A DNA stretch of 64,000 nucleotides from Prevotella sp. (GTDB lineage Bacteria; Bacteroidota; Bacteroidia; Bacteroidales; Bacteroidaceae), in NCBI GenBank assembly GCA_017410365.1, contig JAFQQY010000033.1, positions 62,001 to 126,000 on the forward strand, written 5' to 3'. Below, one piece after another: positions 1-64,000 of the stretch; positions within the stretch are counted from its first letter, which is position 1, and each line of letters starts with the position of its first letter. Below the pieces are notes generated by a model. The model was not told the DNA's origin and made no database searches. It saw nothing but the letters and a program-made list of their open reading frames with translations. The position numbers were made by a program, and so were the translations under genes.

Positions 1-618
1 ATAGCCGCCAAGTGAAATGATGATGATGACAAACAGCAATGCTATCCATGGATTGCTTTCTTCATCTTGCTTCTTATTGGGGTCCATTGAGTCTTCAAGC
101 ACCTTGTTTACGGCACGCATGCCCTTCAGCATGCCAGCGTCGGTATTGCCCTGCTTGAAGGCTGGAATCATATACGTTGTCTGAATCCTCTTGCTCAACG
201 CATCGGTGAGTAACCCTTCAAGTCCATATCCGGTGTGGAAACGGATGGTTCGCTGGTCGGCAACGTAGGTAATAAGAAGTCCGTTGTTCTTCTCCTTGTC
301 GCCGATGCCCCAGTAGCGGAAAAGGTTCTGAGAGAATTCAAACACATCGTCGTCGCCAATAGACGGAAGCATCACAACCATTGCCTGGATGCCAGTCTTC
401 TGCTCCAAAGTGGTGAACATGCGGTTGATGGAGTCGCGCACCTCAGCAGAGAGCAACCTGTCGGGGTCGCTCACATGCTGGCGCAAGTCCTTGACATATA
501 CGTTGGGAACGGTCTCTATGGTATATGCCTTTGATGAATGCTCTGATGTGTTTGCCGCGATACAGTTGCAGACAAAGGCCGACAGCAATACAATCAGAGA
601 TAATAGTATCTTTCTCAA
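1..618 (-). CDS. TPM-domain (YgcG-like) membrane-anchored protein, 3' end outside window
   Basis: The reading frame runs off the window start; 206 residues are visible. The N-terminus MRKILLSLIVLLSAFVCN looks like a signal peptide. A TPM domain follows at about residues 38-160, with the family hallmarks of a paired 'WGIG..EKNNGLL' block and 'GYGLEGLLTDA'. The last visible residues (PWIALLFVIIIISLGGY) are a membrane segment, which in YgcG-type proteins precedes a glycine-rich tail. The only possible start is TTG at 618, because an in-frame stop lies a few codons upstream and there is no ATG before the signal peptide. It begins 12 bases after the lemA stop, so the two are probably one transcript. 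LemA and TPM proteins are often paired in Bacteroidales. The biochemical role is unknown; an envelope function is inferred. Confidence 0.85.
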   Translation of the reverse strand, partial: MRKILLSLIVLLSAFVCNCIAANTSEHSSKAYTIETVPNVYVKDLRQHVSDPDRLLSAEVRDSINRMFTTLEQKTGIQAMVVMLPSIGDDDVFEFSQNLFRYWGIGDKEKNNGLLITYVADQRTIRFHTGYGLEGLLTDALSKRIQTTYMIPAFKQGNTDAGMLKGMRAVNKVLEDSMDPNKKQDEESNPWIALLFVIIIISLGGY

Positions 619-630
619 ATTATGTTTATT

Positions 631-1227
631 TTAAAACTGTACTTCAGGTGCTTTCTCTGCACCCTCTTGAGCTTCGAAGTATGCCTTCTTCTCAAAACCA
701 AACATTCCAGCAAGGATATTCTTTGGAAACTTACGGATGGCGGTATTGTACTCCTTAGCGGCACCGTTGAAGTCGCGGCGGGCCACAGTGATACGGTTCT
801 CAGTACCTTCCAACTGCGACTGTAGTTCTAAGAAGTTTTGATTTGCTTTCAGATCTGGATACTTCTCTACAACGAGCAACAACTTGCTCAATGCAGAACT
901 AACACCATTCTGTGCCTTCTGATACTGCGCCATCTGCTCGGCTGTCATGTTCTCAGGGTCTACCTTTACACTTGTTGCCTCAGAGCGTGCCTTCACTACG
1001 CCCTCAAGTGTTTCCTTTTCGTGTGCGGCATATCCCTTAACAGTATTGACAAGATTAGGGATGAGGTCGGCACGGCGCTGATACTGCGTCTCCACATCAG
1101 CCCATTTGTTCTGAACGCCTTCATCCATTGACACGAGTCCGTTGTAACCAGACACACCCCAAATCAAAACTACTGCCACGATGGCAATTGTGATTACTAA
1201 TCCTAAATTCTTCTTGATAAATTCCAT
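631..1227 (-). CDS. lemA: LemA family protein
   Basis: A 198-residue protein of the usual LemA length. One N-terminal membrane helix (about residues 9-27, LGLVITIAIVAVVLIWGVSG) is followed by the family block 'VQNKWADVETQYQRRADLIP' and a long helical domain ending 'YNTAIRKFPKNILAGMFGF'. The predicted topology is a short N-terminal tail with the helical bundle outside the cytoplasm. It is the first gene of a two-gene unit with the TPM protein just downstream. No enzymatic role is established for LemA proteins; the pairing suggests an envelope or protein quality-control job, which is inference. Confidence 0.93.
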   Translation of the reverse strand: MEFIKKNLGLVITIAIVAVVLIWGVSGYNGLVSMDEGVQNKWADVETQYQRRADLIPNLVNTVKGYAAHEKETLEGVVKARSEATSVKVDPENMTAEQMAQYQKAQNGVSSALSKLLLVVEKYPDLKANQNFLELQSQLEGTENRITVARRDFNGAAKEYNTAIRKFPKNILAGMFGFEKKAYFEAQEGAEKAPEVQF

Positions 1228-1290
1228 ATTTATATTATTTAATTGCTTTTATGTCGTCTAATATATATACAAATATCGTGCCAAACGGTT

Positions 1291-1752
1291 TTATCCTTTT
1301 ATATAATCAAGTATCTGCTCGGCATGAATCTTGGTTTTGATTTCCTTTGGACCGAATATTTTCTCTATTACGCCATTCTCGTCAACGAGGTATGTTGTGC
1401 GCAGGGTGCCGATGGTGCGACGGCCGCATGCCACCTTTTCGCCCCAGCATCCCAGTTGCTGCAGCAGAGTAGTCTCCGTGTCGGCTATCAGTGGAAAGTC
1501 AAGCTGGTAGGCATCGGCAAATTTCTTCTGCAGCGCTTCTTTGTCCTTGCTCACTCCGATGATGCTATAGCCAGCCGCCTCAAGCTCAGTCTTATGCTCT
1601 TGTAGAGAGCATGCCTCAGCGGTGCATCCGCTGGTGTTTGCCTTTGGATAACTGTAAAGTACTATCTTGCGACCCTTATAGTCGCTTGCTTTAATCTCAT
1701 TACCGTTCTGGTCTTTGCCCAGTATCTCCGGTATTCTGTCTCCGATGTTCAT
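1291..1752 (-). CDS. bcp: Thioredoxin-dependent peroxiredoxin, Bcp/PrxQ type
   Basis: 153 residues, normal for the family. It reduces hydrogen peroxide and organic hydroperoxides in the cytoplasm using thioredoxin. The peroxidatic cysteine is Cys43 in PKANTSGCTAEAC, with the PrxQ-type resolving cysteine at Cys48; Pro36 and Thr40 complete the PxxxTxxC active site. The usual Pro just before Gly-Cys is Ser41 here, a mild departure. The conserved arginine is in GTLRTTYLVDENG near residue 117. There is no signal peptide. It lies between lemA and the GH106 gene on the same strand. The 73-base gap upstream carries a run of eight G (1790-1797) and no clear promoter. Confidence 0.93.
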   Translation of the reverse strand: MNIGDRIPEILGKDQNGNEIKASDYKGRKIVLYSYPKANTSGCTAEACSLQEHKTELEAAGYSIIGVSKDKEALQKKFADAYQLDFPLIADTETTLLQQLGCWGEKVACGRRTIGTLRTTYLVDENGVIEKIFGPKEIKTKIHAEQILDYIKG

Positions 1753-1825
1753 GATTATTTGGGTTTTATTTTATTTTTGAGTTTTTTTAGGGGGGGGTAG
1801 GGGTTCTAGGATATTCTATTTGCCT

Positions 1826-4228
1826 TCACTCTTTCCTTTTCACTTTCATTATCTCAACAGGTCCGAACAGTCCTGACTCAAGTAGGGGAGAGTCTTTAGT
1901 GAAGAACTTGAAGGCATATACCGTCTTGCGACCCTTCGACGGGCGTGGCTTGCCCTCGCGCAACCAATCGGGTAGTTTTGCCATGTAATATCCGGCTGTA
2001 GGACTGCCTGGTGCATAAGAGTAGGTCAGAGCTTCGCCCCATTCAATGTCTGCCGGTTCCTGTTCGTCGCCAATCATTCGGTTAGGCCACAGGTTGGTTA
2101 TTTCTATGGCGATGCTGTTGTTGCCTTTTTGCAATGCATCGGTTATATCGCATGTGAAAGGAGCCTTCCATAGCATTCCGCAGTCGATTCCGTTTACTGT
2201 TACGCGTGCCATGTTCTTCACCTTGCCCAGAGATAACACAAAGCGTGTTTCCTTGTCCTTCAGTTGCTTCTTCTTCAGATTGATGTCGATGGTGTATGTG
2301 GCAGTACCAGAGAAATACTTAATGCCTTTGTTCTTATTGTCTGTCCACGACATCAGCGAGTCCATCGTAATATTAGCATACTCAGGGAATGTGACATTCC
2401 ATGTTCCGGTGACAGGCATGCTTTCCGTGGTATAGAAACGCTTTGGCGCTGGTTTGCTGCTTGTGCCGTGGCGCAGGATGATGAAGCGCGAGCCATAAGG
2501 TTCAATTTCCAATGCCATGTTTTCTTTCGCTTCACATGAGTTCATATCCATTGTATATGGGTTCCATATCTCTGCCGAGCGCCCGTTAATCACGAGTTGC
2601 AGAGTCTCGGTAGCAGCCTTGTCCGTTGGGTTGCAGATAAAATATATGTCTGTGTCGCCATCTGTTCGTCTGTAGGTCTTGAAAGTCTTTAACGCTTTCA
2701 TCTGTTCCTTTGCAGGATAACCGCGCTGCAATAGCGACTGGCAGCGTGCCATATAGTCAAATAGTTTCTTAGCACCGCCAGCCTTCCACCATGTCTGCTT
2801 CGGTACAAACTGCGTGCCCCAGATGCCGAACGACATGCCCGGTTCGAAGTTGGTCCATGGGTTGGCAGCTCCGGCATGCAGCATCATCTTGTTTACGCCT
2901 GTGCAATAAGCCCTGTCACAAACAGCCTTCAGCGACTGCGGGTCGTCCTGCCATGCCTTCAGTGGCCAACAGGTGAATGCCTCGGCGTAGAGAATCTTGC
3001 GCTGCAACTTACGCATAGCCACCTCGTGCTTTGCCATGTCTTTCCATCCCCAGTTGGGATAAGTCCAGAACTCTGTTGCCACTACTGCCTCCTTGGCTGC
3101 TCCCACAATCTTGTAAAAGTCGATAACCGAGAACGGACGCTGACCACCTGTGCCGTATGGTTCGATAAGCAGATTCAGGCCAGGTGTCTGACGTGCCAGT
3201 TCGTTCATGTAACCGTAGTAGTTTTCTGCAAACATTGTCTGTATAACTGTCTGCCAGTCCTTTTTAAACTTTGCCGTCTCTTGCTTGTCGCCTATGGTCT
3301 TGCAGCGTCCAATCATGTAAGGCATGTACGGCATCAGGTCGTAGCCACGTTGCTTCTTAAACTCCTCCGGTAGTTTGCCTGTCCATGTCTGTCCTCCCGC
3401 TTCATAACTGTCAATCTCGAAGTGGGTGAAAGTCTTGCCTGCATGACGGCCGGCAATGTCGATAATCATCTGTGGATAGCCCTGCCAGAACTTCAATACA
3501 GCCTCGCGACTCAGTTTGTCGCATTCGAGTCCTCTTCCTGATTCTGGCGACTGCGCCTCGTTGGTCTTTCCAATGGTTGTCTGACCGATGCGAAGCACAG
3601 CCATGCCCTTTGCCAGCTCCTTTGGTATGGTCAGTTCGCCTGTCTCCTCGTTAAGGCAGTCAGATAGAAGCACCACATCCTCTTTCTTTATTATAGAGTC
3701 GTTAGGAATGGCAATGACAGCCACGTCTTCGTAGTAGTTCCATTTAGAATCGACCTCTGGCCTCTTCAGCGAAATCTTCTTAGGGAGCTTGCTTGTTGGC
3801 AACACCGTTTCGCTATACACCAGTTTGAGCATAGAGTAGCGTGGTTCTACCGAAGGGTATGCACTTGACGACCATCCCGGACAGTTGTGCGTGCCGAAGG
3901 TGAGTCCTAAGCGTTCGCACTCGTCCATTGTCCATCGCATCAGACTCTTCCATTTCTCGCTGCCGATGCTCACCGACGGGTCGTTGACCCTTATCTGGCG
4001 CGGACCTCCAATCTGGAAGTTCTGCACGCCCGACAGTCCTGCTGCCTTGAAGGCCTCAAGGTCGGCGGTTATTCCCTCTTTGTTCACCAGTCCGTCCATC
4101 CATTGCCAGATGATGATAGAGCGGTGCTCGTCTTTTGGTTCTATAAAGTCCTGCTCTAATGTGTTGCCTGTCTGCGCATTTGCAACCAGAGTCAGCAGAC
4201 TTATAATCGTTAATAGTATTTTCTTCAT
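1826..4228 (-). CDS. Secreted GH106-type alpha-L-rhamnosidase
   Basis: About 800 residues. I place the start at 4228 because MKKILLTIISLLTLVANAQ is a clean signal peptide and the longer frame would run into the upstream ogt gene. The N-terminal half has family blocks IIIWQWMDGLVNKEGITADL, GTHNCPGWSSS and SGRGLECDKLSREAV. The C-terminal part is a beta-sandwich with YFSGTATYT, VNGIDCG and TNLWPNRMIGD, as in characterised Bacteroides GH106 enzymes. It should remove L-rhamnose from rhamnogalacturonan-type pectin in the periplasm or at the surface. The catalytic glutamates cannot be assigned without an alignment. The gene follows ogt by 13 bases, so it may be co-transcribed with it. A second GH106-like domain occurs at the far end of the window. 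Confidence 0.85.
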   Translation of the reverse strand: MKKILLTIISLLTLVANAQTGNTLEQDFIEPKDEHRSIIIWQWMDGLVNKEGITADLEAFKAAGLSGVQNFQIGGPRQIRVNDPSVSIGSEKWKSLMRWTMDECERLGLTFGTHNCPGWSSSAYPSVEPRYSMLKLVYSETVLPTSKLPKKISLKRPEVDSKWNYYEDVAVIAIPNDSIIKKEDVVLLSDCLNEETGELTIPKELAKGMAVLRIGQTTIGKTNEAQSPESGRGLECDKLSREAVLKFWQGYPQMIIDIAGRHAGKTFTHFEIDSYEAGGQTWTGKLPEEFKKQRGYDLMPYMPYMIGRCKTIGDKQETAKFKKDWQTVIQTMFAENYYGYMNELARQTPGLNLLIEPYGTGGQRPFSVIDFYKIVGAAKEAVVATEFWTYPNWGWKDMAKHEVAMRKLQRKILYAEAFTCWPLKAWQDDPQSLKAVCDRAYCTGVNKMMLHAGAANPWTNFEPGMSFGIWGTQFVPKQTWWKAGGAKKLFDYMARCQSLLQRGYPAKEQMKALKTFKTYRRTDGDTDIYFICNPTDKAATETLQLVINGRSAEIWNPYTMDMNSCEAKENMALEIEPYGSRFIILRHGTSSKPAPKRFYTTESMPVTGTWNVTFPEYANITMDSLMSWTDNKNKGIKYFSGTATYTIDINLKKKQLKDKETRFVLSLGKVKNMARVTVNGIDCGMLWKAPFTCDITDALQKGNNSIAIEITNLWPNRMIGDEQEPADIEWGEALTYSYAPGSPTAGYYMAKLPDWLREGKPRPSKGRKTVYAFKFFTKDSPLLESGLFGPVEIMKVKRKE

Positions 4229-4241
4229 GTTGATTTGTATG

Positions 4242-4754
4242 CTACTTATTAAATAAGTTGTTTTCGATATCCAGAAGTGCCGCTTTCTTATCCAGTCCTC
4301 CGGCATATCCCGTCAGTTTGCCGTTGCTGCCAATCACCCGATGACAGGGAATGATGATGCTGATGGGATTGTTGTGGCATGCCATTGCCACTGCCCTCGA
4401 TGCCTTTGCATTGCCGATACGCCGTGCCAGTTCGCCGTATGTTATCGTTGTGCCATAGGGAATACTCATCAGTTCTTGCCATACCTTCATCTGAAACTCT
4501 GTCCCATATGGTGCCAACTGCAATTTGAACTCCTTACGCTTGCGGCAGAAAAATTCTTCCAGTTGACTGACTGCATCGTCTATTATCGGATTGCTGCCGT
4601 CTATCAGTTGCAGTCCGTCTCTGCTTGCCTTGCTTCTACACGACAGGTACGACTCCGTCGCCCATTTGCACAACCGTAATCCTTCGTCGTCAGCTCCCAG
4701 CCAAATATCGCCATGCGATGTTGGGTAAAGACGGGTAGTTATGATGTCTTTCAT
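4242..4754 (-). CDS. ogt: Methylated-DNA--protein-cysteine S-methyltransferase
   Basis: 170 residues. It transfers the methyl group from O6-methylguanine in DNA to its own cysteine, a one-use repair reaction. The acceptor is Cys137 in the invariant PCHRVIG motif, followed by GKLTGYAGGLDKKAALL. The preceding helix-turn-helix contains YGTTITYGELARRIG and the arginine finger in KASRAVAMA (Arg120). The N-terminal domain is the short Ogt/MGMT type with no Ada regulatory domain. It sits between the rhodanese and GH106 genes on one strand with gaps of 35 and 13 bases. No separate promoter is visible, so it may be read from the rhodanese promoter. Confidence 0.95.
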   Translation of the reverse strand: MKDIITTRLYPTSHGDIWLGADDEGLRLCKWATESYLSCRSKASRDGLQLIDGSNPIIDDAVSQLEEFFCRKRKEFKLQLAPYGTEFQMKVWQELMSIPYGTTITYGELARRIGNAKASRAVAMACHNNPISIIIPCHRVIGSNGKLTGYAGGLDKKAALLDIENNLFNK

Positions 4755-4789
4755 CTATCTCAGAACTAAAAGTTCTTGATATCTGATTT

Positions 4790-5173
4790 CTATTTCTCTA
4801 TAGGCATACCTGCTGCTTTCCAAGCGTTGAAACCGCCTTTCAAGTCGAATACTTTCAGACCTCTCTGTTGCATTTTCTTTGTTGCCGTCTGACTGCGTCT
4901 TCCACTTCGGCAGTAGATATAGTAGGTCTTAGCCTTGTCCAGTTTCTCGATGCCCTTGTCGAAAGTCTGTTTGTCGAGCACATTCAGCAGCGAGGCACCG
5001 CTGAGATGTCCCTCTGCATATTCTGCCGGTTGTCTTACGTCGATAATCACCGCCGTTGTATCCGCCTTTATTGCCTTGTCGTATTCCTCTATGCTCAGCA
5101 CGTTGCTTCCGCCTTGCGCTGTGCATCCGCAGCAAAACGTTGCCGCTATAATAGATAATAACCAGTTCTTCAT
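4790..5173 (-). CDS. Exported rhodanese-like sulfurtransferase
   Basis: 127 residues from the start at 5173, chosen because MKNWLLSIIAATFCCGC is a signal sequence and the -7 promoter element at 5206-5213 excludes the longer frame. Cysteines 14, 15 and 17 make a lipoprotein form possible, but the lipobox is not canonical. The single rhodanese domain has VIIDVRQPAEYAEGHLSGA and the active-site loop YCRSGRRSQ with catalytic Cys88. Single-domain exported rhodaneses move sulfane sulfur between thiols; the true acceptor is unknown. It is the first gene of a minus-strand run with ogt and GH106, a grouping without an obvious shared function. Confidence 0.88.
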   Translation of the reverse strand: MKNWLLSIIAATFCCGCTAQGGSNVLSIEEYDKAIKADTTAVIIDVRQPAEYAEGHLSGASLLNVLDKQTFDKGIEKLDKAKTYYIYCRSGRRSQTATKKMQQRGLKVFDLKGGFNAWKAAGMPIEK

Positions 5174-5205
5174 AATTATTAATTCACAATGCTTAATTGA
5201 TTTTG

Positions 5206-5213
5206 CAAATATA
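5206..5213 (-). promoter_or_regulatory. Bacteroidetes -7 element TATATTTG for the rhodanese gene
   Basis: TATATTTG on the minus strand, 32 bases before the chosen start codon. It fits TAnnTTTG. No convincing -33 TTTG is seen. Confidence 0.6.
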
Positions 5214-5284
5214 CAAAAAAAGATTCTACATCTATATATTATGTAATAAAAAAGACTTTTCATAGTTATCTCGTTTTTATTTCG

Positions 5285-5292
5285 TATCTTTG
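5285..5292 (+). promoter_or_regulatory. Bacteroidetes -7 element TATCTTTG for ettA
   Basis: TATCTTTG, 39 bases before the ettA start. The predicted transcript would begin inside the 7-bp repeat array at 5298-5328. Confidence 0.65.
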
Positions 5293-5297
5293 CAATC

Positions 5298-5328
5298 TAA
5301 GCATTAAGCATTAAAAATTAAGCATTAA
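5298..5328 (+). repeat. 7-bp-pitch array, word TAAGCAT
   Basis: Four contiguous heptamers, TAAGCAT, TAAGCAT, TAAAAAT and TAAGCAT, then a partial unit. They fill the whole leader between the -7 element and the ettA start codon at 5332. Confidence 0.7.
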
Positions 5329-5331
5329 AAT

Positions 5332-7029
5332 ATGGCAACAGTTGATGACAAGAAAATTATCTTCTCGATGGTGGGAGTGTCGAAGATTATCCCACAGAAT
5401 CAGAAGCAGATACTGAAGAACATCTATCTATCGTTCTTCTATGGTGCGAAAATAGGTATTATCGGTCTTAACGGCGCTGGTAAGTCAACGCTGATGAAGA
5501 TTATTGCCGGCATTGAGCAGCCCACACAGGGCGAGGTGGTATGGAGCCCGGGCTATACCGTTGGTTATCTGCCACAGGACCCGCCGCTCAATGAGGAGAA
5601 GACCGTTAAGGAAAACGTTATGGAAGGAGTGCAGCATGTTTACGATGCACTGAAAGAGTATGACGAGATTAACGTGAAGTTCGGTCTTGAGGAATACTAT
5701 GGCGACCCTGACAAGATGGACAAACTGATGCAGCGCCAGGCAGAGTTGCAGGACATCATCGACGCAACCGACGCTTGGAATATGGACTCTAAACTGGAAC
5801 GTGCCATGGACGCACTGCGCTGTCCTCCTGGAGATTGGGCGGTAACCAACCTCTCAGGTGGTGAGCGTCGCCGAGTGGCATTGTGCCGTCTGTTGCTTCA
5901 GAAACCAGATATGCTTCTGCTCGACGAGCCTACCAACCACCTAGATGCCGAGAGCATAGACTGGTTGGAGCAGCACTTGCAGCAGTATGAGGGAACGGTG
6001 ATTGCCGTAACTCACGACCGCTACTTCCTCGACGACGTGAGCGAGTGGATTCTCGAACTCGACCGTGGCGAGGGTATTCCGTGGAAGGGCAACTACTCTT
6101 CATGGCTTGACCAGAAGACAAAGCGCATGGAACAGGAGGAGAAGTCGGCATCTAAGCGTCGCAAGACTTTGGAGCGCGAACTTGAATGGGTGCGCATGGC
6201 ACCAAAGGCACGTCAGGCAAAGGGTAAGGCGCGTCTTAACTCTTACGAGCAGATGCTAAACCAAGAGCAGAAGGAGCGTGAGGAGAAACTTGAGATATTC
6301 ATCCCTAACGGACCGCGACTTGGCAACAAGGTAATTGAGGCTCAGGGCGTGCAGAAGGCTTTCGGTGAGAAGGTGCTTTTCAACAACCTCAACTTCATGC
6401 TTCCTCCTAACGGCATCGTGGGCGTTATCGGTCCTAACGGTGCAGGCAAGACTACGCTTTTCCGTCTCATCATGGGACTGGAACAGGCCGATGATGGCAA
6501 GTTTGAGGTGGGCGAGACCGTTAAACTTGCTTACGTTGACCAGCAGCATAAGGACATAGACCCAAAGAAAACCGTTTATGAGGTAATCTCTCAGGGTAAC
6601 GAGACAATACGCATGGGTGGCAGAGACATCAATGCCCGCGCATATATCTCACGCTTCAACTTCTCAGGAACCGACCAGAGCAAACTCTGCGAGGTGCTCT
6701 CTGGTGGTGAACGCAACCGCTTGCAACTAGCATTGGCATTGAAGCAGGAAGGCAACGTGCTGTTGCTCGACGAGCCTACCAATGATATCGACGTGAACAC
6801 TCTGCGTGCCCTTGAAGAGGGTCTTGAGGCTTTTGCCGGTTGTGCCGTGGTCATCAGTCACGACCGCTGGTTCCTCGATCGTATTTGTACCCACATCCTT
6901 GCCTTTGAAGGCAATGGCGAAGTGTTCTATTTCGAGGGCAGCTACTCTGAGTATGAAATCAACAAGGCGCGCCGCCTTGGCAACGAAGAAATAAAGAAAG
7001 GCCGCTATCGCAAGTTGATGGAAGATTGA
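5332..7029 (+). CDS. ettA: Energy-dependent translational throttle protein EttA (ABC-F)
   Basis: 565 residues, normal for EttA. A soluble ATPase with two ABC cassettes that binds the ribosomal E site and gates elongation by energy state. Cassette 1 has GLNGAGKST, LSGGERRRVA and LLLDEPTNHLD. A linker rich in basic and acidic residues follows (about 255-320, the P-site interaction motif region). Cassette 2 has GPNGAGKTT, LSGGERNRLQL and LLLDEPTNDID. No membrane segments are present. It is transcribed alone from the promoter at 5285-5292, convergent with mscS. The C-terminus RKLMED is typical of the family. Confidence 0.96.
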   Translation: MATVDDKKIIFSMVGVSKIIPQNQKQILKNIYLSFFYGAKIGIIGLNGAGKSTLMKIIAGIEQPTQGEVVWSPGYTVGYLPQDPPLNEEKTVKENVMEGVQHVYDALKEYDEINVKFGLEEYYGDPDKMDKLMQRQAELQDIIDATDAWNMDSKLERAMDALRCPPGDWAVTNLSGGERRRVALCRLLLQKPDMLLLDEPTNHLDAESIDWLEQHLQQYEGTVIAVTHDRYFLDDVSEWILELDRGEGIPWKGNYSSWLDQKTKRMEQEEKSASKRRKTLERELEWVRMAPKARQAKGKARLNSYEQMLNQEQKEREEKLEIFIPNGPRLGNKVIEAQGVQKAFGEKVLFNNLNFMLPPNGIVGVIGPNGAGKTTLFRLIMGLEQADDGKFEVGETVKLAYVDQQHKDIDPKKTVYEVISQGNETIRMGGRDINARAYISRFNFSGTDQSKLCEVLSGGERNRLQLALALKQEGNVLLLDEPTNDIDVNTLRALEEGLEAFAGCAVVISHDRWFLDRICTHILAFEGNGEVFYFEGSYSEYEINKARRLGNEEIKKGRYRKLMED

Positions 7030-7038
7030 TTTGAGACG

Positions 7039-7140
7039 GTGAGGTTATGAGGTAATAAGGACGTGAATTATGCGCCAGTTTAGGTTATAACCTTACAACC
7101 TCCAACCTTACAACCTTATAACCTCATAACCTTATAATTA
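7039..7140. repeat. 8-bp-pitch array, word AACCTTAY, with an inverted copy
   Basis: Five octamers of the type AACCTTAC, AACCTTAT or AACCTCAT plus one heptamer lie at 7089-7135, directly against the mscS stop. At 7039-7060 the same word occurs in inverted orientation (GAGGTTATGAGGT). The two halves could pair, so the array may serve as the transcription end for convergent ettA and mscS. No U-tract terminator is otherwise visible here. Confidence 0.65.
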
Positions 7141-7986
7141 AGCATTTGCCTCTCCCTGATGAACCACAATCTGTGGATAAGGGAATGAGATGCCACGCTC
7201 GTTGAATGTGGTGTAGATGGCTTGGTTGGTCTGGAAATGCACAGTCCAGTAATCGCTCGCCTTCACCCACACACGCACGGTGATATCAACGCTATTGTCT
7301 GATAATTTGCCCAGTTCGATGAATGGGGCAGGAGTCTTCATTATACGTTCATCGGCTTCGAGTATCTCTCGTATAACACTTTCTACATACTTGTAATCTG
7401 CACCATATTCTATACTTACTGTGAAGTCGAGACGGCGTTCGTCCTTATGGTTGTAGTTGACGCAAATAGCATTGCTCATGGTTCCGTTTGGAGCATAAAC
7501 CACCTTGTTGTCTGGTGTAACAAGCACGGTGTGGAATATCTGTATCTCCTGAACAGTGCCAGAAGCGCCAGTGGTCGATTCGATATAGTCGCCAACCTTG
7601 TATGGACGGAAGGCAAGGATTATAAGGCCGCCGGCAAAATTCTGCAATTGGCCTGACAATGCCATGCCGATGGCCATGCCGGCAGAAGCGAGCAGGGCGG
7701 CAAAACCTGTGAGTTCAATGCCCAGTTTTCCGATGACAGCCAGTGCGAGCATTACCATCAAGATAATGTTGACTGTGTTCTTAAGAAACATTTGCACGCC
7801 TATTTCAACCTTTCGCTTTTCTAGAATCTTTGCGAACAATTTGTTTGCCCACTTTACGAGTAACCTACCAATAATGTAAATGATTACGGCGCCAAGTATG
7901 CGGCTACCCACGTCAACTCCCGTGTCAATAAGTTTTGTCAGGAGTTCGTTGAATTGAGTACTGATGTTTGATGTCATTAAAATCAT
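7138..7986 (-). CDS. mscS: Small-conductance mechanosensitive channel, MscS family
   Basis: 282 residues, the length of classical MscS. Three N-terminal membrane helices are seen at about residues 17-45, 62-88 and 93-125; the third has the pore pattern of alternating Gly and Ala (ASAGMAIGMALSGQLQNFAGG). The soluble part has the family blocks FRPYKVGDYIE and VYAPNGTMSNA. It opens on membrane tension to release solutes during osmotic downshock. Starts at 7986 (MILM) and 7977 are both possible. It follows the MATE gene by 13 bases on the same strand and is probably co-transcribed with it. Confidence 0.93.
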   Translation of the reverse strand: MILMTSNISTQFNELLTKLIDTGVDVGSRILGAVIIYIIGRLLVKWANKLFAKILEKRKVEIGVQMFLKNTVNIILMVMLALAVIGKLGIELTGFAALLASAGMAIGMALSGQLQNFAGGLIILAFRPYKVGDYIESTTGASGTVQEIQIFHTVLVTPDNKVVYAPNGTMSNAICVNYNHKDERRLDFTVSIEYGADYKYVESVIREILEADERIMKTPAPFIELGKLSDNSVDITVRVWVKASDYWTVHFQTNQAIYTTFNERGISFPYPQIVVHQGEANA

Positions 7987-7999
7987 AAAAATACTTGTT

Positions 8000-9349
8000 T
8001 TATCCTGTTATTTTAATTTCGCTTACTTTCTTAACAAATCCCTTTGATGCCCATTTCATTGAGCGCCAGCGGTAGATGAAGATGATTCCGCGGATGTTCT
8101 CGTCGAGGGCAAAACTAATCCACATGCCTATCAAACCATACCCCCAATGGATGCCGAGCAGATAGCTGAAGCCTACGCTCACTAACCACTGCACAATCAC
8201 TCCTACATAGAACTGATAGTTCACATCGCCCGTTGCCCTAAGAGCCTGCGTCGCCCAGATGTTTATAGCACGACCAATCTCCAATGCCACTTCTATCCAG
8301 AGAATTATTATGCCCATCTCTATGATGTTACGATTGTCGGTAAGCCACTCCAGTCCATGCACGCCAAAGATGGCAAGCAGCAAGGCTAGTATTACCGATA
8401 CGATAATAGCCAACCGGCGGGTGTAGCACCCCAACAGATAGGCAGCATGCACCTTCCCTTCGCCCACCAGATGCCCAATGAGTATGGCTCCGCCTTGACC
8501 GACGGCAATGGAAAAGAGATAGACAAAGAACACCATGTTCCAACAATATGTCCGCGTGGCAAGAGCTTCATTGCCCAAGATGTTTATCAAGAAGGTGATT
8601 GCCACTTGCGAACCGCAGTAACTTATCTCTTCGCCGGCTGCCGGCATTCCAATCTTTAGCAAGTTCTTCAGTTCCACCCATGGGAACGGACGGAACAAGC
8701 AAAGCGGGAACGACGGAATATGCTTGCGAAAGAGGATGATGAAGAGAATAATCATACTCACGCCACGGGATATGCTGGTGGAGATAGCTGCCCCCTCAAC
8801 ACCCATTGCCGGCATACCGAACTTACCGAATATTAGGGTGTAGTTGCCTATAATGTTGAGTATGTTTACAACCAGTGTCACCATCATTGGGTATATCACC
8901 TTGTCAGCACTGCGCAACGATGCCGATATGGCAAGCGAGATGGCTTGGAAGAAAGCAAAAGCACCCACTATACGCATATAGCTTACACCTTCGCCCATCA
9001 GTTCAGGGCGCAGTCCCATAGTCTGCAACATCAAAGTACAACCGAAATACAGCAAGGCACTGACAACAAAGCCTGTGACGGTGTTCAACGCTATTGCCAC
9101 ACCTGTGGCTTGCACCATGCGCTCCTTAAGTCCTGCTCCGAGGTATTGGGCACAAAGAACTGTTGTTCCGAAACTGATTACCTGAAAAACAAGCACGGCA
9201 AGGTTTACCAACTGATTGACAACCCCAACGGCTGCCACGGCATTGTCTGAATGCTGGCTAAGCATCATCGTATCGACAACGCCGAGCATCATCACAAGCG
9301 CCGTTTCTATGAAAATTGGCAACACAAGTTTGCTAAGCTTACTTTTCAT
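8000..9349 (-). CDS. MATE family multidrug/toxin exporter
   Basis: 449 residues with twelve hydrophobic segments in two halves, normal for the family. The N-terminus shows the family pattern VLPIFIETALVMMLGVVDTMMLSQHSDNAVAAVG (in pieces: PIFIET, GVVDTMML, VAAVGV). The second half has GMPAAGEEISYCGSQ. It should export cationic or planar drugs with sodium or protons at the inner membrane; the substrate cannot be read from sequence. A -7 element at 9381-9388 drives it, and mscS follows. Confidence 0.9.
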   Translation of the reverse strand: MKSKLSKLVLPIFIETALVMMLGVVDTMMLSQHSDNAVAAVGVVNQLVNLAVLVFQVISFGTTVLCAQYLGAGLKERMVQATGVAIALNTVTGFVVSALLYFGCTLMLQTMGLRPELMGEGVSYMRIVGAFAFFQAISLAISASLRSADKVIYPMMVTLVVNILNIIGNYTLIFGKFGMPAMGVEGAAISTSISRGVSMIILFIILFRKHIPSFPLCLFRPFPWVELKNLLKIGMPAAGEEISYCGSQVAITFLINILGNEALATRTYCWNMVFFVYLFSIAVGQGGAILIGHLVGEGKVHAAYLLGCYTRRLAIIVSVILALLLAIFGVHGLEWLTDNRNIIEMGIIILWIEVALEIGRAINIWATQALRATGDVNYQFYVGVIVQWLVSVGFSYLLGIHWGYGLIGMWISFALDENIRGIIFIYRWRSMKWASKGFVKKVSEIKITG

Positions 9350-9380
9350 GATTATTTAGTTGACGACCTGAAAACGGGTG

Positions 9381-9388
9381 CAAAGATA
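9381..9388 (-). promoter_or_regulatory. Bacteroidetes -7 element TATCTTTG for the MATE gene
   Basis: TATCTTTG on the minus strand, 31 bases before the MATE start. It is only two bases beyond the terminator stem of the upstream susD gene. Confidence 0.65.
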
Positions 9389-9390
9389 AT

Positions 9391-9420
9391 AAAAAATGGC
9401 GGGAATACCCGCCATTTTTT
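9391..9420 (-). terminator. Intrinsic terminator after susD
   Basis: A perfect stem of 13 bp (AAAAAATGGCGGG with its complement) around a four-base loop, with A and T runs on both sides, so it could act in both directions. It lies 22 bases after the susD stop. Confidence 0.88.
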
Positions 9421-9442
9421 ATTGTAATTATTAATACTTGAA

Positions 9443-11557
9443 TTAATAACCTGGGTTCTGCCAAGCATCCTTAGCCTCATCAGAGAGGTTTGTGCCGTCT
9501 GCATTCTGCAACATATCAATAAATGTCTGTGGAATTGGACGGAGGTTGTGATGTTCCTTAACATTTGGCTCAGCCTCTGGGTTGAAAGCCTTAGCACGCT
9601 GAACGAGAGTCTTTGTGCGGCTCAACTCTTCCCAACGGTTCCACTCGCCCAAGCATTCACGTGTACGCTCGTTCAAAATGAAGTGGATGAGACGCTGCTT
9701 CTTATCTGTTACACCAAGCAAAGCGAGGATTGCCTCATCTTCTGCTGGCAACTGGTCAGAGTTTGCAATCTGAAGACTTGAAGCTGCTGTTGTCTTCTCG
9801 ATACCTGTTGACAGATAGTATGTATTTTTCTGGATAAATGAATACTCATAAGCTGTCTTGTTATTGATCTTGACACCTGCTGCATCCTTACACTTACCAA
9901 GAGTTGCTGAAGCTGTTGTATTGTTCTCGAATGCAATAGAACCATCAACATAGTACTCACGGTCTTCACCCTGCTTCCACTCTGCACGTGCACGAAGAAC
10001 GTTTACGGCAGCTATAGCCTCCTCATACTTGCCAAGGCGAACCAATGCCTCTGCCTTAACGAGGTGAGTTTCACCAGAGCGTGCCATGATAACGTCACGA
10101 TGAGCGTCGCCCTTCTCTGCTGTACGACTACCATCGTCAGTCTTGTTGATACCGCAGAATACGTTGCTCTGTGCTGGGTTACCGCTAACACCGTATGTGT
10201 TCAATACGTACTGGCCACCTAGATATACTGGGAATACGTTTGGCACCCACTTGTTTGTCTCTGGGTTTACGAAGCTGTGAGCAACTGCACCACGACCGAA
10301 TGTTCCGTATGTAGATTCATCCTGGAAACGTGGGTCGTCCTTCTTGTTAAGGATGAACATGATACCAGCATCGCCAAGCTGTGGAGCCTGTTCGTCAGTA
10401 ACACCCATTGCCTTAACATCATCAGACAACTTGTTGTAGTTGTTCATACCATAGACAGTCTTGAAGGTCTTCCACATACGAGAATCGTTCACGTTGTCAA
10501 AGATTGCGTATGCATACTCTGTTGGACGGCAACGCTGGAAGTCCATACCGCCGATGTACTGACCGCGCTGTACCCAACCACCAGAGAAGTTAGAGAACTG
10601 TGGGTTGAAGTAGTTGTAAGTACGGTTACCGAAGCGTCCGCCTGTACTACCGTCACCATTATGCTCTGCAGCCATAAGGATTTCCTTTGAACTTTCTATT
10701 GGGCAATCAACGCCTGTCCAGTTTGCATACAGATTATTGTAATCCTTCTCCAATGGACAAGCTGCAATAACTTCGTTAGCAAGAGTTACAACTCTGTTGA
10801 GATCTGTCTCAGCTAGATACTTGCCGTTCCATGCTGCACAGCGCTCAGACTGACGATAAAGCAGAGCCTTAGCCAGGAAGTGGGCTGCAGTGTACTTTGT
10901 CCAAGTACCATTACCGCGCCACTTGTTTGTTGGTAACATATTGTAAGCAGCCTCGAAGTCTGATATTATCAGATTCAGTGTTTCTTCCTCTGATGCACGT
11001 GTATAGTTAGAAACTATAGCCTGGTCAGCAGGAATAGGTTCTGTTCTCAACACAACACCACCATACTGTGCAAACAGGCGGTAGTAGTTGTAGCCACGCA
11101 AGAAGTGAGCCTCACCAATAGCCTTATTACGTGAATCCTCATCTGTAATATAGTCAGCCTTTGAAATCACGAGATTGGCTGTAGAGATACCATAGTACAT
11201 CTGGTTCCAAAGTCCAGAAACAGGAGGACAGTTCTTGTTTGCTGCACCATTTGCTGGAGTACAATCAAGCGGACCAAGACGATTATCGTATGTGTTCCAT
11301 GGTTCTGCTGTAAGGTCGGCACCGTTTGTAAACTCGTCGGTTCCGTAAAGCGTGATACCGTACGCCCACTCATAACCGAAATGCCAACGGATATTACCAT
11401 ACAGACCAGCAGCCATAGCTTTTGCACCTTCACCTGTTTCAAGCAGTGCGTCTGTTATCTTGTGGTTTGCTTCCTCCTCCAGGAAACTGTCACCGCAGGA
11501 GGTTGTGCCAACTATTGTTGCCAATGCGATAGCACCAAAAAATATCTTATTTTTCAT
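9443..11557 (-). CDS. susD-like: SusD/RagB family outer-membrane glycan-binding lipoprotein
   Basis: About 704 residues from Met at 11557 (11566 is the alternative). The signal sequence ends GTTSC, giving lipidated Cys20, followed by the usual GDSFLEEE. The SusD fold markers are SGLWNQMYYGISTANLVI, EAHFLRGYNYYRLFAQYGG and the C-terminal WNRWEELSRTKTLVQRAKAF and LRPIPQTFIDML. It sits on the cell surface and closes the paired SusC channel over an oligosaccharide. At about 700 residues it is longer than typical SusD (about 550). It follows susC by 43 bases and is ended by the terminator at 9391-9420. No glycoside hydrolase is in the same operon, so the substrate is unknown. Confidence 0.95.
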   Translation of the reverse strand: MKNKIFFGAIALATIVGTTSCGDSFLEEEANHKITDALLETGEGAKAMAAGLYGNIRWHFGYEWAYGITLYGTDEFTNGADLTAEPWNTYDNRLGPLDCTPANGAANKNCPPVSGLWNQMYYGISTANLVISKADYITDEDSRNKAIGEAHFLRGYNYYRLFAQYGGVVLRTEPIPADQAIVSNYTRASEEETLNLIISDFEAAYNMLPTNKWRGNGTWTKYTAAHFLAKALLYRQSERCAAWNGKYLAETDLNRVVTLANEVIAACPLEKDYNNLYANWTGVDCPIESSKEILMAAEHNGDGSTGGRFGNRTYNYFNPQFSNFSGGWVQRGQYIGGMDFQRCRPTEYAYAIFDNVNDSRMWKTFKTVYGMNNYNKLSDDVKAMGVTDEQAPQLGDAGIMFILNKKDDPRFQDESTYGTFGRGAVAHSFVNPETNKWVPNVFPVYLGGQYVLNTYGVSGNPAQSNVFCGINKTDDGSRTAEKGDAHRDVIMARSGETHLVKAEALVRLGKYEEAIAAVNVLRARAEWKQGEDREYYVDGSIAFENNTTASATLGKCKDAAGVKINNKTAYEYSFIQKNTYYLSTGIEKTTAASSLQIANSDQLPAEDEAILALLGVTDKKQRLIHFILNERTRECLGEWNRWEELSRTKTLVQRAKAFNPEAEPNVKEHHNLRPIPQTFIDMLQNADGTNLSDEAKDAWQNPGY

Positions 11558-11609
11558 ATTTGTCATTCAATAATTATTAGATATTGTTACTATTCACTCC
11601 TTTAATCGA

Positions 11610-14600
11610 TTAGAAACCAACCTGCAGACCTACAGTGAAGCCTCTGTTATAGTAAGTTGATCCGAGGTCGAGGTCGAGGAAGTCTATTGAAGAGTAGAGG
11701 TTGCCAAGGTTCTTGCCCTGAACGTAAACCTTCAGATTGTTGATGCCAATCTTATCGCATACCTTCTTATCAAGGGTATATCCGAGAGAAAGGTTGCGAA
11801 CCTTGATGAACGATGCATCCTGGAAACCGAGCAAGCTTGAGTAACCATCACCACCAGCTGTACTATAGATAGGTTTCTGCCAATCTGCACCTGTGTTTTC
11901 TGGTGTCCAATAATCTATCTCGCGCTGCTGATACATACCGAGCTGACCTTCACCACCTGTGCTAACCATGTAGCCAAAGCGTCCGTAAAGTTCTACAGCA
12001 AGCTCGAAGCCCTTCCATGTAAATGTGTTTGTCCAACCCATTGTCCAAGTCGGGTTTTGGCCGCCAAGGATAACACGGTCTTTGTCGTCAATCTTGAAGT
12101 CACCATTCTGATCCTTTGGACGAACGTTACCAGCAGTAAACTTATGACCGTTAGCATTGAACTTATCCATCAATTCCTGGTCTTCTGCCTGCCAGATACC
12201 TTCATTGTCAATTCCGTAGTGAACAGCGATAGACTCACCAATGAACCAAGCATTGGCAATGTCATCTTCCTTACCGTTTGCAAGTTCAACAATTTCGTCC
12301 TTCTGGTAAGCTAATGTAAGGTCTGAATTCCACTGGAAATCCTTGAACTTAACAGGAACTGTGTTCAATGTCAGGTCGACACCGAAGTTCTTTGTCTCAC
12401 CAATGTTGTCCATCATTGCTGGATAACCGCTAAGTGGAGAAATTGAACGACGCATCAGAAGGTCTGTTGTACGTGAGTGATAGATATCGATTGTACCGCC
12501 AATACGTCCGTCAAGAACGCTGAAGTCGATACCATAGTTGAACTGTGTTGTCTTCTCCCAACCGAGATCCTTGTTAGGAAGCAAGTTACTACCTGAAGAA
12601 TAGTAAGGCTCGTTGGTTACGAAAATCTGCTGGTTGCCACCTGCATTACCGAATGGCATCCAGTAAGCGCTGATAACACCAAGTGTTCCATAAGGAGAAA
12701 CTGAAGAGTTACCAGTAGAACCGACACCGACACGAAGCTTCAACTGGTTAATCCAGTCAATACCTTCCATGAAACTTTCCTGATCGATACGCCAACCGAG
12801 GGCTGCTGATGGGAAGAAACTCCACTTGTTTCCTTCTGCCAAAACTGAAGAACCGTCGTAACGTCCAGAAACAGTGAGGAGGTAACGGTCTTTGTAAGAG
12901 TAGTTAATACGTGCCATGTAAGAAGACATCTGACTTTCTGTAAGACCTGTGCTCATACCTGGATCGTACTTTGTTGTATTTGCGATATCAATCTGACCCA
13001 TGTTGTTCCAAAGGAATTCAGGAACAAGAACGTCAACTTCGCTCATAGAACCGTTCTCTGCATTGTACTTAGAAGCACTCTGAAGCAATGTTACGTTAAA
13101 GCTGTGGTCATCGAACTTCTTGTTGTACATAATCATGTTGTCAAGAGTCCAAGAGAAGTAGCGAGCGTCATCGCGGCGAGCCATGTTCTTACTACCCATT
13201 CTCACAGCTGAAGAAGCGTCGATGAAGAGACCACGACGATAGTGACGGAAGTCAGGACCGAACTGAATCTTATAAGAAAGACCATCCAGCGGTTCCCAAA
13301 TCTTACCGAAATCAGCCTGTGCGAAGAAGCTACCGAGAGCACGGAATGTCTGACGGTTTTCTGTTGACTTCTTCCACTCGTCAACTACTGTATAAACATT
13401 TGTTGCTGATCCACCTGGCTGAAGAATGATATCACCATCCTCATCGTAAGGAACTGTATAGCGAGGTATTGCCTTAGCTGCACCATAGATGTCAGTTGGA
13501 CCAGAACTTGAAGACTGACCTGTACGAGAATAACCGTAGTCCTGCTCTGCCCACGCACCGTTGATAGATGCGCCCATCTTCAACCATGGCTTAGCCTGAA
13601 TGTCAACAGATGCAGAAACGCTGTAGCGCTCGTACTCCTGACCCTTCTGTGTACCTTCGTTGTTCAGATAACCGAATGAGAAGAAACCTTTCAGATCCTT
13701 TGTACCACCGCTTGCGCTCAGAGTATGTTCCTGAGTGATACCAGTCTGAGTAACCATGTCAGTCCAATCGGTATCAATAACTTTTGAACCGTCCCAAACT
13801 GTCTTGTCTTCGTTCCAACCACGGTTTACGTTAGCTAAAGCCGCAGCATCACCAGAGAAGAACGACTGGTCATTTGTGTAGTTAGGTTGGTCACCTCTTG
13901 GATAAGGCTCAGTTTGACCCTTGCCTAAAGGAGCGTTATGATATGCCCAACGACGCCATGTGATATAGTCGCTTGCGCTCATGGCTGGAGACTTGTCGAT
14001 AAGCTTCTCGAAAGTAACAGAACCAGAGTAGTTCAGAGTCATCTTACCTTCCTGTCCGCGCTTTGTTGTAACGAGGATAACACCGTTAGCACCGCGTGAA
14101 CCGTAGATAGCTGTAGAAGAAGCATCCTTCAAAATGTCTATAGACTCGATGTCGCGTGGGTTGATTGTCTCGATACCACCAGAGTTGAGAGGCACACCGT
14201 CAACTACATAGAGAGGTTCGTTAGAAGCGTTCAAAGAACGGTTACCGCGGATGCGAATCTTTCCAAGTTCACCAGGACGCTGGTTAGATGTGATATCTAC
14301 ACCGGCAGCCTTGCCCTGCAATGCTTCGAAAGCATTAGAAACAGGCTTTGTGTTAAGGTCTTCGCCGCTTACGCGTGTCATGGCACCGGTAACGTCGGTC
14401 TTGCGCTGAACACCGTAACCTACTACAACAACTTCTTCAAGGTTTAGAGCATCCTCTTTCAGAGTGATGTTGATTGTAGAACGACCGTTTACTGCCACAG
14501 ACTGTGTTACGTAGCCTACGTAAGAAACCTTGAGGATTGCCTTGGCTGGTACATTGTTGACAGTAAAGTTACCGTTGATGTCGGTAACGCCACCGTTAGA

Positions 14601-14771
14601 AGTACCTTGCACCATCACACTTGCGCCAATAATCGGTTCGCCCGATGTATCAGCAACACGACCATTTACCTTGCTCTGTGCGTATGCAAATGTAGCACAC
14701 ATCAGAAGCATGGCCAGAAACATGAACCTGCTAATCTGGTTCAACTTGTTGTTTCTTGATAGTTTTTCCAT
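11610..14771 (-). CDS. susC-like: SusC/RagA family TonB-dependent outer-membrane transporter
   Basis: 1053 residues, normal for SusC. The signal peptide ends near residue 31 (CATFAYAQ). A carboxypeptidase-regulatory-like beta-sandwich follows (about 34-105, GRVADTSGEPIIGASVMVQG), then the TonB box EEVVVVGYG, a plug domain with the SusC block RIRGNRSLNASNEPLYVVDG and ILKDASSTAIYGSRGANG, and a beta-barrel ending in Phe (GFTVGLQVGF). There is no STN domain, so no anti-sigma signalling is expected through it. It imports oligosaccharides with energy from TonB. The leader is long: the best -7 candidate is about 265 bases upstream. Confidence 0.96.
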   Translation of the reverse strand: MEKLSRNNKLNQISRFMFLAMLLMCATFAYAQSKVNGRVADTSGEPIIGASVMVQGTSNGGVTDINGNFTVNNVPAKAILKVSYVGYVTQSVAVNGRSTINITLKEDALNLEEVVVVGYGVQRKTDVTGAMTRVSGEDLNTKPVSNAFEALQGKAAGVDITSNQRPGELGKIRIRGNRSLNASNEPLYVVDGVPLNSGGIETINPRDIESIDILKDASSTAIYGSRGANGVILVTTKRGQEGKMTLNYSGSVTFEKLIDKSPAMSASDYITWRRWAYHNAPLGKGQTEPYPRGDQPNYTNDQSFFSGDAAALANVNRGWNEDKTVWDGSKVIDTDWTDMVTQTGITQEHTLSASGGTKDLKGFFSFGYLNNEGTQKGQEYERYSVSASVDIQAKPWLKMGASINGAWAEQDYGYSRTGQSSSSGPTDIYGAAKAIPRYTVPYDEDGDIILQPGGSATNVYTVVDEWKKSTENRQTFRALGSFFAQADFGKIWEPLDGLSYKIQFGPDFRHYRRGLFIDASSAVRMGSKNMARRDDARYFSWTLDNMIMYNKKFDDHSFNVTLLQSASKYNAENGSMSEVDVLVPEFLWNNMGQIDIANTTKYDPGMSTGLTESQMSSYMARINYSYKDRYLLTVSGRYDGSSVLAEGNKWSFFPSAALGWRIDQESFMEGIDWINQLKLRVGVGSTGNSSVSPYGTLGVISAYWMPFGNAGGNQQIFVTNEPYYSSGSNLLPNKDLGWEKTTQFNYGIDFSVLDGRIGGTIDIYHSRTTDLLMRRSISPLSGYPAMMDNIGETKNFGVDLTLNTVPVKFKDFQWNSDLTLAYQKDEIVELANGKEDDIANAWFIGESIAVHYGIDNEGIWQAEDQELMDKFNANGHKFTAGNVRPKDQNGDFKIDDKDRVILGGQNPTWTMGWTNTFTWKGFELAVELYGRFGYMVSTGGEGQLGMYQQREIDYWTPENTGADWQKPIYSTAGGDGYSSLLGFQDASFIKVRNLSLGYTLDKKVCDKIGINNLKVYVQGKNLGNLYSSIDFLDLDLGSTYYNRGFTVGLQVGF

Positions 14772-15130
14772 GTTAAATGTTTTTAGTTAATTGTTATTAA
14801 TGAATTGTTTATAATGGTTTAATTCCATAATTTAGTTTGTGTTGGCATTCACATTATTTTATTATTATTAGGTTTAGCATATCATCAGGATGTAGTTTTA
14901 GTACACCTAACATCAATACCGTTTTCTTGTTTTGTAAATTAGATAGTTTGCTTGTTTATATTCTTAATGCTTATTTTAAGTGTCCATTCAACACTGCTTT
15001 GTATATCTTCTAGTAGAAGATTGATATTACAACGCAAAATTAATAAAAAAATAGTATTATAAGACTTTTTTGTAAAAAAAACGTTTGAGTTGAACATTTT
15101 TTAACACTAGCGGTTGAGTAATTCAAATTT

Positions 15131-15193
15131 GGTATACGCCGTATATACCATCGGTATACGCCGTGTATACCAAAAGTATACAGGCAGTATACC
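15131..15193. repeat. 11/22-bp-pitch palindromic array, word GTATAC
   Basis: TATAC occurs six times at exactly 11-bp steps (15133, 15144, 15155, 15166, 15177, 15188). Read in pairs these form three 19-bp inverted repeats, the first being GGTATACGCCGTATATACC, separated by 3-bp spacers at a 22-bp pitch. The third unit is the most diverged. It could be a cluster of operators for susC or a member of the locus-specific repeat class. Confidence 0.85.
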
Positions 15194-15201
15194 AAAATTA
15201 A

Positions 15202-15228
15202 GGGGAAGCATTTTTGAAGTGCTTCCCC
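15202..15228. terminator. Hairpin after the desulfoferrodoxin gene
   Basis: GGGGAAGCA pairs with TGCTTCCCC across a nine-base loop. A T-run follows on the plus strand; on the minus strand, where the gene ends at 15262, the tail is weaker (TTAATTTT). Confidence 0.7.
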
Positions 15229-15261
15229 TTTTCATTTATCTTCTACTAGGAGATTGCAACA

Positions 15262-15726
15262 TTAACAAACGTTGCCCCCTAAATCGCACGATTTATATCC
15301 GTCGGTCTTTGCCTGCGGTTTTGAACAACAAGCCTTGACATCATCACAGGCGCATTTCCATAATCCATGCAGATTGCAGTAGGCGCGGGTGCAAACTTCT
15401 GTTGCATCAGTCTTGAACTTGGCCATTGGTTTATCGCCAGGCTTTAGACACTTGCGCATCAGTTTGCCACACTTCGTGCGCAACTCTATCCACTCTATAT
15501 GGTGTTCCTCACTCATCGGGTGGTCAATGCTGCCTACCGTTACCTTATAGCCGCCTTCTATTTTCTCGACCACAGGGACGTGCTTCTCCTTTGCTCCGTC
15601 GCTTGTATTCTCTGTCATCAGCATCATTGGCTTGCCACAACATACTAACTCTCCTTCTCCACAATGCAGTACCTCGACAACATTGCCACAGGTTGCACAT
15701 TTGTAAATTTCATTTCTCTTTGCCAT
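15262..15726 (-). CDS. dfx: Desulfoferrodoxin (superoxide reductase) with a cysteine-rich C-terminal tail
   Basis: 154 residues. It reduces superoxide to peroxide without making oxygen, a defence typical of anaerobes. The N-terminal desulforedoxin iron site is Cys10, Cys13, Cys29 and Cys30. The catalytic iron site has His49, His69, His75, Cys117 and His120, with the active-site Glu47-Lys48 pair in KEKHVPV. After the domain ends near residue 124 there is an extra tail with Cys125, 127, 133, 134, 147 and 154, which standard desulfoferrodoxins (about 125 residues) lack. The -7 element is at 15837-15844. The electron donor is not in this window. Confidence 0.95.
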
Positions 15727-15743
15727 AATTCTTTTTGTTTTTA

Positions 15744-15780
15744 AGTTGACGGGGTGACGAGTAATCGAGTAAACAAGTTG
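15744..15780. repeat. 8-bp-pitch array, degenerate GTTGAC word
   Basis: GTTGACGG, GGTGACGA, GTAATCGA, GTAAACAA and GTTG follow at an exact 8-bp pitch. It is a decayed relative of the GTTGAC arrays inside the GH78 gene. Confidence 0.6.
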
Positions 15781-15836
15781 TTTGTTATAAAACTCTTATC
15801 CCTCATCAGTTATTTATTATCAAACGTTTGATATGG

Positions 15837-15844
15837 CAAATATA
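15837..15844 (-). promoter_or_regulatory. Bacteroidetes -7 element TATATTTG for desulfoferrodoxin
   Basis: TATATTTG on the minus strand, 110 bases before the start codon. The long leader contains the degenerate array at 15744-15780. A palindrome CAAACGTTTG lies beside it at 15821-15830. Confidence 0.5.
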
Positions 15845-15917
15845 CGGACTCTTACTATATGTTGATATAGCAGTTATGGTTTATTCTGATTTTACAACTG
15901 TTGTTTGGTTATTAAAT

Positions 15918-15947
15918 AAAAAATGTGGACCAAAGTCCACATTTTTT
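15918..15947 (-). terminator. Intrinsic terminator after the GH78 gene
   Basis: AAAAAATGTGGAC pairs perfectly with GTCCACATTTTTT around a CAAA loop, one base beyond the GH78 stop codon. Symmetric A/T flanks make it work in either direction. Confidence 0.9.
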
Positions 15948-15948
15948 G

Positions 15949-18201
15949 TTAATATTCAAATGTACATTCAACACCTGACATTATCTCGTGTTCCTTGTCA
16001 TTGATAATAAGCTTGCCCTTACCATATGGGGAACGAATACAGATGCTTTCACGGTCAACACGTATGCAAATCGGACCATGAGGTGTCGGCACCTTGCCTT
16101 CCATCCATTCCAGATCGCCAAGGACAGGCTTAATGACGTACTCTTCATAACCAGGTTTGGTTGGCTGTACGCCGAGGTAGTATTTGCCCAACAAGTATAT
16201 CGGACTTGCTCCCCATGCATGGCAAAGGCTCTTGCCGTAAGGGCGACCATACATCGTGAGGTGCTGGGTGCCGGTTTCTTCTGGATTATACTTTTCCCAA
16301 AAGCTGGTCGCTCCCTCGCGAAGCATTCCGCCCCAGTAGTCACGCATCTCCTTGAGCACATCTGTCTGCATGCCCATCTGGCATAATGCTTCGAGTTCGT
16401 AGAAACGCATATATGGGGTAGTAATGGCTGGAATATCGGCGTTGAGCATTACCGACTGCATCACTTTTTGCTTGTCGTCACCTGCCAGACAATCGTAGAT
16501 GATAGCAAACATATTTGGGAATTTCGTTATCTGCTCGTTCATCTCGCCGTCCTCAATGGCATGCTTGAAAGCCTGCTTCTGCTCGTTCCAGAATGTTGGC
16601 TTCAGTTTGTTGCGCAATGCCTCCTCCAGTTCGGTATATTTCTTCGCATCGGCGGCGTATTCCTCTATGGTGATACTGCCCTGTGGCGGTTGTGCAAGCG
16701 GATTGTCGCGGAGTACGGTAGCACACATCTTCATTGTTTCGAGCGACTTGCACAAGAGTATCTGTTCAAAGCACAGTGTACCACGCTTGTGCATCGGGAA
16801 ATCTACCCAATCCACGAACACCCAGTCGTCAGGTTTCCCCTCTGCCATACCATCCTTGTTGGTTCTTCCAAGCACATACTGCATCATTGTCTGCATGCGT
16901 GGATATATCTCGCGCACGAAGGCGATGTCGCCGGTGTAGATGTAGAAGTCATAAACCGACTTAAACCAGTAGAACGTATAGTCCATGATGGTATTTATGT
17001 GGGCCGTCACCGGGTCTTTGCCTCTTAGTTGGCGTATGGTTCGGCGCACGCAGTCGCTATCGAAGCGAAGATAATAGTTCATCAGATACGATTGTATGGC
17101 ATCGCCCGACCATGTCCAACGGTCTCGCTTAATGCCATCGACAAAGAACTCTCGCGTTGTCAAGTCCATTGTATATGCCGACACCCTCCATATATTATTT
17201 AGCAACGGGTCGCTGCATTTGAACGAACCGCTCTTCTTATTGTCATACGGAGAATACTCATAATCCATGTTGACTGTTGCAAAACGCACATTACCTTCAG
17301 TCTTGATGCAGACAAAACGGAATGCCTTAGAACCAATATCGTTAGTTGACGAGTTGACAAGTTGACGAGTTGACAAGCTATTTGCATTCCTGTCATTCTT
17401 GCCTACTTTGGAGTGGCGGGGGATGGTTATCACATCCAGCGTTTCGCAATGTTCAAAGTCGAGAGCCTCTTCCTTGCTTTCACCATAATATATATATATT
17501 ATACCGCTGCCTTTGATGCCAATCAGATTAAGATAGCCAAACGTTTCCTTGCCAAAGTCGAACAGACGACCATCGCTTACCATTGTCTCAACCACAGGTT
17601 GCTGTCGTCGTGTCTTTAGTTTGTATATCGAAGGGCACTGGTTTGGCGAATTGAAGTTCCAGCTTGCTGCAGGGACGTATATTCCTGAACCGTGAGCCAC
17701 TCCATTCTCGTCAATCCAAATCTTGTCTTCGTATGTGGCGAGCCATGTTGAGTCGGTTTTTATTATTTCGCCACTTATATATAAAGCCGGCGGGGTTTCC
17801 GGATTCCACACTTTCAGATTCAACTTGTGCTCACCTGCCGGTATGGTGAATGTTTCCGGCATGCCGAACTGCAGTTTGCCGTCGAGCATCAGGTTAAATG
17901 CTCCCTCCGTTCTTATCGTAATCGTCTCTTCTTTTTCGAGTGAGAAGGCTTTTGAGAACTCCACCGTCTGCCAGTGGCTGTCCTGTTTCCAGAATGGCGG
18001 AAACATTGCCCCACGTTCAGTACGCCTGTTGTTAAAGCGATTGCCCAGCCAAATCTCAAAGTCGCCAGGGTACCATATCCATAAAGCCTCACCCCCAGCC
18101 CCTCTCCCATAGAGAGGAGAGTGATTGGCATTCGGCTTGTCAACTAACTCGTCAACTTGCGTACTCGTCAACTTGTCAACTTTATTAATATCCTTCCCCA
18201 T
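15949..18201 (-). CDS. Cytoplasmic or periplasmic GH78 alpha-L-rhamnosidase with repeat-derived insertions
   Basis: 750 residues without a signal peptide. After the leader, the protein proper begins ALWIWYPGDFEIWLGN, a typical GH78 opening. The (alpha/alpha)6 catalytic domain carries EFFVDGIKRDRWTWSGDA near residue 350, and HLTMYGRPYGKSLCHAWGASP late. It should release L-rhamnose from imported rhamnosides. The start at 18201 overlaps the MFS gene by 17 bases and has AGGAG just upstream; no later start exists before the conserved domain. Residues 1-40 are therefore encoded mostly by a GTTGAC array (18136-18184) and a GC-rich dispersed element (18086-18121). A second GTTGAC array adds about residues 275-286 (LSTRQLVNSST). 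The frame survives all three. Confidence 0.88.
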   Translation of the reverse strand: MGKDINKVDKLTSTQVDELVDKPNANHSPLYGRGAGGEALWIWYPGDFEIWLGNRFNNRRTERGAMFPPFWKQDSHWQTVEFSKAFSLEKEETITIRTEGAFNLMLDGKLQFGMPETFTIPAGEHKLNLKVWNPETPPALYISGEIIKTDSTWLATYEDKIWIDENGVAHGSGIYVPAASWNFNSPNQCPSIYKLKTRRQQPVVETMVSDGRLFDFGKETFGYLNLIGIKGSGIIYIYYGESKEEALDFEHCETLDVITIPRHSKVGKNDRNANSLSTRQLVNSSTNDIGSKAFRFVCIKTEGNVRFATVNMDYEYSPYDNKKSGSFKCSDPLLNNIWRVSAYTMDLTTREFFVDGIKRDRWTWSGDAIQSYLMNYYLRFDSDCVRRTIRQLRGKDPVTAHINTIMDYTFYWFKSVYDFYIYTGDIAFVREIYPRMQTMMQYVLGRTNKDGMAEGKPDDWVFVDWVDFPMHKRGTLCFEQILLCKSLETMKMCATVLRDNPLAQPPQGSITIEEYAADAKKYTELEEALRNKLKPTFWNEQKQAFKHAIEDGEMNEQITKFPNMFAIIYDCLAGDDKQKVMQSVMLNADIPAITTPYMRFYELEALCQMGMQTDVLKEMRDYWGGMLREGATSFWEKYNPEETGTQHLTMYGRPYGKSLCHAWGASPIYLLGKYYLGVQPTKPGYEEYVIKPVLGDLEWMEGKVPTPHGPICIRVDRESICIRSPYGKGKLIINDKEHEIMSGVECTFEY
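17345..17377. repeat. 8-bp-pitch GTTGAC array inside the GH78 coding sequence
   Basis: Four contiguous octamers GTTGACGA, GTTGACAA, GTTGACGA and GTTGACAA, translated on the minus strand as part of a loop between conserved GH78 blocks. Confidence 0.85.
18086..18121. repeat. GC-rich dispersed element inside the GH78 coding sequence
   Basis: The sequence starts CCTCACCCCCAGCCCCTCTC and continues with an inverted segment (AGAGAGGAGAG). It encodes residues SPLYGRGAGGEA of GH78. It resembles the elements at 40459-40485, 41521-41550 and 60866-60895. Confidence 0.7.
18136..18184. repeat. 8-bp-pitch GTTGAC array at the GH78 N-terminus
   Basis: On the minus strand GTTGACAA, GTTGACGA, a diverged GTACGCAA, GTTGACGA, a GTTA remnant and GTTGACAA. 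It encodes VDKLTSTQVDELVDK and lies just after the stop codon of the MFS gene. Confidence 0.8.
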
Positions 18202-19552
18202 ATCTCTCCTTAGTTATCTGTTCAAGAGTCTTACCCTGTGTCTTAGGTGCCCAGATGACGCCAACCACCAGAGAAATGATGAACAGAGTCATCATCATGA
18301 TGCCAGCCAAGGTGAATCCCTCGCCATGCTCGCCATAGATATTCACGAAGTAGAGTCCCCATATGGCAGACACGCCGCGCACTACGAAGAACATTATGCC
18401 CTGTGCTGCTGCACGATATTTGGCAGGGAACAACTCAGATGCCCAAAGGGCATAGAATGTCTGTACGGAGATACCAGCCTGCATTGCCCACAGACCTGTG
18501 AATATTAACAGGCCTGTCATGCTGCTGATGCCAACCATGATGACGATAATCCATGCCAACACACCGCAACTAACACCGAATCCGTAGAGCATGCGCTGGT
18601 TAGCCTTATCGACAACCAAAGAGCAGATGAAAGTCATTAGGATGATTACCACCCACTGACCTGCAGCCATCAGGTTTGCCATCTCGTTAGACAAACCGCC
18701 CGCCGTCTCGTAGATATGAGGTTGGAAGAATCCCATTACCGAGCACACCATGTTCCATGTTAGGTATATTCCTGCAAGGAATAGCATAGAGCGCACGCAT
18801 GTCTTGTTGCGGAACAGTTCGCCAAACGAAGAGAACACGCTCTTCTGCTTGATGCCGCTCTCCTGCTCTGCCTTTTTGGCTGCTACCCACTCTGCACTCT
18901 CGTCGAGTCTTCTCTGCAACAACCATGCTATCAGCGCTACGATGAACAATGATGCAAATACTATTCTTGAACTGAACACGTTCAATGCCGCCCCGCTTAT
19001 TCCGTCACCCATGATGGTTGTTGCCAGTGATTGCACAATGGGGAACAGTACGCCTGCCTCGCCGCTTGTTGCCGGAGCGAGCAGCGTACCGAGAATCAGA
19101 ATGATAAGCGGGCCGATGCCCCATGCCATTTGTGATATGCAGATATTGCGACCGCGGTTTCCTGTCTCAGAGTTTTCTGAAATGTATGTCCACGATGCAG
19201 GCACGCCCACACCTACTGAAATACCGGTAATGAGGAAACCTGCCAGCAGGGTTGGGAAGTTTACTGCCAGCATAATCACCAGCACGCCCAACATGTACAC
19301 CAACATATTATATGTGTATATTGCCTTGCGTCCGTACTTGTCGGCAAGGAATCCGCCGATGATGGCACCGATAGCAGCACCAAGGCAGTTAGCACTGATA
19401 AAGTTAAGCCAACCCAAATGCATCTCTGTCAGGTTGAGATAATTCTGCCACAGTGTTAGACCGCTGGCACCTGCCACAATAGCACCTGCGTCGAGGTAGT
19501 TGGTCAGCGATACCGCTAACGTGCTTTTAAGACTTCCTTTTTTCTTTTCCAT
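18185..19552 (-). CDS. MFS sugar-porter family permease, candidate rhamnose/rhamnoside importer
   Basis: 455 residues with twelve predicted helices. Sugar-porter marks are GGFLADKYGRKAIY after helix 2, WASELFPAKYRAAAQG in the second half, and the C-terminal PKTQGKTLEQI, equivalent to the family's PETKGxSLEE. It lies between an outer-membrane protein gene and GH78 and overlaps GH78 by 17 bases, so the two are translationally coupled. That makes rhamnose or a small rhamnoside the likely cargo, which is inference from context. Confidence 0.88.
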   Translation of the reverse strand: MEKKKGSLKSTLAVSLTNYLDAGAIVAGASGLTLWQNYLNLTEMHLGWLNFISANCLGAAIGAIIGGFLADKYGRKAIYTYNMLVYMLGVLVIMLAVNFPTLLAGFLITGISVGVGVPASWTYISENSETGNRGRNICISQMAWGIGPLIILILGTLLAPATSGEAGVLFPIVQSLATTIMGDGISGAALNVFSSRIVFASLFIVALIAWLLQRRLDESAEWVAAKKAEQESGIKQKSVFSSFGELFRNKTCVRSMLFLAGIYLTWNMVCSVMGFFQPHIYETAGGLSNEMANLMAAGQWVVIILMTFICSLVVDKANQRMLYGFGVSCGVLAWIIVIMVGISSMTGLLIFTGLWAMQAGISVQTFYALWASELFPAKYRAAAQGIMFFVVRGVSAIWGLYFVNIYGEHGEGFTLAGIMMMTLFIISLVVGVIWAPKTQGKTLEQITKERYGEGY

Positions 19553-19600
19553 AGTTTTATTTAGCTATTTCGTTTTTAGTTATTTTGTTGTTTAGGAGGT

Positions 19601-19680
19601 TCTAGGAAAACCTAGGAAATTCTAGGCTGTCCTAGATTACCCTACGTTTTCTTAGGCAATCCTAGGTTTTCCTAGACTTA
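19601..19680. repeat. 10-bp-pitch CCTAGG array
   Basis: Eight contiguous decamers, each starting YCTAGG or a close variant: TCTAGG, CCTAGG, TCTAGG, CCTAGA, CCTACG, CTTAGG, CCTAGG, CCTAGA. The four-base spacers differ from unit to unit (AAAA, AAAT, CTGT, TTAC, TTTT, CAAT, TTTT, CTTA). It lies between the outer-membrane protein stop and the MFS start, inside the presumed operon. Confidence 0.9.
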
Positions 19681-19683
19681 GGT

Positions 19684-20385
19684 TCAAAAATCCAAAGTAA
19701 AATAATATCCGGCACTCACGCCCCAGTAAAAATCCTTCAGGTCAGGGTTGTACATCACCTGTGCCGATACCGGAACAGTCATCTTTTCGTTCAGTTCAAA
19801 CTCATGACCTGCGCTAAGGTTGAGGTTGCATACATTGAACTTATCGTTGCCGTAGTAGCTCTCATCCTCAAACGGCATCATACCCACTGTTGCGTTGAAG
19901 TCAACCACAGATATCGAGAACGGATAAGACACCTCAAGGTAGGTAGGGCACTTATCCTTGTTCACAATTGAATACCACGAAAGGGTAAGAGGGAACTTCT
20001 CGCTTACAGTCCAACTGAGCCCCAAGTCTAGATAATGGTCGTCAAACTCTGAACCGTAATACTCGCTATAGTTTGTCAATGACAATGTAAGGTTCTTCCA
20101 TGACAACTCTGCCGAGAGGTCAAGTTCATTATAATCGTCTTTCTTGAAAGCCTTTGAGCCCCAAGCTCCTACACTAATGGCCCAATCGTCCTTCTCATAG
20201 TCGAAACTTACTGATGGTTGAAAACTTGCATCAGCCAACTCCAATCCTCTCCAAAGGAACTTGTTTGTCACGTCTGCACCTACGGTCATCGACCAATCGC
20301 CACTTTCCTGTGCTTTAATTTCCGAGTTTGCCGTTTCAACCAGCAATACCATGCACACAATAGCCAACAACTTGATTTTTCTCAT
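19684..20385 (-). CDS. Outer-membrane beta-barrel protein of unknown function
   Basis: 233 residues. The signal peptide MRKIKLLAIVCMVLLVETANS is followed by about ten amphipathic strands rich in aromatic residues, ending in Phe (YYFTLDF), as outer-membrane barrels do. The opening VGADVTNKFLWRGLELADASFQPSV resembles the small barrel family around TIGR02001/Gcw_chp, from memory. It heads the cluster with the MFS permease and GH78, so it may pass rhamnosides across the outer membrane without TonB. That role is inferred from position alone. Confidence 0.75.
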   Translation of the reverse strand: MRKIKLLAIVCMVLLVETANSEIKAQESGDWSMTVGADVTNKFLWRGLELADASFQPSVSFDYEKDDWAISVGAWGSKAFKKDDYNELDLSAELSWKNLTLSLTNYSEYYGSEFDDHYLDLGLSWTVSEKFPLTLSWYSIVNKDKCPTYLEVSYPFSISVVDFNATVGMMPFEDESYYGNDKFNVCNLNLSAGHEFELNEKMTVPVSAQVMYNPDLKDFYWGVSAGYYFTLDF

Positions 20386-20427
20386 TATTTTTTACAAAAA
20401 ATTAGCGGTTATAAACAAAAAACTGCA

Positions 20428-20435
20428 CAAAGATA
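20428..20435 (-). promoter_or_regulatory. Bacteroidetes -7 element TATCTTTG for the barrel/MFS/GH78 cluster
   Basis: TATCTTTG on the minus strand, 42 bases before the barrel start. It is divergent from the pot promoter 21 bases away. Confidence 0.65.
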
Positions 20436-20456
20436 ATAAAGTTCGGGTTTTTTGCG

Positions 20457-20464
20457 TATCTTTG
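20457..20464 (+). promoter_or_regulatory. Bacteroidetes -7 element TATCTTTG for potABCD
   Basis: TATCTTTG, 61 bases before the potA TTG start. No clear -33 TTTG is seen. Confidence 0.65.
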
Positions 20465-20525
20465 TGCGAACTTTTTTTGTAGAATTTATAATTTTATGTT
20501 GTAATCTTGTAATAAAGTAACGGCA

Positions 20526-21917
20526 TTGGTTGAAAGAAATGTAGAACCTGGTGGTAACATCATCGATATCAAGCACGTGTCTAAATGGTTCGGAGACAAG
20601 CAAGTGCTGGATGATGTGAGTTTGAGTATCAAGAAGGGAGAGTTTGTAACAATCCTTGGTCCGTCAGGATGTGGGAAGACAACGCTCTTGCGTATTCTTG
20701 CTGGTTTTGAAATGGCTACTGACGGCGAAGTTCTGTTAGAAGGTTCCGACATAACGCAGACGCCTCCACATCAACGCCCTATGAATACGGTGTTTCAACG
20801 TTATGCCCTCTTCCCCCATCTAAATGTTTACGACAATATCGCTTTTGGACTTAAACTGAAGAAGACCAAGGCGGGAGTGATTGAGGAAAAAGTAAAACGT
20901 GCCCTGAAGATGGTAGGATTGACAGATTACGAACATCGAGATGTTAACTCTTTGTCTGGCGGACAGCAACAGCGTGTGGCTATAGCCCGTGCTATAGTCA
21001 ACCAACCTCAGGTACTATTGCTTGACGAGCCGCTTGCTGCATTAGATCTGAAAATGCGCAAGGACATGCAAATGGAACTAAAGGAAATGCATAAGACATT
21101 GGGCATAACTTTTATTTACGTAACCCACGATCAAGAAGAGGCACTTACACTTAGCGACACCATCGTGGTGATGAGTGAAGGTGTTATACAACAGATTGGT
21201 ACACCTACAGATATTTACAATGAACCGGAAAATTGCTTTGTTGCCGATTTTATAGGAGAGAGCAATATCCTAAACGGAACTATGATTGATGATCGCCTCG
21301 TTCACTTTATGAACACAGAGTTCAAGTGTGTTGATGAAGGCTTTGGCAAGAACACCCCTGTTGATGTCGTTATTAGGCCTGAGGACATATACATCATGCC
21401 GCCTACGGAAAGTGGCATGCTTCACGGCAAGGTTGTATCGTGCATATTCAAAGGCGTGCACTATGAAATGACCGTGCTCACCAACGACGGTTATGAACTG
21501 ATGATACAAGATTACAATGCCTTTGAACCTGAATCTGAAGTCAGCCTCATCATAAAACCTTCTGATATTCATGTAATGAAAAAGGAACGCGTCTGCAATA
21601 CTTTTGAGGCTACAGTGGTTGACGATACACATATCGACATGTTAGACACGACATTCGAATGTCTGCCTCACGGCTTGCCTGCAGGCACATCGGTAAAAGC
21701 AGAAGTGGATTTCAACAAGATTGACCTTACTGACGACAAAGAAGACGGAGCTCTTGAAGGCGACGTGCGTCTCATTTTGTATAAGGGCAATCATTATCAT
21801 CTCACCATTGTAACCGACGACGACGATTACATCTATGTAGACACAAACGATGTCTGGGATGATGGCGATATGGTTGGAATCAATATATTGCCGGAAGATA
21901 TAAGAATTAAGAGTTAA
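20526..21917 (+). CDS. potA: Spermidine/putrescine ABC transporter ATPase PotA
   Basis: 463 residues, about 90 more than E. coli PotA. It powers polyamine import. The ABC domain has GPSGCGKTT, the Q-loop, [15 protein letters not shown] and [12 protein letters not shown], then the switch His in YVTHDQEEA. After residue 270 the C-terminus contains two similar TOBE-like units, each with HYEM or HYHL plus 'V.T.DxYELMIQD'-type blocks and each ending in a PEDI or PSDI motif. The start is TTG at 20526: an in-frame stop lies 24 bases upstream and no ATG is available before the first beta-strand. The last codons merge into the 7-bp array leading to potB. Confidence 0.95.
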
Positions 21918-22018
21918 GAGTTAGGAGTTAGGAATTACGAATTCTGAGTTGTAGTTTTAGCATTACGAATTTTGAATTACTAATTAAGTATTGAGCATTA
22001 CGAATTAAGCATAAAATA
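21903..22018 (+). repeat. 7-bp-pitch array of 16 heptamers between potA and potB
   Basis: Starting in the last codons of potA and ending at the potB start codon, the DNA divides into heptamers with no phase break: AGAATTA, AGAGTTA, AGAGTTA, GGAGTTA, GGAATTA, CGAATTC and so on to AGCATTA, CGAATTA, AGCATAA. Consensus is about NGAATTA; positions 1, 3 and 4 vary most. Confidence 0.9.
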
Positions 22019-22804
22019 ATGAAACGGTTCTTTTCAAAACGCGGCACGTGGTCGATGCCCTACGTTGTGTTTCTTATGTTTTTTGTTGTGTTGCCTCTGA
22101 TTCTTATCGGAGTTTACGCTTTTATGGACAACAACGGTAATTTCACTATTGCCAACTTCGTGAAACTTATTGAGCAACCTGAGGCACTCAACACATTCGT
22201 CTATTCTGTCGACATTGCAGTCATAACAACATTCCTATGCATATTGTTAGGCTATCCAGCTGCATATATACTGAGCAACAGCGAGTTTAACCGTTCAAAC
22301 ACATTGGTACTGCTGTTCATTCTTCCTATGTGGGTAAACATTCTTATCCGCACTCTTGCCACAGTTTCGCTTTTCGATATTACCGGCATTCCACTTGGAG
22401 AGGGCGCACTTCTCTTTGGTCTGACCTACGACTTCCTGCCTTTCATGATTTATCCTATCTATAATACAATGATGAAAATTGACAAAAGCCTCATAGAGGC
22501 GGCTCAGGACCTCGGCGCCAACCGCTTCCGTGTCTTCCAGAAGGTTATCTTGCCGCTTTCTATGCCTGGTGTAATTAGTGGCATCATGATGGTATTCCTA
22601 CCTACAATCTCTACTTTTGCCATATCAGAGTTGTTAACAATGAACGACATCCGCCTCTTCGGCTCCATCATACAGGAGAATATAATGCTAAGCGATACGA
22701 TGAACTATGGCGCAGCCCTATCGCTCATCATGCTATTGGTGATTGGCTTCACCAGCCTTTTCAGCAGTGATGACGAAGAACAGGTTAGCCAGGGAATTAT
22801 TTAG
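22019..22804 (+). CDS. potB: Spermidine/putrescine ABC transporter permease PotB
   Basis: 261 residues with six predicted helices. The EAA loop that contacts the ATPase is EAAQDLGANRFRVFQKVILP. The N-terminus (WSMPYVVFLMFFVVLPLILI) is a typical PotB/PotH opening. It forms the inner-membrane channel with PotC. The only gap in the operon larger than 20 bases is the array before this gene. Confidence 0.95.
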   Translation: MKRFFSKRGTWSMPYVVFLMFFVVLPLILIGVYAFMDNNGNFTIANFVKLIEQPEALNTFVYSVDIAVITTFLCILLGYPAAYILSNSEFNRSNTLVLLFILPMWVNILIRTLATVSLFDITGIPLGEGALLFGLTYDFLPFMIYPIYNTMMKIDKSLIEAAQDLGANRFRVFQKVILPLSMPGVISGIMMVFLPTISTFAISELLTMNDIRLFGSIIQENIMLSDTMNYGAALSLIMLLVIGFTSLFSSDDEEQVSQGII

Positions 22805-22823
22805 CCAACAAAACATTAAATAA

Positions 22824-23618
22824 ATGAACTACAAGCGATATTTGGCCAAGGGATATTTATGGTTGCTATTAGCCATTCTATATACACCAATACTTATAAT
22901 TGCCATATTCTCGTTTACTGAGACTAAGGTACTGGGCAACTGGACTGGCTTCTCATTCAAACTGTACAGCAATCTGTTTGAAGGCAGAATGTCCGGTTCA
23001 CTTATTAGCGCCATACAAAACACGATAGTCATAGCAATCGTTGCTTCTATCATTGCAACAGCATTAGGTAGTATTGCGGCAATAGGCATCTACAATCTGA
23101 GAAATAGACAGCGACAGGCGGTGACGTTTCTTAATAACATACCGCTAATAAACCCTGATATTATAACGGGTATTTCACTGTTCCTTCTCTTTGTAGCATT
23201 GGGAGTTTCACAAGGCTACACAACTGTGATTCTCGCACACGTTACATTCTGCACACCTTATGTTGTGCTTAGTGTCATGCCGCGCCTAAAAGGAATGAAT
23301 CCAAACATATACGAGGCGGCACTTGACCTTGGAGCTACTCCTTTCCAAGCATTGCGAAAGGTTATAATACCTGAGATAAAACCTGGAATAATCAGTGGCT
23401 TCATTCTATCTTTTACTCTCTCCATCGACGACTTTGCCGTGAGTCTTTTCACAAAGGGCAATATCGGATTGGAGACGCTTTCAACCTTCATTTACTCTGA
23501 CGCTCGAAAGGGTGGACTGACACCAGAACTAAGACCACTCTCAACAATTATATTCGTCACCGTACTGGTACTGCTGATAATCATCAACAGACGACAGACA
23601 AAACTGGCAGAAAGATAA
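22824..23618 (+). CDS. potC: Spermidine/putrescine ABC transporter permease PotC
   Basis: 264 residues with six helices. The EAA loop is EAALDLGATPFQALRKVIIP and the preceding block IPLINPDIITGISLFLLF is characteristic of PotC. It follows potB by 19 bases and precedes potD by 4 bases, which points to one transcript. Confidence 0.95.
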   Translation: MNYKRYLAKGYLWLLLAILYTPILIIAIFSFTETKVLGNWTGFSFKLYSNLFEGRMSGSLISAIQNTIVIAIVASIIATALGSIAAIGIYNLRNRQRQAVTFLNNIPLINPDIITGISLFLLFVALGVSQGYTTVILAHVTFCTPYVVLSVMPRLKGMNPNIYEAALDLGATPFQALRKVIIPEIKPGIISGFILSFTLSIDDFAVSLFTKGNIGLETLSTFIYSDARKGGLTPELRPLSTIIFVTVLVLLIIINRRQTKLAER

Positions 23619-23622
23619 AATT

Positions 23623-24939
23623 ATGAAACGATACATCTCATTATACCTTATTATATTTATATTGCTTTCTGTACCAGCACTCGCTGCAGACCGTGAGCAC
23701 ACTCTAAAAGTATATAACTGGGCAGACTACATTGACGAGTCGCTACTTGACGAGTTTGAGGTGTGGTACAAAGAGCAAACGGGTGAAGAGGTCGAAATCA
23801 TTTATCAGTTGTTTGACATCAACGAGGTTATGCTCGCAAAAATTGAGAAGGGGCATGAAGACTTCGACGTTGTATGCCCGTCAGAGTATATTATCGACCG
23901 CATGCTTGCCAACGATATGCTTCTGCCCATCAACCGCGACTTCGGAAAGACTCCTGATTATATAAAAAATGTGTCACCCTATGTTCTAGAGCAGTTTGCC
24001 AAGCTCGACAAACCAGGCAAGCGTGCCAATGACTACTCCGTTGGCTATATGTGGGGTACAACGGGAATCCTTTACAATCCCAAGTTTGTAACCGACGACG
24101 AGGTAAAGTCGTGGGGCATCATCTGGGACAAGCGCTTTGAAGGCAAGATACTTGTAAAGGATGCATACCGCGACATCTACGGACCTATGATTATGTATGG
24201 CCGCTATCAGGATATCCTCAGCGGAAATGTGACGCGCGAACAGCTCATGAACGACTCTTCTGATGAGGCCATTGCTACAGTAGAGAAACTATTGAAAGAT
24301 GCAAAGAAGAATATTGCCGGTTGGGAGGTTGACTTCGGCAAGGAGATGATGACCAAGGAGAAGGCTTATATCAACGTAAGCTGGAGCGGCGATGCTGTAT
24401 GGGCGATAGAAGAGGCTGCTGCAGTGAACGTGGAGCTGCGCTATTATGTTCCGCAAGAAGGTTCTAACGTGTGGTTTGACGGTTGGGTAATACCAAAGTA
24501 TGCTGTCAACACCAAGGCCGCCGCCTATTTCATCAACTTCATGTGTATGCCCGAGAATGCGCTGCGCAACATGGACGAGATTGGCTATGTCAGCGTTATA
24601 GCAGCACCAGAAGTGCTTGAGGCAAAGATTAACCCGGAACTCGCCCATATCGACCTCTCTTATTTTTTTGGTCCTGAGGCCGACAGTGTGCAAGTTGACG
24701 GCATACAATATCCTGACAAGAGTGTTATTGAGCGTGCAGCCTTGATGCGCGACTGCGGCAGCCGCACAAAGAACATGCTTGAGATGTGGAGTCGCGTGAA
24801 AGGCGACAATCTTGACGTCAGAGGACTCATACTAGTAATCATCTTGTTCACTGCCCTCACAGCATGGGCTATTTACAACAAGGTCAAAGCATATAAGAAA
24901 AACAGTCGTAAAAGAAAAAAACGTCGCAGACGCAAATAA
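23623..24939 (+). CDS. potD: Polyamine-binding protein PotD with a C-terminal membrane anchor and basic tail
   Basis: 438 residues. The signal peptide MKRYISLYLIIFILLSVPALAA precedes a PotD/PotF-type binding domain with LKVYNWADYIDESLLDEFE, ISW-like NVSWSGDAVWA and VWFDGWVIPKYAVN. Typical PotD ends near residue 350-370. Here a hydrophobic helix follows (about 401-419, VRGLILVIILFTALTAWAI) and then a tail dominated by Lys and Arg. If the signal peptide is cleaved, this helix would anchor the domain on the periplasmic face of the inner membrane, replacing lipid anchoring or free diffusion. The two flanking basic residues near the stop fit the positive-inside rule. Confidence 0.93.
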   Translation: MKRYISLYLIIFILLSVPALAADREHTLKVYNWADYIDESLLDEFEVWYKEQTGEEVEIIYQLFDINEVMLAKIEKGHEDFDVVCPSEYIIDRMLANDMLLPINRDFGKTPDYIKNVSPYVLEQFAKLDKPGKRANDYSVGYMWGTTGILYNPKFVTDDEVKSWGIIWDKRFEGKILVKDAYRDIYGPMIMYGRYQDILSGNVTREQLMNDSSDEAIATVEKLLKDAKKNIAGWEVDFGKEMMTKEKAYINVSWSGDAVWAIEEAAAVNVELRYYVPQEGSNVWFDGWVIPKYAVNTKAAAYFINFMCMPENALRNMDEIGYVSVIAAPEVLEAKINPELAHIDLSYFFGPEADSVQVDGIQYPDKSVIERAALMRDCGSRTKNMLEMWSRVKGDNLDVRGLILVIILFTALTAWAIYNKVKAYKKNSRKRKKRRRRK

Positions 24940-24971
24940 ATTCCTGCCAATATATTTATACTGTCTTATAA

Positions 24972-25673
24972 TCACTTCTTGCTTATTGCCAATGCAAGAA
25001 AACTTATACGTATCCCATCCAGATGCTTGATTGCATCTGCACAAGCCAACATTGTGGCACCAGTAGTTACGACATCGTCTATTAATAGTATATGCTTTCC
25101 ACGCAATAGGGTACCATCTGCAAGGCAGAATTTGCCGGCGACATTCTCCTTACGCTCCCATTTGTTAAGTCTTGTTTGACTTTCCTTAAAAGCCTTTCGT
25201 TCGATTGCCTTTGTTTCATAAGGTATCCCCGTTATCTCACTAATTCCAAGAGCAAGCATCTCACTCTGATTATACCCCCTTTGTCCCTCTCTGTTTTTCG
25301 ACAAAGGCATCGGCACTAGCAAATCTATGCCATCAAAAAAGCCTTCTGGCTGAATTTCACTTGCCATAATCCTGCCCATATCTATACCAATCTCCGGATG
25401 GTCGTGATATTTCAGACTATAGAGTATATTGCTTGAGTCCGAGTGTGAAGCATAGCAGAACAGCGCATAGGCACGCTCTACTGGCGCAAGTCCCCAAAAC
25501 ATACGAGCCATGACATTGTCGGTAAACGAACTCTCCAACATTCGCAAACGAGGCAGATTAAGATTGCAAACAGAGCATATAGAATTCTCTGTCATGGCCA
25601 ACCGTCTGCCGCACACACAGCAGAGACGCGGAGCTATGAGGTCGAGCAAACGGCTCCACAAGCTAATCTTCAT
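24972..25673 (-). CDS. comF: ComF family phosphoribosyltransferase-like protein
   Basis: 233 residues. An N-terminal zinc-finger-like region (CCVCGRRL...CSVCN) precedes a type I PRTase fold with VPMPLSKNREGQRGYNQSEMLA and the PRPP-loop motif ILLIDDVVTTGATM. ComF is needed for DNA uptake in some naturally competent bacteria, but its reaction is unknown and the family is widespread in non-competent species. Its start overlaps the recX end by 11 bases in a prmC-recX-comF run. Confidence 0.92.
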   Translation of the reverse strand: MKISLWSRLLDLIAPRLCCVCGRRLAMTENSICSVCNLNLPRLRMLESSFTDNVMARMFWGLAPVERAYALFCYASHSDSSNILYSLKYHDHPEIGIDMGRIMASEIQPEGFFDGIDLLVPMPLSKNREGQRGYNQSEMLALGISEITGIPYETKAIERKAFKESQTRLNKWERKENVAGKFCLADGTLLRGKHILLIDDVVTTGATMLACADAIKHLDGIRISFLALAISKK

Positions 25674-26148
25674 TGTCTATATCGTCATAATTGTCATTGT
25701 CAAGACATTGGCGAATGATATCCATTGTAAAGCCTCGCCCCATTGCAAAGCGAATCAGTTTCATATTCATCTCGTAATCGCTTGAGGCCTTTACCGACTT
25801 GCGCTTAGTCTTTAGCAACGGGCGCAACACGGCAAGATATTCTTCGTCGTCAATATCATCAAGCACATCTCGCTGTATATAGCCGTCTATATGCTTTAAC
25901 CACATTGCCTGTTCAACCTTACGTCTACCCCACTTGTTATAACGTATCTTGTCTTTTGCAAAAAAGCGGGCATATCGTTCGTCGTCGATATACTTTTCCT
26001 TGACAAGATACTCTATGATTCTTGCCTGAGCATCATCTGCCAATTGCCAACGTTGCATTTTCTCTATCATCTCATGCGAGCAATGTTCTGCAGTAGAACA
26101 GAGGGAGGTCAGACGCAGCAGGGCATCATCTTCTGAAATCTGTTTCAT
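25663..26148 (-). CDS. recX: Regulatory protein RecX
   Basis: 161 residues, made mostly of repeated three-helix units. The markers are LVKEKYIDDERYARFFAKDKIRYNKWGRRKVEQAMWLK in pieces (YIDDERYARFF, WGRRKVEQ). RecX limits RecA filament growth. It overlaps prmC by four bases (ATGA type), so translation is probably coupled. Confidence 0.9.
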   Translation of the reverse strand: MKQISEDDALLRLTSLCSTAEHCSHEMIEKMQRWQLADDAQARIIEYLVKEKYIDDERYARFFAKDKIRYNKWGRRKVEQAMWLKHIDGYIQRDVLDDIDDEEYLAVLRPLLKTKRKSVKASSDYEMNMKLIRFAMGRGFTMDIIRQCLDNDNYDDIDNED

Positions 26149-26978
26149 ATCTTGACAGCCTTAATAAATCTTTGCTTACCAAACTGGTCGGTTCTTACTT
26201 CCAAATCCACATAACCCATTTCTTCTAGCATCAGCAACATATCATCGACATAAAGAGGATTAATTTCAAAAAATAAAAATCCATTGTCTTTCAATGCCTT
26301 GCAAGCATAACAGGCTATGGCACGATAGAAAAGCAACGGTTCGCTGTCGGGAACAAAAAGAGCCAAAGACGGTTCATTGTCAAGCACATTACGCTCCATA
26401 TCCTTTTTTTCTCGTTCACAGATATACGGAGGATTACTAACTATGACATTCCACTTTGCCTCATCAGAAGGAGGAGTCAGGGCATCTTGCAACATAAAAT
26501 TTACGTCGGCACAGAGTCTAAATGCATTCTGGCCTGCTATATTGATGGCAACAGTCGACACATCCCAAGCCGTCACTTTTGCCCCAGAAAGTTCAAGAGC
26601 CAGAGTTATGGCTATGCAACCACTACCTGTTCCGACATCAAGTATTAATAGACTGTCAATAGTTGCCCTCTCTATTACCCACCGGCACAAGTCCTCCGTT
26701 TCCGGACGAGGAATAAGCACACCAGGCGCCACATGTATTGGCCTGTCACAGAACATTGTAGTGCCAAGAACATACTGCACCGGTTCTGCCTGTTCGAGGC
26801 GTTGCATTATTTTCTCCAGTTCTGTTTGCTTGTCTGAGGATAATTGCGTAACTTTGCCACAATAAACATCAGTTGCCGACAAGCCGAAACGCTCGTCGAG
26901 CACCATGCGCACAATGGCTTTCGCCTCACCGGCATCATAAACGGCAGCAAGTCTGCGCCACAATTCATCGTATGTCAT
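26145..26978 (-). CDS. prmC: Peptide chain release factor N5-glutamine methyltransferase
   Basis: 277 residues. It methylates the GGQ glutamine of RF1 and RF2 using SAM. The SAM-binding motif is ILDVGTGSGCIAI and the catalytic NPPY motif is in IVSNPPYICERE. The N-terminal helical domain has PVQYVLG, matching the family's 'EPlqYi.G'. It heads the prmC-recX-comF unit with a well-formed promoter upstream. Confidence 0.95.
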   Translation of the reverse strand: MTYDELWRRLAAVYDAGEAKAIVRMVLDERFGLSATDVYCGKVTQLSSDKQTELEKIMQRLEQAEPVQYVLGTTMFCDRPIHVAPGVLIPRPETEDLCRWVIERATIDSLLILDVGTGSGCIAITLALELSGAKVTAWDVSTVAINIAGQNAFRLCADVNFMLQDALTPPSDEAKWNVIVSNPPYICEREKKDMERNVLDNEPSLALFVPDSEPLLFYRAIACYACKALKDNGFLFFEINPLYVDDMLLMLEEMGYVDLEVRTDQFGKQRFIKAVKI

Positions 26979-26985
26979 TATGATG

Positions 26986-27017
26986 CAAAGGTACGTATTT
27001 AAACGAAGACAGCAAAA
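26986..27017 (-). promoter_or_regulatory. Bacteroidetes promoter for prmC-recX-comF
   Basis: On the minus strand TTTTG (27013-27017), 19 bases, then TACCTTTG (26986-26993). This is the best match to the TTTG-N19-TAnnTTTG consensus in the window. The -7 element ends eight bases before the prmC start, so the message is nearly leaderless. Confidence 0.75.
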
Positions 27018-27026
27018 CTGATGAGC
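27008..27026 (+). repeat. 19-bp element upstream of ribD, repeated downstream
   Basis: GACAGCAAAACTGATGAGC here and GACTGCAAAGCTGATGAGC at 28043-28061, matching at 17 of 19 positions in the same orientation on both sides of ribD. Confidence 0.6.
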
Positions 27027-27055
27027 AAAAAAAGCGAACTAACGAAGAACGAAGA

Positions 27056-27985
27056 GTGAAGAATCTTGACGAAACGTTTATGCGTAGATGCCTGCAACTG
27101 GCTAGTTGCGGCAGACAAAACGCCAAGCCCAACCCTATGGTTGGGGCTGTCATTGTACATGATGGCAAAATCATCGGCGAAGGGTATCACGTGCGCTGCG
27201 GCGAGGGTCATGCAGAAGTGAATGCTTTTGCTTCTGTGCGTCCAGAAGACGAAGGTTTGCTCTGCAATTCAACTATTTACGTAAGCCTAGAACCTTGTTC
27301 GCACTACGGCAAGACTCCACCATGCGCCGAACTTATAATAAAAAAAGGCGTTAAGAGAGTTGTGGTTGGATGCATCGACCCTTTTGCCAAGGTGCAAGGC
27401 AGAGGCATCAAGATGATAGAAGATGCCGGCATAGAGGTAACAGTAGGCATACTGCAAAAGGAATGCGAACAACTGAACAAGCGTTTCTTTACGTTCCACC
27501 GTGAGCATCGCCCTTACATAATACTGAAATGGGCACAGACGGCTAATGGATATATTGACAACTATTATAAACCGCTTGCCATTTCTACACCATTCACTCA
27601 GATGCTGTCGCACAAGATGCGTGCCGAAGAAGACGCCATCCTCGTGGGTAGAGTGACTGACGAGCGAGAGCATCCACAACTGACAGTGCGCCATTGGAGC
27701 GGTCCCAATCCAAAGCGCCTGGTGCTTACAGGCAAAGAATCGCTGGCCGACCTCATGAATGAGCTATACAACAACGGCATCCAATCGTTAATTGTAGAAG
27801 GCGGTGCGCATACTCACCAAAGCTTTCTCGATGCCTGTTTGTGGGATGAGATTAGAGTAGAAACAGCCCCTATAACGGTATATGGCGGAACGAAAGCGCC
27901 TTCGTTGCCAACAAACGCCAAAGTTGTATCATCTGAGCATTATGATGATAACGTCATAAGATGGTTTGAAAGATTGAAGGATTGA
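27056..27985 (+). CDS. ribD: Bifunctional riboflavin biosynthesis deaminase/reductase RibD
   Basis: 309 residues, shorter than the usual 350-370. The deaminase half has the zinc site His52-Ala-Glu54 with Cys81 and Cys90 in SLEPCSHYGKTPPC, plus NPMVGAVIV. The reductase half has ILKWAQTANGYID, DAILVGRVTD and VEGGAHTHQSFL; the deficit is in this half. It converts the first pyrimidine intermediate of riboflavin synthesis in two steps. I use GTG at 27056; ATG at 27080 is the alternative and would trim eight residues. Its last codons (WFERLKD) are written in the 8-bp repeat word that fills the gap to greA. Confidence 0.92.
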   Translation: MKNLDETFMRRCLQLASCGRQNAKPNPMVGAVIVHDGKIIGEGYHVRCGEGHAEVNAFASVRPEDEGLLCNSTIYVSLEPCSHYGKTPPCAELIIKKGVKRVVVGCIDPFAKVQGRGIKMIEDAGIEVTVGILQKECEQLNKRFFTFHREHRPYIILKWAQTANGYIDNYYKPLAISTPFTQMLSHKMRAEEDAILVGRVTDEREHPQLTVRHWSGPNPKRLVLTGKESLADLMNELYNNGIQSLIVEGGAHTHQSFLDACLWDEIRVETAPITVYGGTKAPSLPTNAKVVSSEHYDDNVIRWFERLKD

Positions 27986-28110
27986 AAAGTTGAAGGATTG
28001 AAGAGTTGAAAGATTGAAGAGTTGAAAGATTGAAGAGTTGAAGACTGCAAAGCTGATGAGCGAAGGCAAATAATTGAAGGATTGAGAGTTGAAAGATTGA
28101 AGAAAGAGAA
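27963..28110 (+). repeat. 8-bp-pitch array, word RRNTTGAA, from the ribD 3' end to greA
   Basis: Ten contiguous octamers ending TTGAA (27963-28042): GGTTTGAA, AGATTGAA, GGATTGAA, AAGTTGAA, GGATTGAA, GAGTTGAA, AGATTGAA, GAGTTGAA, AGATTGAA, GAGTTGAA. After a 30-base interruption holding the 19-bp element, further copies run to the greA start. The first three units are ribD codons or include its stop. Confidence 0.88.
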
Positions 28111-28578
28111 ATGGAATACATGTCACAAGAGGGCTACGACAAACTTGTAGCCGAACTTAACCAGTTAGTTCATGAAGACCTGCCCAAGGTAAGGGAGGCA
28201 ATAGCAGAGGCACGCGACAAGGGCGACCTTAGCGAAAACTTTGAGTACCATGCCGCCAAGCGCGAGCAGTCACGACTGTTGGGCAGAATACGCTTCAAGC
28301 AGAGGGTGCTCGAGCATGCTCGCGTACTGGACATTTCCAAAAGACAGAATACCGACAGCATCCAATTGCTAAGTCGCATAGAGATTACCAACCTTGCAAA
28401 CAATGCCCGAATGACTTACACCATAGTGAGCCCGCACGAGGCGAACCTCCGTGAAGGAAAGATTTCCATTAAGTCGCCTATTGCAAATGCTTTAGTAGGC
28501 AAGAAAGCGGGCGACGTGGTTGAGGTTTACGTGCCGGCTGGCATGCAGAAATTCCGCATAGAGAGTGTTGAACAATAA
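28111..28578 (+). CDS. greA: Transcription elongation factor GreA
   Basis: 155 residues, normal length. GreA enters the RNA polymerase secondary channel and stimulates cleavage of backtracked RNA. The N-terminal coiled coil carries the acidic tip in DLSENFEYHAAKREQ; the C-terminal FKBP-like domain has SPHEANLREGKISIKSPIANALVGKK in pieces (SPIANALVGKKAGDVVEV). It follows ribD through the 8-bp array, so part of its leader is repeat DNA. Confidence 0.95.
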   Translation: MEYMSQEGYDKLVAELNQLVHEDLPKVREAIAEARDKGDLSENFEYHAAKREQSRLLGRIRFKQRVLEHARVLDISKRQNTDSIQLLSRIEITNLANNARMTYTIVSPHEANLREGKISIKSPIANALVGKKAGDVVEVYVPAGMQKFRIESVEQ

Positions 28579-28592
28579 AAATATCATTAACC

Positions 28593-29108
28593 ATGAGACT
28601 ATTAATTAGCTTTATTTTCACATTATTATGCTTGTGTCCTGCCAAATCACAGGAAACAGAGGCAAAAGAAGTACTATTCAAAGTATTTGTAAAAGACAAC
28701 GATGGGACAAGAATTGATTTAACTGCCAATGAGAATTATGAATCAAAAATAACCGGTTTCTTTTCCCACAAGGCCAAGTACATTCTAAAAGGTACGAATG
28801 CTGATAGAAATATCAGTCAACATAACGATATTTTTATAGAGATATTAGACACAGTGCAACTCCGACCCAACTTTTTCCGCCTTATGAACCTTAAGGTCAA
28901 GAAAAGAAACCGTGAAATGGTTTGTTGGTCAAACTCTATGGTGGTAGGTCCCAAAGATCACTCAAAAGATTTCATTCCTACAGTAATATACCCTGTTGAC
29001 GGTAATATCTATCGTATTTCCATTAAAGACTTAACAGCAGGCAATTATCTTATAATGTATCAAGAGGGGTTAAGTATATTAATACTGTTTTACGACTTCG
29101 ACAAATAA
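28593..29108 (+). CDS. Exported protein of unknown function
   Basis: 171 residues that I do not recognise. MRLLISFIFTLLCLCPAKSQ is a signal peptide, and residues 26-171 look like a mixed beta domain (VLFKVFVKDNDGTRIDL, IFIEILDTVQLRP, VIYPVDGNIYRISIKDL). No lipobox, membrane helix or known motif is visible. It begins 14 bases after greA on the same strand. Its codons are more A/T-rich than its neighbours, which hints at later acquisition or weak constraint. Confidence 0.7.
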   Translation: MRLLISFIFTLLCLCPAKSQETEAKEVLFKVFVKDNDGTRIDLTANENYESKITGFFSHKAKYILKGTNADRNISQHNDIFIEILDTVQLRPNFFRLMNLKVKKRNREMVCWSNSMVVGPKDHSKDFIPTVIYPVDGNIYRISIKDLTAGNYLIMYQEGLSILILFYDFDK

Positions 29109-29122
29109 TAGAGCAACGCAAA

Positions 29123-29908
29123 TCAAACGATTCCGAAATGGCGGAGAGCATTTAATATTCCATCATCATCAACACTTGTTGTAATATAGTCTGCCTCTTC
29201 CTTTAGTTCCGGTATTGCATTACCCATGGCGATGCCTATGCCAGCCTGACGAATCATTGACGTATCATTTCCGCCATCGCCAAAGGCTATGGTATGAGCG
29301 ATGTCTATATTGTCGTGGGCAGCAATGGCAAGAATGCCCTTACCCTTGTCAGCGCCATTAGCTGTGATGTCGGTAAATTCCGGATGCCAGCGCCCGCTAA
29401 TACATTGAGGGACACGCTCCATCAACTCTTTCTCATACTCGACAGGAAAGAAAGCGGTTAGTTGCAGTATGTCCTGTTCAAGAACCACATTCAGAGGTTG
29501 TGCCTTATCCAGGTTCTTCACTGCAAGCATCTGACGGAATATGCGGTCGACATCACCTTTTGAGTCGAGCACTGCCACATCGGTCTTGCCTATCACAATA
29601 AGACTATATCCTTTCTTCTGCGCATCATCAACAATTGTGTTCACAGCCTCTTTCGGAATGGGGTTGCAACATACGGCATCGTTGCCGACAAAACAGTAGG
29701 CACCATTAGTTGTTATGAAGCCATCTATGAGATGCTCAATGGCACCGAGATTAGTGATGATGACCACTGGGCGGCCTGTAGAAATGTACACACGATGACC
29801 GTTTGCCTTAGCTTGTGTCAAGGCTAAAATGGCAGAAGCCGGTATCTCATGCGTCTTGAAGCTTACCAGCGTGCCGTCTATATCAAAGAACAAAGCGTAA
29901 TGATTCAT
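29123..29908 (-). CDS. Cof-type HAD superfamily sugar-phosphatase-like hydrolase
   Basis: 261 residues. HAD motif I is FFDIDGTLVSF (nucleophile Asp), motif II is ISTGRP, and motif IV is GDGGNDTSMIRQAGIGIAMGNA; the conserved lysine is in ADKGKGI. The type IIB cap between motifs II and III is present. Such enzymes dephosphorylate sugar phosphates or similar small molecules; the substrate is unknown. It overlaps the upstream RNase H gene by four bases, so the two are probably translated together. Confidence 0.9.
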   Translation of the reverse strand: MNHYALFFDIDGTLVSFKTHEIPASAILALTQAKANGHRVYISTGRPVVIITNLGAIEHLIDGFITTNGAYCFVGNDAVCCNPIPKEAVNTIVDDAQKKGYSLIVIGKTDVAVLDSKGDVDRIFRQMLAVKNLDKAQPLNVVLEQDILQLTAFFPVEYEKELMERVPQCISGRWHPEFTDITANGADKGKGILAIAAHDNIDIAHTIAFGDGGNDTSMIRQAGIGIAMGNAIPELKEEADYITTSVDDDGILNALRHFGIV

Positions 29909-30363
29909 TTGCGTCCGAAATCAGCGGGCACCTCACCCCACTTCTTTGTTTCCCATTTCACCACCGGATTGTAGTAAGAATGCGTAGCAAGCCAGCGTTC
30001 TGCCCTCTCAATAATCTGGAACAACGGTTCTGTCTGGGGCGTGCGCTCCAACTTTGTCTTGCACTTGCACTTGCTTACCCACAAAATGGCATTATACGAA
30101 TCTGAATATATTGTTACATCATGCCTACCCTGCTGTTGCATCAGCGCCAGTGCATGCACTATTGCCAGAAACTCACCGATATTGTTTGTACCGTGCAAAG
30201 GACCAAAATGAAACACTCGATAGCCTGTTCTCAAGTCAATGCCCTGATACTCCATCGGTCCTGGATTGCCGCTACATGCCGCATCTACGGCAATGGCATT
30301 GGCCCTCACATCATTATGCAAGGGCAATACCGTATCGTTTCGCCAATCAGGAGGATTTTGCAT
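29905..30363 (-). CDS. RNase H family protein
   Basis: 152 residues. The four acidic catalytic residues of RNase HI are visible: Asp in IAVDAACSGNPGP, Glu in NNIGEFLAIVHAL, Asp in VTIYSDSYNAI, and Asp in EVPADFGRK. It should cleave RNA in RNA-DNA hybrids. The N-terminus lacks the hybrid-binding (viroplasmin) domain found on many Bacteroidales RNases H. The final Asp lies only three residues from the end. Confidence 0.85.
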   Translation of the reverse strand: MQNPPDWRNDTVLPLHNDVRANAIAVDAACSGNPGPMEYQGIDLRTGYRVFHFGPLHGTNNIGEFLAIVHALALMQQQGRHDVTIYSDSYNAILWVSKCKCKTKLERTPQTEPLFQIIERAERWLATHSYYNPVVKWETKKWGEVPADFGRK

Positions 30364-30412
30364 GTTGTTATTCTTAAATTATTTTTGCGCAAACCTGTGC
30401 TTGCACAATAAA

Positions 30413-32233
30413 TTACATTCTCTCCGGAACTTCAATGCCAAGCAGAGCCATACCGTTCTTAAGAATCTTAGCCACGTTCTTAGCCAATACCAAGCGGAAC
30501 ATGCGCTTCTGCTCATCTTCCTCGCGCAAGATGCTGTAGTCGTGATAGAACTGGTTGAACTCCTTGGTCAGTTCATAGCAGTAGTTGGCAATGCCACTCG
30601 GGCTATAGTCCTTGCCTGCCTGTGCCACAACATCGGCATAGCCGTTCATCTTCTGAATCAGTTCTACCTCCTTCTCGTTCGGCTCAGCACTATCAACACC
30701 TAACTCCACATTCCTAATGCCTAACTCCGTCTCAGCCTTGCGCAAAATAGAGCGGATGCGGGCATGAGTATATTGTATGAACGGACCTGTGTTGCCGTTG
30801 AAATCAATTGACTCCTCCGGGTTGAACAGCATGTTCTTGCGAGCGTCAACCTTCAGGATGAAGTACTTCAGCGCACCCATACCCACGATGCGGGCTATCT
30901 CGTTGCGCTCTTCCTCTGTCATATCGTTGAACTTGCCAGCCTCTTCGCTTGTACGCTTGGCATCTGCCACCATCATTTCCATCAGGTCGTCGGCATCGAC
31001 AACTGTTCCTTCGCGGCTCTTCATCTTTCCGTTAGGCAACTCCACCATTCCGTAAGAGAAGTGAACAAGTTCCTTGCCCCACTTGAATCCCAGACGATCG
31101 AGCAATATAGAGAGTACCTGGAAGTGATAGTTCTGCTCATTGCCGACAACATATATCATCTTGTCGATAGGGAAATCCTTGAAACGCATCTCTGCAGTAC
31201 CGATGTCCTGTGTCATATACACACTCGTGCCGTCGCTTCTGAGCAGCAACTTCTGGTCGAGTCCCTCGTTGGTAAGGTCAGCCCAAACGCTGTTGTCCTC
31301 ATGACGCTCGAAAAGACCTTTCTCAAGTCCTTCCTCTACCTTTGCCTTTCCGCGCAGATAAGTATCGCTCTCGTAATATATCTTGTCGAAGCCCACGCCC
31401 ATCTTGGCGTATGTCTCGTCGAAGCCTGCATACACCCAGTCGTTCATCTTCTTCCAGAGCGAGCGCACTTCAAGGTCGTTCTGCTCCCATTTCACGAGCA
31501 TGTCGTGAGCCTCATTAATCAGCGGCGCCTCTTCCTTTGCCTTCTTCTCAGCAGCCTCTTCTTCCATTCCTTCTGCCACATACTGTGCCGTGAGCGCCTT
31601 CACCTCTTCACGATAATGCTTGTCGAAAGCCACGTAGTAGTCGCCAATCAGGTGATCACCCTTCTTGCCCGATGATTCCGGTGTCTCGCCGTTACCATAT
31701 TTCAACCATGCCAGCATAGACTTGCAGATATGTATGCCTCGGTCGTTCACTATGTTTGTCTTCACCACCTTGTTGCCATTGGCCTCCATTATCTGTGCCA
31801 GCGACCAACCCAACAGGTTATTGCGCACGTGTCCCAAGTGGAGCGGTTTGTTAGTGTTTGGCGAAGAATACTCTATCATCACCAGCGGACTATCCTCTGT
31901 TGCTGCCTTCTCGCCGAACTTATCGTCTGCATCTATTGCCCTGAGCAGTTCCGACCATGCTGCTGGAGCCACGACGAGGTTAAGGAATCCCTTTACCACG
32001 TTGAACGCTGCCACTGCACTGCAGTTCTGCTGCAGATATTCGCCAATCTCCTGTGCCGTCTGCTCAGGACCTTTCTTTGACATCTTAAGGAACGGGAACA
32101 CCACTAGCGTAAGGTTTCCCTCGAACTCTCGCTTTGTCTTCTGCAACTGCACCATCTTCTCTGGCACATCCTGCCCATAGAGTATCTTCACTGCCTCTAT
32201 GGCAGAACCGATTATCATGCTTTCGATATTCAT
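30413..32233 (-). CDS. argS: Arginyl-tRNA synthetase
   Basis: 606 residues. Class I marks are the HIGH equivalent in SPNTNKPLHLGHVRNN and the KMSKS equivalent in NGKMKSREGTVV. The N-terminal Add1 domain and the C-terminal anticodon-binding helices (YHDYSILREEDEQKRMFRLV) are present. It charges tRNA-Arg. The promoter is at 32274-32281. The KMSKS loop with its third residue changed is usual for Bacteroidetes ArgS. Confidence 0.96.
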   Translation of the reverse strand: MNIESMIIGSAIEAVKILYGQDVPEKMVQLQKTKREFEGNLTLVVFPFLKMSKKGPEQTAQEIGEYLQQNCSAVAAFNVVKGFLNLVVAPAAWSELLRAIDADDKFGEKAATEDSPLVMIEYSSPNTNKPLHLGHVRNNLLGWSLAQIMEANGNKVVKTNIVNDRGIHICKSMLAWLKYGNGETPESSGKKGDHLIGDYYVAFDKHYREEVKALTAQYVAEGMEEEAAEKKAKEEAPLINEAHDMLVKWEQNDLEVRSLWKKMNDWVYAGFDETYAKMGVGFDKIYYESDTYLRGKAKVEEGLEKGLFERHEDNSVWADLTNEGLDQKLLLRSDGTSVYMTQDIGTAEMRFKDFPIDKMIYVVGNEQNYHFQVLSILLDRLGFKWGKELVHFSYGMVELPNGKMKSREGTVVDADDLMEMMVADAKRTSEEAGKFNDMTEEERNEIARIVGMGALKYFILKVDARKNMLFNPEESIDFNGNTGPFIQYTHARIRSILRKAETELGIRNVELGVDSAEPNEKEVELIQKMNGYADVVAQAGKDYSPSGIANYCYELTKEFNQFYHDYSILREEDEQKRMFRLVLAKNVAKILKNGMALLGIEVPERM

Positions 32234-32273
32234 ATCTTGTTGTTTATATATTTCCTTAAAATCTTTTAGGATG

Positions 32274-32281
32274 CAAAGTTA
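32274..32281 (-). promoter_or_regulatory. Bacteroidetes -7 element TAACTTTG for argS
   Basis: TAACTTTG on the minus strand, 40 bases before the argS start. Confidence 0.65.
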
Positions 32282-32409
32282 CTGCTTTTATTTATAATAT
32301 TATTCTACATTTAAGCGTTTTTGCAAAACTTTAATGCAATTCGTCAGGTAAAAACCACAACTTTTCCACTTTTATCGACAGTAGTAGATGGTTTTATGAA
32401 ACAATTAGT

Positions 32410-32417
32410 TAACTTTG
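32410..32417 (+). promoter_or_regulatory. Bacteroidetes -7 element TAACTTTG for the GH29 gene
   Basis: TAACTTTG, 23 bases before the GH29 start codon. Confidence 0.6.
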
Positions 32418-32440
32418 CAAAATACTAAAAATACAACAGA

Positions 32441-34060
32441 ATGAAAAAACTAACCTTATTACTGACAGCTTTTTACATTAGCGTATGTTCACTCATAGCA
32501 CAAGAATACAAGATACCCGTGGCAGAAGATGCCGAGAAAATGAAAACAGGCAAGTACCAACCTACATGGGAATCGCTGAAAAAGCACTCTACACCTGAGT
32601 GGTTCAGAAATGCCAAATTCGGCATTTGGGCTCACTGGGGCCCGCAGTGTGTTGAGGGTTCGGGCGACTGGATGGCGCGTTCGCTTTATATAGAAGGTAC
32701 TCGAGAATACAAGTACCATGTGGAACACTACGGTCATCCGTCTGAATTCGGATTCAAAGATATTCTTCCTTTGTTCAAGGCAGAGAAATGGGAACCGGAG
32801 AAACTGGTGGCGAAATACAAGGAGATTGGTGCGCAGTATTTCTTCGTGCTTGGCAATCATCACGACAACTACGACCTCTGGGACAGCAAATACCAGCGCT
32901 GGAACTCAGTAAATATCGGTCCAAAGCGCAACATATTAGGCGAATGGGCTGCAGCAGCACGCAAATACGGGTTGCCGTTAGGTGTCAGCCTGCATTCCGA
33001 CCATGCCTGGACATGGTATGAACCATCACAGCGTTACGACCAAAACGGGCCGAAGGCTGGCGTCTATTACGATGGCAAACTGACCAAGGCCGACGGCAAA
33101 GGCAAATGGTGGGAGGGGTATGACCCGCAGGAACTCTATGCACAAAACCACGAGATGAGCGAGTTCAGCTGGAACAACGGTCAGATACACCGGCAATGGG
33201 CATGGGGCAACGGTGCCAGCCTGCCTACACAGGAGTTTGTAACCAACTTCTACAACCGCACTCTCGACGTCATCAACCGCTACAAGCCCGACCTGTTGTA
33301 TTTTGACGTTACAGTGATTCCGTTCCACCAAATCAGTGATGCCGGCCTGAGGATTGCCGCTCATTTCTATAACAGCAACCCTAACGCAGTGATGTTTGGA
33401 AAGATTCTCGACAGCGAGCAGCGCAAGGCTCTTACATGGGACGTGGAACGCGGCGCACCGAATGAAATAGTTGAAGAGCCGTGGCAGACTTGCAACTGCA
33501 TCGGCGGTTGGCATTACAACACAAGCATTTACGAACGCAACCGCTACAAGAGCGCATCCACGGTGATAAAACAGTTGGTCGATATCGTCAGCAAGAACGG
33601 CAACCTGCTACTAAACATCCCGCTTCGCGCCGACGGCACTTACGACGATAAGGCTGCCGTGATTGTGGATGGCATTGGCGAGTGGATGAAGGTAAACAAG
33701 GAAAGCATCTACGACACACGCCCTTGGCACATCTTCGGCGAGGGTCCTGTGGCTGAGAAGGTTATAAAGCTCAACGCACAGGGATTCAACGACGGGCAGT
33801 ATGGCAATATGGACTGGCGCGACGTGCGTTTCAGCCAAACAGTCAAGTACCTGTATGCCACGGCGATGGGATGGCCGGAAGATGGCGTTATAACAATAAA
33901 GTCGTTGGCAAAAGGCAACAAGTATTTCAAGAAATCCATAAGTCATGTTTATCTGTTGGGGTATGGCAAACTGAAAGTCAAACAGACTGCCGACGGACTG
34001 GTGGTCACGTTGCCGAAGCCTGTCAACAAGATTGCTCCCGTACTGAGAATCAAGAAATAA
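32441..34060 (+). CDS. Secreted GH29 alpha-L-fucosidase
   Basis: 539 residues with signal peptide MKKLTLLLTAFYISVCSLIAQ. The GH29 barrel begins WFRNAKFGIWAHWGPQCVEG and has KEIGAQYFFVLGNHHDNYDLW, matching the family's 'AKYaVlT.KHHDGF.LW'. The likely nucleophile is Asp in LLYFDVTV. The C-terminal part (HIFGEGPVAEK, RFSQTVKYLYATAMGWPEDG) is a beta-sandwich typical of GH29. It hydrolyses alpha-L-fucosides at the cell surface or in the periplasm; linkage cannot be told. It is followed by an SGNH esterase gene on the same strand. Confidence 0.92.
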   Translation: MKKLTLLLTAFYISVCSLIAQEYKIPVAEDAEKMKTGKYQPTWESLKKHSTPEWFRNAKFGIWAHWGPQCVEGSGDWMARSLYIEGTREYKYHVEHYGHPSEFGFKDILPLFKAEKWEPEKLVAKYKEIGAQYFFVLGNHHDNYDLWDSKYQRWNSVNIGPKRNILGEWAAAARKYGLPLGVSLHSDHAWTWYEPSQRYDQNGPKAGVYYDGKLTKADGKGKWWEGYDPQELYAQNHEMSEFSWNNGQIHRQWAWGNGASLPTQEFVTNFYNRTLDVINRYKPDLLYFDVTVIPFHQISDAGLRIAAHFYNSNPNAVMFGKILDSEQRKALTWDVERGAPNEIVEEPWQTCNCIGGWHYNTSIYERNRYKSASTVIKQLVDIVSKNGNLLLNIPLRADGTYDDKAAVIVDGIGEWMKVNKESIYDTRPWHIFGEGPVAEKVIKLNAQGFNDGQYGNMDWRDVRFSQTVKYLYATAMGWPEDGVITIKSLAKGNKYFKKSISHVYLLGYGKLKVKQTADGLVVTLPKPVNKIAPVLRIKK

Positions 34061-34135
34061 AAGTTGTCTCTACTCATCTACCGAACCGTCATAAAATCCT
34101 GGACAATAAGTCTGTCAGCAAAAAGATTTAGAATT

Positions 34136-34903
34136 ATGAGAAAAATATTAATATTAATACTATTGGCTGTGGCTGTTTTGGCTAATGCTCAACCTTCAAG
34201 CAGAAAGGCATGCAGCGTGCTTTTTATCGGCGACTCCGTTACCGATGGCGGATGGGGCAGAAGCGGCGGAAGTATGAAACCGTCAGGCGAGCGCAACCAC
34301 ACCGACCTGAACCATATCTACGGCCATAGTTTCATGATGCTTTGTGCCACGCACTATGAAAGCTGCCAGCCAGATGCCGGTTGGCAGTTCTTTAACCGCG
34401 GCATCAGCGGCAACACGCTTTATCAGATTGCCGACCGCTGGCATAGCGATGCACTGAACCTGAAGCCAGATGTCGTTTCCATACTCGTGGGCATCAACGA
34501 TGTTTACGAATTTATGAGGGCAAAGAAAGAGAATCCCGACTCTACATTCGATTTCGCATCGTGGGAAAAGCAATACCGTTCACTGCTCGACAGCCTTCGA
34601 GCCAACAACAGCAATATAAAGATAATGATTGGTGCTCCGTTCATTTCAAACGACGGAAAGAATGGCAAACTATCCAACTATGCCGAGTATGAGCGCACCG
34701 TAAGACAACTGGCAGCTATAACGAAAGGCATAGCCCGCGACTACAATGCTGCTTTCCTGCCATTCAACAGCATGTTTGCCCAACTCACCGCCCAACAGCC
34801 ACGCCCCGGCTACTGGATATGGGACGGCATTCATCCCACCCCCGCCGGTCATCGTCGCATGGCCGACATGTGGATAAGGGTGTTTGATAATGTTAGGCAT
34901 TAA
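34136..34903 (+). CDS. Secreted SGNH/GDSL hydrolase, likely carbohydrate esterase
   Basis: 255 residues from the ATG at 34136, chosen because MRKILILILLAVAVLANAQ is a signal peptide. The nucleophile is Ser34 in LFIGDSVTDGG, the Gly block is NRGISGNTL, the Asn block is VGINDV, and the Asp-His pair is DGIHPTPAGHRRMA. This arrangement matches rhamnogalacturonan or xylan acetylesterases. With PL11 directly convergent and GH29 upstream, deacetylation of pectin is the best guess. Its stop codon overlaps the PL11 stop on the other strand. Confidence 0.88.
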   Translation: MRKILILILLAVAVLANAQPSSRKACSVLFIGDSVTDGGWGRSGGSMKPSGERNHTDLNHIYGHSFMMLCATHYESCQPDAGWQFFNRGISGNTLYQIADRWHSDALNLKPDVVSILVGINDVYEFMRAKKENPDSTFDFASWEKQYRSLLDSLRANNSNIKIMIGAPFISNDGKNGKLSNYAEYERTVRQLAAITKGIARDYNAAFLPFNSMFAQLTAQQPRPGYWIWDGIHPTPAGHRRMADMWIRVFDNVRH

Positions 34904-37662
34904 TGGTAGAAAGGAATTATTATTTTTCTTACTCTCACTTTGCCATCATCTCCAATGGATTTTACGATATTGAATCCCTTATGAGGAAAATCTGAGGATT
35001 TGCCTGAAACAGAGAAATATGTGGTTTTGTTCATGTCTGCATGAAAAGCATCTTCAATACCATTGGTCTTTAATGTATAAATCTTTATATTTTTTATAGC
35101 TCCCGTATAATACCTTACACCACAGAAACCTATCTGCCCGTCATCCGTCATTGTGCAATAATATTTAGTGCCGTCATTGCTTTGTTCAAACACGAAGTTG
35201 CCGTCGGGATTGCCCTCACCATCTGTAAGTGTGAGCGTGCCAACGACTTGATTAGTTGACTCAATCGTTACAATATCTCCCTTTTTCAGTCCTAAAATAG
35301 CTGCAGAGCGAGTTGCATTCTCAGTTACAAGACCGCCAGCATTTCTATTTATCCACCATCCTTTGGTGTTGCTTCCGCTATATACCCCTTGGAAAGCCAA
35401 TATATCATGCATTGTTTCAGGCGTTACTGTATTATATAACTTCTGCTGTTTCCTGTTTCCGCTTTCCCATGCCGTTCCTTTCTGCTCGTTAGGATATGCG
35501 GTTGTAATATAAGCATCTTGCACATTCTCAAAATCCAGTTCCGTCTGCAATACATGATTTGTCAAATCAGGCTCTGCCTCATCCTGTATGTCTCCAGAAT
35601 AGGAATAGTCAGCATCCGGCAGATAGTAGCCAAGCATCGGCATCTGGTTATAACAGACATTCTGCCTGACAATAGCCAAGCGATAGTAATGATCCTGCAT
35701 AAGCGTTGGCACACGATATTTGCTTGGAATATTTGTGGTAAATATATTGACACTTGCAGAATCGTTTTGATTCCAGCAAACCAACTCTTCTCGCCAGTCA
35801 CCGAATAAATCGGCCTGTAGCGATGCGCCGCCAACACTTGCATAACCAGAGTTGCCAAGGTCATAAAAATTCTTTTTGTTAAGATACAGTCGAGTCACAC
35901 CATCACCATTCCATTTGTTCAGTCCTCCTCTATAAAACAGTTCATCTTGCAAGTCGCCATCCCAGAATATCCGAAAACCATGATAGTTAGGACTATTTTC
36001 TGAAATAATCTCCAACTTTGAATTCAACACGGTCATGTTGTCGGAAGCCCAAAACTCAAAACCGCGATGCTGGGAATCTATGTCAGCAGCTATGCATGCT
36101 CCGGTGTCTCCTACTGATGTACGATAATATAGTTTCTCGCCAGTGCGGGCATCGTGAATCTCACAGCCGGCAGGCAATGTTTCAATGCAACGGAACACTT
36201 CCAATCCAGGGCGGTCAGGCATGAGGTCGCCCACATGAAGACGATCGCCATGCCCCAACCCTGTTGAGTACATCAACCATCCGTCATGGTCAATGGCGGC
36301 AGCACCATATATAATTTCATCGCAACCGTCATCATCTACGTCTGCCACAGCAATTTGATGGTTGCCCTGCCCATAAGCAGTATAGCTATCGCCAATCCCG
36401 AAAGTGTTAGAATTATACATTCGCGTTTCTACACAGCCATTGGCATCCGTCCGTTCTACCTTGTTTTTTGATCTGGATGCATGAAACCATTTAGTTATGA
36501 GTTTCTCGCCATTGAAATCAACTGCCCATAAAAATGAATAGGTATAATATCCACGGCACATAACGGCCGACGGTTTGTTGTCTGTTCCATCCAAGTAAGC
36601 CACAGCTGCGAGATAGCGTTCGCCCCGGTTGCCATACGTAGCATCGTCAACGGATGTCTTATCATCCCAGTCAAACGTTCCTATCGCATCACCGCCATAT
36701 CTGGCATTGCGGTTGGGATTATAGAAAATAGTATTTAAGGCCTTGCCTGTCAAACCATCAAACACGGTAAGATATTCTTGACCGCCCAATACCTTTCCTG
36801 TTTCGTTTCTCCAATCCTTATTGTTGTCTGCACTTCGAATTTCATCTTCAGCGGAAGCCAGATTTACATAACTGCCTTGTCCATCGATACTCCCTGGCGC
36901 AGTCTTGCAAATCATCTCAGCGCGTCCATTGCCGTCAAAATCGTAAACGAGAAACTGGGTATAATGTTCTCCTGCTCGGATATTCACCCCCAAATCCACT
37001 CGCCACAGCATTGTTCCGTCCATGCGATAGCAATCTATAAACACATTGCCAGTCTTTCCATATAACTGTGCATTATCTTGAGAATTTGTTGGGTTCCACT
37101 CTACAAACAATTCATAAACCCCATCATCGTCAACATCACCAATAGAACATTCGTAAGGGTGATAGCTATATGGAGTATCTATATATTCTGTCCATCCTGT
37201 TATGTTGCCTTCCTCGTCGTATGTCCGTTCTCTGAATGGATATACCCCTCCTGCGGGTCGTTTAAGTTTGATGTTTTTATAATAGTCAGGCCAAGGGGTT
37301 GCTATGTCTGTTGTATCAATAGCATTTCCATATGATTTAGCCACCACTTGATACATACTCCCGCTTGTACCTTGTGCATCTGCAAAATTGGTCCTGTTAG
37401 CAATATCTCTTGCTATAATATTGCCATCGAGAAGTACATCAAAAGTTGTAGTAAGCGGGTCGCTGACAAGAAACCGCCAACTCACAAATTGTCCTCCGTT
37501 CTCCATTGGCAATGCCACGACACCACGCGTCAATTTTTCTTTTTGCAAAACATGTCCGGGTTGGGCTTGAACAAAAGCAAAACAAAATGCCAAATTAATA
37601 ATCAGGATAAATATTTTTGTCCTTTCATGCGCAGCTCTTATCTTTCTGGGTTCTGTGTTCAT
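34900..37662 (-). CDS. Secreted PL11 rhamnogalacturonan lyase with C-terminal extension
   Basis: About 920 residues from Met at 37662; the longer frame would start inside the -7 element at 37732-37739. The signal helix is IFILIINLAFCFAFVQA. The PL11 propeller begins EKLTRGVVALPMENGGQFVSWRFL and has repeated Ca-binding-like loops such as GDVDDDGVYELFVEWNPTN, YDFDGNGRAEMICKTAPG and ADVDDDGCDEIIYG, as in YesW. It cleaves the rhamnose-galacturonate backbone by beta-elimination. After about residue 700 there is an added beta-rich domain and a short tail (YFSVSGKSS...KGFNIV) shared with other enzymes here. Confidence 0.92.
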   Translation of the reverse strand: MNTEPRKIRAAHERTKIFILIINLAFCFAFVQAQPGHVLQKEKLTRGVVALPMENGGQFVSWRFLVSDPLTTTFDVLLDGNIIARDIANRTNFADAQGTSGSMYQVVAKSYGNAIDTTDIATPWPDYYKNIKLKRPAGGVYPFRERTYDEEGNITGWTEYIDTPYSYHPYECSIGDVDDDGVYELFVEWNPTNSQDNAQLYGKTGNVFIDCYRMDGTMLWRVDLGVNIRAGEHYTQFLVYDFDGNGRAEMICKTAPGSIDGQGSYVNLASAEDEIRSADNNKDWRNETGKVLGGQEYLTVFDGLTGKALNTIFYNPNRNARYGGDAIGTFDWDDKTSVDDATYGNRGERYLAAVAYLDGTDNKPSAVMCRGYYTYSFLWAVDFNGEKLITKWFHASRSKNKVERTDANGCVETRMYNSNTFGIGDSYTAYGQGNHQIAVADVDDDGCDEIIYGAAAIDHDGWLMYSTGLGHGDRLHVGDLMPDRPGLEVFRCIETLPAGCEIHDARTGEKLYYRTSVGDTGACIAADIDSQHRGFEFWASDNMTVLNSKLEIISENSPNYHGFRIFWDGDLQDELFYRGGLNKWNGDGVTRLYLNKKNFYDLGNSGYASVGGASLQADLFGDWREELVCWNQNDSASVNIFTTNIPSKYRVPTLMQDHYYRLAIVRQNVCYNQMPMLGYYLPDADYSYSGDIQDEAEPDLTNHVLQTELDFENVQDAYITTAYPNEQKGTAWESGNRKQQKLYNTVTPETMHDILAFQGVYSGSNTKGWWINRNAGGLVTENATRSAAILGLKKGDIVTIESTNQVVGTLTLTDGEGNPDGNFVFEQSNDGTKYYCTMTDDGQIGFCGVRYYTGAIKNIKIYTLKTNGIEDAFHADMNKTTYFSVSGKSSDFPHKGFNIVKSIGDDGKVRVRKIIIPFYH

Positions 37663-38022
37663 AATGTACATTGTTGCTTCAGTCGTTCTACCTTGTTTTC
37701 TGATTTGCCATTGCAGCGATGCAAACCTCTGCAAAAGTACATAAAAAAAATAACATATTTAAATTGAGTATCAGATAAATCTCTTCCGATTAGTCTTCCT
37801 CTGCTTTTTGTATCAATTATAGTTGTCGTGTAAAGATTATGAAAATATGTACAAATGGCATTCTGGTTATATGCGAAAACAGAATGCTGACATACGAAAA
37901 ATGTTATGGGAAGACCGCCAATACAAAAAAAATGACTAACTTTGTAATCTCTGAACAATAAGCAACTCTTGGTGCTGGAAACATAGCGAACGAAATAACA
38001 AAAAAACAATTTAAATAAAGAT
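37663..38022. other. 360-base divergent promoter region between PL11 and an S9 peptidase
   Basis: No gene. It contains the PL11 -7 element TACTTTTG (37732-37739, minus) and the peptidase -7 element TAACTTTG (37937-37944, plus). An 8-bp inverted repeat GCATTCTG/CAGAATGC lies at 37858-37887 with a 14-base spacer, a possible operator. Confidence 0.6.
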
Positions 38023-40455
38023 ATGAAGAAGAATATTTTGCTTGGCTTGCTGGCTTTTGCCCTTTCGGCATCGGCACAGCATAAGACGGAAGTAAAGGAG
38101 TTTAATCTGGCAGGGCCATTCAAGGTGCAGGCACCGCTGGCACTGGATTCGGTCGATGTGAAAGGAAAGAAATATGACAGCAAGTCGCAAATGGAATCGC
38201 TGGCGCTGACGGCAGAACCTAACGGCACGTTCAGCGGCGAGGTGCTGCCAAAACTTGATGACAGCAGAAGCGTGGGCGTGCTGACGTTCTATGTGACCAA
38301 CAGCGACTATCTGAAAGGAAAGGTTAGCGTCAAGGGACCGAAGAACTACAAACTGTACATAGACGGCAAGGAGGCTTCGGGTGAACTGAAACTGGCGCCT
38401 GAGCACCACACGTTTGCCATTCGTTATCTGGCAGAACCGAAGGACACGGATTCTATTAAGGTGACCATCGATGCTCAGAAGAAGGTGGAATATTCTCTTA
38501 GCAAGAAACACACGTATATGTTCAGCGACCTGAGCGACGGCAAGCGCGTGCGCGGCATGTCGCTGTCGGCGGACGGCAGCATGGTGGTTGTGTCGTATCA
38601 AACCACTGCCCGCGGGGGCAAGAGCCAGTGGACTTACGAACTGCGCGAGACGAAGACAGGCAAATTGATTAGGATGCTTGGCAGCAGTGTGCGCTGGATG
38701 CCGAAGAGCATTGCCTATCTTACAGATGAGAAGGAGGGTGACAAGAGAATGCTCTACAAGGTGAACCCGCTCACGGGTGAACGGACGCTGCTTACAAGCA
38801 ACGTGCCGGAGGGCAGTTACTATATCAGTCCTACAGAGGATTATCTGATAATGAGCATGCGCGAGGAAGGACCGAAGGAAGACCCTGAGATTTACGAGAT
38901 AGTGGAAATGGACGACCGCCAACCAGGTTGGCGCAGCAGAAGCTATCTGGCGAAGCATGATATTGGCACGGGTATGACGCAGCGCATCACTTTCGGCAGC
39001 AAGGGCGAGTGGCTGATGGATATTAGCAGCGACGGCAAGACGCTGCTGGTGGGCACATCGCGCTCACGACTGGAGAAGCGTCCGACAACGGTGATGGACA
39101 TTATGGCAATGGATGTGCAGACGCTAAAGACCGACACGCTGATAAAGGACGGAGAGTTCCTGGCCAGTGCGAGTTTCTCGCCCGACGCAACGAAGCTGAT
39201 TGTTCAGGCTACGCCGGAGGCATTCAACCGCATCGGCTGCATATTGCCGGAGAATGTTACGCCAAATATGTATGAGTATGAACTGTATCTGTTTGACATT
39301 GCCACCAAGCAGGTGAAGCCTATGACCAAGGACTTTGCGCCAGCGGTGAGCAATGTGGAATGGTCGTTTGCCGACGGAAAGATATATTTCACAGCAGAAG
39401 ACCGCGACTACGTGCGCTTCTACTGCATGAATCCTGAGAACGGAAAGATAGAACAGATGCCAGTGGCTGGCGACTACGTGTTCCGCACATCGCTGGCAAG
39501 CAATGCTCAGATGTTTGCTTACTTGTCATACGAAGCCATATCGCCGGCATCGGCATATGTGATGAACCTGAAGACCAGGAAACAGCAACAGTACTTCGAT
39601 GGAAAGACGGCATTGGGCGATGCGGAGATAGGTACATGCCAAGACTGGAACTACCAGAACTCTAAGGGCGACACCGTTTATGGCCGCTTCTATCTGCCAA
39701 AGAACTTTGACCCATCAAAGAAGTACCCGATGATAGTGTATTACTACGGCGGCTGCTCGCCTACACCGAGAACATTTGAGTCGCCATACGCTCCGCACTT
39801 CTGGAACTCACTGGGTTATGTGGCTTATATTCTGCAACCAAGCGGTGCTACTGGCTTCGGACAGGAATGGTCGTCGCGCCATGTGAACACGGCAGGACGC
39901 GGACCGGCTGAAGACATCATCGAGGGAACACGCAAGTTCTGCGAAGAGCATCCGTATGTCGATTCAACGAAGATTGGTTGCATGGGAGCATCGTATGGCG
40001 GTTTCATGACTATGTATCTGCAGACACAGACAGACTTGTTTGCCGCTGCCGTGAGTCATGCTGGCATCGCCAACCACACCAGCTACTGGGGACAGGGCTA
40101 CTGGGGATATAACTACAGCGAGGTGAGCATGGCAAACAGTTATCCGTGGTCGCACCGCGAACTGTATGTTGACCGCTCGCCACTGTTCAATGCCGACAAG
40201 ATACACACTCCATTGCTCCTGCTGCACGGTGATGTTGACACCAATGTGCCGCCGATAGAGAGTCTTCAGATGTTCACAGCCCTGAAACTATTAGGCAGAG
40301 ACGTGGCTCTGGTGCAGGTGAAGGACGAGAACCACCATGTGCTCGACTACAACCGCCGCAACAAATGGGTGGCTGCACAGATGGCATGGTTCCAGAAGTG
40401 GCTAAAGGGCGACTCTACTTGGTGGGATGAGATGTTCCCGAAGAAGCATTTGTAG
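38023..40455 (+). CDS. Secreted S9 family (DPP IV-like) prolyl oligopeptidase
   Basis: 810 residues with signal peptide MKKNILLGLLAFALSASA. The N-terminal half is a DPP IV-type propeller with TolB-like repeats (RGMSLSADGSMVVVSYQ, SFSPDATKLIVQ). The alpha/beta hydrolase half has Ser in GCMGASYGGFMT, Asp in LLHGDVDTNVPP and His in KDENHHVLDY. It removes or cleaves short peptides in the periplasm. The promoter is at 37937-37944. It is unrelated in function to the flanking pectin genes. Confidence 0.92.
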   Translation: MKKNILLGLLAFALSASAQHKTEVKEFNLAGPFKVQAPLALDSVDVKGKKYDSKSQMESLALTAEPNGTFSGEVLPKLDDSRSVGVLTFYVTNSDYLKGKVSVKGPKNYKLYIDGKEASGELKLAPEHHTFAIRYLAEPKDTDSIKVTIDAQKKVEYSLSKKHTYMFSDLSDGKRVRGMSLSADGSMVVVSYQTTARGGKSQWTYELRETKTGKLIRMLGSSVRWMPKSIAYLTDEKEGDKRMLYKVNPLTGERTLLTSNVPEGSYYISPTEDYLIMSMREEGPKEDPEIYEIVEMDDRQPGWRSRSYLAKHDIGTGMTQRITFGSKGEWLMDISSDGKTLLVGTSRSRLEKRPTTVMDIMAMDVQTLKTDTLIKDGEFLASASFSPDATKLIVQATPEAFNRIGCILPENVTPNMYEYELYLFDIATKQVKPMTKDFAPAVSNVEWSFADGKIYFTAEDRDYVRFYCMNPENGKIEQMPVAGDYVFRTSLASNAQMFAYLSYEAISPASAYVMNLKTRKQQQYFDGKTALGDAEIGTCQDWNYQNSKGDTVYGRFYLPKNFDPSKKYPMIVYYYGGCSPTPRTFESPYAPHFWNSLGYVAYILQPSGATGFGQEWSSRHVNTAGRGPAEDIIEGTRKFCEEHPYVDSTKIGCMGASYGGFMTMYLQTQTDLFAAAVSHAGIANHTSYWGQGYWGYNYSEVSMANSYPWSHRELYVDRSPLFNADKIHTPLLLLHGDVDTNVPPIESLQMFTALKLLGRDVALVQVKDENHHVLDYNRRNKWVAAQMAWFQKWLKGDSTWWDEMFPKKHL

Positions 40456-40458
40456 AAT

Positions 40459-40485
40459 GCCTCCCCAACCCCTCCTTGGAGGGGC
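40459..40485. repeat. GC-rich dispersed hairpin element
   Basis: Begins GCCTCCCCAACCCCTCCTTG and ends GAGGGGC; CCCCTCC pairs with GGAGGGG. It sits just after the S9 peptidase stop and may act in transcription ending. Confidence 0.6.
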
Positions 40486-40627
40486 TATACTTTCTTAGAA
40501 GTCAAAGGAAATTATACTTTCTTAGAAGTTAAAGGGAGTTAAAGGAAGTTATCACTTCGCTTTGCTCGTTGAGGAGTTAAAGGACATATGCTTTATGTGC
40601 AAGCAACTCATCAACTCATCAACTTAA
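40486..40627 (+). repeat. Composite word array upstream of the 40640 gene
   Basis: Two near-identical 25-base copies beginning TATACTTTCTTAGAAGT (40486 and 40513), running into 10-bp-pitch AGTTAAAGGG, AGTTAAAGGA, AGTTATCACT (40527-40556). Three 8-bp units CAACTCAT, CAACTCAT and CAACTTAA follow at 40604-40627, close to the next start codon. Confidence 0.65.
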
Positions 40628-40639
40628 TATTAAACTATC

Positions 40640-41173
40640 ATGCAAGAATTTGAAAATAAACTGTTGAAAGACTTACATCAATATCTTATTGCCATGGGCA
40701 AGGTGGACGAGAGAATGCCCGAATGTCCGGATGTTGAGGACAAATGGGAACAGATTGTTCAGTCGTATATTGCCGATGGCATTAGGGAGTTTGCCGACTA
40801 TCCAACCGTATCGCTCGGTTGGATGATGTATCTTGGCATGGCGGTGGCTAAGTTCTGGGATGCAGAATGGGAGATATACTCAAAGATTGAGGACCTGTAT
40901 TTGTATATACGCGACAAGCGAGGCTACGACTGCATGGACGAATATGTTCGCGAGGAGGTGCTGCTGCTTGAGGGCGACGACTATGCCGCATTGGAAAAGC
41001 TTGTCGGCGAATGTGCTTCGCGCGTTCATAATGCCTTGCTCCACCAGCATCTCGAACCAGGCACCAAAGAGGCGTTCAACGGTTATGTCGTATGTCTGCA
41101 TCAGTTGTACCTCATGGGTGCTGCCGTACAGCTGAAACGCATGGGGTATCACATGACAAAGATGGATGTCTGA
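40640..41173 (+). CDS. Conserved-looking protein of unknown function
   Basis: 177 residues, soluble, mostly helical, acidic, with no signal peptide. I do not recognise the family. Features seen: LHQYLIAMGKVDERMPECPDVEDKW (in part), the aromatic-rich SLGWMMYLGMAVAKFWDAEWEIY, and HQLYLMGAAVQLKRMGYHM at the end. Codon use is like neighbouring genes and the frame overlaps the next gene's start, so I take it as a real gene in a two-gene unit. The leader is repeat DNA (40486-40627). Confidence 0.75.
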   Translation: MQEFENKLLKDLHQYLIAMGKVDERMPECPDVEDKWEQIVQSYIADGIREFADYPTVSLGWMMYLGMAVAKFWDAEWEIYSKIEDLYLYIRDKRGYDCMDEYVREEVLLLEGDDYAALEKLVGECASRVHNALLHQHLEPGTKEAFNGYVVCLHQLYLMGAAVQLKRMGYHMTKMDV

Positions 41174-41513
41174 TATGACACTGCGCCAACTGCTTGCCTC
41201 TGTCGATGCAGAGAAATATAAAAACCATCCGCTCTTTCAGCAACTCTTGAGCGTAAGACCCGAATTCGGGGAGGCCAGAAGAATTGCTGTAAGACAGCAG
41301 GATGGTTTCTTGTCTGTCACTAATGTTCACCTCGGTTCATTGGGCGACATCGTTTCTTATCCCATAGATGTCGAAGACGGCATCTGTATTTCCAACGACG
41401 ATTTGCTTTGTGCCATTCTCCATGAACTGTCACGCAACGGCTTTAGCGATGGCGACAATGCCGACTTCTGGAACGGAATGACTGATTTGCAAAAGGCGAA
41501 GTTGCTGAGATGA
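41166..41513 (+). CDS. Small protein of unknown function, coupled to the preceding gene
   Basis: 115 residues. The start at 41166 overlaps the upstream stop by eight bases; ATG at 41175 is the alternative and leaves one base between the genes. The product begins MTLRQLLASVDAEKYKNHP and contains SYPIDVEDGICISNDDLLCAILHEL and FWNGMTDLQKAKLL. No signal, membrane helix or motif is recognised. The overlap suggests translational coupling and a possible physical partnership with the 177-residue protein. Confidence 0.7.
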   Translation: MSDMTLRQLLASVDAEKYKNHPLFQQLLSVRPEFGEARRIAVRQQDGFLSVTNVHLGSLGDIVSYPIDVEDGICISNDDLLCAILHELSRNGFSDGDNADFWNGMTDLQKAKLLR

Positions 41514-41520
41514 GCGATAG

Positions 41521-41550
41521 GCCCCCTCCTAACCTCCCCCTTGGGGGAGG
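41521..41550. repeat. GC-rich dispersed hairpin element
   Basis: Begins GCCCCCTCCTAACCTCCCCC and ends TTGGGGGAGG. It matches the element inside the ComM remnant (60866-60895) at 27 of 30 positions. Confidence 0.75.
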
Positions 41551-41556
41551 AATGCA

Positions 41557-41600
41557 GAAGAAGATAGAAGAAGATAGAGGGAGATAGAAGAAGATAAAAG
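41557..41600 (+). repeat. 10-bp-pitch array, word GAAGAAGATA
   Basis: Four contiguous decamers GAAGAAGATA, GAAGAAGATA, GAGGGAGATA and GAAGAAGATA, followed by AAAG. Confidence 0.75.
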
Positions 41601-41733
41601 ACATTTGCGTGTCAAGCATACGTCTACCCTCCTGCACTCCTTAAATTTCCGTTCTGGCGGATTTGAAATCCGACCGCATTGAATAGAAGCATTTGTAATG
41701 CGAAAAACACTACCAATCTGTCCCTACATACAA

Positions 41734-41818
41734 AATACCTTAAATCCCCGAATCCTTAGAACAAAGTCTGTCTCTATGTCAAAATAATCCCTTAAATCCT
41801 TAATTCCTTGAATCCTTA
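41734..41818. repeat. 8-bp-pitch array, word AATCCTTA, in two blocks
   Basis: Block 1 (41734-41758): AATACCTTA, AATCCCCG, AATCCTTA. Block 2 (41786-41818): AATCCCTTA, AATCCTTA, ATTCCTTG, AATCCTTA. Each block is followed by a similar AAGTCTGTCTCT/AAGTCTATCTTT stretch, so the whole unit of about 50 bases is duplicated imperfectly. Confidence 0.7.
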
Positions 41819-41866
41819 GAATTAAAAGTCTATCTTTCTGTACTGAACAAAAATCCCAAGAAATCC

Positions 41867-42907
41867 CTATTCAGCATGATGCGCAGCCGAAACGGCAGCA
41901 TGGATGTTCTCGATAGGAGCCTCAGATACAGTACACTCGGCACCAATCATCAGTCTGCCCTTAGGACCATCGGCAATAGCTTTCTTCACCACAGCCTTCA
42001 CGTCATCAACTGTACCGGAGATAATCTCCTTATGACGGTCAAGACCGCCGAGCACAGGACGGTTGAACAGTTTCTCACCGTCGGTAACAGTAAACGGAGT
42101 TCCGTTAAGAACAAGCGGCGTGTTTACTATGTCGCCAGGGTAATCGGTATAGCGGGTCAGGTCGTCGTAAGTACCTTCCCAGTCGCAGATGTGGAGAATG
42201 GTAAGCTTGGCATCCTTCTGACAGAGATTCATTATCCTCAGGTCGAAAGGCTTTATTTGCTCTTCAAAGAAACCAGGGATGCTGTAATACTTCATCTCGC
42301 CACCCTGAGTAGTCATGTAGAAACCTTCTACGCCAATCTCCTTGCATGACTTTACGAACCACTCCAGTGCGTCGGCATAATAACCAAGCACGCGCTTTAA
42401 GTCAGCAGGGCGCTCAACGGCAGCCTTGGCTATCACTTCGTCGCCAAGCGACTGGCGTGCCACCTGATATGGCGAGTAAACGGTAGGAAGGATATACACG
42501 TCCTTGCCCACATTATTATATAGTTCCTTCACCACCTCGAACGTAGGGCGGTAATAGTCTTCTGGCAGTGGTGCGATGCTGTCCCATGTTTCTTGCTTGT
42601 CCAGTTCCTTAATCTTTGCCACTCGCTGTTCGAACTGCACCTTCAATACATCGGCGTTAGTCTGCAGCAGATAGTAGAGATGACTCTTCACGGCACCTTC
42701 GCCCACCTTAGAGTCCTTGCCGGGGAAATGGATGAAGAATGCTGCCGGCACATACGACTCGTCGAGAGTGCCTGCCACAAAGGCATCCATAATCTCCTTC
42801 TTGTTTGTTGGGAACCCTTTCTTTTCTGCATTACCTGAACAAGAAAACATCACTAATCCTGCCATAGCAAAGGCAAGACATTTCGATAAAATACTAAATT
42901 TACTCAT
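41867..42907 (-). CDS. Lipoprotein with a uroporphyrinogen decarboxylase/cobalamin-methyltransferase-like fold
   Basis: 346 residues. The signal sequence ends LVMFSC, giving lipidated Cys23, then SGNAEKK. The rest matches the UROD superfamily: TNADVLKVQFEQRV, EWFVKSCKEIGVEGFYMTTQGGE, LTILHICDWEG, and the closing LGGLDRHKEIISG, KGRLMIGAECTVSEAPIENIHA, which parallel the 'HiCG' and 'p.g..Il..gc.v....p.eN' motifs. Known members are cytoplasmic and act on porphyrins or methylated corrinoid donors. The arginines and aspartates of true HemE are not evident, so decarboxylase activity is doubtful. A -7 element TATATTTG lies at 42940-42947. A surface or periplasmic location for this fold is unusual. 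Confidence 0.8.
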   Translation of the reverse strand: MSKFSILSKCLAFAMAGLVMFSCSGNAEKKGFPTNKKEIMDAFVAGTLDESYVPAAFFIHFPGKDSKVGEGAVKSHLYYLLQTNADVLKVQFEQRVAKIKELDKQETWDSIAPLPEDYYRPTFEVVKELYNNVGKDVYILPTVYSPYQVARQSLGDEVIAKAAVERPADLKRVLGYYADALEWFVKSCKEIGVEGFYMTTQGGEMKYYSIPGFFEEQIKPFDLRIMNLCQKDAKLTILHICDWEGTYDDLTRYTDYPGDIVNTPLVLNGTPFTVTDGEKLFNRPVLGGLDRHKEIISGTVDDVKAVVKKAIADGPKGRLMIGAECTVSEAPIENIHAAVSAAHHAE

Positions 42908-42939
42908 AGTTATTTTGGTTTGTTTAAGATTAGTCAGTG

Positions 42940-42947
42940 CAAATATA
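42940..42947 (-). promoter_or_regulatory. Bacteroidetes -7 element TATATTTG for the UroD-like gene
   Basis: TATATTTG on the minus strand, 32 bases before the start codon. Confidence 0.6.
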
Positions 42948-43022
42948 CAAAGATTTATTGATACTCGTTATATTATTTCATGATAATTTTAATGTATAGA
43001 TAAAAAGGTACAATATTCTACT

Positions 43023-43463
43023 TCACCAATCATACGTCTCTACATAACCGTCAAAATTCACTTCGCCAGTCCAACCTGCCTGACGGAAGAGGTCGCGCAC
43101 CTCATCCTGCATTGCCGGAGGAATAAGGCGTGTGCCATTGCGATACTCGAAGAAATAGGTACGGTTATATCTCGCTATAAGCGCAGCACGCACCCACTGC
43201 TCCACGCGTTTGGGCATGTCGTCGGTGAATATCTGCGTCATGCCTTTGGCGCATTTCACCTTCGTTGCAGGACGATAAAGCGGACATCTTTCTGTTGCCA
43301 CATTGTCATGATAAGGATTTACACTAACGCAAAACATCCTATTGCTAGGTATATGTTTGCCTATCTTCAAGCGCAAACACTGCTCACCAATGGGACAGTC
43401 TGCCATGTGGCACACCACATAGTCGCGCTCTATTTGCTGAATAAATAGTTCTTTGTCTGTCAT
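43023..43463 (-). CDS. Small cysteine-containing protein, DUF6078-like
   Basis: 146 residues from MTDKELFIQQIERDYVVC; the longer frame would begin upstream of the -7 element TATATTTG (43471-43478), which lies only seven bases before this ATG, so the message is nearly leaderless. Cysteines fall in C-x4-C-x5-C (VCHMADCPIGEQC) and later in ERCPLYRP and KVKCAKG, which suggests metal binding. The family name is from memory and the function is unknown. No signal peptide is present. Confidence 0.75.
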   Translation of the reverse strand: MTDKELFIQQIERDYVVCHMADCPIGEQCLRLKIGKHIPSNRMFCVSVNPYHDNVATERCPLYRPATKVKCAKGMTQIFTDDMPKRVEQWVRAALIARYNRTYFFEYRNGTRLIPPAMQDEVRDLFRQAGWTGEVNFDGYVETYDW

Positions 43464-43524
43464 AATACTGCAAATATACGTAAAAAGAACAAGAACAGCA
43501 AACAAATTCGCATCAAATTACATT

Positions 43525-43611
43525 AGTCCGAGGCGTTCGGACTACAAGTAAATGGCGCTCGGACTCACAGTCCGAACGTCACGGACTCAGAGTCCGAAGC
43601 TATTTCGGACT
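43525..43611. repeat. 22-bp-pitch palindromic array, word AGTCCG/CGGACT
   Basis: Four units start at 43525, 43547, 43569 and 43591, exactly 22 bp apart. Each is a 19-bp inverted repeat of two 6-bp arms around 7 bases, the first being AGTCCGAGGCGTTCGGACT, with 3-bp spacers ACA, CAC and CAG. The second unit has lost its left arm (AGTAAA) and the fourth has two extra bases. It lies between the chimeric esterase stop and the DUF6078-like promoter. Confidence 0.88.
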
Positions 43612-43648
43612 ATTAAACTGCCAATATTTCATTTGCTTTTCGCCCCTT

Positions 43649-45256
43649 TTACTTCACCACAACCTTTCTGCCCGAACTGATAACTATGCCTTTATAACAA
43701 GGGGTAACTCTCATTCCCATGAGGTTGTATGTGCTGTCTGTTGACGGAATTGCAGTATTGGCTATGTTGCTGATGCCTGTGTTGATAGGGCTGGTTATAT
43801 GTTTCGTCATGAAGTCGTACATGCGCTGCAGGTCGGCAGTGGCTTGCGGTACGGCATGACCGGAACTGTAGTCAATAAGCGTTTCTACGGTTGCGCCCAC
43901 GGCATCGAGCTTTGCCTTCATCAGTGCCGCCTGTGTGGCATAGAGTCCTTGCGGGTCTTTGTCGCTGTCCTTATAAAAGTCGTCGCTGTTATAGAAAAAC
44001 AGCGTAGGAGCAGAGGCACTGCTCTTGATTGTGGATAATGCACCCTGCATGGTCCAAGGACTGCTTGGGTTGGCTGTTACGAATGCCTTCATGCGAGTAT
44101 ATTCGTTGGATGCTGTCAGGGCATGTTCATAGTCAAACATGCCAGGTCCGAGCAAGGCACACTGCACAGTACTGCTCTCCTCAGCAAAGCGTCCTCGCGA
44201 CATGTCTTCAAGGGAATTGTCCCAACCGTCGCCCACGGCAAGAGCGGCTGCCGTAGAACCACGTGAGAAACCTGTTACAGCCACATCGCCGTTTAGTCCC
44301 AACGGTTTGCCGATGCCACGCACCGTGCGGATGGCAGACTTCACCTTGCGTGCGGCGTCGGGATTCACCTCAATGGTTCCCAGACTCTTGTTGGCTCCAC
44401 CTGTATAACGTCCTTGTCCCCAATCGCAATACTTAGGATGGTCGCAGACTGCCCATGCGAACCCTAATGCCGATGCGCCCTCTACGAAACTGTCGTTGAA
44501 GGCGCCCCAGAAGTAGGGCAGGTACATGCGCTTGTGCTTGTTGGCATCTGTCAGTTTGCCGTTTGAATTGGTTGCGAAGCTGTTGCTGTATGAGAATGTC
44601 ACCAATACCGGCACCGCCACTGACGGATTGGCAGGATAAACAAGGTCGAGATAGAGCGAGTCGCCCTCGCTGTTTTTGTACACATCGGGGAAGTTATACA
44701 CCGTTGGGTCGTCAAGATAATATGCTATGTCGCGACTGATGCGATAACCCTCCATGAGGATGTATGAGCGGCTTGGCGAACAGTCGAGTCCGCAGAACTT
44801 GCCATTCTGCAGGTTGCTGTTGATGGCAATGATGTCGGCATTGAGCGTTGGCGAAACGGCCTTGCTGTGTTTGGCATAATCCAGTTCTATCACCTGATAG
44901 CCTTGGCTGAGCAACCATTTCACATCGTCGGCATTGCTGTTTTGTCCTATCTTTGTGATGGCAAGATTTTCCAGATATACAATGGTCATCGGTTTGCCGT
45001 TCACATCCTTTGCTGCTGTGCCGGCAGGCTTTGTTGTTGTGTAACTGATTGCCTTGCCAGTGGTTGCACTTTGCCACGTTCCTGTAGCAGCCATTCCGGC
45101 GAGATAGCCATGGTTCATCGGATGGGCTGCACCAAGTCCGAAATGGCTCTCACATAGATGGTATATCAATACAAGCACGGCTGCCACTCCGCGCAAACCG
45201 TCAAGTATTTCATAGCGTGGCTTCGATGCCAAATAAACATTCTTTTCCATTGTCAA
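43649..45256 (-). CDS. Chimera: acyltransferase-3 N-terminus fused to an alpha/beta-hydrolase esterase
   Basis: 535 residues. Residues 11-53 (KPRYEILDGLRGVAAVLVLI, then NHGYLA) are the start of an acyltransferase family 3 membrane enzyme, which normally continues with 'DFFFVLSGF'. From residue 54 (MAATGTWQSATTG) the sequence is instead an alpha/beta-hydrolase-type protein with nucleophile Ser in VTGFSRGSTAAAL, Asp in YNSDDFYKD and His in SSGHAVP. The expected signal peptide of the esterase is missing; the acyltransferase membrane helix may stand in for it. The C-terminus (TYNLMGMRV...YKGIVIS...KVVVK) is the short tail shared with other secreted enzymes. The -7 element is at 45311-45318. Either a real fusion or an assembly joint near 45097. 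Confidence 0.75.
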   Translation of the reverse strand: MTMEKNVYLASKPRYEILDGLRGVAAVLVLIYHLCESHFGLGAAHPMNHGYLAGMAATGTWQSATTGKAISYTTTKPAGTAAKDVNGKPMTIVYLENLAITKIGQNSNADDVKWLLSQGYQVIELDYAKHSKAVSPTLNADIIAINSNLQNGKFCGLDCSPSRSYILMEGYRISRDIAYYLDDPTVYNFPDVYKNSEGDSLYLDLVYPANPSVAVPVLVTFSYSNSFATNSNGKLTDANKHKRMYLPYFWGAFNDSFVEGASALGFAWAVCDHPKYCDWGQGRYTGGANKSLGTIEVNPDAARKVKSAIRTVRGIGKPLGLNGDVAVTGFSRGSTAAALAVGDGWDNSLEDMSRGRFAEESSTVQCALLGPGMFDYEHALTASNEYTRMKAFVTANPSSPWTMQGALSTIKSSASAPTLFFYNSDDFYKDSDKDPQGLYATQAALMKAKLDAVGATVETLIDYSSGHAVPQATADLQRMYDFMTKHITSPINTGISNIANTAIPSTDSTYNLMGMRVTPCYKGIVISSGRKVVVK

Positions 45257-45310
45257 GGGAAGTGACTGCCTAATTTAATTTATCGGCAAATAATCGTTGG
45301 TTTTTCCTTG

Positions 45311-45318
45311 CAAAGATA
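45311..45318 (-). promoter_or_regulatory. Bacteroidetes -7 element TATCTTTG for the chimeric esterase
   Basis: TATCTTTG on the minus strand, 54 bases before the start codon; probably the original acyltransferase promoter. Confidence 0.55.
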
Positions 45319-45390
45319 GTATTTCTTGCCGATACCGGCAAGAAATGGGGATAAAATGTATTGTCTTTCGTGTTACTCAATAAAAATACT

Positions 45391-45398
45391 TATTTTTG
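45391..45398 (+). promoter_or_regulatory. Bacteroidetes -7 element TATTTTTG for the S9B peptidase
   Basis: TATTTTTG with a TTTC about 21 bases upstream (45366). Transcription would start close to the first ATG at 45412, which favours the second ATG at 45421. Confidence 0.55.
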
Positions 45399-45411
45399 CA
45401 AAAAGAAATGA

Positions 45412-47574
45412 ATGGCAATTATGAACAGACTTTTTTATTTGATGGCATTGCTCCTTGCTTCTGCTGCGGTGCAGGCTCAGGGCACAGTTGACGACTATAA
45501 GCGTGCGTACAGCATAAGGCATAAATACAGCAATAAGGTGACGGGTAATGTTGTTGCCCACTTATACTACGGCAACAATAAGCAGGACACCCACATGTGG
45601 TGCTCGACATTCAACGGCGACTCTACCGTTTATTACGATGTAAATATCGCTACGGGAGAAAAGACACTGCTGCCGGGCAATCCTGTGCCTCCACGCCGAC
45701 GACAGCAGAACCGCGGACCGCAGCGCCACTGGATGGAGGTGCCCGACGAGAAGGACGGGCATAGTAGGATGAGAGGTGCAGACGGGCATAGCCGCTATCT
45801 GTTTCATAAAGACAACAACCTGTATCTGATGAACCTCAAAGACAGCACAGAGACGCAGATAACATTCGACGGCAAGGACACTTGCTACTACTCGGCATGG
45901 GGCATATGGTCGCCTGACAACAAGCATTATGCAACGGTAAAAATAAAACCTGCTCCCAAGCGGTACGTCACATACACGCTTTCATCGCCACGCAATCAGG
46001 TGCAGCCAATATACTCAAAACAGGAGTATGCCAAGCCGGGCGACTCGCTCAACTACCGCATTCCCGTGGTCATTGACGTGGAGAACAAAAGGGTGATAGA
46101 ACCCTCAACAGAACTCTTCCGTTCGCAGTATCGGGTGAGTCGTCCGAAGTGGGATGACGACGGAAAGACACTCACTTTCGAATTCAACGAGCGCGGACAC
46201 AAGTGCTACCGAATACTGGAGATGGACCTGCACGGCAACGTGCGCACTCTGATAGAAGAGACTAACGACAAGTACGTGGCTTATTCGCGCAACCTGCGGC
46301 GCGATTTCGACGGAGGCAACAAGATTCTTTGGAAGAGCGACCGTGACGGTCATGCACATCTCTATATCTACGACCGCAAGAAAGGCAAGCTGACACAGGT
46401 GACAAAGGGCGACTTCTGGGTGCGCGCCGTGCAACATATTGATTTTGAGAAAGGAAAGAAGAAGGGCGTGATATACTTCTCTGCCAACGGCATGGGGTAT
46501 AAGAACATGGGAACGGTGCAGTCGAGCCTTGACGGCAAGATACCGCAGGAAGACCCTTACAACGTGCATTACTATAGAATAGATACCGACGGCAAGAATC
46601 TGCTATGCCTGACACCCGAACCTGGCAACCACAAAGCAACATTCAGCAAGGACTTCACGGCACTCATCGACACCTATTCTTCAATAGACAAGGCACCGGT
46701 TGCGGTATTGCGCAGTGGCAAAGACGGAAGGATAATAAATACGCTTGAAACGGCAGACATATCACGCCTTGAGGCCACTGGATGGAAAGCGCCCGAGGTG
46801 TTTGTCGCTCCTGGGCGCGACGGCAAGACGGATATGTGGGGCATCATACAGCGTCCGTCCAACTTCGACCCAAGCAAGAAGTATCCCGTAATCGAGTATA
46901 TCTATTCTGGCCCTGGCGACCAATACGTGCCAAAGTCGTTCACGCCATGGCTCTATAACCTGGCCGACCTTGCCGAACTCGGTTTCATCGTGGTTCAGCT
47001 CGATGCCATGACCACCTCGTTCCGCTCGTTGGACTTTGAGCAGGTGTGCTATAAGAATCTTAAGGATGCTGGATTTCCCGACCGCAAAGAGTGGATAAAG
47101 GCTGCAGCCGAGAAGTATCCGTATATGGACATTGAGAATATGGGTATCTATGGTTGCTCTGCAGGAGGACAGGAGGCACTCGGCGCCTTGTTGTTCCATG
47201 GCGACTTCTATAAAGTGGCCTACTCGGCTTGCGGATGCCATGACAACCGCATGGACAAGATTTGGTGGAACGAGCAGTGGATGGGCTATCCTGTCGATTC
47301 TTCTTATATCGCTTCTTCAAACGTAGAGCATGCAAAGAACCTCAAAGGCAAGCTGATGCTGGTTGTAGGTGAGATGGACGACAATGTAGATCCGTCGTCA
47401 ACATATCAGGTGGTAAGTGCGTTGCAGCGTGCTGGCAAGGACTTCGAGTTCATCTTTCTCCCAGGCGCCCGCCATACCATGGGCGAAAGCTACGGTGAGC
47501 ACAAGCGCTACGACTTCTTCGTCAAGCATCTGCTGAAGAAAACCCCTCCTGCTTGGGATGAGTTGAGAAGGTAG
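45412..47574 (+). CDS. Secreted dipeptidyl peptidase IV (S9B)-like protease
   Basis: 720 residues (717 from the second ATG at 45421, which gives the better signal peptide MNRLFYLMALLLASAAVQAQ). The propeller half has DPPIV_N blocks such as NNLYLMNLKDSTETQITFDGK (in part), SPDNKHYATVKI and VIDVENKRV. The catalytic half has Ser in GIYGCSAGGQEALGAL, Asp in GEMDDNVDPSS and His in GARHTMGE. It removes dipeptides, usually X-Pro, from peptides in the periplasm. It is convergent with the regulator gene, separated by 27 bases. Confidence 0.9.
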   Translation: MAIMNRLFYLMALLLASAAVQAQGTVDDYKRAYSIRHKYSNKVTGNVVAHLYYGNNKQDTHMWCSTFNGDSTVYYDVNIATGEKTLLPGNPVPPRRRQQNRGPQRHWMEVPDEKDGHSRMRGADGHSRYLFHKDNNLYLMNLKDSTETQITFDGKDTCYYSAWGIWSPDNKHYATVKIKPAPKRYVTYTLSSPRNQVQPIYSKQEYAKPGDSLNYRIPVVIDVENKRVIEPSTELFRSQYRVSRPKWDDDGKTLTFEFNERGHKCYRILEMDLHGNVRTLIEETNDKYVAYSRNLRRDFDGGNKILWKSDRDGHAHLYIYDRKKGKLTQVTKGDFWVRAVQHIDFEKGKKKGVIYFSANGMGYKNMGTVQSSLDGKIPQEDPYNVHYYRIDTDGKNLLCLTPEPGNHKATFSKDFTALIDTYSSIDKAPVAVLRSGKDGRIINTLETADISRLEATGWKAPEVFVAPGRDGKTDMWGIIQRPSNFDPSKKYPVIEYIYSGPGDQYVPKSFTPWLYNLADLAELGFIVVQLDAMTTSFRSLDFEQVCYKNLKDAGFPDRKEWIKAAAEKYPYMDIENMGIYGCSAGGQEALGALLFHGDFYKVAYSACGCHDNRMDKIWWNEQWMGYPVDSSYIASSNVEHAKNLKGKLMLVVGEMDDNVDPSSTYQVVSALQRAGKDFEFIFLPGARHTMGESYGEHKRYDFFVKHLLKKTPPAWDELRR

Positions 47575-47601
47575 AAGCCTTTCCTTTATAAACATTAACT
47601 G

Positions 47602-49959
47602 TCAAGTACTGGTATGTTTTCCTTCTGACGCAAATTCGGATGGCGAGACATGGTATTTCTGTTTGAAGCACCTTGAGAAATAGCGTGGGTCGGAATATCC
47701 GCATCGGTATGCTACGTCTGCAATATTCGTCTTCTCACGGTTACCGTTGCTTTCAAGTATTTGTCGTGCCTTTTGCATCCTTGCGTCAATAAGAAGCTGT
47801 GCGGCAGTGATGCCAACCAGTGAGCGCAGCTTGCGGTTCAGATTGCTATGACTTGTAGCCGCAAATGCCGCCATGTCGTTGATGTTGGCGTCGCTGTTTC
47901 CGATATTCTCTTCTATGTATCTCCTCACCCTCTCAAGAAATCTGCTGTCTTCTGCTGACAGTTCCGGCATCAATACGGTCTCGTTTTCGTCGGCATATTT
48001 CTTTTCTGCTGTCGAAGGAGCATTTAGCAGCGACATGTATTTCTCCAGGAGTTCACTTCTCTGTCTTTTGAGATTCCTCACGTAGAAAACCATATATACA
48101 ACCCCTGTGATAAAAGCTATGATTAAAATCCATCCGCCGATGCGTGCGGGCAGCGTCTCATGCCATTCGGGAGTAACGATGATTACCAGTATTTTGTTAT
48201 TGTCAGACCATCTACCATATCTGTCGGTAGATTGCACCTCCAGCGAATAATGCCCTGGAAGCATGTTGTAGAACGTGAGCGAGCGGTCTGTGCTTGCCAC
48301 ACTCCATGCCTGCCCGTTCATCCTGCTTCTGTACATGATGCCCGTGTTGTCTGTGTAGTCGATGGCGGCAAACGATATAGTGAAATCCCTTTCGCCGACT
48401 CCCATTACCACCGTGTCCTTCGTGCAAATGCCCAGATTTGTCTCTTTGCCGTTTATGGTAAGTTGCGTGAAGACCATCACAGGTTTGTCCCCTCTTGTAT
48501 TCAGGTTGTGCTGTGTGGCTGTGAACGCCCCTTGCTCCAAAGCAAAGAGCCATGTACCGTCAAAAAGTTGTATAGGTCTTTCCTCTGAGAAATGACAGGC
48601 ATCGCCCCAGAACCTTGTGGAATATGTAGTCGTACTGTCATTATAAGGGTCAAACTCCATCATCCTGTCTGTGCATACAACCAACATCTTACTGTTGCCC
48701 TTTGGCGTTATGGCAAGGCAAGCGTCAGATGTGAGCGACGAGTTCGCTCTGTTGAAATGCTTGAACACGGGTTTGTCGGACATGATGTCTTTCTCTGCTA
48801 TCATGTCAATGCCGCTGTTTTCTGTTGCTATTATTATATTGCCCTTGCCATCAGAAACCACGTCAGTCGTTGCGTTGTTGCACAGGCTTCCTTCATCCTT
48901 ACCGTTGCGTGTCAGTCGTCTGAACCGGCTTGCCTTAATATCATTGCCGTTGACAACCATCGTTATCAGGCCTCTTGTTGTGGCGCAGATTATGTGTCCC
49001 TTGTCCGTTATTAACAACCGTCTTACCTTTTCCTTGCCTTTCTCAAACAGTTTGTTGTCAAGGAAGTTCACGCAAGAGGGATATTCTGACCGTGGGTTGA
49101 CAATACATTGCAAACCGTCTCCAAATGTAGCGATCCACAAACGCCCCTCTTTATCTTCTGTCAGATGATATATAATGTCGCATGTCAGGCCGTCGCACAT
49201 TATCCTTTTTATCTCAAACGTTCCGTCAGATTTCTCTCGCAGGCGTAGCAGCGCGCCTGGCTTGCATCCCATCCAGATGTCTCCGTTTGCTGTCTGTATG
49301 ATGCAATACGGCCTGTAACCGAATGTTGCTTGTTCTTTGTGTATATTGCCGTCAGCTCCGATATAGCCTATGAGTTCGTTTCTGCTGTTGAAAATCCTCA
49401 CGCTCTCATCCTCCTTTGTTGCCAACCACCAGCTATTCTTGCTGTCCTTGAGGAAGGCGCGAGCCTGTATGTCCTCCGTTCCGCTTACCACCTGTGCGGG
49501 ATGATGATTCGGACTTATCTTTGTCACTCCATAGCGGTTCAACACCCACTGGTTGCCGTCTTTGTCTGTCAGTTTATTATTGATTAAGGTCTTGGTATTA
49601 TGCTTATAGTCGTCTGGCACCATGTCCGTGAGTCTGTATTCCTTGGTGTCAAGCATGAACCTGTCGTTATCGGTATAGCATATTATGTTGCCGTCATCGT
49701 CAAGGTCGATGCCCCTTATTACTTCCGACTGTATGTGCGTGCCGTCTCCCGGTCTTGTCTTTATCTGCTTGAACTCATATCCGTCATACCTGTTCAAGCC
49801 ATTCCATGTAGAGAACCACAGAAACCCCTGCTTGTCCTGAAGGATGTCAGACACGACCCAATGTGATAGTCCTGAGTGGATGTCATAGGTTATCGTATCC
49901 TTTGCTGCAGCTGTCATCATGATGCAAAAAAACAATATATGTACAATGAGTCTTTTCAT
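47602..49959 (-). CDS. SusR-like membrane-spanning regulator: beta-propeller sensor plus AraC DNA-binding domain
   Basis: About 785 residues from MKRLIVHILFF at 49959; the longer frame would begin within the -7 element at 49993-50000. After the signal helix comes a two-component-regulator-type propeller (repeats like DILQDKQGFLWFSTWNGLNR and LTEDKEGRLWIATFGDGL), a Y_Y_Y domain (RDFTISFAAIDYTDNTGIMY, MLPGHYSLEVQSTDRYGRWS), one membrane helix (IGGWILIIAFITGVVYMVF), a short coil and an AraC helix-turn-helix (ANINDMAAFAATSHSNLNRK, DVAYRCGYSDPRYFSRCFK). Histidine kinase and receiver domains of hybrid two-component systems are absent, as in SusR. It likely senses a pectin fragment and activates the divergent CE8-GH95 genes. 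The exact ligand is unknown. Confidence 0.9.
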   Translation of the reverse strand: MKRLIVHILFFCIMMTAAAKDTITYDIHSGLSHWVVSDILQDKQGFLWFSTWNGLNRYDGYEFKQIKTRPGDGTHIQSEVIRGIDLDDDGNIICYTDNDRFMLDTKEYRLTDMVPDDYKHNTKTLINNKLTDKDGNQWVLNRYGVTKISPNHHPAQVVSGTEDIQARAFLKDSKNSWWLATKEDESVRIFNSRNELIGYIGADGNIHKEQATFGYRPYCIIQTANGDIWMGCKPGALLRLREKSDGTFEIKRIMCDGLTCDIIYHLTEDKEGRLWIATFGDGLQCIVNPRSEYPSCVNFLDNKLFEKGKEKVRRLLITDKGHIICATTRGLITMVVNGNDIKASRFRRLTRNGKDEGSLCNNATTDVVSDGKGNIIIATENSGIDMIAEKDIMSDKPVFKHFNRANSSLTSDACLAITPKGNSKMLVVCTDRMMEFDPYNDSTTTYSTRFWGDACHFSEERPIQLFDGTWLFALEQGAFTATQHNLNTRGDKPVMVFTQLTINGKETNLGICTKDTVVMGVGERDFTISFAAIDYTDNTGIMYRSRMNGQAWSVASTDRSLTFYNMLPGHYSLEVQSTDRYGRWSDNNKILVIIVTPEWHETLPARIGGWILIIAFITGVVYMVFYVRNLKRQRSELLEKYMSLLNAPSTAEKKYADENETVLMPELSAEDSRFLERVRRYIEENIGNSDANINDMAAFAATSHSNLNRKLRSLVGITAAQLLIDARMQKARQILESNGNREKTNIADVAYRCGYSDPRYFSRCFKQKYHVSPSEFASEGKHTST

Positions 49960-49992
49960 ATAATTATAGGTGTTAGTCATTATATCATGATG

Positions 49993-50000
49993 CAAAAATA
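49993..50000 (-). promoter_or_regulatory. Bacteroidetes -7 element TATTTTTG for the regulator gene
   Basis: TATTTTTG on the minus strand, 33 bases before the chosen start. The divergent CE8 gene has no equally good element in the 197-base gap, consistent with activator dependence. Confidence 0.5.
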
Positions 50001-50156
50001 GTAAAAATGTACCATTTCATCGGTGTTTATTAATACATATAGAGCATTTTGCGCATTTTTTTATTCTTGTTGCGCTCTTTTTACACATTATAATAACATA
50101 TAGGGAGTACTTTTACCGGCAGATTATAATTATTAATATCTATAAAACAAAAATCA

Positions 50157-53100
50157 ATGAAAAAATTTAGAACATTATTGCTGACATTGCTCGCTGTGCT
50201 GAACATCAGTGCGGCTGAGGTTAATGTTGACCCGGCAACGTTGCAGAGTGCGTTATCTGACGCAGCAGACGGCGACGTTCTGGTACTGAGTGAAGGTGCC
50301 TATGGAGGGCAGCTTACATTCCCGAGTGAGAAAAGCGTGACGTTTAAGGCGGCGGAAGGTGCGGATGTTACCTTTGCCTGTCTGTTCCGTGCTAATGACG
50401 AGACACTGACAGGTGGCGGTATCATACTTGACGGGCTTAAGATTGCCATCTCTGACTCTTATTTCATCAATCTTGACAAGTATGGTGACATCAAGCGTAT
50501 AGAGGTGAGAAACTGCGACATATCAAATGTAGCACGCTGCTTCCTGCGTACAAATAACGAGCAGAACACCATTGATGAGATAATATTTGACAATTGTGTC
50601 ATCCATGATTGCGGTTCTGGCGGATGGAACTTTATGTATCCAAAGCATATCGTGAAGAAACTGACAGTGTCACGCTCTACACTCTACAATTACACTAACG
50701 GCGAGAGTTTGTTCTTTGCAAACGGAAAGGACCAAAGCAACGTCTTCGTCTTTGAGTTCAAGAACAACACTGTTTATCGCTGGGCTAAGTCTAACGACCG
50801 CGCGCTGTGCAAGACAGAAGGGAAATACAGCACAGAATCTACATTCACATTCACAGACAATATAGTATATAAAGGTGGAGCATCCGGAGTAATGCCGCAA
50901 ATGGTACAGGCTACAGGCGGAACACTCAAGGCAAAGAACAATCTTGTTGTGGAGTATGGCGGATACAACTCTAATGGAACAAAAGAGATAAATGACCTTA
51001 CTCTTGAGGGACTGGGACTTACAGAGCTGTCTTTCCCTAATCCCGATGCCGGCGATTTCACTATCGTATCAACATCACCTCTGGCTGCGGCAGCAACAAA
51101 CGGAGGCGTACTGGGAGACCCAAGATGGCTTAAGACTGTGTCTAAGGCTGTGAACCTTACAGTGACGGCAAGTCCGGGCGAAGGAGGTACGGTGACACCG
51201 GCAAGCGCAGTCTTTGAGGCTGGCGACGAGGCTACTCTTACTGCTACGGCAAACTACGGATACCGTTTCAAGGAGTGGCAGGATGAGAATGGCAACGTGC
51301 TGTCAAACGAGAATCCGTACACCATTACCATAAACAATGATTTGAAGGCTGTTGCGATATTCACAACTGTGGACACCTATGCCCTGATAATAAACAAAGA
51401 GGGAGAAGGCGCAAAATGGGGACGCGTGAAACTGATGCCGGAACCGGTAAACGGCGTCTATGAGACAGGAACAGAGGTGACTGTAAGCATTGTTCCTAAC
51501 AGTGTTACATCATTCTTGTATTGGGAAGACAAGTCGGCAGAACTAAGCCGAAGTGTAGTGATGGATGGAAATAAGGAGGTGACAGCAACATTTGATGTCA
51601 TTCCATTTATTGTGGCATGGGACTTTGCTGTGACTGAGCCTCGCGGCAACCGTGTTGCTGATTACGCATATACAACAGACAATACTGGCTTGTTGAGCAT
51701 TTTCAACGGTGACGGGTCAAGCACAAACTGGGGCGGCTCTACTCGTAACTTTGGAGGAGACAACTTGAACTGCATTCGCAGATATACCGACTATGTCAAT
51801 ATGCAGGCACCACGCAGCTTCGTAGCACGATTCAACGTGGACGGCTATACAAACATCCGCATACACAGTCTCGCCGGAGCTGATAACGGCTGTGTTCACT
51901 CTGTTCAGAAGATGCAATATTCTACAGATGGAGAAAATTACACAGACCTCGCATCACTTGACATGACACAGAACGAGTGGCTCCCATTTGAGGCTCAGCT
52001 GCCAGAGGGATTGTCAACAGTATATATCCGCTGGATTGGAGATACTACAAGCGAGCTGTTAGGCTCTGCGAAAGCGGGAGATACAGAGGGATTCTATCTT
52101 GCTGACATCGTATGCTATGCTGACAAGCAGATAGTAAACGACACAGAAGCTCCACAACTGCTGTCTTCTTCTCCTGCCGCAGGCTCAAACACTGCTTCCG
52201 CACGTGGTAATTTTGTATTGACATTCAACGAGCGCGTGAAGGCTGGAACAGGTGACATAACTCTTAACGGCGAGACTCTTGAGGGTGTTTATGGCAGCAA
52301 GACCGTTACTATCGCTTACAAAGGACTTAACTATGGCACTTCATACACACTGAAGATTCCTGCCGGTGCTATTACAGACTTAAGCGGTAATGCATTTGCC
52401 GGCACTGACATTCAGTTTACAACTATGCAACGCCCAGAACCAGAGAAACGCGTGTTTGACGCTGTTGTGGCTCAGGACGGAACAGGAGACTATCTCACTG
52501 TACAGGCGGCTATTAACGCAGCACCTCAGAACCGCATTGCGCCATGGATTATATTTGTAAAGAACGGCGAATATGAGGAGCTTGTCAAGATTCCAAGCAA
52601 CAAACCTTTCATACATCTTATCGGTCAGGACAAGGAGAAAACACTCATCAAGTTCTGGATAAACAATGGAGGCACCAATGACGTTGGTTATGAATATTCT
52701 ACAAACAACCCAGCATCAAAGACTTATGGCTATCAGGGTGTGTTCCAATGTGACGCTACAGACTTCTACACAGAGAACATCACATATTATAACTCTTTCG
52801 GTGTAGAGAAGCAGTCAGGACCAATGGGTCTTGCTATGCGCTCAACAAACGACAGACAGGCTTTCTACAACTGTAAGTTCCGTTCTTTCCAGGATACCTG
52901 GTTCACTACGACAACAAATGTAAGCGACCGTCATTATGTAAGCAACTGCTGGATAGAGGGTGCTGTTGACTATTTCTATGGAGCTGGAGAGGTGTATGTT
53001 GAGAACACTACATTCTATAACGCACGCTCAACAGGCTCAGTGGTTGTAGCTCCTTGTCACAAGTCGGGTACAAAATACGGATTTGTGTTCAACAACTGTA

Positions 53101-53813
53101 CACTTGATGGTGAGGGAAGTCAGCATAAACTCGGACGCGCATGGCAGAATGAGCCAATTGCCGTATGGCTGAACACAACATTCAAGACCGACTTCTCACC
53201 AGAAGGCTGGAGCGAGTGGCACATCGCACCTAAACTGTTTGCGGAATACAACAGTATGGACGCAGAGGGCAATCCTCTTGACTTGACAAGTCGCCGCACA
53301 GAGTACAAGGTTGACGGTCAGGATAAGAAAGAGGTGCGTCAGGCTATTCTCAGCGACACCGAGGCTTCGCGTTATACTTATGAGGCAGTAATGAACGGCA
53401 GTGACGACTGGAATCCCCGCAAGCTGATGGAGGCTGTCAATGCTCCTGCTGGCTTGGTTTACAGTGAGGCAGACCGCACACTGGCATGGCAGGCGTCTGA
53501 ATACGCAATCTGTTACGTTGTCATCGACCAGAACGATCAGGTTGTAGGCATAACAAAGGAACTGTCATTTGTCACAGATGGCAACAGCAAAATATATACA
53601 GTAAAGGCGGTTAACGAATACGGAAGCCTCAGCCAGCCTGCTTCTATTGACATCACCACCGGCATAAATTCTACAGAAGCAGCAACACCTGTAGAATGTC
53701 AGTATTACAACCTTCAGGGCATCCGTCTTAACGGCGCAGCCAAAGGACTGAACATCGTCACTATGCGTATGTCAGACGGAAAAACTGTTTCCAAGGTTAT
53801 AAGCGTAAAATAA
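50157..53813 (+). CDS. Multi-domain secreted CE8 pectin methylesterase
   Basis: 1218 residues. Signal peptide MKKFRTLLLTLLAVLNISA; then about 20-325 a parallel beta-helix like the DUF4957/DUF5123 pair, ending GVLGDPRWL; about 335-480 two InlB-like beta repeats (ASPGEGGTVTPASAVFEAGD); about 485-660 a lectin-like sandwich; about 662-765 a Big_5 Ig-like domain; about 765-1085 the CE8 domain. Catalytic residues are visible in NDRQAFYNCKFRSFQDTW (two Gln and an Asp), VDYFYGAG (Asp) and LGRAW (Arg). A fibronectin-like module and a short conserved tail (YYNLQGIRL...KGLNIV) end the protein. It de-esterifies homogalacturonan so that lyases can act. GH95 follows after 31 bases. Confidence 0.92.
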   Translation: MKKFRTLLLTLLAVLNISAAEVNVDPATLQSALSDAADGDVLVLSEGAYGGQLTFPSEKSVTFKAAEGADVTFACLFRANDETLTGGGIILDGLKIAISDSYFINLDKYGDIKRIEVRNCDISNVARCFLRTNNEQNTIDEIIFDNCVIHDCGSGGWNFMYPKHIVKKLTVSRSTLYNYTNGESLFFANGKDQSNVFVFEFKNNTVYRWAKSNDRALCKTEGKYSTESTFTFTDNIVYKGGASGVMPQMVQATGGTLKAKNNLVVEYGGYNSNGTKEINDLTLEGLGLTELSFPNPDAGDFTIVSTSPLAAAATNGGVLGDPRWLKTVSKAVNLTVTASPGEGGTVTPASAVFEAGDEATLTATANYGYRFKEWQDENGNVLSNENPYTITINNDLKAVAIFTTVDTYALIINKEGEGAKWGRVKLMPEPVNGVYETGTEVTVSIVPNSVTSFLYWEDKSAELSRSVVMDGNKEVTATFDVIPFIVAWDFAVTEPRGNRVADYAYTTDNTGLLSIFNGDGSSTNWGGSTRNFGGDNLNCIRRYTDYVNMQAPRSFVARFNVDGYTNIRIHSLAGADNGCVHSVQKMQYSTDGENYTDLASLDMTQNEWLPFEAQLPEGLSTVYIRWIGDTTSELLGSAKAGDTEGFYLADIVCYADKQIVNDTEAPQLLSSSPAAGSNTASARGNFVLTFNERVKAGTGDITLNGETLEGVYGSKTVTIAYKGLNYGTSYTLKIPAGAITDLSGNAFAGTDIQFTTMQRPEPEKRVFDAVVAQDGTGDYLTVQAAINAAPQNRIAPWIIFVKNGEYEELVKIPSNKPFIHLIGQDKEKTLIKFWINNGGTNDVGYEYSTNNPASKTYGYQGVFQCDATDFYTENITYYNSFGVEKQSGPMGLAMRSTNDRQAFYNCKFRSFQDTWFTTTTNVSDRHYVSNCWIEGAVDYFYGAGEVYVENTTFYNARSTGSVVVAPCHKSGTKYGFVFNNCTLDGEGSQHKLGRAWQNEPIAVWLNTTFKTDFSPEGWSEWHIAPKLFAEYNSMDAEGNPLDLTSRRTEYKVDGQDKKEVRQAILSDTEASRYTYEAVMNGSDDWNPRKLMEAVNAPAGLVYSEADRTLAWQASEYAICYVVIDQNDQVVGITKELSFVTDGNSKIYTVKAVNEYGSLSQPASIDITTGINSTEAATPVECQYYNLQGIRLNGAAKGLNIVTMRMSDGKTVSKVISVK

Positions 53814-53844
53814 CACATCATATAAACCATATATAATAAAAAGA

Positions 53845-56800
53845 ATGAACAAATCAATTGTAAATCGTTTGTGTACACTTCTGCTGCTGGCAATGTGTTT
53901 CACAAAACTCTCTGCCAGTCAGACGGTTGTGGCTCATTGGGAGTTCACAACCGGTTATGACGTGACAAAGAGCGGCAAGACGGCAACCTATACTCCAAAC
54001 ACTCTCGGATGGTCGAAGATTGCCAACACCTATTGGAAAACCACTCAGCCTTATTTCTATCCGAACCAGTGCGCACTGGTTCCGGAGGACTGCTACATAA
54101 CAGTCCATACCAGCGATGGAAAGTGGGAAGTGACATCAAGCGGTTCAGGCCCAAACTACCTCTTGCGACTCAACACGGCTTCAATAACAAAGTTCACGGC
54201 AAAGGCCGACTATGCAGACGGCTCAAAGCACGACCAATACTTTGAGATTTCCATGCCTACGCTCTCATTGAGCAACCTGAAGCTTAACTTCTCCATTGGT
54301 GACGGCTCAAGCTCTGCCACCAAATTCGGCGTAGTATATTCTGTTGACGGCGGAACAACATGGACCGTGCTTGATGACTATACTTCAGGCTCACACTGGA
54401 ACACATACGTTGACGCCAATTATGATCTTAACGCAGACAATAAGGAAAGACTTATCGTGCGTCTTCTGATTCAGTCGGCTACAAAAACCAGTAACTACAA
54501 CCTTAAGTATGTAAACATTCTTGCAGAGGACACACAGGTTCCTAAGGTGCTGTCAACAACACCTGCCGATGGAGCAACCGACGTCATCCCTACAGGCAAG
54601 GCTGTGATACTGTTCAGCGAGGGTGTTAAGGCAAAGGCAAACACTGTGGCTGTTCTTCGTAACAATGCTAACGGCATGACCACTGAATTGTCGCCGGTGA
54701 TAAAAGGCAACAAGGTGTCTTTCGCTTACGCAGACCTCGACCTCACCACTTCATACACACTTACCGTTGCTGCCGGTTCGTTTTCCGACCTCGCTGACAA
54801 TGTTTTGAACTCGGAGATAAAGGTTAGTTTCACCACATCTGACACTCGTCCCGTACCGCCGCCTGTACTCGACAGCAAGAACCGCCTATGGTATCACCGT
54901 CCGGCAAGTTATTGGGAAGAAGCTCTGCCGTTAGGAAACGGTAGGCTTGGTGTCATGGTAAGCGGCGGAGTGGCAAAGGATACGCTCCAACTCAACGAGG
55001 ACACTTTCTGGGGTCAATCGCCCAATCGTAATTACAATGCCAACGCCAAATCTGTCTTGTCGCAGGTTCAGCAATATATCTTCAACAAGGACTATGTGTC
55101 TGCACAGAAACTTGCTATTCCTAATTGGATGTCAAAGAAATCCCATGGTGCACAGTATCAGGCTGCCGGCTGCGTTCTTGTTGGTTTCCCTGGCCACAGA
55201 TACGATGACGAAGAAGCCGGTCAGACAACCGGTGCACGCGACGTTCAGGCTTATGTGCGCTCACTCGACATGTCCAATGCCACGGCAGTGACATCATATG
55301 TTGTTGACGGTGTGACCTACACACGCACTGTCTTCACCTCATTTGAGGATAATGTCACCATTATGCGCATAGAGGTTTCAGAAAAAGGCAAGCTTAACTT
55401 CGACGTATGCTATGCTGCGCCAAACAAGACCAACATGGCGAAGATAGGCGTCAACAAGATAACCTCCGACGGAATGATTGAGGCTTCTCTTGTTCCTGCC
55501 AGAACAGAAACAGAGGGTGTTGCCAACAAACTCAACTGCTTCACCTTCATCAAGGTTATAAACGAGGACGGCGAGCAGACAAACACCGGCAAGCAGACAG
55601 TGCGCGAGGGTGGCCTTGTTGCAGGACAGACATCCGTGCCAACCATCAACGTCAGCGGTGCTACGGCAGCAACGATAATCATTTCTTCTGCAACAAACTT
55701 CGTGAACTACGACGACATCAGCGCCAACGCCGAGGCTAAGGCTCTAGCATATATCACAGACTATGTCAACAAGAACAAGAATTACGATTCAACTCTCACC
55801 GACCATGCGTCGAAATACCAGGAGCAGTTCAACAGAGTAACTCTTGACCTTGGTTATAATGCTGCGCAGGAGGTTAAGGATACCGAGACGCGTATAAAGG
55901 AATTCCGCTCTACGGAGTCTGACCCAGGACTGGTGTCAAATTATTTCCAGTTTGGCCGTTATCTCCTTATCTCATCATCACAGCCAGGCACACTGCCGGC
56001 AAACCTTCAAGGTATCTGGAATCCTAACGCACGCCAGTATCCTGCATGGGACTCAAAATACACTTCAAACATCAACGTTGAGATGAACTACTGGCCAGCA
56101 GAGGTTGCTAATCTTGCAGAGTGTCATGAACCGTTCATTGAGATGGTTAAGGATGTATCTGTTACTGGTGCCGAGACGGCAGAGAAGATGTATGGCGCAC
56201 GTGGTTGGGCACTCCATCATAATACGGACATCTGGCGCACCACAGGTGCGGTAGATAATGGTTCCGTAGGTGTTTGGCCTACATGCAACGCATGGTTCTG
56301 CTCGCACCTTTGGGAGAAATACCTTTTTTCTGGCGACAAGAAATATCTTGCAGAGATTTACCCGGTGATGAAGGGGTGTGCCGAGTTTTTCCAGGACTTC
56401 CTTGTTGAAGACCCTAACACAGGCTATATGGTTGTATGTCCGTCAAACTCACCTGAGAATCATCCAGGCTTGAAATCTTACACCAACGACGAGGGCAAGA
56501 CCATGAACTGTGCGCTCTTCGGTGGTGTTGCCATGGACAACCAGATGGTTTACGACGTACTGAAGAATACGGCAGAGGCTGCCCGCGTACTTGGTGTCGA
56601 TGCCGACTTTGCAAGTCAGATTGATGCTTTGAAGATGCGACTCACTCCTTATAAGATTGGCAAGTACGGACAAGTGCAGGAGTGGCAGGAAGACTGGGAT
56701 CGCGAAAATACATCCCACCGTCATCTCTCTCACCTGTGGGGTGCATATCCAGGCAATCAGGTGTCGCCATACACTAATCCGACCATATTCCAAGGCGTCC

Positions 56801-57576
56801 ACAAGTCGCTCGTTGGTCGTGGTGATGCAGCCCGTGGCTGGTCTATGGGATGGAAGGTGTGCGAATGGGCACGCATGCTTGACGGTGACCACGCCCTCTC
56901 TATCATAAAGAATCAGTTGCGTCTTATGGATCCTAATGCCACAATGTCTGATGCAGACGGTGGCACCTATGCCAATATGTTCGATGCCCACGCTCCGTTC
57001 CAGATTGACGGCAACTTCGGTTGCTGCGCCGGCATAGCCGAGATGCTGCTGCAGTCGCATGCCGGATTCGTACACCTTCTCCCTGCACTGCCGTCACAAT
57101 GGCTTGACGGAGAGGTTACGGGGTTGCGCTCTCGCGGTGGTTTCGAGATAACCGAACTGAGATGGGAAATGGGTAAGGTGAAGAAGGTTTGTGTGAAATC
57201 TACCATCGGCGGCAACCTGCGCATCCGCAACACCACCCAACTGAAACTTGCCGACGGCACACCGCTCTCTCCAGCAAAGGGGAATAACACCAATCCGCTG
57301 ATGCAGGCATACGAGATGCCGGAGCCAATTGTTGTAGATGCTTCAAAGATTCCTGACACCAACCTGCCAAAAACATATCTCTATGACATCCCGACAAAGG
57401 CGGGCGACATCATCGTCCTCATTGACAAAGACGAAATCTCTGCTATCAATTCTGCAGTAATGTCAGGTGAGAACGCATCGGCCAAAGGTGTCGCTTATTC
57501 GACTGACGGCAAGCGTGTAACAGCATCCTATCGTGGCATACAGATAAGCAATGGCATGAAGAACGTGAGAAAATAG
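53845..57576 (+). CDS. Secreted GH95 alpha-L-fucosidase/galactosidase with N-terminal accessory domains
   Basis: 1243 residues; GH95 enzymes are usually about 800. Residues 1-25 are a signal peptide, about 26-230 a sandwich like the one in the CE8 protein (VVAHWEFTTGYD), and about 232-335 a Big_5 domain. GH95 starts near 345 (RLWYHRPASYWEEALPLGNG). Catalytic positions match: the Asn pair in VEMNYWPAEVANL (near 745), Glu in QEWQEDWD (near 945) and Asp in FQIDGNFGCC (near 1052). It removes alpha-1,2-fucose or alpha-L-galactose, both found in pectin and xyloglucan side chains. It is co-transcribed with CE8 and ends at the terminator at 57610-57650. Confidence 0.93.
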   Translation: MNKSIVNRLCTLLLLAMCFTKLSASQTVVAHWEFTTGYDVTKSGKTATYTPNTLGWSKIANTYWKTTQPYFYPNQCALVPEDCYITVHTSDGKWEVTSSGSGPNYLLRLNTASITKFTAKADYADGSKHDQYFEISMPTLSLSNLKLNFSIGDGSSSATKFGVVYSVDGGTTWTVLDDYTSGSHWNTYVDANYDLNADNKERLIVRLLIQSATKTSNYNLKYVNILAEDTQVPKVLSTTPADGATDVIPTGKAVILFSEGVKAKANTVAVLRNNANGMTTELSPVIKGNKVSFAYADLDLTTSYTLTVAAGSFSDLADNVLNSEIKVSFTTSDTRPVPPPVLDSKNRLWYHRPASYWEEALPLGNGRLGVMVSGGVAKDTLQLNEDTFWGQSPNRNYNANAKSVLSQVQQYIFNKDYVSAQKLAIPNWMSKKSHGAQYQAAGCVLVGFPGHRYDDEEAGQTTGARDVQAYVRSLDMSNATAVTSYVVDGVTYTRTVFTSFEDNVTIMRIEVSEKGKLNFDVCYAAPNKTNMAKIGVNKITSDGMIEASLVPARTETEGVANKLNCFTFIKVINEDGEQTNTGKQTVREGGLVAGQTSVPTINVSGATAATIIISSATNFVNYDDISANAEAKALAYITDYVNKNKNYDSTLTDHASKYQEQFNRVTLDLGYNAAQEVKDTETRIKEFRSTESDPGLVSNYFQFGRYLLISSSQPGTLPANLQGIWNPNARQYPAWDSKYTSNINVEMNYWPAEVANLAECHEPFIEMVKDVSVTGAETAEKMYGARGWALHHNTDIWRTTGAVDNGSVGVWPTCNAWFCSHLWEKYLFSGDKKYLAEIYPVMKGCAEFFQDFLVEDPNTGYMVVCPSNSPENHPGLKSYTNDEGKTMNCALFGGVAMDNQMVYDVLKNTAEAARVLGVDADFASQIDALKMRLTPYKIGKYGQVQEWQEDWDRENTSHRHLSHLWGAYPGNQVSPYTNPTIFQGVHKSLVGRGDAARGWSMGWKVCEWARMLDGDHALSIIKNQLRLMDPNATMSDADGGTYANMFDAHAPFQIDGNFGCCAGIAEMLLQSHAGFVHLLPALPSQWLDGEVTGLRSRGGFEITELRWEMGKVKKVCVKSTIGGNLRIRNTTQLKLADGTPLSPAKGNNTNPLMQAYEMPEPIVVDASKIPDTNLPKTYLYDIPTKAGDIIVLIDKDEISAINSAVMSGENASAKGVAYSTDGKRVTASYRGIQISNGMKNVRK

Positions 57577-57609
57577 ATTGTTGCTAATGCGATACAAACC
57601 GCAATTATA

Positions 57610-57650
57610 AAAAGTAATGTCCACCAGGAAATATGGCGGACATTACTTTT
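57610..57650. terminator. Bidirectional terminator between GH95 and GH154
   Basis: AAAAGTAATGTCC pairs perfectly with GGACATTACTTTT, with T-runs beyond, between two convergent genes. Confidence 0.88.
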
Positions 57651-57681
57651 TTATCAATCTTGATATTGCAAGCGAGTTGTC

Positions 57682-59580
57682 TCAACGCTTGCTACTCTTT
57701 GATTTCTTCATTATAAGTTGTGACTTCAGGAGTTTCTGCCCGTCTGCTGTTGCTTTGAGGTTTACCACAACACTGTTGTCGGCTTCTGGGTGAAGGTCAT
57801 GGCAGCGGACTACTTCTATCGCATCCCAACCCTCGGTAAGCACAGTGGTAAGTGCGTACTGGCCGTTGTCAATGGTGATGGCCTTTTTGCCTTTTACCTT
57901 TGTTGTCGTTACTGCCACAGGTCTGTCCAGCTCGGGCAGAGCATAGAATCCCATGCGGACATTTCTCGGACTACTTGTCTTTACGGTGTCAGCACGGAGC
58001 ACGCCGTTGGCTGTTACCTCCTCTGCCATGTGGATGGTCACGCTCTTGTCATTCTCCATCTCTGCAGTGCGACAGAAGAGTCCATCGGCATTAAGTCCTG
58101 CTCCCTTATAACTGTTTATCTGCAGCCACTTCCCGTTTTGACCTTCAACCACATAACTCATTGCCACTTCGCCATGTCTGCCGTCAGCCTGCCATGGAAG
58201 GGCAGAGTTGTAAGCCAGTCGGTTGTAGTTCTCAAGCCCGTAGTAAAAACCGCTGTTGCGTGTAAATACATTGCGGAACTCCGCCATTCCCAGTTCTGCA
58301 TGGTCGGAAACAAGTATTTTTGTTCTTTCTGAATAGACGTTGTACGGCGACTTCTTCTTCATCTTTGTCCATGCACCCTCTGTCTCGCGAGTGGTCCAAA
58401 ATGGATTGTCGGCAGGCATGTACAAGGCAAGGAAGAGCTTCGCCATCCAGAACACACTGCCACGGCATGAATAATGCTGAAGGCAGTTCTCGAAATGGTC
58501 GTAGAAACCGAGGTTTGGGAGTCCGTCGGCTGCGATGAAGTCGGGATTCTGAAGGAACTGCAGGATGGCACCCGAACAGATGCGTCGCATCCAGCCGTAG
58601 TCGATGTCAGGACTTTGCAGCAATCCAGTGAGTGCTAGCGGAACGGCAGCTCCCATGCGATAGGTGATGCTTCGTCCCCACATCTGCAACTTGCCGTCGC
58701 GACCAAACATATAAGGGTATTGCGTTGTTATGTCTGCCAAGTTGCTCATGAACTGCTTTGCCTCGTCAGGGTAGTACTTCTTGCCGTAGCTCTCAGCCCA
58801 TAGCGGACCGTACATCTGGAATGCCCACATGCTATAATAGTCGAAGAGGGGAGAGTCGTGATACCATCCGTCGCCCACATAGGCGTTGAGGTTCTCCTGT
58901 GTCAGCTTTTCAAGATATTTCAGATTAACCTGATAACCTTCTCTGTGCAGAAAACAGAGCAGGCACTGGTTGAAGAATCGCCAGTTCATGTCGATAGTGC
59001 CGCCCTCGGCATAACCCTTGAACACCTCAGCCAACTTGTCGCGCGTGTCCTTTGGCAGAGGATGCCAGAACACGTCTGGTGCCATCAGCAATGATACTGC
59101 AAGACCGCCGAGTTCTACGAGCTTCTGTCCGCCGTGTCCTCTGCCTTTCTTCACGGGAACGTAAATCGGACTCTTAGGGTCGAGGAACGATGTTATCTGA
59201 TAGCGGTAGTAGTCGCCCACCCTAATACCGTTGAGGGTAAGGTCGGGATTCTCTTTCAACAGCGGTCCTGCGAGGAACATCGTGCGGCACAGTTCTTCCA
59301 TGCGTGCGGTAGGAATGTCGCCCTCATTGCGCGGATAGCTCTTGCCTTCCTGTTTCGGCAGGTCGAAAGGGTCTTTAATGTTATCAACATATTGGAAGGC
59401 GGTACTAAGCAGATACTCTGCAGCCTGTTTCCAGTGCTCACGGCTCATGCCTGTGTATGGACTGAGCTTTTTGTCTGGGTTGTTCACTTCGAATATCTTT
59501 GCCTTGTCAGCCTCTGCGTTGACGGCACTTGCCACTATTGGCAAGAGCATTATCAGCAATAATATAATTTGTTTTTTCAT
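57682..59580 (-). CDS. Secreted DUF2264/GH154 protein, candidate beta-glucuronidase
   Basis: 632 residues with signal peptide MKKQIILLLIMLLPIVASA. The body is an (alpha/alpha)-barrel typical of DUF2264, now GH154, with MSREHWKQAAEYLLSTAFQY, RNEGDIPTARMEELCRTMF, NWRFFNQCLLCFL, GDGWYHDSPLFDYYSMWAFQ and AADGLPNLGFYDHFENCLQHYSCRGS. A C-terminal beta domain follows residue 430. Some GH154 members act on glucuronic-acid caps of plant glycans; the substrate here is inferred from the pectin neighbourhood. It is transcribed toward CE8-GH95, so it is not in their operon. Confidence 0.82.
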   Translation of the reverse strand: MKKQIILLLIMLLPIVASAVNAEADKAKIFEVNNPDKKLSPYTGMSREHWKQAAEYLLSTAFQYVDNIKDPFDLPKQEGKSYPRNEGDIPTARMEELCRTMFLAGPLLKENPDLTLNGIRVGDYYRYQITSFLDPKSPIYVPVKKGRGHGGQKLVELGGLAVSLLMAPDVFWHPLPKDTRDKLAEVFKGYAEGGTIDMNWRFFNQCLLCFLHREGYQVNLKYLEKLTQENLNAYVGDGWYHDSPLFDYYSMWAFQMYGPLWAESYGKKYYPDEAKQFMSNLADITTQYPYMFGRDGKLQMWGRSITYRMGAAVPLALTGLLQSPDIDYGWMRRICSGAILQFLQNPDFIAADGLPNLGFYDHFENCLQHYSCRGSVFWMAKLFLALYMPADNPFWTTRETEGAWTKMKKKSPYNVYSERTKILVSDHAELGMAEFRNVFTRNSGFYYGLENYNRLAYNSALPWQADGRHGEVAMSYVVEGQNGKWLQINSYKGAGLNADGLFCRTAEMENDKSVTIHMAEEVTANGVLRADTVKTSSPRNVRMGFYALPELDRPVAVTTTKVKGKKAITIDNGQYALTTVLTEGWDAIEVVRCHDLHPEADNSVVVNLKATADGQKLLKSQLIMKKSKSSKR

Positions 59581-59686
59581 ATCTTTTGGTTTTAGTATTT
59601 CTTATGTTGTTTTGTTCTTCTATACCTTATTATATATAACCGCGTACTTGCAATTTTATTATTCAACAGGCTGAAGTGAATCAAGC

Positions 59687-60013
59687 TCATTTATCCTTGG
59701 CTTTCTTTTTCTTCGGTTCAGGAAGCGCCTTGCAAGTCTCGCGGACAATGGCAGAGAGGTAATCCCTATCATCCACATCGGCTATGTAGAAGTAGTCTTT
59801 TGCACCATCGTATGGCGGCCGTAGTTCTTCCTTCTTGAGCATAGGGCGCACGGCGTCGGTAGGCTTCAAGTAAAAACGGTCGTCGCATATAAGTCCGAAG
59901 ATTTTGCCATCACAGTAGATGCCATAATCGCCAAACATCTTCTTGGTAGTTATCTCACCCGCACCGCCACACTGGTCGGCTATGTATTGTACAAAGTCAA
60001 TGTTGCTCGCCAT
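59687..60013 (-). CDS. TfoX N-terminal-domain protein
   Basis: 108 residues. The TfoX_N fold is seen in GEITTKKMFGDYGIYCDGKIFGLICDDRFYLKPTD (shown here in two pieces: KKMFGDYGIYCDGK and FYLKPTD) and ends with a Lys-rich tail. TfoX proteins regulate competence in Haemophilus and Vibrio, but the free N-terminal domain is common elsewhere with no known role. The -7 element TACTTTTG lies at 60049-60056. Confidence 0.88.
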   Translation of the reverse strand: MASNIDFVQYIADQCGGAGEITTKKMFGDYGIYCDGKIFGLICDDRFYLKPTDAVRPMLKKEELRPPYDGAKDYFYIADVDDRDYLSAIVRETCKALPEPKKKKAKDK

Positions 60014-60609
60014 GATATAATCAAATTAACCTATCTCGTTATCATTCGCAAAAGTACATAATTATACTAAAACGACCAAATTTTCACTTCTATTTCAGTG
60101 TTATAAATACCTTCTGCAGATGTGACAGATTGTGGCTGAGGCGGTTTATGATGAAATTTATTCATAATCCTGCCTTTAGAAATAAGTTTCTCGACAGGAA
60201 ACCAAAAGTATATCATTGATATACCAAAATAATCTTGACGAGATAATTTGGGTATATTGACCATATACTAAAAAACAAATATTAATGCCGTTATCCCTTC
60301 CAGTTAGAGGACGGGGCGGGGAGAGGCTTCCCATTTGGCGAGGGGTTGTGATGAGTTTTTGTTATCTGTCAAAATCTGCCATACCCAAACCTTCTGATTA
60401 TCAAGCACATTTGCAAATTGGCAGATTTGCAGATAAAAATTAATTTTTATAGTATGTTGTATTTTTTACGATAATCACCGCCTGTATATATTTACGATGA
60501 GGCTATTGGAATGGCTACCTGCATGAGATGGGTTTATATCTGAATTGCGGCGAAGAGGAAACACAAACATGAAAATATCACATTAACATAAATGTGTAAA
60601 GAGTTTGAT
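60014..60609. other. 596-base region without a convincing gene
   Basis: It holds the TfoX promoter (60049-60056), a G-rich stretch around 60309-60350, and an inverted repeat AAATCTGCC (60372-60380) / GGCAGATTT (60420-60428) around a 39-base loop. A 65-codon minus-strand frame at 60067-60264 has no recognisable features and I do not call it. The region adjoins gene fragments and looks like decayed DNA. Confidence 0.6.
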
Positions 60610-61074
60610 TTATATTCCTCTTTCAGCCCAATCGCCCCTATCCAGATTGCGATAGCCGATGGCTTCGGCGATGTGGTGGCTCTGCACTTTCTCGCTGCCT
60701 TCGAGGTCGGCGATGGTGCGGGCAACTTTCAAGATGCGGCTGTAGGCACGGGCGGAGAGTTTGAGGCGCTCCATTGCCATGCGCAGCATGTCCATAGAGG
60801 CGGCATCGGGCTCTGCAAACTGGTGGAGCATGCGTTCGGTCATCTGGGCATTGCAGTGGATGCGAGCCCCCTCCCGACCTCCCCCTTGGGGCAGGTGACT
60901 GAAACGTTCAGTTTGTATGTGGCGGGCACGTATAACACGCTCACGAATCTTTTCAGACGGTTCGCCTGGCTGCATCTTCGACAATTCAGAGAAAGGAACT
61001 GCCTGAAGCTCGCAATGGATGTCGATACTGCTGGGGATTATAGGGCCCGCTTTTCGTTTGTTAATTGCTGTCAT
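60610..61074 (-). pseudogene. 3' remnant of a ComM/YifB Mg-chelatase-like ATPase gene
   Basis: 154 residues that match only the C-terminal part of ComM/YifB (about 510 residues): SIDIHCELQAVPFSELSKM, PGEPSEKIRERVIRARHIQ, IHCNAQM, and the closing LKLSARAYSRILKVARTIADL, QSHHIAEAIGYRNLD. The Lon-like and AAA+ core with Walker motifs is missing. The junction shows as GPIIPSSIDIHC where the family has GPLLDRIDIH. A GC-rich dispersed element (60866-60895) is inserted in frame between QTERF and IHCNAQM, adding about ten residues (SHLPQGGGREGA). The start overlaps the upstream chimera by 14 bases. Whether the fragment is translated is unknown. Confidence 0.82.
60866..60895. repeat. GC-rich dispersed hairpin element inside the ComM remnant
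   Basis: Begins GCCCCCTCCCGACCTCCCCC and ends TTGGGGCAGG; 27 of 30 positions match the element at 41521-41550. Confidence 0.75.
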
Positions 61075-61645
61075 GTCTATCGTTTTTTTTATCGAATAGT
61101 CCAGTTACACGGGGAAGATAGTGATTGCAAAACGGTATGATGATAAGATAAGATAGCGCCATGACCGTCCAAAACGCTATGACTACAATATTTGGATTGA
61201 TAACGGTTGAAACCTTTAAGAAATATTGGGTGCCCATGCGCACCATGATGCCATGTGTAAGTACCGTGATGATGGCATACTTGCCCGTGGGTTTAGCCTT
61301 GGGATTGATGGTCTGTAGGGCGTTGACATGCTCTCGGTCTTTCTTGAACTTTTCAATCTCTACGAGCAGTTTTACTGTGGCGTCTTCAATGTAAGGACCG
61401 CCAAATAGATTTTCAATGGCACCCCAACAGCCGAGGTTGTCCTTGCTGAAAGCAACAGACCGGCCACGATGCACCTTTGCCAACTGTGCGAACATGCATG
61501 TGTAGCCTCTGGGATTCTCCTTTGGTTTCTCCGCAAGTTCGCTTCCATGCAAATCGTCTGCATAGAACACAGCGATTGGCATTTCCTGTTCAGGGAAATA
61601 CTTTAGCCACTTACCCATTATCCCTTCCTTTAATTGCGTATCCAT
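61061..61645 (-). pseudogene. Chimera: DUF169 N-terminus joined to a membrane-protein tail
   Basis: 194 residues. Residues 10-118 match DUF169: EMPIAVFYADDL, YTCMFAQLAKVHRGRSVAFS, DNLGCWGAIENLFGG, INPKAKPTGKYAI. A complete DUF169 protein is about twice as long and continues 'F.PL'. Here the frame switches to TVLTHGIMVRMGTQYFLKV and a membrane helix (VVIAFWTVMALSYLIIIPFC), which looks like the end of an acyltransferase-type membrane protein. It overlaps the ComM remnant by 14 bases. The simplest reading is two deletions that joined three gene fragments; a functional fusion cannot be excluded. Confidence 0.65.
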
Positions 61646-61800
61646 ATTATTCAGTTTTAAATAAATGCCTCCTTAATATTGTTAAAGTATGCTGCCAAGA
61701 CCTCTTAAATATAATAATATCTTTGTTTGCTAAATTGGAATTTACTTGCTTCGTTTCTTAGCAATCAGAGCGCTAAAAACCGAATTATCTCTTCCATTAA

Positions 61801-64000
61801 TCACTCAATCATCACATAGGTAATCTCTACCTTGTGACCTGTACTGCCGTACTGATTGTGCCGCTTATCAGTCCAGTTTGGCTTCATTTCTGCAATACGA
61901 AGTTCCAGCGTATATTTGCCTTTAGCCAACATGGGCGACAGGAAACGGATACCTGTGGCAGGAACAAGGCTGTAAAAATCGACAGTGCCACCAAACACCT
62001 TGTGTCCTCTTTGGTCGCGGATAGTAATATCGGCATAGCCACTCATACTGTCTGTCGTCCCATAGAGTGCTATGCGACGCCCCGTGTAAGGAATAGAGAG
62101 TGTGTCACCAATGACCTGCGATTGCCATTTTTTCTCATGTAGCTTTTTGCTGTTTACAATCTCCTGTTGCATTGTCAACGGGTCCCAAGCTTCATAATAA
62201 TGCGGAATGGTCAATTTGCCATCAGCAATTGTAAGAGGTTGCCAAACATAAGTGGCAGCACTACGCTGACGGGGGAAGGACCAGCGGTCACCCATATACA
62301 TAAACGAACCATTCTCAAGGGGCAGGACGAACGAGCATTGACTATTCCATGTAAGGGACCCCTTGGGGCAGAATTCACCGCGATACTCCCAAGGCCCGGA
62401 AAGAGACTTAGAAGTCCAGTACATATTGTCGTTGCGTTCCCACGATGTGGTGTGACTTGAAAGCCAGTAGTATGTTCCGTCTTTCTTCAGCATGGCGGGA
62501 CTTTCGCCAGCACCTTTCAGACCGTTCATCAAGCATGAGTCGAGCGAATGAAAGTCGGAGGCAAGACGGTAGATGATGCCATGATGCACCAAGAGATACG
62601 CATGCCCGTCATCATCAGCAAACGAGCCAATATCCCATTTCCTGACAGGCTCTCCTTTGTAGAGCAACGGCCCCTGGAATTCATAAGGGCCAGTAATAGC
62701 TTGGCTCGTAGCATAACAGGTACAGGGGTCTTTGTACTGCAGATTATCAGTATGCATGAGCATTACATATTCGCCTGTTGCATGGCAACGGAGTACTTTC
62801 GGACGTTCGCCCACGCGATCGGGTCCCATGCGTCCATCGGATTGTTGATTAAAGGCGATACCCTCAAAATGCCAGTCTGTCAGATTATCTGACGAATAGC
62901 AGCTGAAACCTTTAAACACATTGGCCGAGTCAGTTTTGTATTCACCAAACAAATAATACTTCCCGCCGTCGCGGATGATGTTGGCACCATGAGCCGAAAC
63001 TGTCTTGCCCTGCTGGTCATACCAACTCACACCGCTCACGATAGCCTTTGAAAACTGGAATTGCTCAGTCATGGCTGTGGCTGATGGTTGTGGTTGAGCA
63101 GGATTCCAGTATTCTAGTCGACCATCTGGGAATGTAACTTCAAAGAGTGATTCTTCGGTGAAGCGAATCTTGGTGCCATCGTTCAGAATCCGACAGTCTG
63201 TGGCACCGTTGAATGGTTTGCCTATTTGCAACATAAAGCAGCAACGGCGCAAGTATGACACCAGCGGCTTTAAGTCGGCAGCATGTTGGCTACGGCGGTC
63301 AAAGTAGGTGCCAAACCATGGTCGCACGGCTGGTTGGCGGTCGTCGCCGGGCTGCGAAATCATAACGTGCAAGATGACGGCATTGACTCCGGCATGAAAG
63401 TATTTGTCAGCAATGGGTTTCAGTTTCTCGAAACTCCAGTCGTCCTGTGCCACCTTGTCCCATGCCCCATCGGTAAATGATTCTGCCCATACACGGTTCT
63501 TGCCACTGTTACGGGCAGCTCCAAGAGCCGCGTCAACTTCTTTTTTCCGAAACTTTCGGTCGTTCACCCAGAATTCAGCACCCACTTCGTCAGCGGCACT
63601 GCCGTATGTGATGCTATTGCCTGGGAAGGGACTGTGGGCGTATGGCTCGCACCATGTTCGCAACCCGTACTCATGAGCTTTCTCCGTCAGTCCGCCCATA
63701 TACTCGCTGGCCACCAGATCGGAGATAAGATGGTTAAGGTCATTCTGACAGGCAGGATTCGTATAGTCAAGCTCATAGCCGAAACGCTGACGGAACTTTA
63801 TATAGATGGAGTCCGTATAGTTCTGCTTGCCGCGCTCCCAACTGTCAACCACGACTGTGGTAAGTGTCTTACGGTCTTTGGGCGGTATGCGTCGCAGTAT
63901 CTCACCAATAAATGACTCAAAGTGCTTCTGTACGTGGTGCTTCGACAGCTTATCAACCTCCAGTCCCTCAGCCTCATTGCTGCAAGGACCGCAAGTGACG
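61801..64000 (-). CDS. GH106-like plus GH43 bifunctional glycoside hydrolase, 5' end outside window
   Basis: About 733 codons are visible; the frame is open through 64000, so the true start lies beyond it. The first part (64000 to about 63050) resembles GH106: NEAEGLEVDKLSKHHVQKHF, FRQRFGYELDY, NRVWAESFTDGAWD and HAGVNAVILHV. The second part is a GH43 five-bladed propeller: VSAHGANIIRDGGKYYLFGE, DIGSFADDDGHAYLLVHHG and the acid Glu in GAGESPAMLKKDGTYYWLSS. The first GH43 motif lacks the usual base Asp and has the His-Gly type seen in exo-beta-1,3-galactanase subfamilies. A C-terminal sandwich ends the protein. It would remove rhamnose and galactose from one side chain. Confidence 0.82.
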   Translation of the reverse strand, partial: VTCGPCSNEAEGLEVDKLSKHHVQKHFESFIGEILRRIPPKDRKTLTTVVVDSWERGKQNYTDSIYIKFRQRFGYELDYTNPACQNDLNHLISDLVASEYMGGLTEKAHEYGLRTWCEPYAHSPFPGNSITYGSAADEVGAEFWVNDRKFRKKEVDAALGAARNSGKNRVWAESFTDGAWDKVAQDDWSFEKLKPIADKYFHAGVNAVILHVMISQPGDDRQPAVRPWFGTYFDRRSQHAADLKPLVSYLRRCCFMLQIGKPFNGATDCRILNDGTKIRFTEESLFEVTFPDGRLEYWNPAQPQPSATAMTEQFQFSKAIVSGVSWYDQQGKTVSAHGANIIRDGGKYYLFGEYKTDSANVFKGFSCYSSDNLTDWHFEGIAFNQQSDGRMGPDRVGERPKVLRCHATGEYVMLMHTDNLQYKDPCTCYATSQAITGPYEFQGPLLYKGEPVRKWDIGSFADDDGHAYLLVHHGIIYRLASDFHSLDSCLMNGLKGAGESPAMLKKDGTYYWLSSHTTSWERNDNMYWTSKSLSGPWEYRGEFCPKGSLTWNSQCSFVLPLENGSFMYMGDRWSFPRQRSAATYVWQPLTIADGKLTIPHYYEAWDPLTMQQEIVNSKKLHEKKWQSQVIGDTLSIPYTGRRIALYGTTDSMSGYADITIRDQRGHKVFGGTVDFYSLVPATGIRFLSPMLAKGKYTLELRIAEMKPNWTDKRHNQYGSTGHKVEITYVMIE

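What the first reader, a model, noticed from the sequence alone, without database searches (positions are those of the whole stretch)
5298..43611. Intergenic DNA organised as fixed-pitch arrays with a different word at each locus
Seen directly: at least eight intergenic regions consist of a short core word repeated at a constant pitch (7 bp at 5298 and 21903; 8 bp at 7089, 15744, 17345, 18136, 27963 and 41734; 10 bp at 19601 and 41557; 11/22 bp at 15131 and 43525). Core letters are conserved while the letters between cores vary, and phase is kept even where units are badly degraded. Simple replication slippage copies spacers as well as cores, so it does not readily explain this. Each locus uses its own word, which also argues against one dispersed transposable repeat. 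Inference: an unrecognised process makes or maintains these arrays, for instance templated synthesis, nucleoid-protein phasing, or selection for local transcription control. Similar word repeats occur in other Bacteroidales as far as I recall, but I know of no mechanism.
Basis: partly seen in the sequence, partly recalled or inferred. Interest (0 to 1): 0.8.

Follow-up and report, generated by a model that had tools for sequence, protein, structure and literature searches.

The report
Intergenic word arrays in Prevotella-like bacteria
Between its genes this bacterium carries many short arrays in which one DNA word recurs at an exact spacing while the letters between the fixed ones drift; the arrays are real, belong to a few genome-wide word families, come and go between related species, and their maker or reader is unknown.

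Summary
Intergenic DNA of this genome has a large excess of identity at lags 8 and 7 (z 20.4 and 12.9 against dinucleotide shuffles), and in five word families the same letters stay fixed and the same letters vary at separate loci. One claim is wrong: words are not one per locus. A genome uses a few degenerate words many times, and a word common in one congener can be absent from another. Added here: arrays point, the G-rich strand running inward from gene edges (103 of 139 in two test sets); an array can be present in one species and missing between the same genes in a close one (116 versus 4 bp); a CTAG class, which includes position 19601, has exact 9 or 10 bp pitch, near-random middle spacer letters, and occurs in 10 of 20 genomes, never in the other 10. 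Inward polarity and inverted pairs are already published for heptamer arrays of Xanthomonas and Nostoc (PMC4692102), so this is a many-word variant of a known, unexplained kind. Best mechanism, at moderate confidence: spread by copying and duplication, with cores held by word-specific binding factors. No factor was found.

The parts
5298..5328 (+). 7-bp array TAAGCAT filling the leader just before the start codon of the ORF at 5332 (a near copy precedes another gene, L190 710-742)
7038..7060 (+). G-rich partner (GGTGAGGTTATGAGGTAATAAGG) of the C-rich array at 7085, an inverted arrangement between convergent genes
   Evidence: sequence; by eye
7085..7137 (+). 8-bp array AACCTTAT/AACCTCAT, C-rich on +, ending at the 3' end of the minus-strand ORF 7138-7986
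15131..15197 (.). GTATAC palindrome array, pitch 11 bp; same arrangement at 2 further loci in the 847-kb sample (L175 17645, L210 7414)
15744..15783 (+). degraded 8-bp AGTNNACN array (weak)
   Evidence: by eye; not reported by TRF or the scan
17344..17377 (+). 8-bp AGTTGACR array inside ORF 15949-18201(-), in a loop of variable length in orthologues
18146..18182 (-). 8-bp AGTTGACR array (C-rich on +) in the N-terminal stretch of ORF 15949-18201(-) that does not match orthologues; probably true intergenic DNA
19600..19675 (.). CTAG array, pitch 10 bp, variable spacers
21901..22009 (+). 7-bp TTANGAR array, overlapping the last bases of ORF 20526-21917 and reaching nearly to ORF 22019-22804
27966..28101 (+). 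8-bp ATTGAARR array, interrupted by a linker with GCAAAGC
40525..40624 (+). G-rich AGTTAAAGG array (10 bp), linker, C-rich CAACTCAT array (8 bp)
41556..41601 (+). 10-bp AGAAGAAGAT array, part of a composite module repeated elsewhere in the genome
41734..41818 (+). 8-bp CCTTAAAT/CCTTGAAT array, interrupted; only 41785-41818 is reported by the scans
43525..43611 (.). AGTCCGA/TCGGACT inverted cores, spacing about 22 bp; the paired core occurs at 6 further loci (8 matches) of the sample

Best explanation
The arrays are families of intergenic sequence, each built on one degenerate word. SHOWN: a genome uses a few words many times; an array or a pair of arrays can be present in one species and missing between the same genes in a close relative; composite modules are repeated at many loci; some letters and the pitch are kept while other letters vary. 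INFERRED: arrays arise at gene borders, grow partly in two-unit (14 to 16 bp) steps and are copied from locus to locus by recombination or template switching between shared words; fixed letters and pitch are then kept because a factor specific to that word binds several units side by side (one protein per unit, as ribbon-helix-helix proteins do on 7-bp heptads), so that spacer letters are free to drift. A genome's set of words would then reflect the set of factors it carries. This is best supported for the CTAG class and weaker for the G-rich 7- and 8-bp words.
For: CTAG arrays: distances between CTAGs in the G000 sample peak at 10 (57), 20 (46), 30 (33) and 40 bp, lesser 9 (15), none at 11-16; in G422 and G423 only 9, 18 and 27, one pair at 7 aside; no peak in G003/G042. 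Middle spacer columns reach 1.8 to 1.9 bits in G000 and G422/G423. Triples in 10 of 20 genomes (4 to 120), none in the other 10, reversed control 0-1. Outside 9/10-bp pairs CTAG is at 0.02 to 0.12 of expectation in 4 of 5 array-bearing samples, 0.29 and 0.31 in two without. At the one CTAG locus found in both G422 and G423 six aligned cores match and all five spacers between them differ, in 11 of 25 letters (counted by hand). G-rich words: same variable columns at separate loci, P<0.0002 in 5 of 5 families; AGTNNACN arrays in 11 of 26 genomes, 4 to 226 hits, control 0-1. Gain or loss: intergenic lengths 116 versus 4 bp, 47 versus 5, 139 versus 58, 65 versus 30. Copying: a module of 10-bp array, linker and 8-bp array shares 12-mers found in up to 14 of 430 intergenic regions. 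Two-unit steps. Precedent: an RHH ParB binds arrays of 7-10 contiguous degenerate 7-bp repeats, one dimer per repeat, weakly to a single one (passages of PMC9499535).
Against: No factor was identified, and no gene presence/absence scan was run. Reproducible variable columns could also come from copying arrays that already varied. In a scan without preset cores, neighbouring units are more alike than shuffled ones in 80 species (43 up, 21 down, p=0.005) and neutral in G000, as slippage predicts. Arrays are very numerous: 195 of pitch 7, 8, 10 or 11 in 847 kb, 57 of them mostly inside called ORFs, too many for ordinary operators. Only one CTAG locus could be compared between species. The outer CTAG spacer letters are not free (0.26 to 1.16 bits in G000 and G422/G423). 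In G010 CTAG is not cleared (0.49 of expectation outside pairs) and spacers are similar within arrays (0.61 against 0.36 between arrays). CTAG counts grade from 4 to 120 rather than being simply high or nil. The authors on Xanthomonas and Nostoc found no role in gene regulation (PMC4692102, section read).
Confidence: 0.4

Rival explanations
1. No function: replication slippage, in one- and two-unit steps, makes tandem copies; template switching or gene conversion makes inverted and distant copies; shared words serve as the microhomology that spreads them. Fixed letters reflect recent common descent of the copies and the loss of structure-prone words.
For: Neighbouring units more alike than shuffled in 80 species; dispersed composite modules; same-word pairs in one intergenic region, inverted 11 and direct 12 of 62 adjacent pairs in G000 against 4.9 expected, inverted 11 and direct 6 of 25 in 80 species against 1.1; strand-asymmetric words, z=-4.2 and -3.7; presence/absence between close species; G010 CTAG spacers alike within arrays; one array region 178 of 180 identical in a 93% species pair.
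Against: Exact CTAG cores and pitch with near-random middle spacer letters; the same columns variable at separate loci; word use that is present or absent among congeners, with species-specific pitch; inward polarity.
Confidence: 0.33
2. Arrays act at the RNA or transcription level: paired arrays form hairpins between genes, or the C-rich strand gives Rho a loading site that stops transcription entering a gene from either side.
For: C-rich strand with only 5.4% and 4.5% G; polarity at both 3' and 5' gene edges; arrays hug 3' ends, 50 of 118 within 5 bp against 14 expected; one array in L079 sits where L081 has a terminator-like hairpin (by eye).
Against: Folding z of 59 array-bearing intergenic regions not different from 70 others (means -2.87 and -2.04, p=0.15); YC enrichment z=2.4 in G000 but 0.1 in 80 species; most adjacent pairs are not complementary; the same polarity is reported in Nostoc, and cyanobacteria lack Rho (recalled).
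Confidence: 0.14
3. Arrays are parts of miniature mobile elements moved by a transposase (REPIN- or MITE-like).
For: Presence/absence between the same genes; dispersed modules; BrickBuilt, a MITE holding a minisatellite, is known in Porphyromonas (PMC4596501).
Against: No Y1 transposase detected in G000, 89% complete; no target-site duplication seen by eye at the sites aligned; ends and words differ from site to site.
Confidence: 0.08
4. Templated end synthesis: a telomerase-like enzyme adds word repeats to the 3' ends of broken DNA, and the ends are joined, leaving head-to-head arrays with the G-rich strand inward.
For: Inward polarity; G-arm first in 17 of 22 complementary pairs; bacterial RTs that write tandem repeats exist (DRT10, passages of PMC12632851); G000 encodes an RT whose second-best PADLOC match is UG17.
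Against: 8 of 14 array-rich genomes have no RVT_1 match while 9 of 11 genomes poor in TTANGAN have one (several genomes are incomplete and divergent RTs may be missed); 5 of 22 pairs run the other way; chromosomal insertion of DRT10 products was not seen in the passages I read.
Confidence: 0.04

Closest known systems
G-rich heptamer arrays of Xanthomonas (GGGANTN) and Nostoc (GGGGAYT), Rehm et al. 2015, PMC4692102 (sections 10 and 16 and passages read)
   [quoted passage not shown] here many words per genome, pitches of 7 to 11 bp, mostly without G-tracts.
TAACTGA heptamer arrays, MacGregor 2015, PMC4679880 (abstract, passages and section 12 read)
   Same: Heptamer arrays between genes, often next to a start codon, present in five Bacteroidetes, absent from the same gap in some close relatives.
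   Different: Direct repeats of a single heptamer; related heptamers rarely or never repeated in the genome chiefly studied.
BIME/REPIN elements and their Y1 (RAYT) transposases (passages of PMC6006769)
   Same: Mosaic intergenic repeats, inverted pairs, many copies.
   Different: REP units have a tetranucleotide-footed hairpin, which I did not search for here; no Y1 transposase detected in G000; units of 7-11 bp.
parS of plasmid pSM19035 with its RHH ParB (omega), PMC9499535 (passages read)
   Same: Contiguous degenerate 7-bp repeats; one protein dimer per repeat, low affinity for a single one.
   Different: A plasmid centromere with a known protein; six sites on one plasmid, not arrays all over a chromosome.
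BrickBuilt MITE of Porphyromonas gingivalis, PMC4596501 (abstract and passages read)
   Same: Tandem repeat inside a dispersed intergenic element of a Bacteroidales.
   Different: 23-bp unit without spacers, leader and tail, 19 copies in strain ATCC 33277.

Membership tests
Degenerate intergenic heptamer arrays (Xanthomonas/Nostoc type) | fixed and free positions within the repeat unit | tested here: met
   5 of 5 families (one of pitch 7, four of pitch 8)
Degenerate intergenic heptamer arrays (Xanthomonas/Nostoc type) | G-rich strand inward from gene edges, convergent inverted pairs | tested here: met
   a majority, not all
Degenerate intergenic heptamer arrays (Xanthomonas/Nostoc type) | G-tract units able to form a G-quadruplex | tested here: inconclusive
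   by eye most words listed lack GGG; no quadruplex search was run
REPIN/BIME with RAYT | Y1 transposase in the genome | tested here: not met
   0 matches in G000 (89% complete)
REPIN/BIME with RAYT | tetranucleotide-footed palindromic unit | not tested
   no such search was run
MITE | terminal inverted repeats with target-site duplication | tested here: inconclusive
   inverted arms at some sites, no duplication seen by eye at the sites aligned
Simple sequence repeats made by single-unit slippage | adjacent units more alike than distant ones | tested here: inconclusive
   met on average in 80 species, not in G000; reversed in fixed-core chains of G000; next-but-one favoured in G170 and G156
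Arrays written by a reverse transcriptase (DRT10/telomerase type) | an RT in every array-bearing genome | tested here: not met
   8 of 14 array-rich genomes without RVT_1; completeness 79-99% where told
RHH-type operator or centromere arrays | a protein that binds the repeats | not testable with these tools
   no binding data
All-frame translation stops | more stop codons than column-permuted arrays | tested here: not met
   z=0.7 and -0.6 on the G-rich strand (on the C-rich strand 5.8 in G000, 1.1 in 80 species)

The most novel reading that the evidence does not exclude
Bacteroidales genomes carry lineage-specific 'word systems': a trans-acting factor reads, and perhaps drives the spread of, one fixed-pitch core (CTAG at exactly 9 or 10 bp, GTATAC at 11, AGTNNAC at 8, TTANGA at 7), giving each species its own dialect of chromosomal binding arrays, a chromosome-wide organising or segregation code that is gained and lost between related species, with the core often cleared from the rest of the genome (CTAG outside pairs at 0.02 to 0.12 of expectation in 4 of 5 array-bearing samples, G010 being the exception at 0.49).
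Probability: 0.2. Interest if true: 0.85.

Novelty: new variant of a known kind. Interest (0 to 1): 0.62.

Why it matters
Such arrays were found in many, though not all, of the Bacteroidales sampled, and they contribute to the turnover of intergenic DNA between species. They show the same inward polarity and inverted pairing reported in two unrelated phyla, which asks for a common cause. The CTAG class makes the question testable: exact pitch, presence in some congeners and absence in others, and a usually rare core mean that comparing gene content between species should point to a reader or writer.

Tried and rejected
Stop codons in all frames: suggested by the words, rejected for the G-rich strand by a column-permutation null. 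RNA structure as the general cause: folding z not different. YC-rich Rho sites: inconsistent between the two sets. Reverse transcriptase or Y1 transposase as required writer. A rule that neighbouring units avoid being identical: seen in fixed-core chains, only suggestive in G170 (P=0.055), absent in G156 and not seen in the scan without preset cores; not claimed. Rfam (gathering thresholds) and tRNA scans of the window gave nothing. The genome collections hold one genome per species, and the nearest of 200 sampled congeners is 84% identical in the ABC-F gene, so gain, loss and change could be followed only between species. A cluster of CTAG arrays in G010 lies among what look like ordinary core genes, judged from ORF sequences by recall only. 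Searching six array words as text in the paper library found one unrelated paper; a search for CTAG arrays with Prevotella listed nothing relevant.
Full report
WHAT WAS CHECKED. The window is G000:C31:62001-126000 of a 3.28-Mb, 55-contig genome. The nearest named relatives of its ABC-F protein are Prevotella, up to 96% protein identity, so it is called Prevotella-like; the organism itself is not named. Gene borders are longest-first ORFs of at least 300 bases (360), not a trained gene caller, so start sites are rough.

THE ARRAYS ARE REAL. Autocorrelation of 220 intergenic segments (47,830 bases) against 20 dinucleotide shuffles gives z=20.4 at lag 8, 12.9 at lag 7, 9.0 at lag 21, 5.7 at lag 24 and 4.9 at lag 32. 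Lags 3 (13.1), 6 (8.5), 4 (7.9), 2 (6.9) and 9 (5.2) are raised too, some of which may be missed short genes. A scan of the same sample lists 79 arrays, 42 of pitch 8, 20 of 7, 10 of 10, 5 of 9 and 2 of 11. In the 80 species loci a stricter scan lists 91, of which 59 have pitch 7 and 17 pitch 8.

WORDS ARE GENOME-WIDE, NOT PRIVATE. The word at 21903 gives 88 three-unit hits in the genome against 27 for the reversed pattern; the word at 17345 gives 226 against 0; CTAG triples give 93 sites against 0. Long arrays give several overlapping hits. TTANGAN occurs in 38 of 60 genomes searched, 0 to 159 hits, and in the listed places relatives prefer different middle letters (the list is partial). AGTNNACN occurs in 11 of 26 genomes, CTAG triples in 10 of 20; I chose those genomes by hand, not at random. 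Longer composite modules recur: a 10-bp array, the linker ACATTTGCGTGTCAAGCATACGTCT and an 8-bp array share 12-mers found in up to 14 of 430 intergenic regions.

FIXED AND FREE LETTERS. Arrays of pitch 7 or 8 found without any preset word were assigned to five family words at 68% or better and aligned in phase. In all five the columns that vary are the same from locus to locus, P<0.0002 against shuffling columns within each array: AGTTGACG 43 loci, TTAGGAG 23, GGTTATGA 14, ATTGAAGG 16, AGGAGTGT 30. The column entropies are not used for this, because there the core was fixed by the search pattern. Copying arrays that already varied would also give shared columns, so this is not proof of selection.

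HOW UNITS ARE ORDERED. In chains with an exact core, lag-1 identity is below and lag-2 identity above the within-array shuffle in all five G-rich families of G000, by differing margins. In G170, from the 92 distinct triples among the 100 that one search listed (121 hits), next-but-one identity is 0.326 against 0.155 shuffled (none of 5000 shuffles as high) and adjacent identity 0.098 against 0.160 (P=0.055). In G156, from 44 distinct triples among 50 listed (93 hits), next-but-one is 0.295 against 0.151 (P=0.009) and adjacent 0.159 against 0.157. In arrays of four or more units found without preset words, lag-1 identity is neutral in G000 (47 up, 42 down) and raised in 80 species (43 up, 21 down, p=0.005). 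So two-unit steps are favoured in these families, and ordinary slippage is visible across species; the avoidance of identical neighbours is not general.

POLARITY AND INVERTED PAIRS. The pattern was noticed in the first sample (43 of 58), then tested by a rule written down beforehand: fresh stretches gave 49 of 66 (p=1e-4) and the 80 species 54 of 73 (p=5e-5). The arrays of the 80 species had been listed before the rule was written, so only the fresh stretches were unseen. Arrays with equal G and C were left out (2 of 60, 1 of 67, 1 of 74). With one vote per word the counts are 39 to 10 with 9 ties in G000 and 49 to 18 in the species. It holds at gene 3' edges (61 of 78) and 5' edges (42 of 61) in the two test sets together; among the smaller classes, convergent and divergent pairs in G000 are too few to tell. 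Intergenic DNA outside arrays leans the same way more weakly (216 of 355, 176 of 308, 569 of 1046 halves). Same-word pairs within one intergenic region exceed expectation: inverted 11 of 62 against 4.9 in G000 and 11 of 25 against 1.1 in 80 species; direct pairs exceed it too (12 and 6). The G-rich arm comes first in 17 of 22 inverted pairs. Words are more strand-asymmetric than random intergenic words of equal G+C (z -4.2 and -3.7).

TURNOVER. Between G422 and G423 (84% identity over 55 kb, one contig each) 29 intergenic regions could be paired. Seven with an array in either genome have mean identity 0.43, 22 without 0.68. Lengths for the seven are 47/5, 86/58, 65/30, 291/270, 116/4, 139/58 and 253/255. 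Four regions without a called array also differ strongly in length (83/26, 72/32, 173/29, 48/5), and two of these look weakly periodic by eye, so turnover is not special to arrays. The 116-base case starts right after a stop codon and holds an inverted pair. Gain or loss cannot be told apart. Downstream of the ABC-F gene the two species carry unrelated repeats from stop codon to next start; those of L079 were seen by eye, not called by the scan. In the pair G003/G042 (93.4% over 112 kb) one array pair is shared with 178 of 180 bases identical.

THE CTAG CLASS. In the G000 sample CTAG pairs lie 57 times at 10 bp, 15 at 9, and never at 11-16. In G422 and G423 they lie at 9, 18 and 27 bp, with one other pair at 7. 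G003 and G042 have no peak. Middle spacer columns reach 1.8 to 1.9 bits in G000 and G422/G423, but the outer ones are constrained (0.26 to 1.16); in G010 columns lie at 1.27 to 1.79 and in G108 at 1.16 to 1.60. Spacers are similar within arrays in G010 (0.61 against 0.36 between arrays) and somewhat in G000 (0.56 against 0.45), not in G108 or G422/G423. Outside 9/10-bp pairs CTAG is at 0.12 of expectation in G000, 0.06 in G422, 0.09 in G423, 0.02 in G108 and 0.49 in G010, against 0.31 and 0.29 in G003 and G042; the G010 and G108 stretches were chosen mostly for their arrays. In G010 many listed sites cluster at 1.60-1.70 Mb; in G108 two listed sites are on the large and the others on the small replicon (lists partial). 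At the one locus shared by G422 and G423 six aligned cores match and all five spacers differ, in 11 of 25 letters (counted by hand; the register is the aligner's). GTATAC behaves alike at 11 bp (8 pairs, and 6 at 22). A core kept at exact pitch while letters between cores approach randomness is hard to explain without something that recognises it.

MECHANISM. I commit to copying plus duplication for spread and growth, with word-specific binding factors holding core and pitch, at 0.4. The binding step is inferred; the precedent is an RHH protein on contiguous 7-bp repeats (passages of PMC9499535); MetJ on 8-bp boxes is recalled. The neutral rival is close behind at 0.33.

WRITERS LOOKED FOR. 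G000 has no Y1 transposase match and two RVT_1 matches. Among 25 genomes, 14 are array-rich, 17 or 40 (27 or more TTANGAN hits in 13; G022 by 205 hits of the reversed pattern) and 6 of these 14 have an RVT_1 match; of the 11 poor in TTANGAN 9 have one. Poor in that word does not mean poor in arrays: G010 is rich in CTAG arrays.

KNOWN WORK. Rehm et al. 2015 (PMC4692102; sections 10 and 16 and passages) describe Xanthomonas and Nostoc heptamer arrays with free positions, inverted convergent pairs in Xanthomonas, position near gene ends and the same strand preference, no role found. MacGregor 2015 (PMC4679880; abstract, passages and one section) describes TAACTGA arrays and gaps without them in close relatives. 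So polarity and pairing are not new as such. I found no description of multi-word arrays or CTAG arrays in Bacteroidales in the listings of searches of an open-licence library, which misses most subscription journals.

Noticed in passing
L233 (G000:C46:35482-36156) and L234 (G000:C31:12784-13356): Two reverse transcriptases in the genome; the first matches PADLOC RT_UG17 (DRT10) at 2e-35 after the generic RT model, and the group II maturase model below its cut-off.
   Followed up: partly
window 40460-40487, 41518-41553; L079 4412-4457: C-run/G-run palindromes (CCCCTCC...GGAGGGG) recur between genes; the one in L079 is followed by a T-run and has short matches elsewhere in G422 and G423.
   Followed up: no
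window 28040-28072; L171, L174, L176, L181 intergenic regions: Linkers between arrays often contain GCGAAGC or a close relative or its complement, and AAGCATACGTCT; d(GCGAAGC) is recalled as an unusually stable DNA mini-hairpin.
   Followed up: no
G108:C2 (708 kb) against G108:C1 (1.97 Mb): Of the CTAG sites listed for G108 only two are on the larger replicon.
   Followed up: no
L086; L031 19767-20824: Further arrays of pitch 9 and 11 with other words (GGTAACCG, CTCTAATCGAA) in other Bacteroidales.
   Followed up: no
window 17344-17377: An array in frame inside a conserved protein gene, at a loop of variable length in orthologues (SLSTRQLVNSST).
   Followed up: partly
G022: The reversed control pattern (NAGNATT) is itself abundant in G022 (205 hits), that is, another genome-specific 7-bp word.
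   Followed up: no
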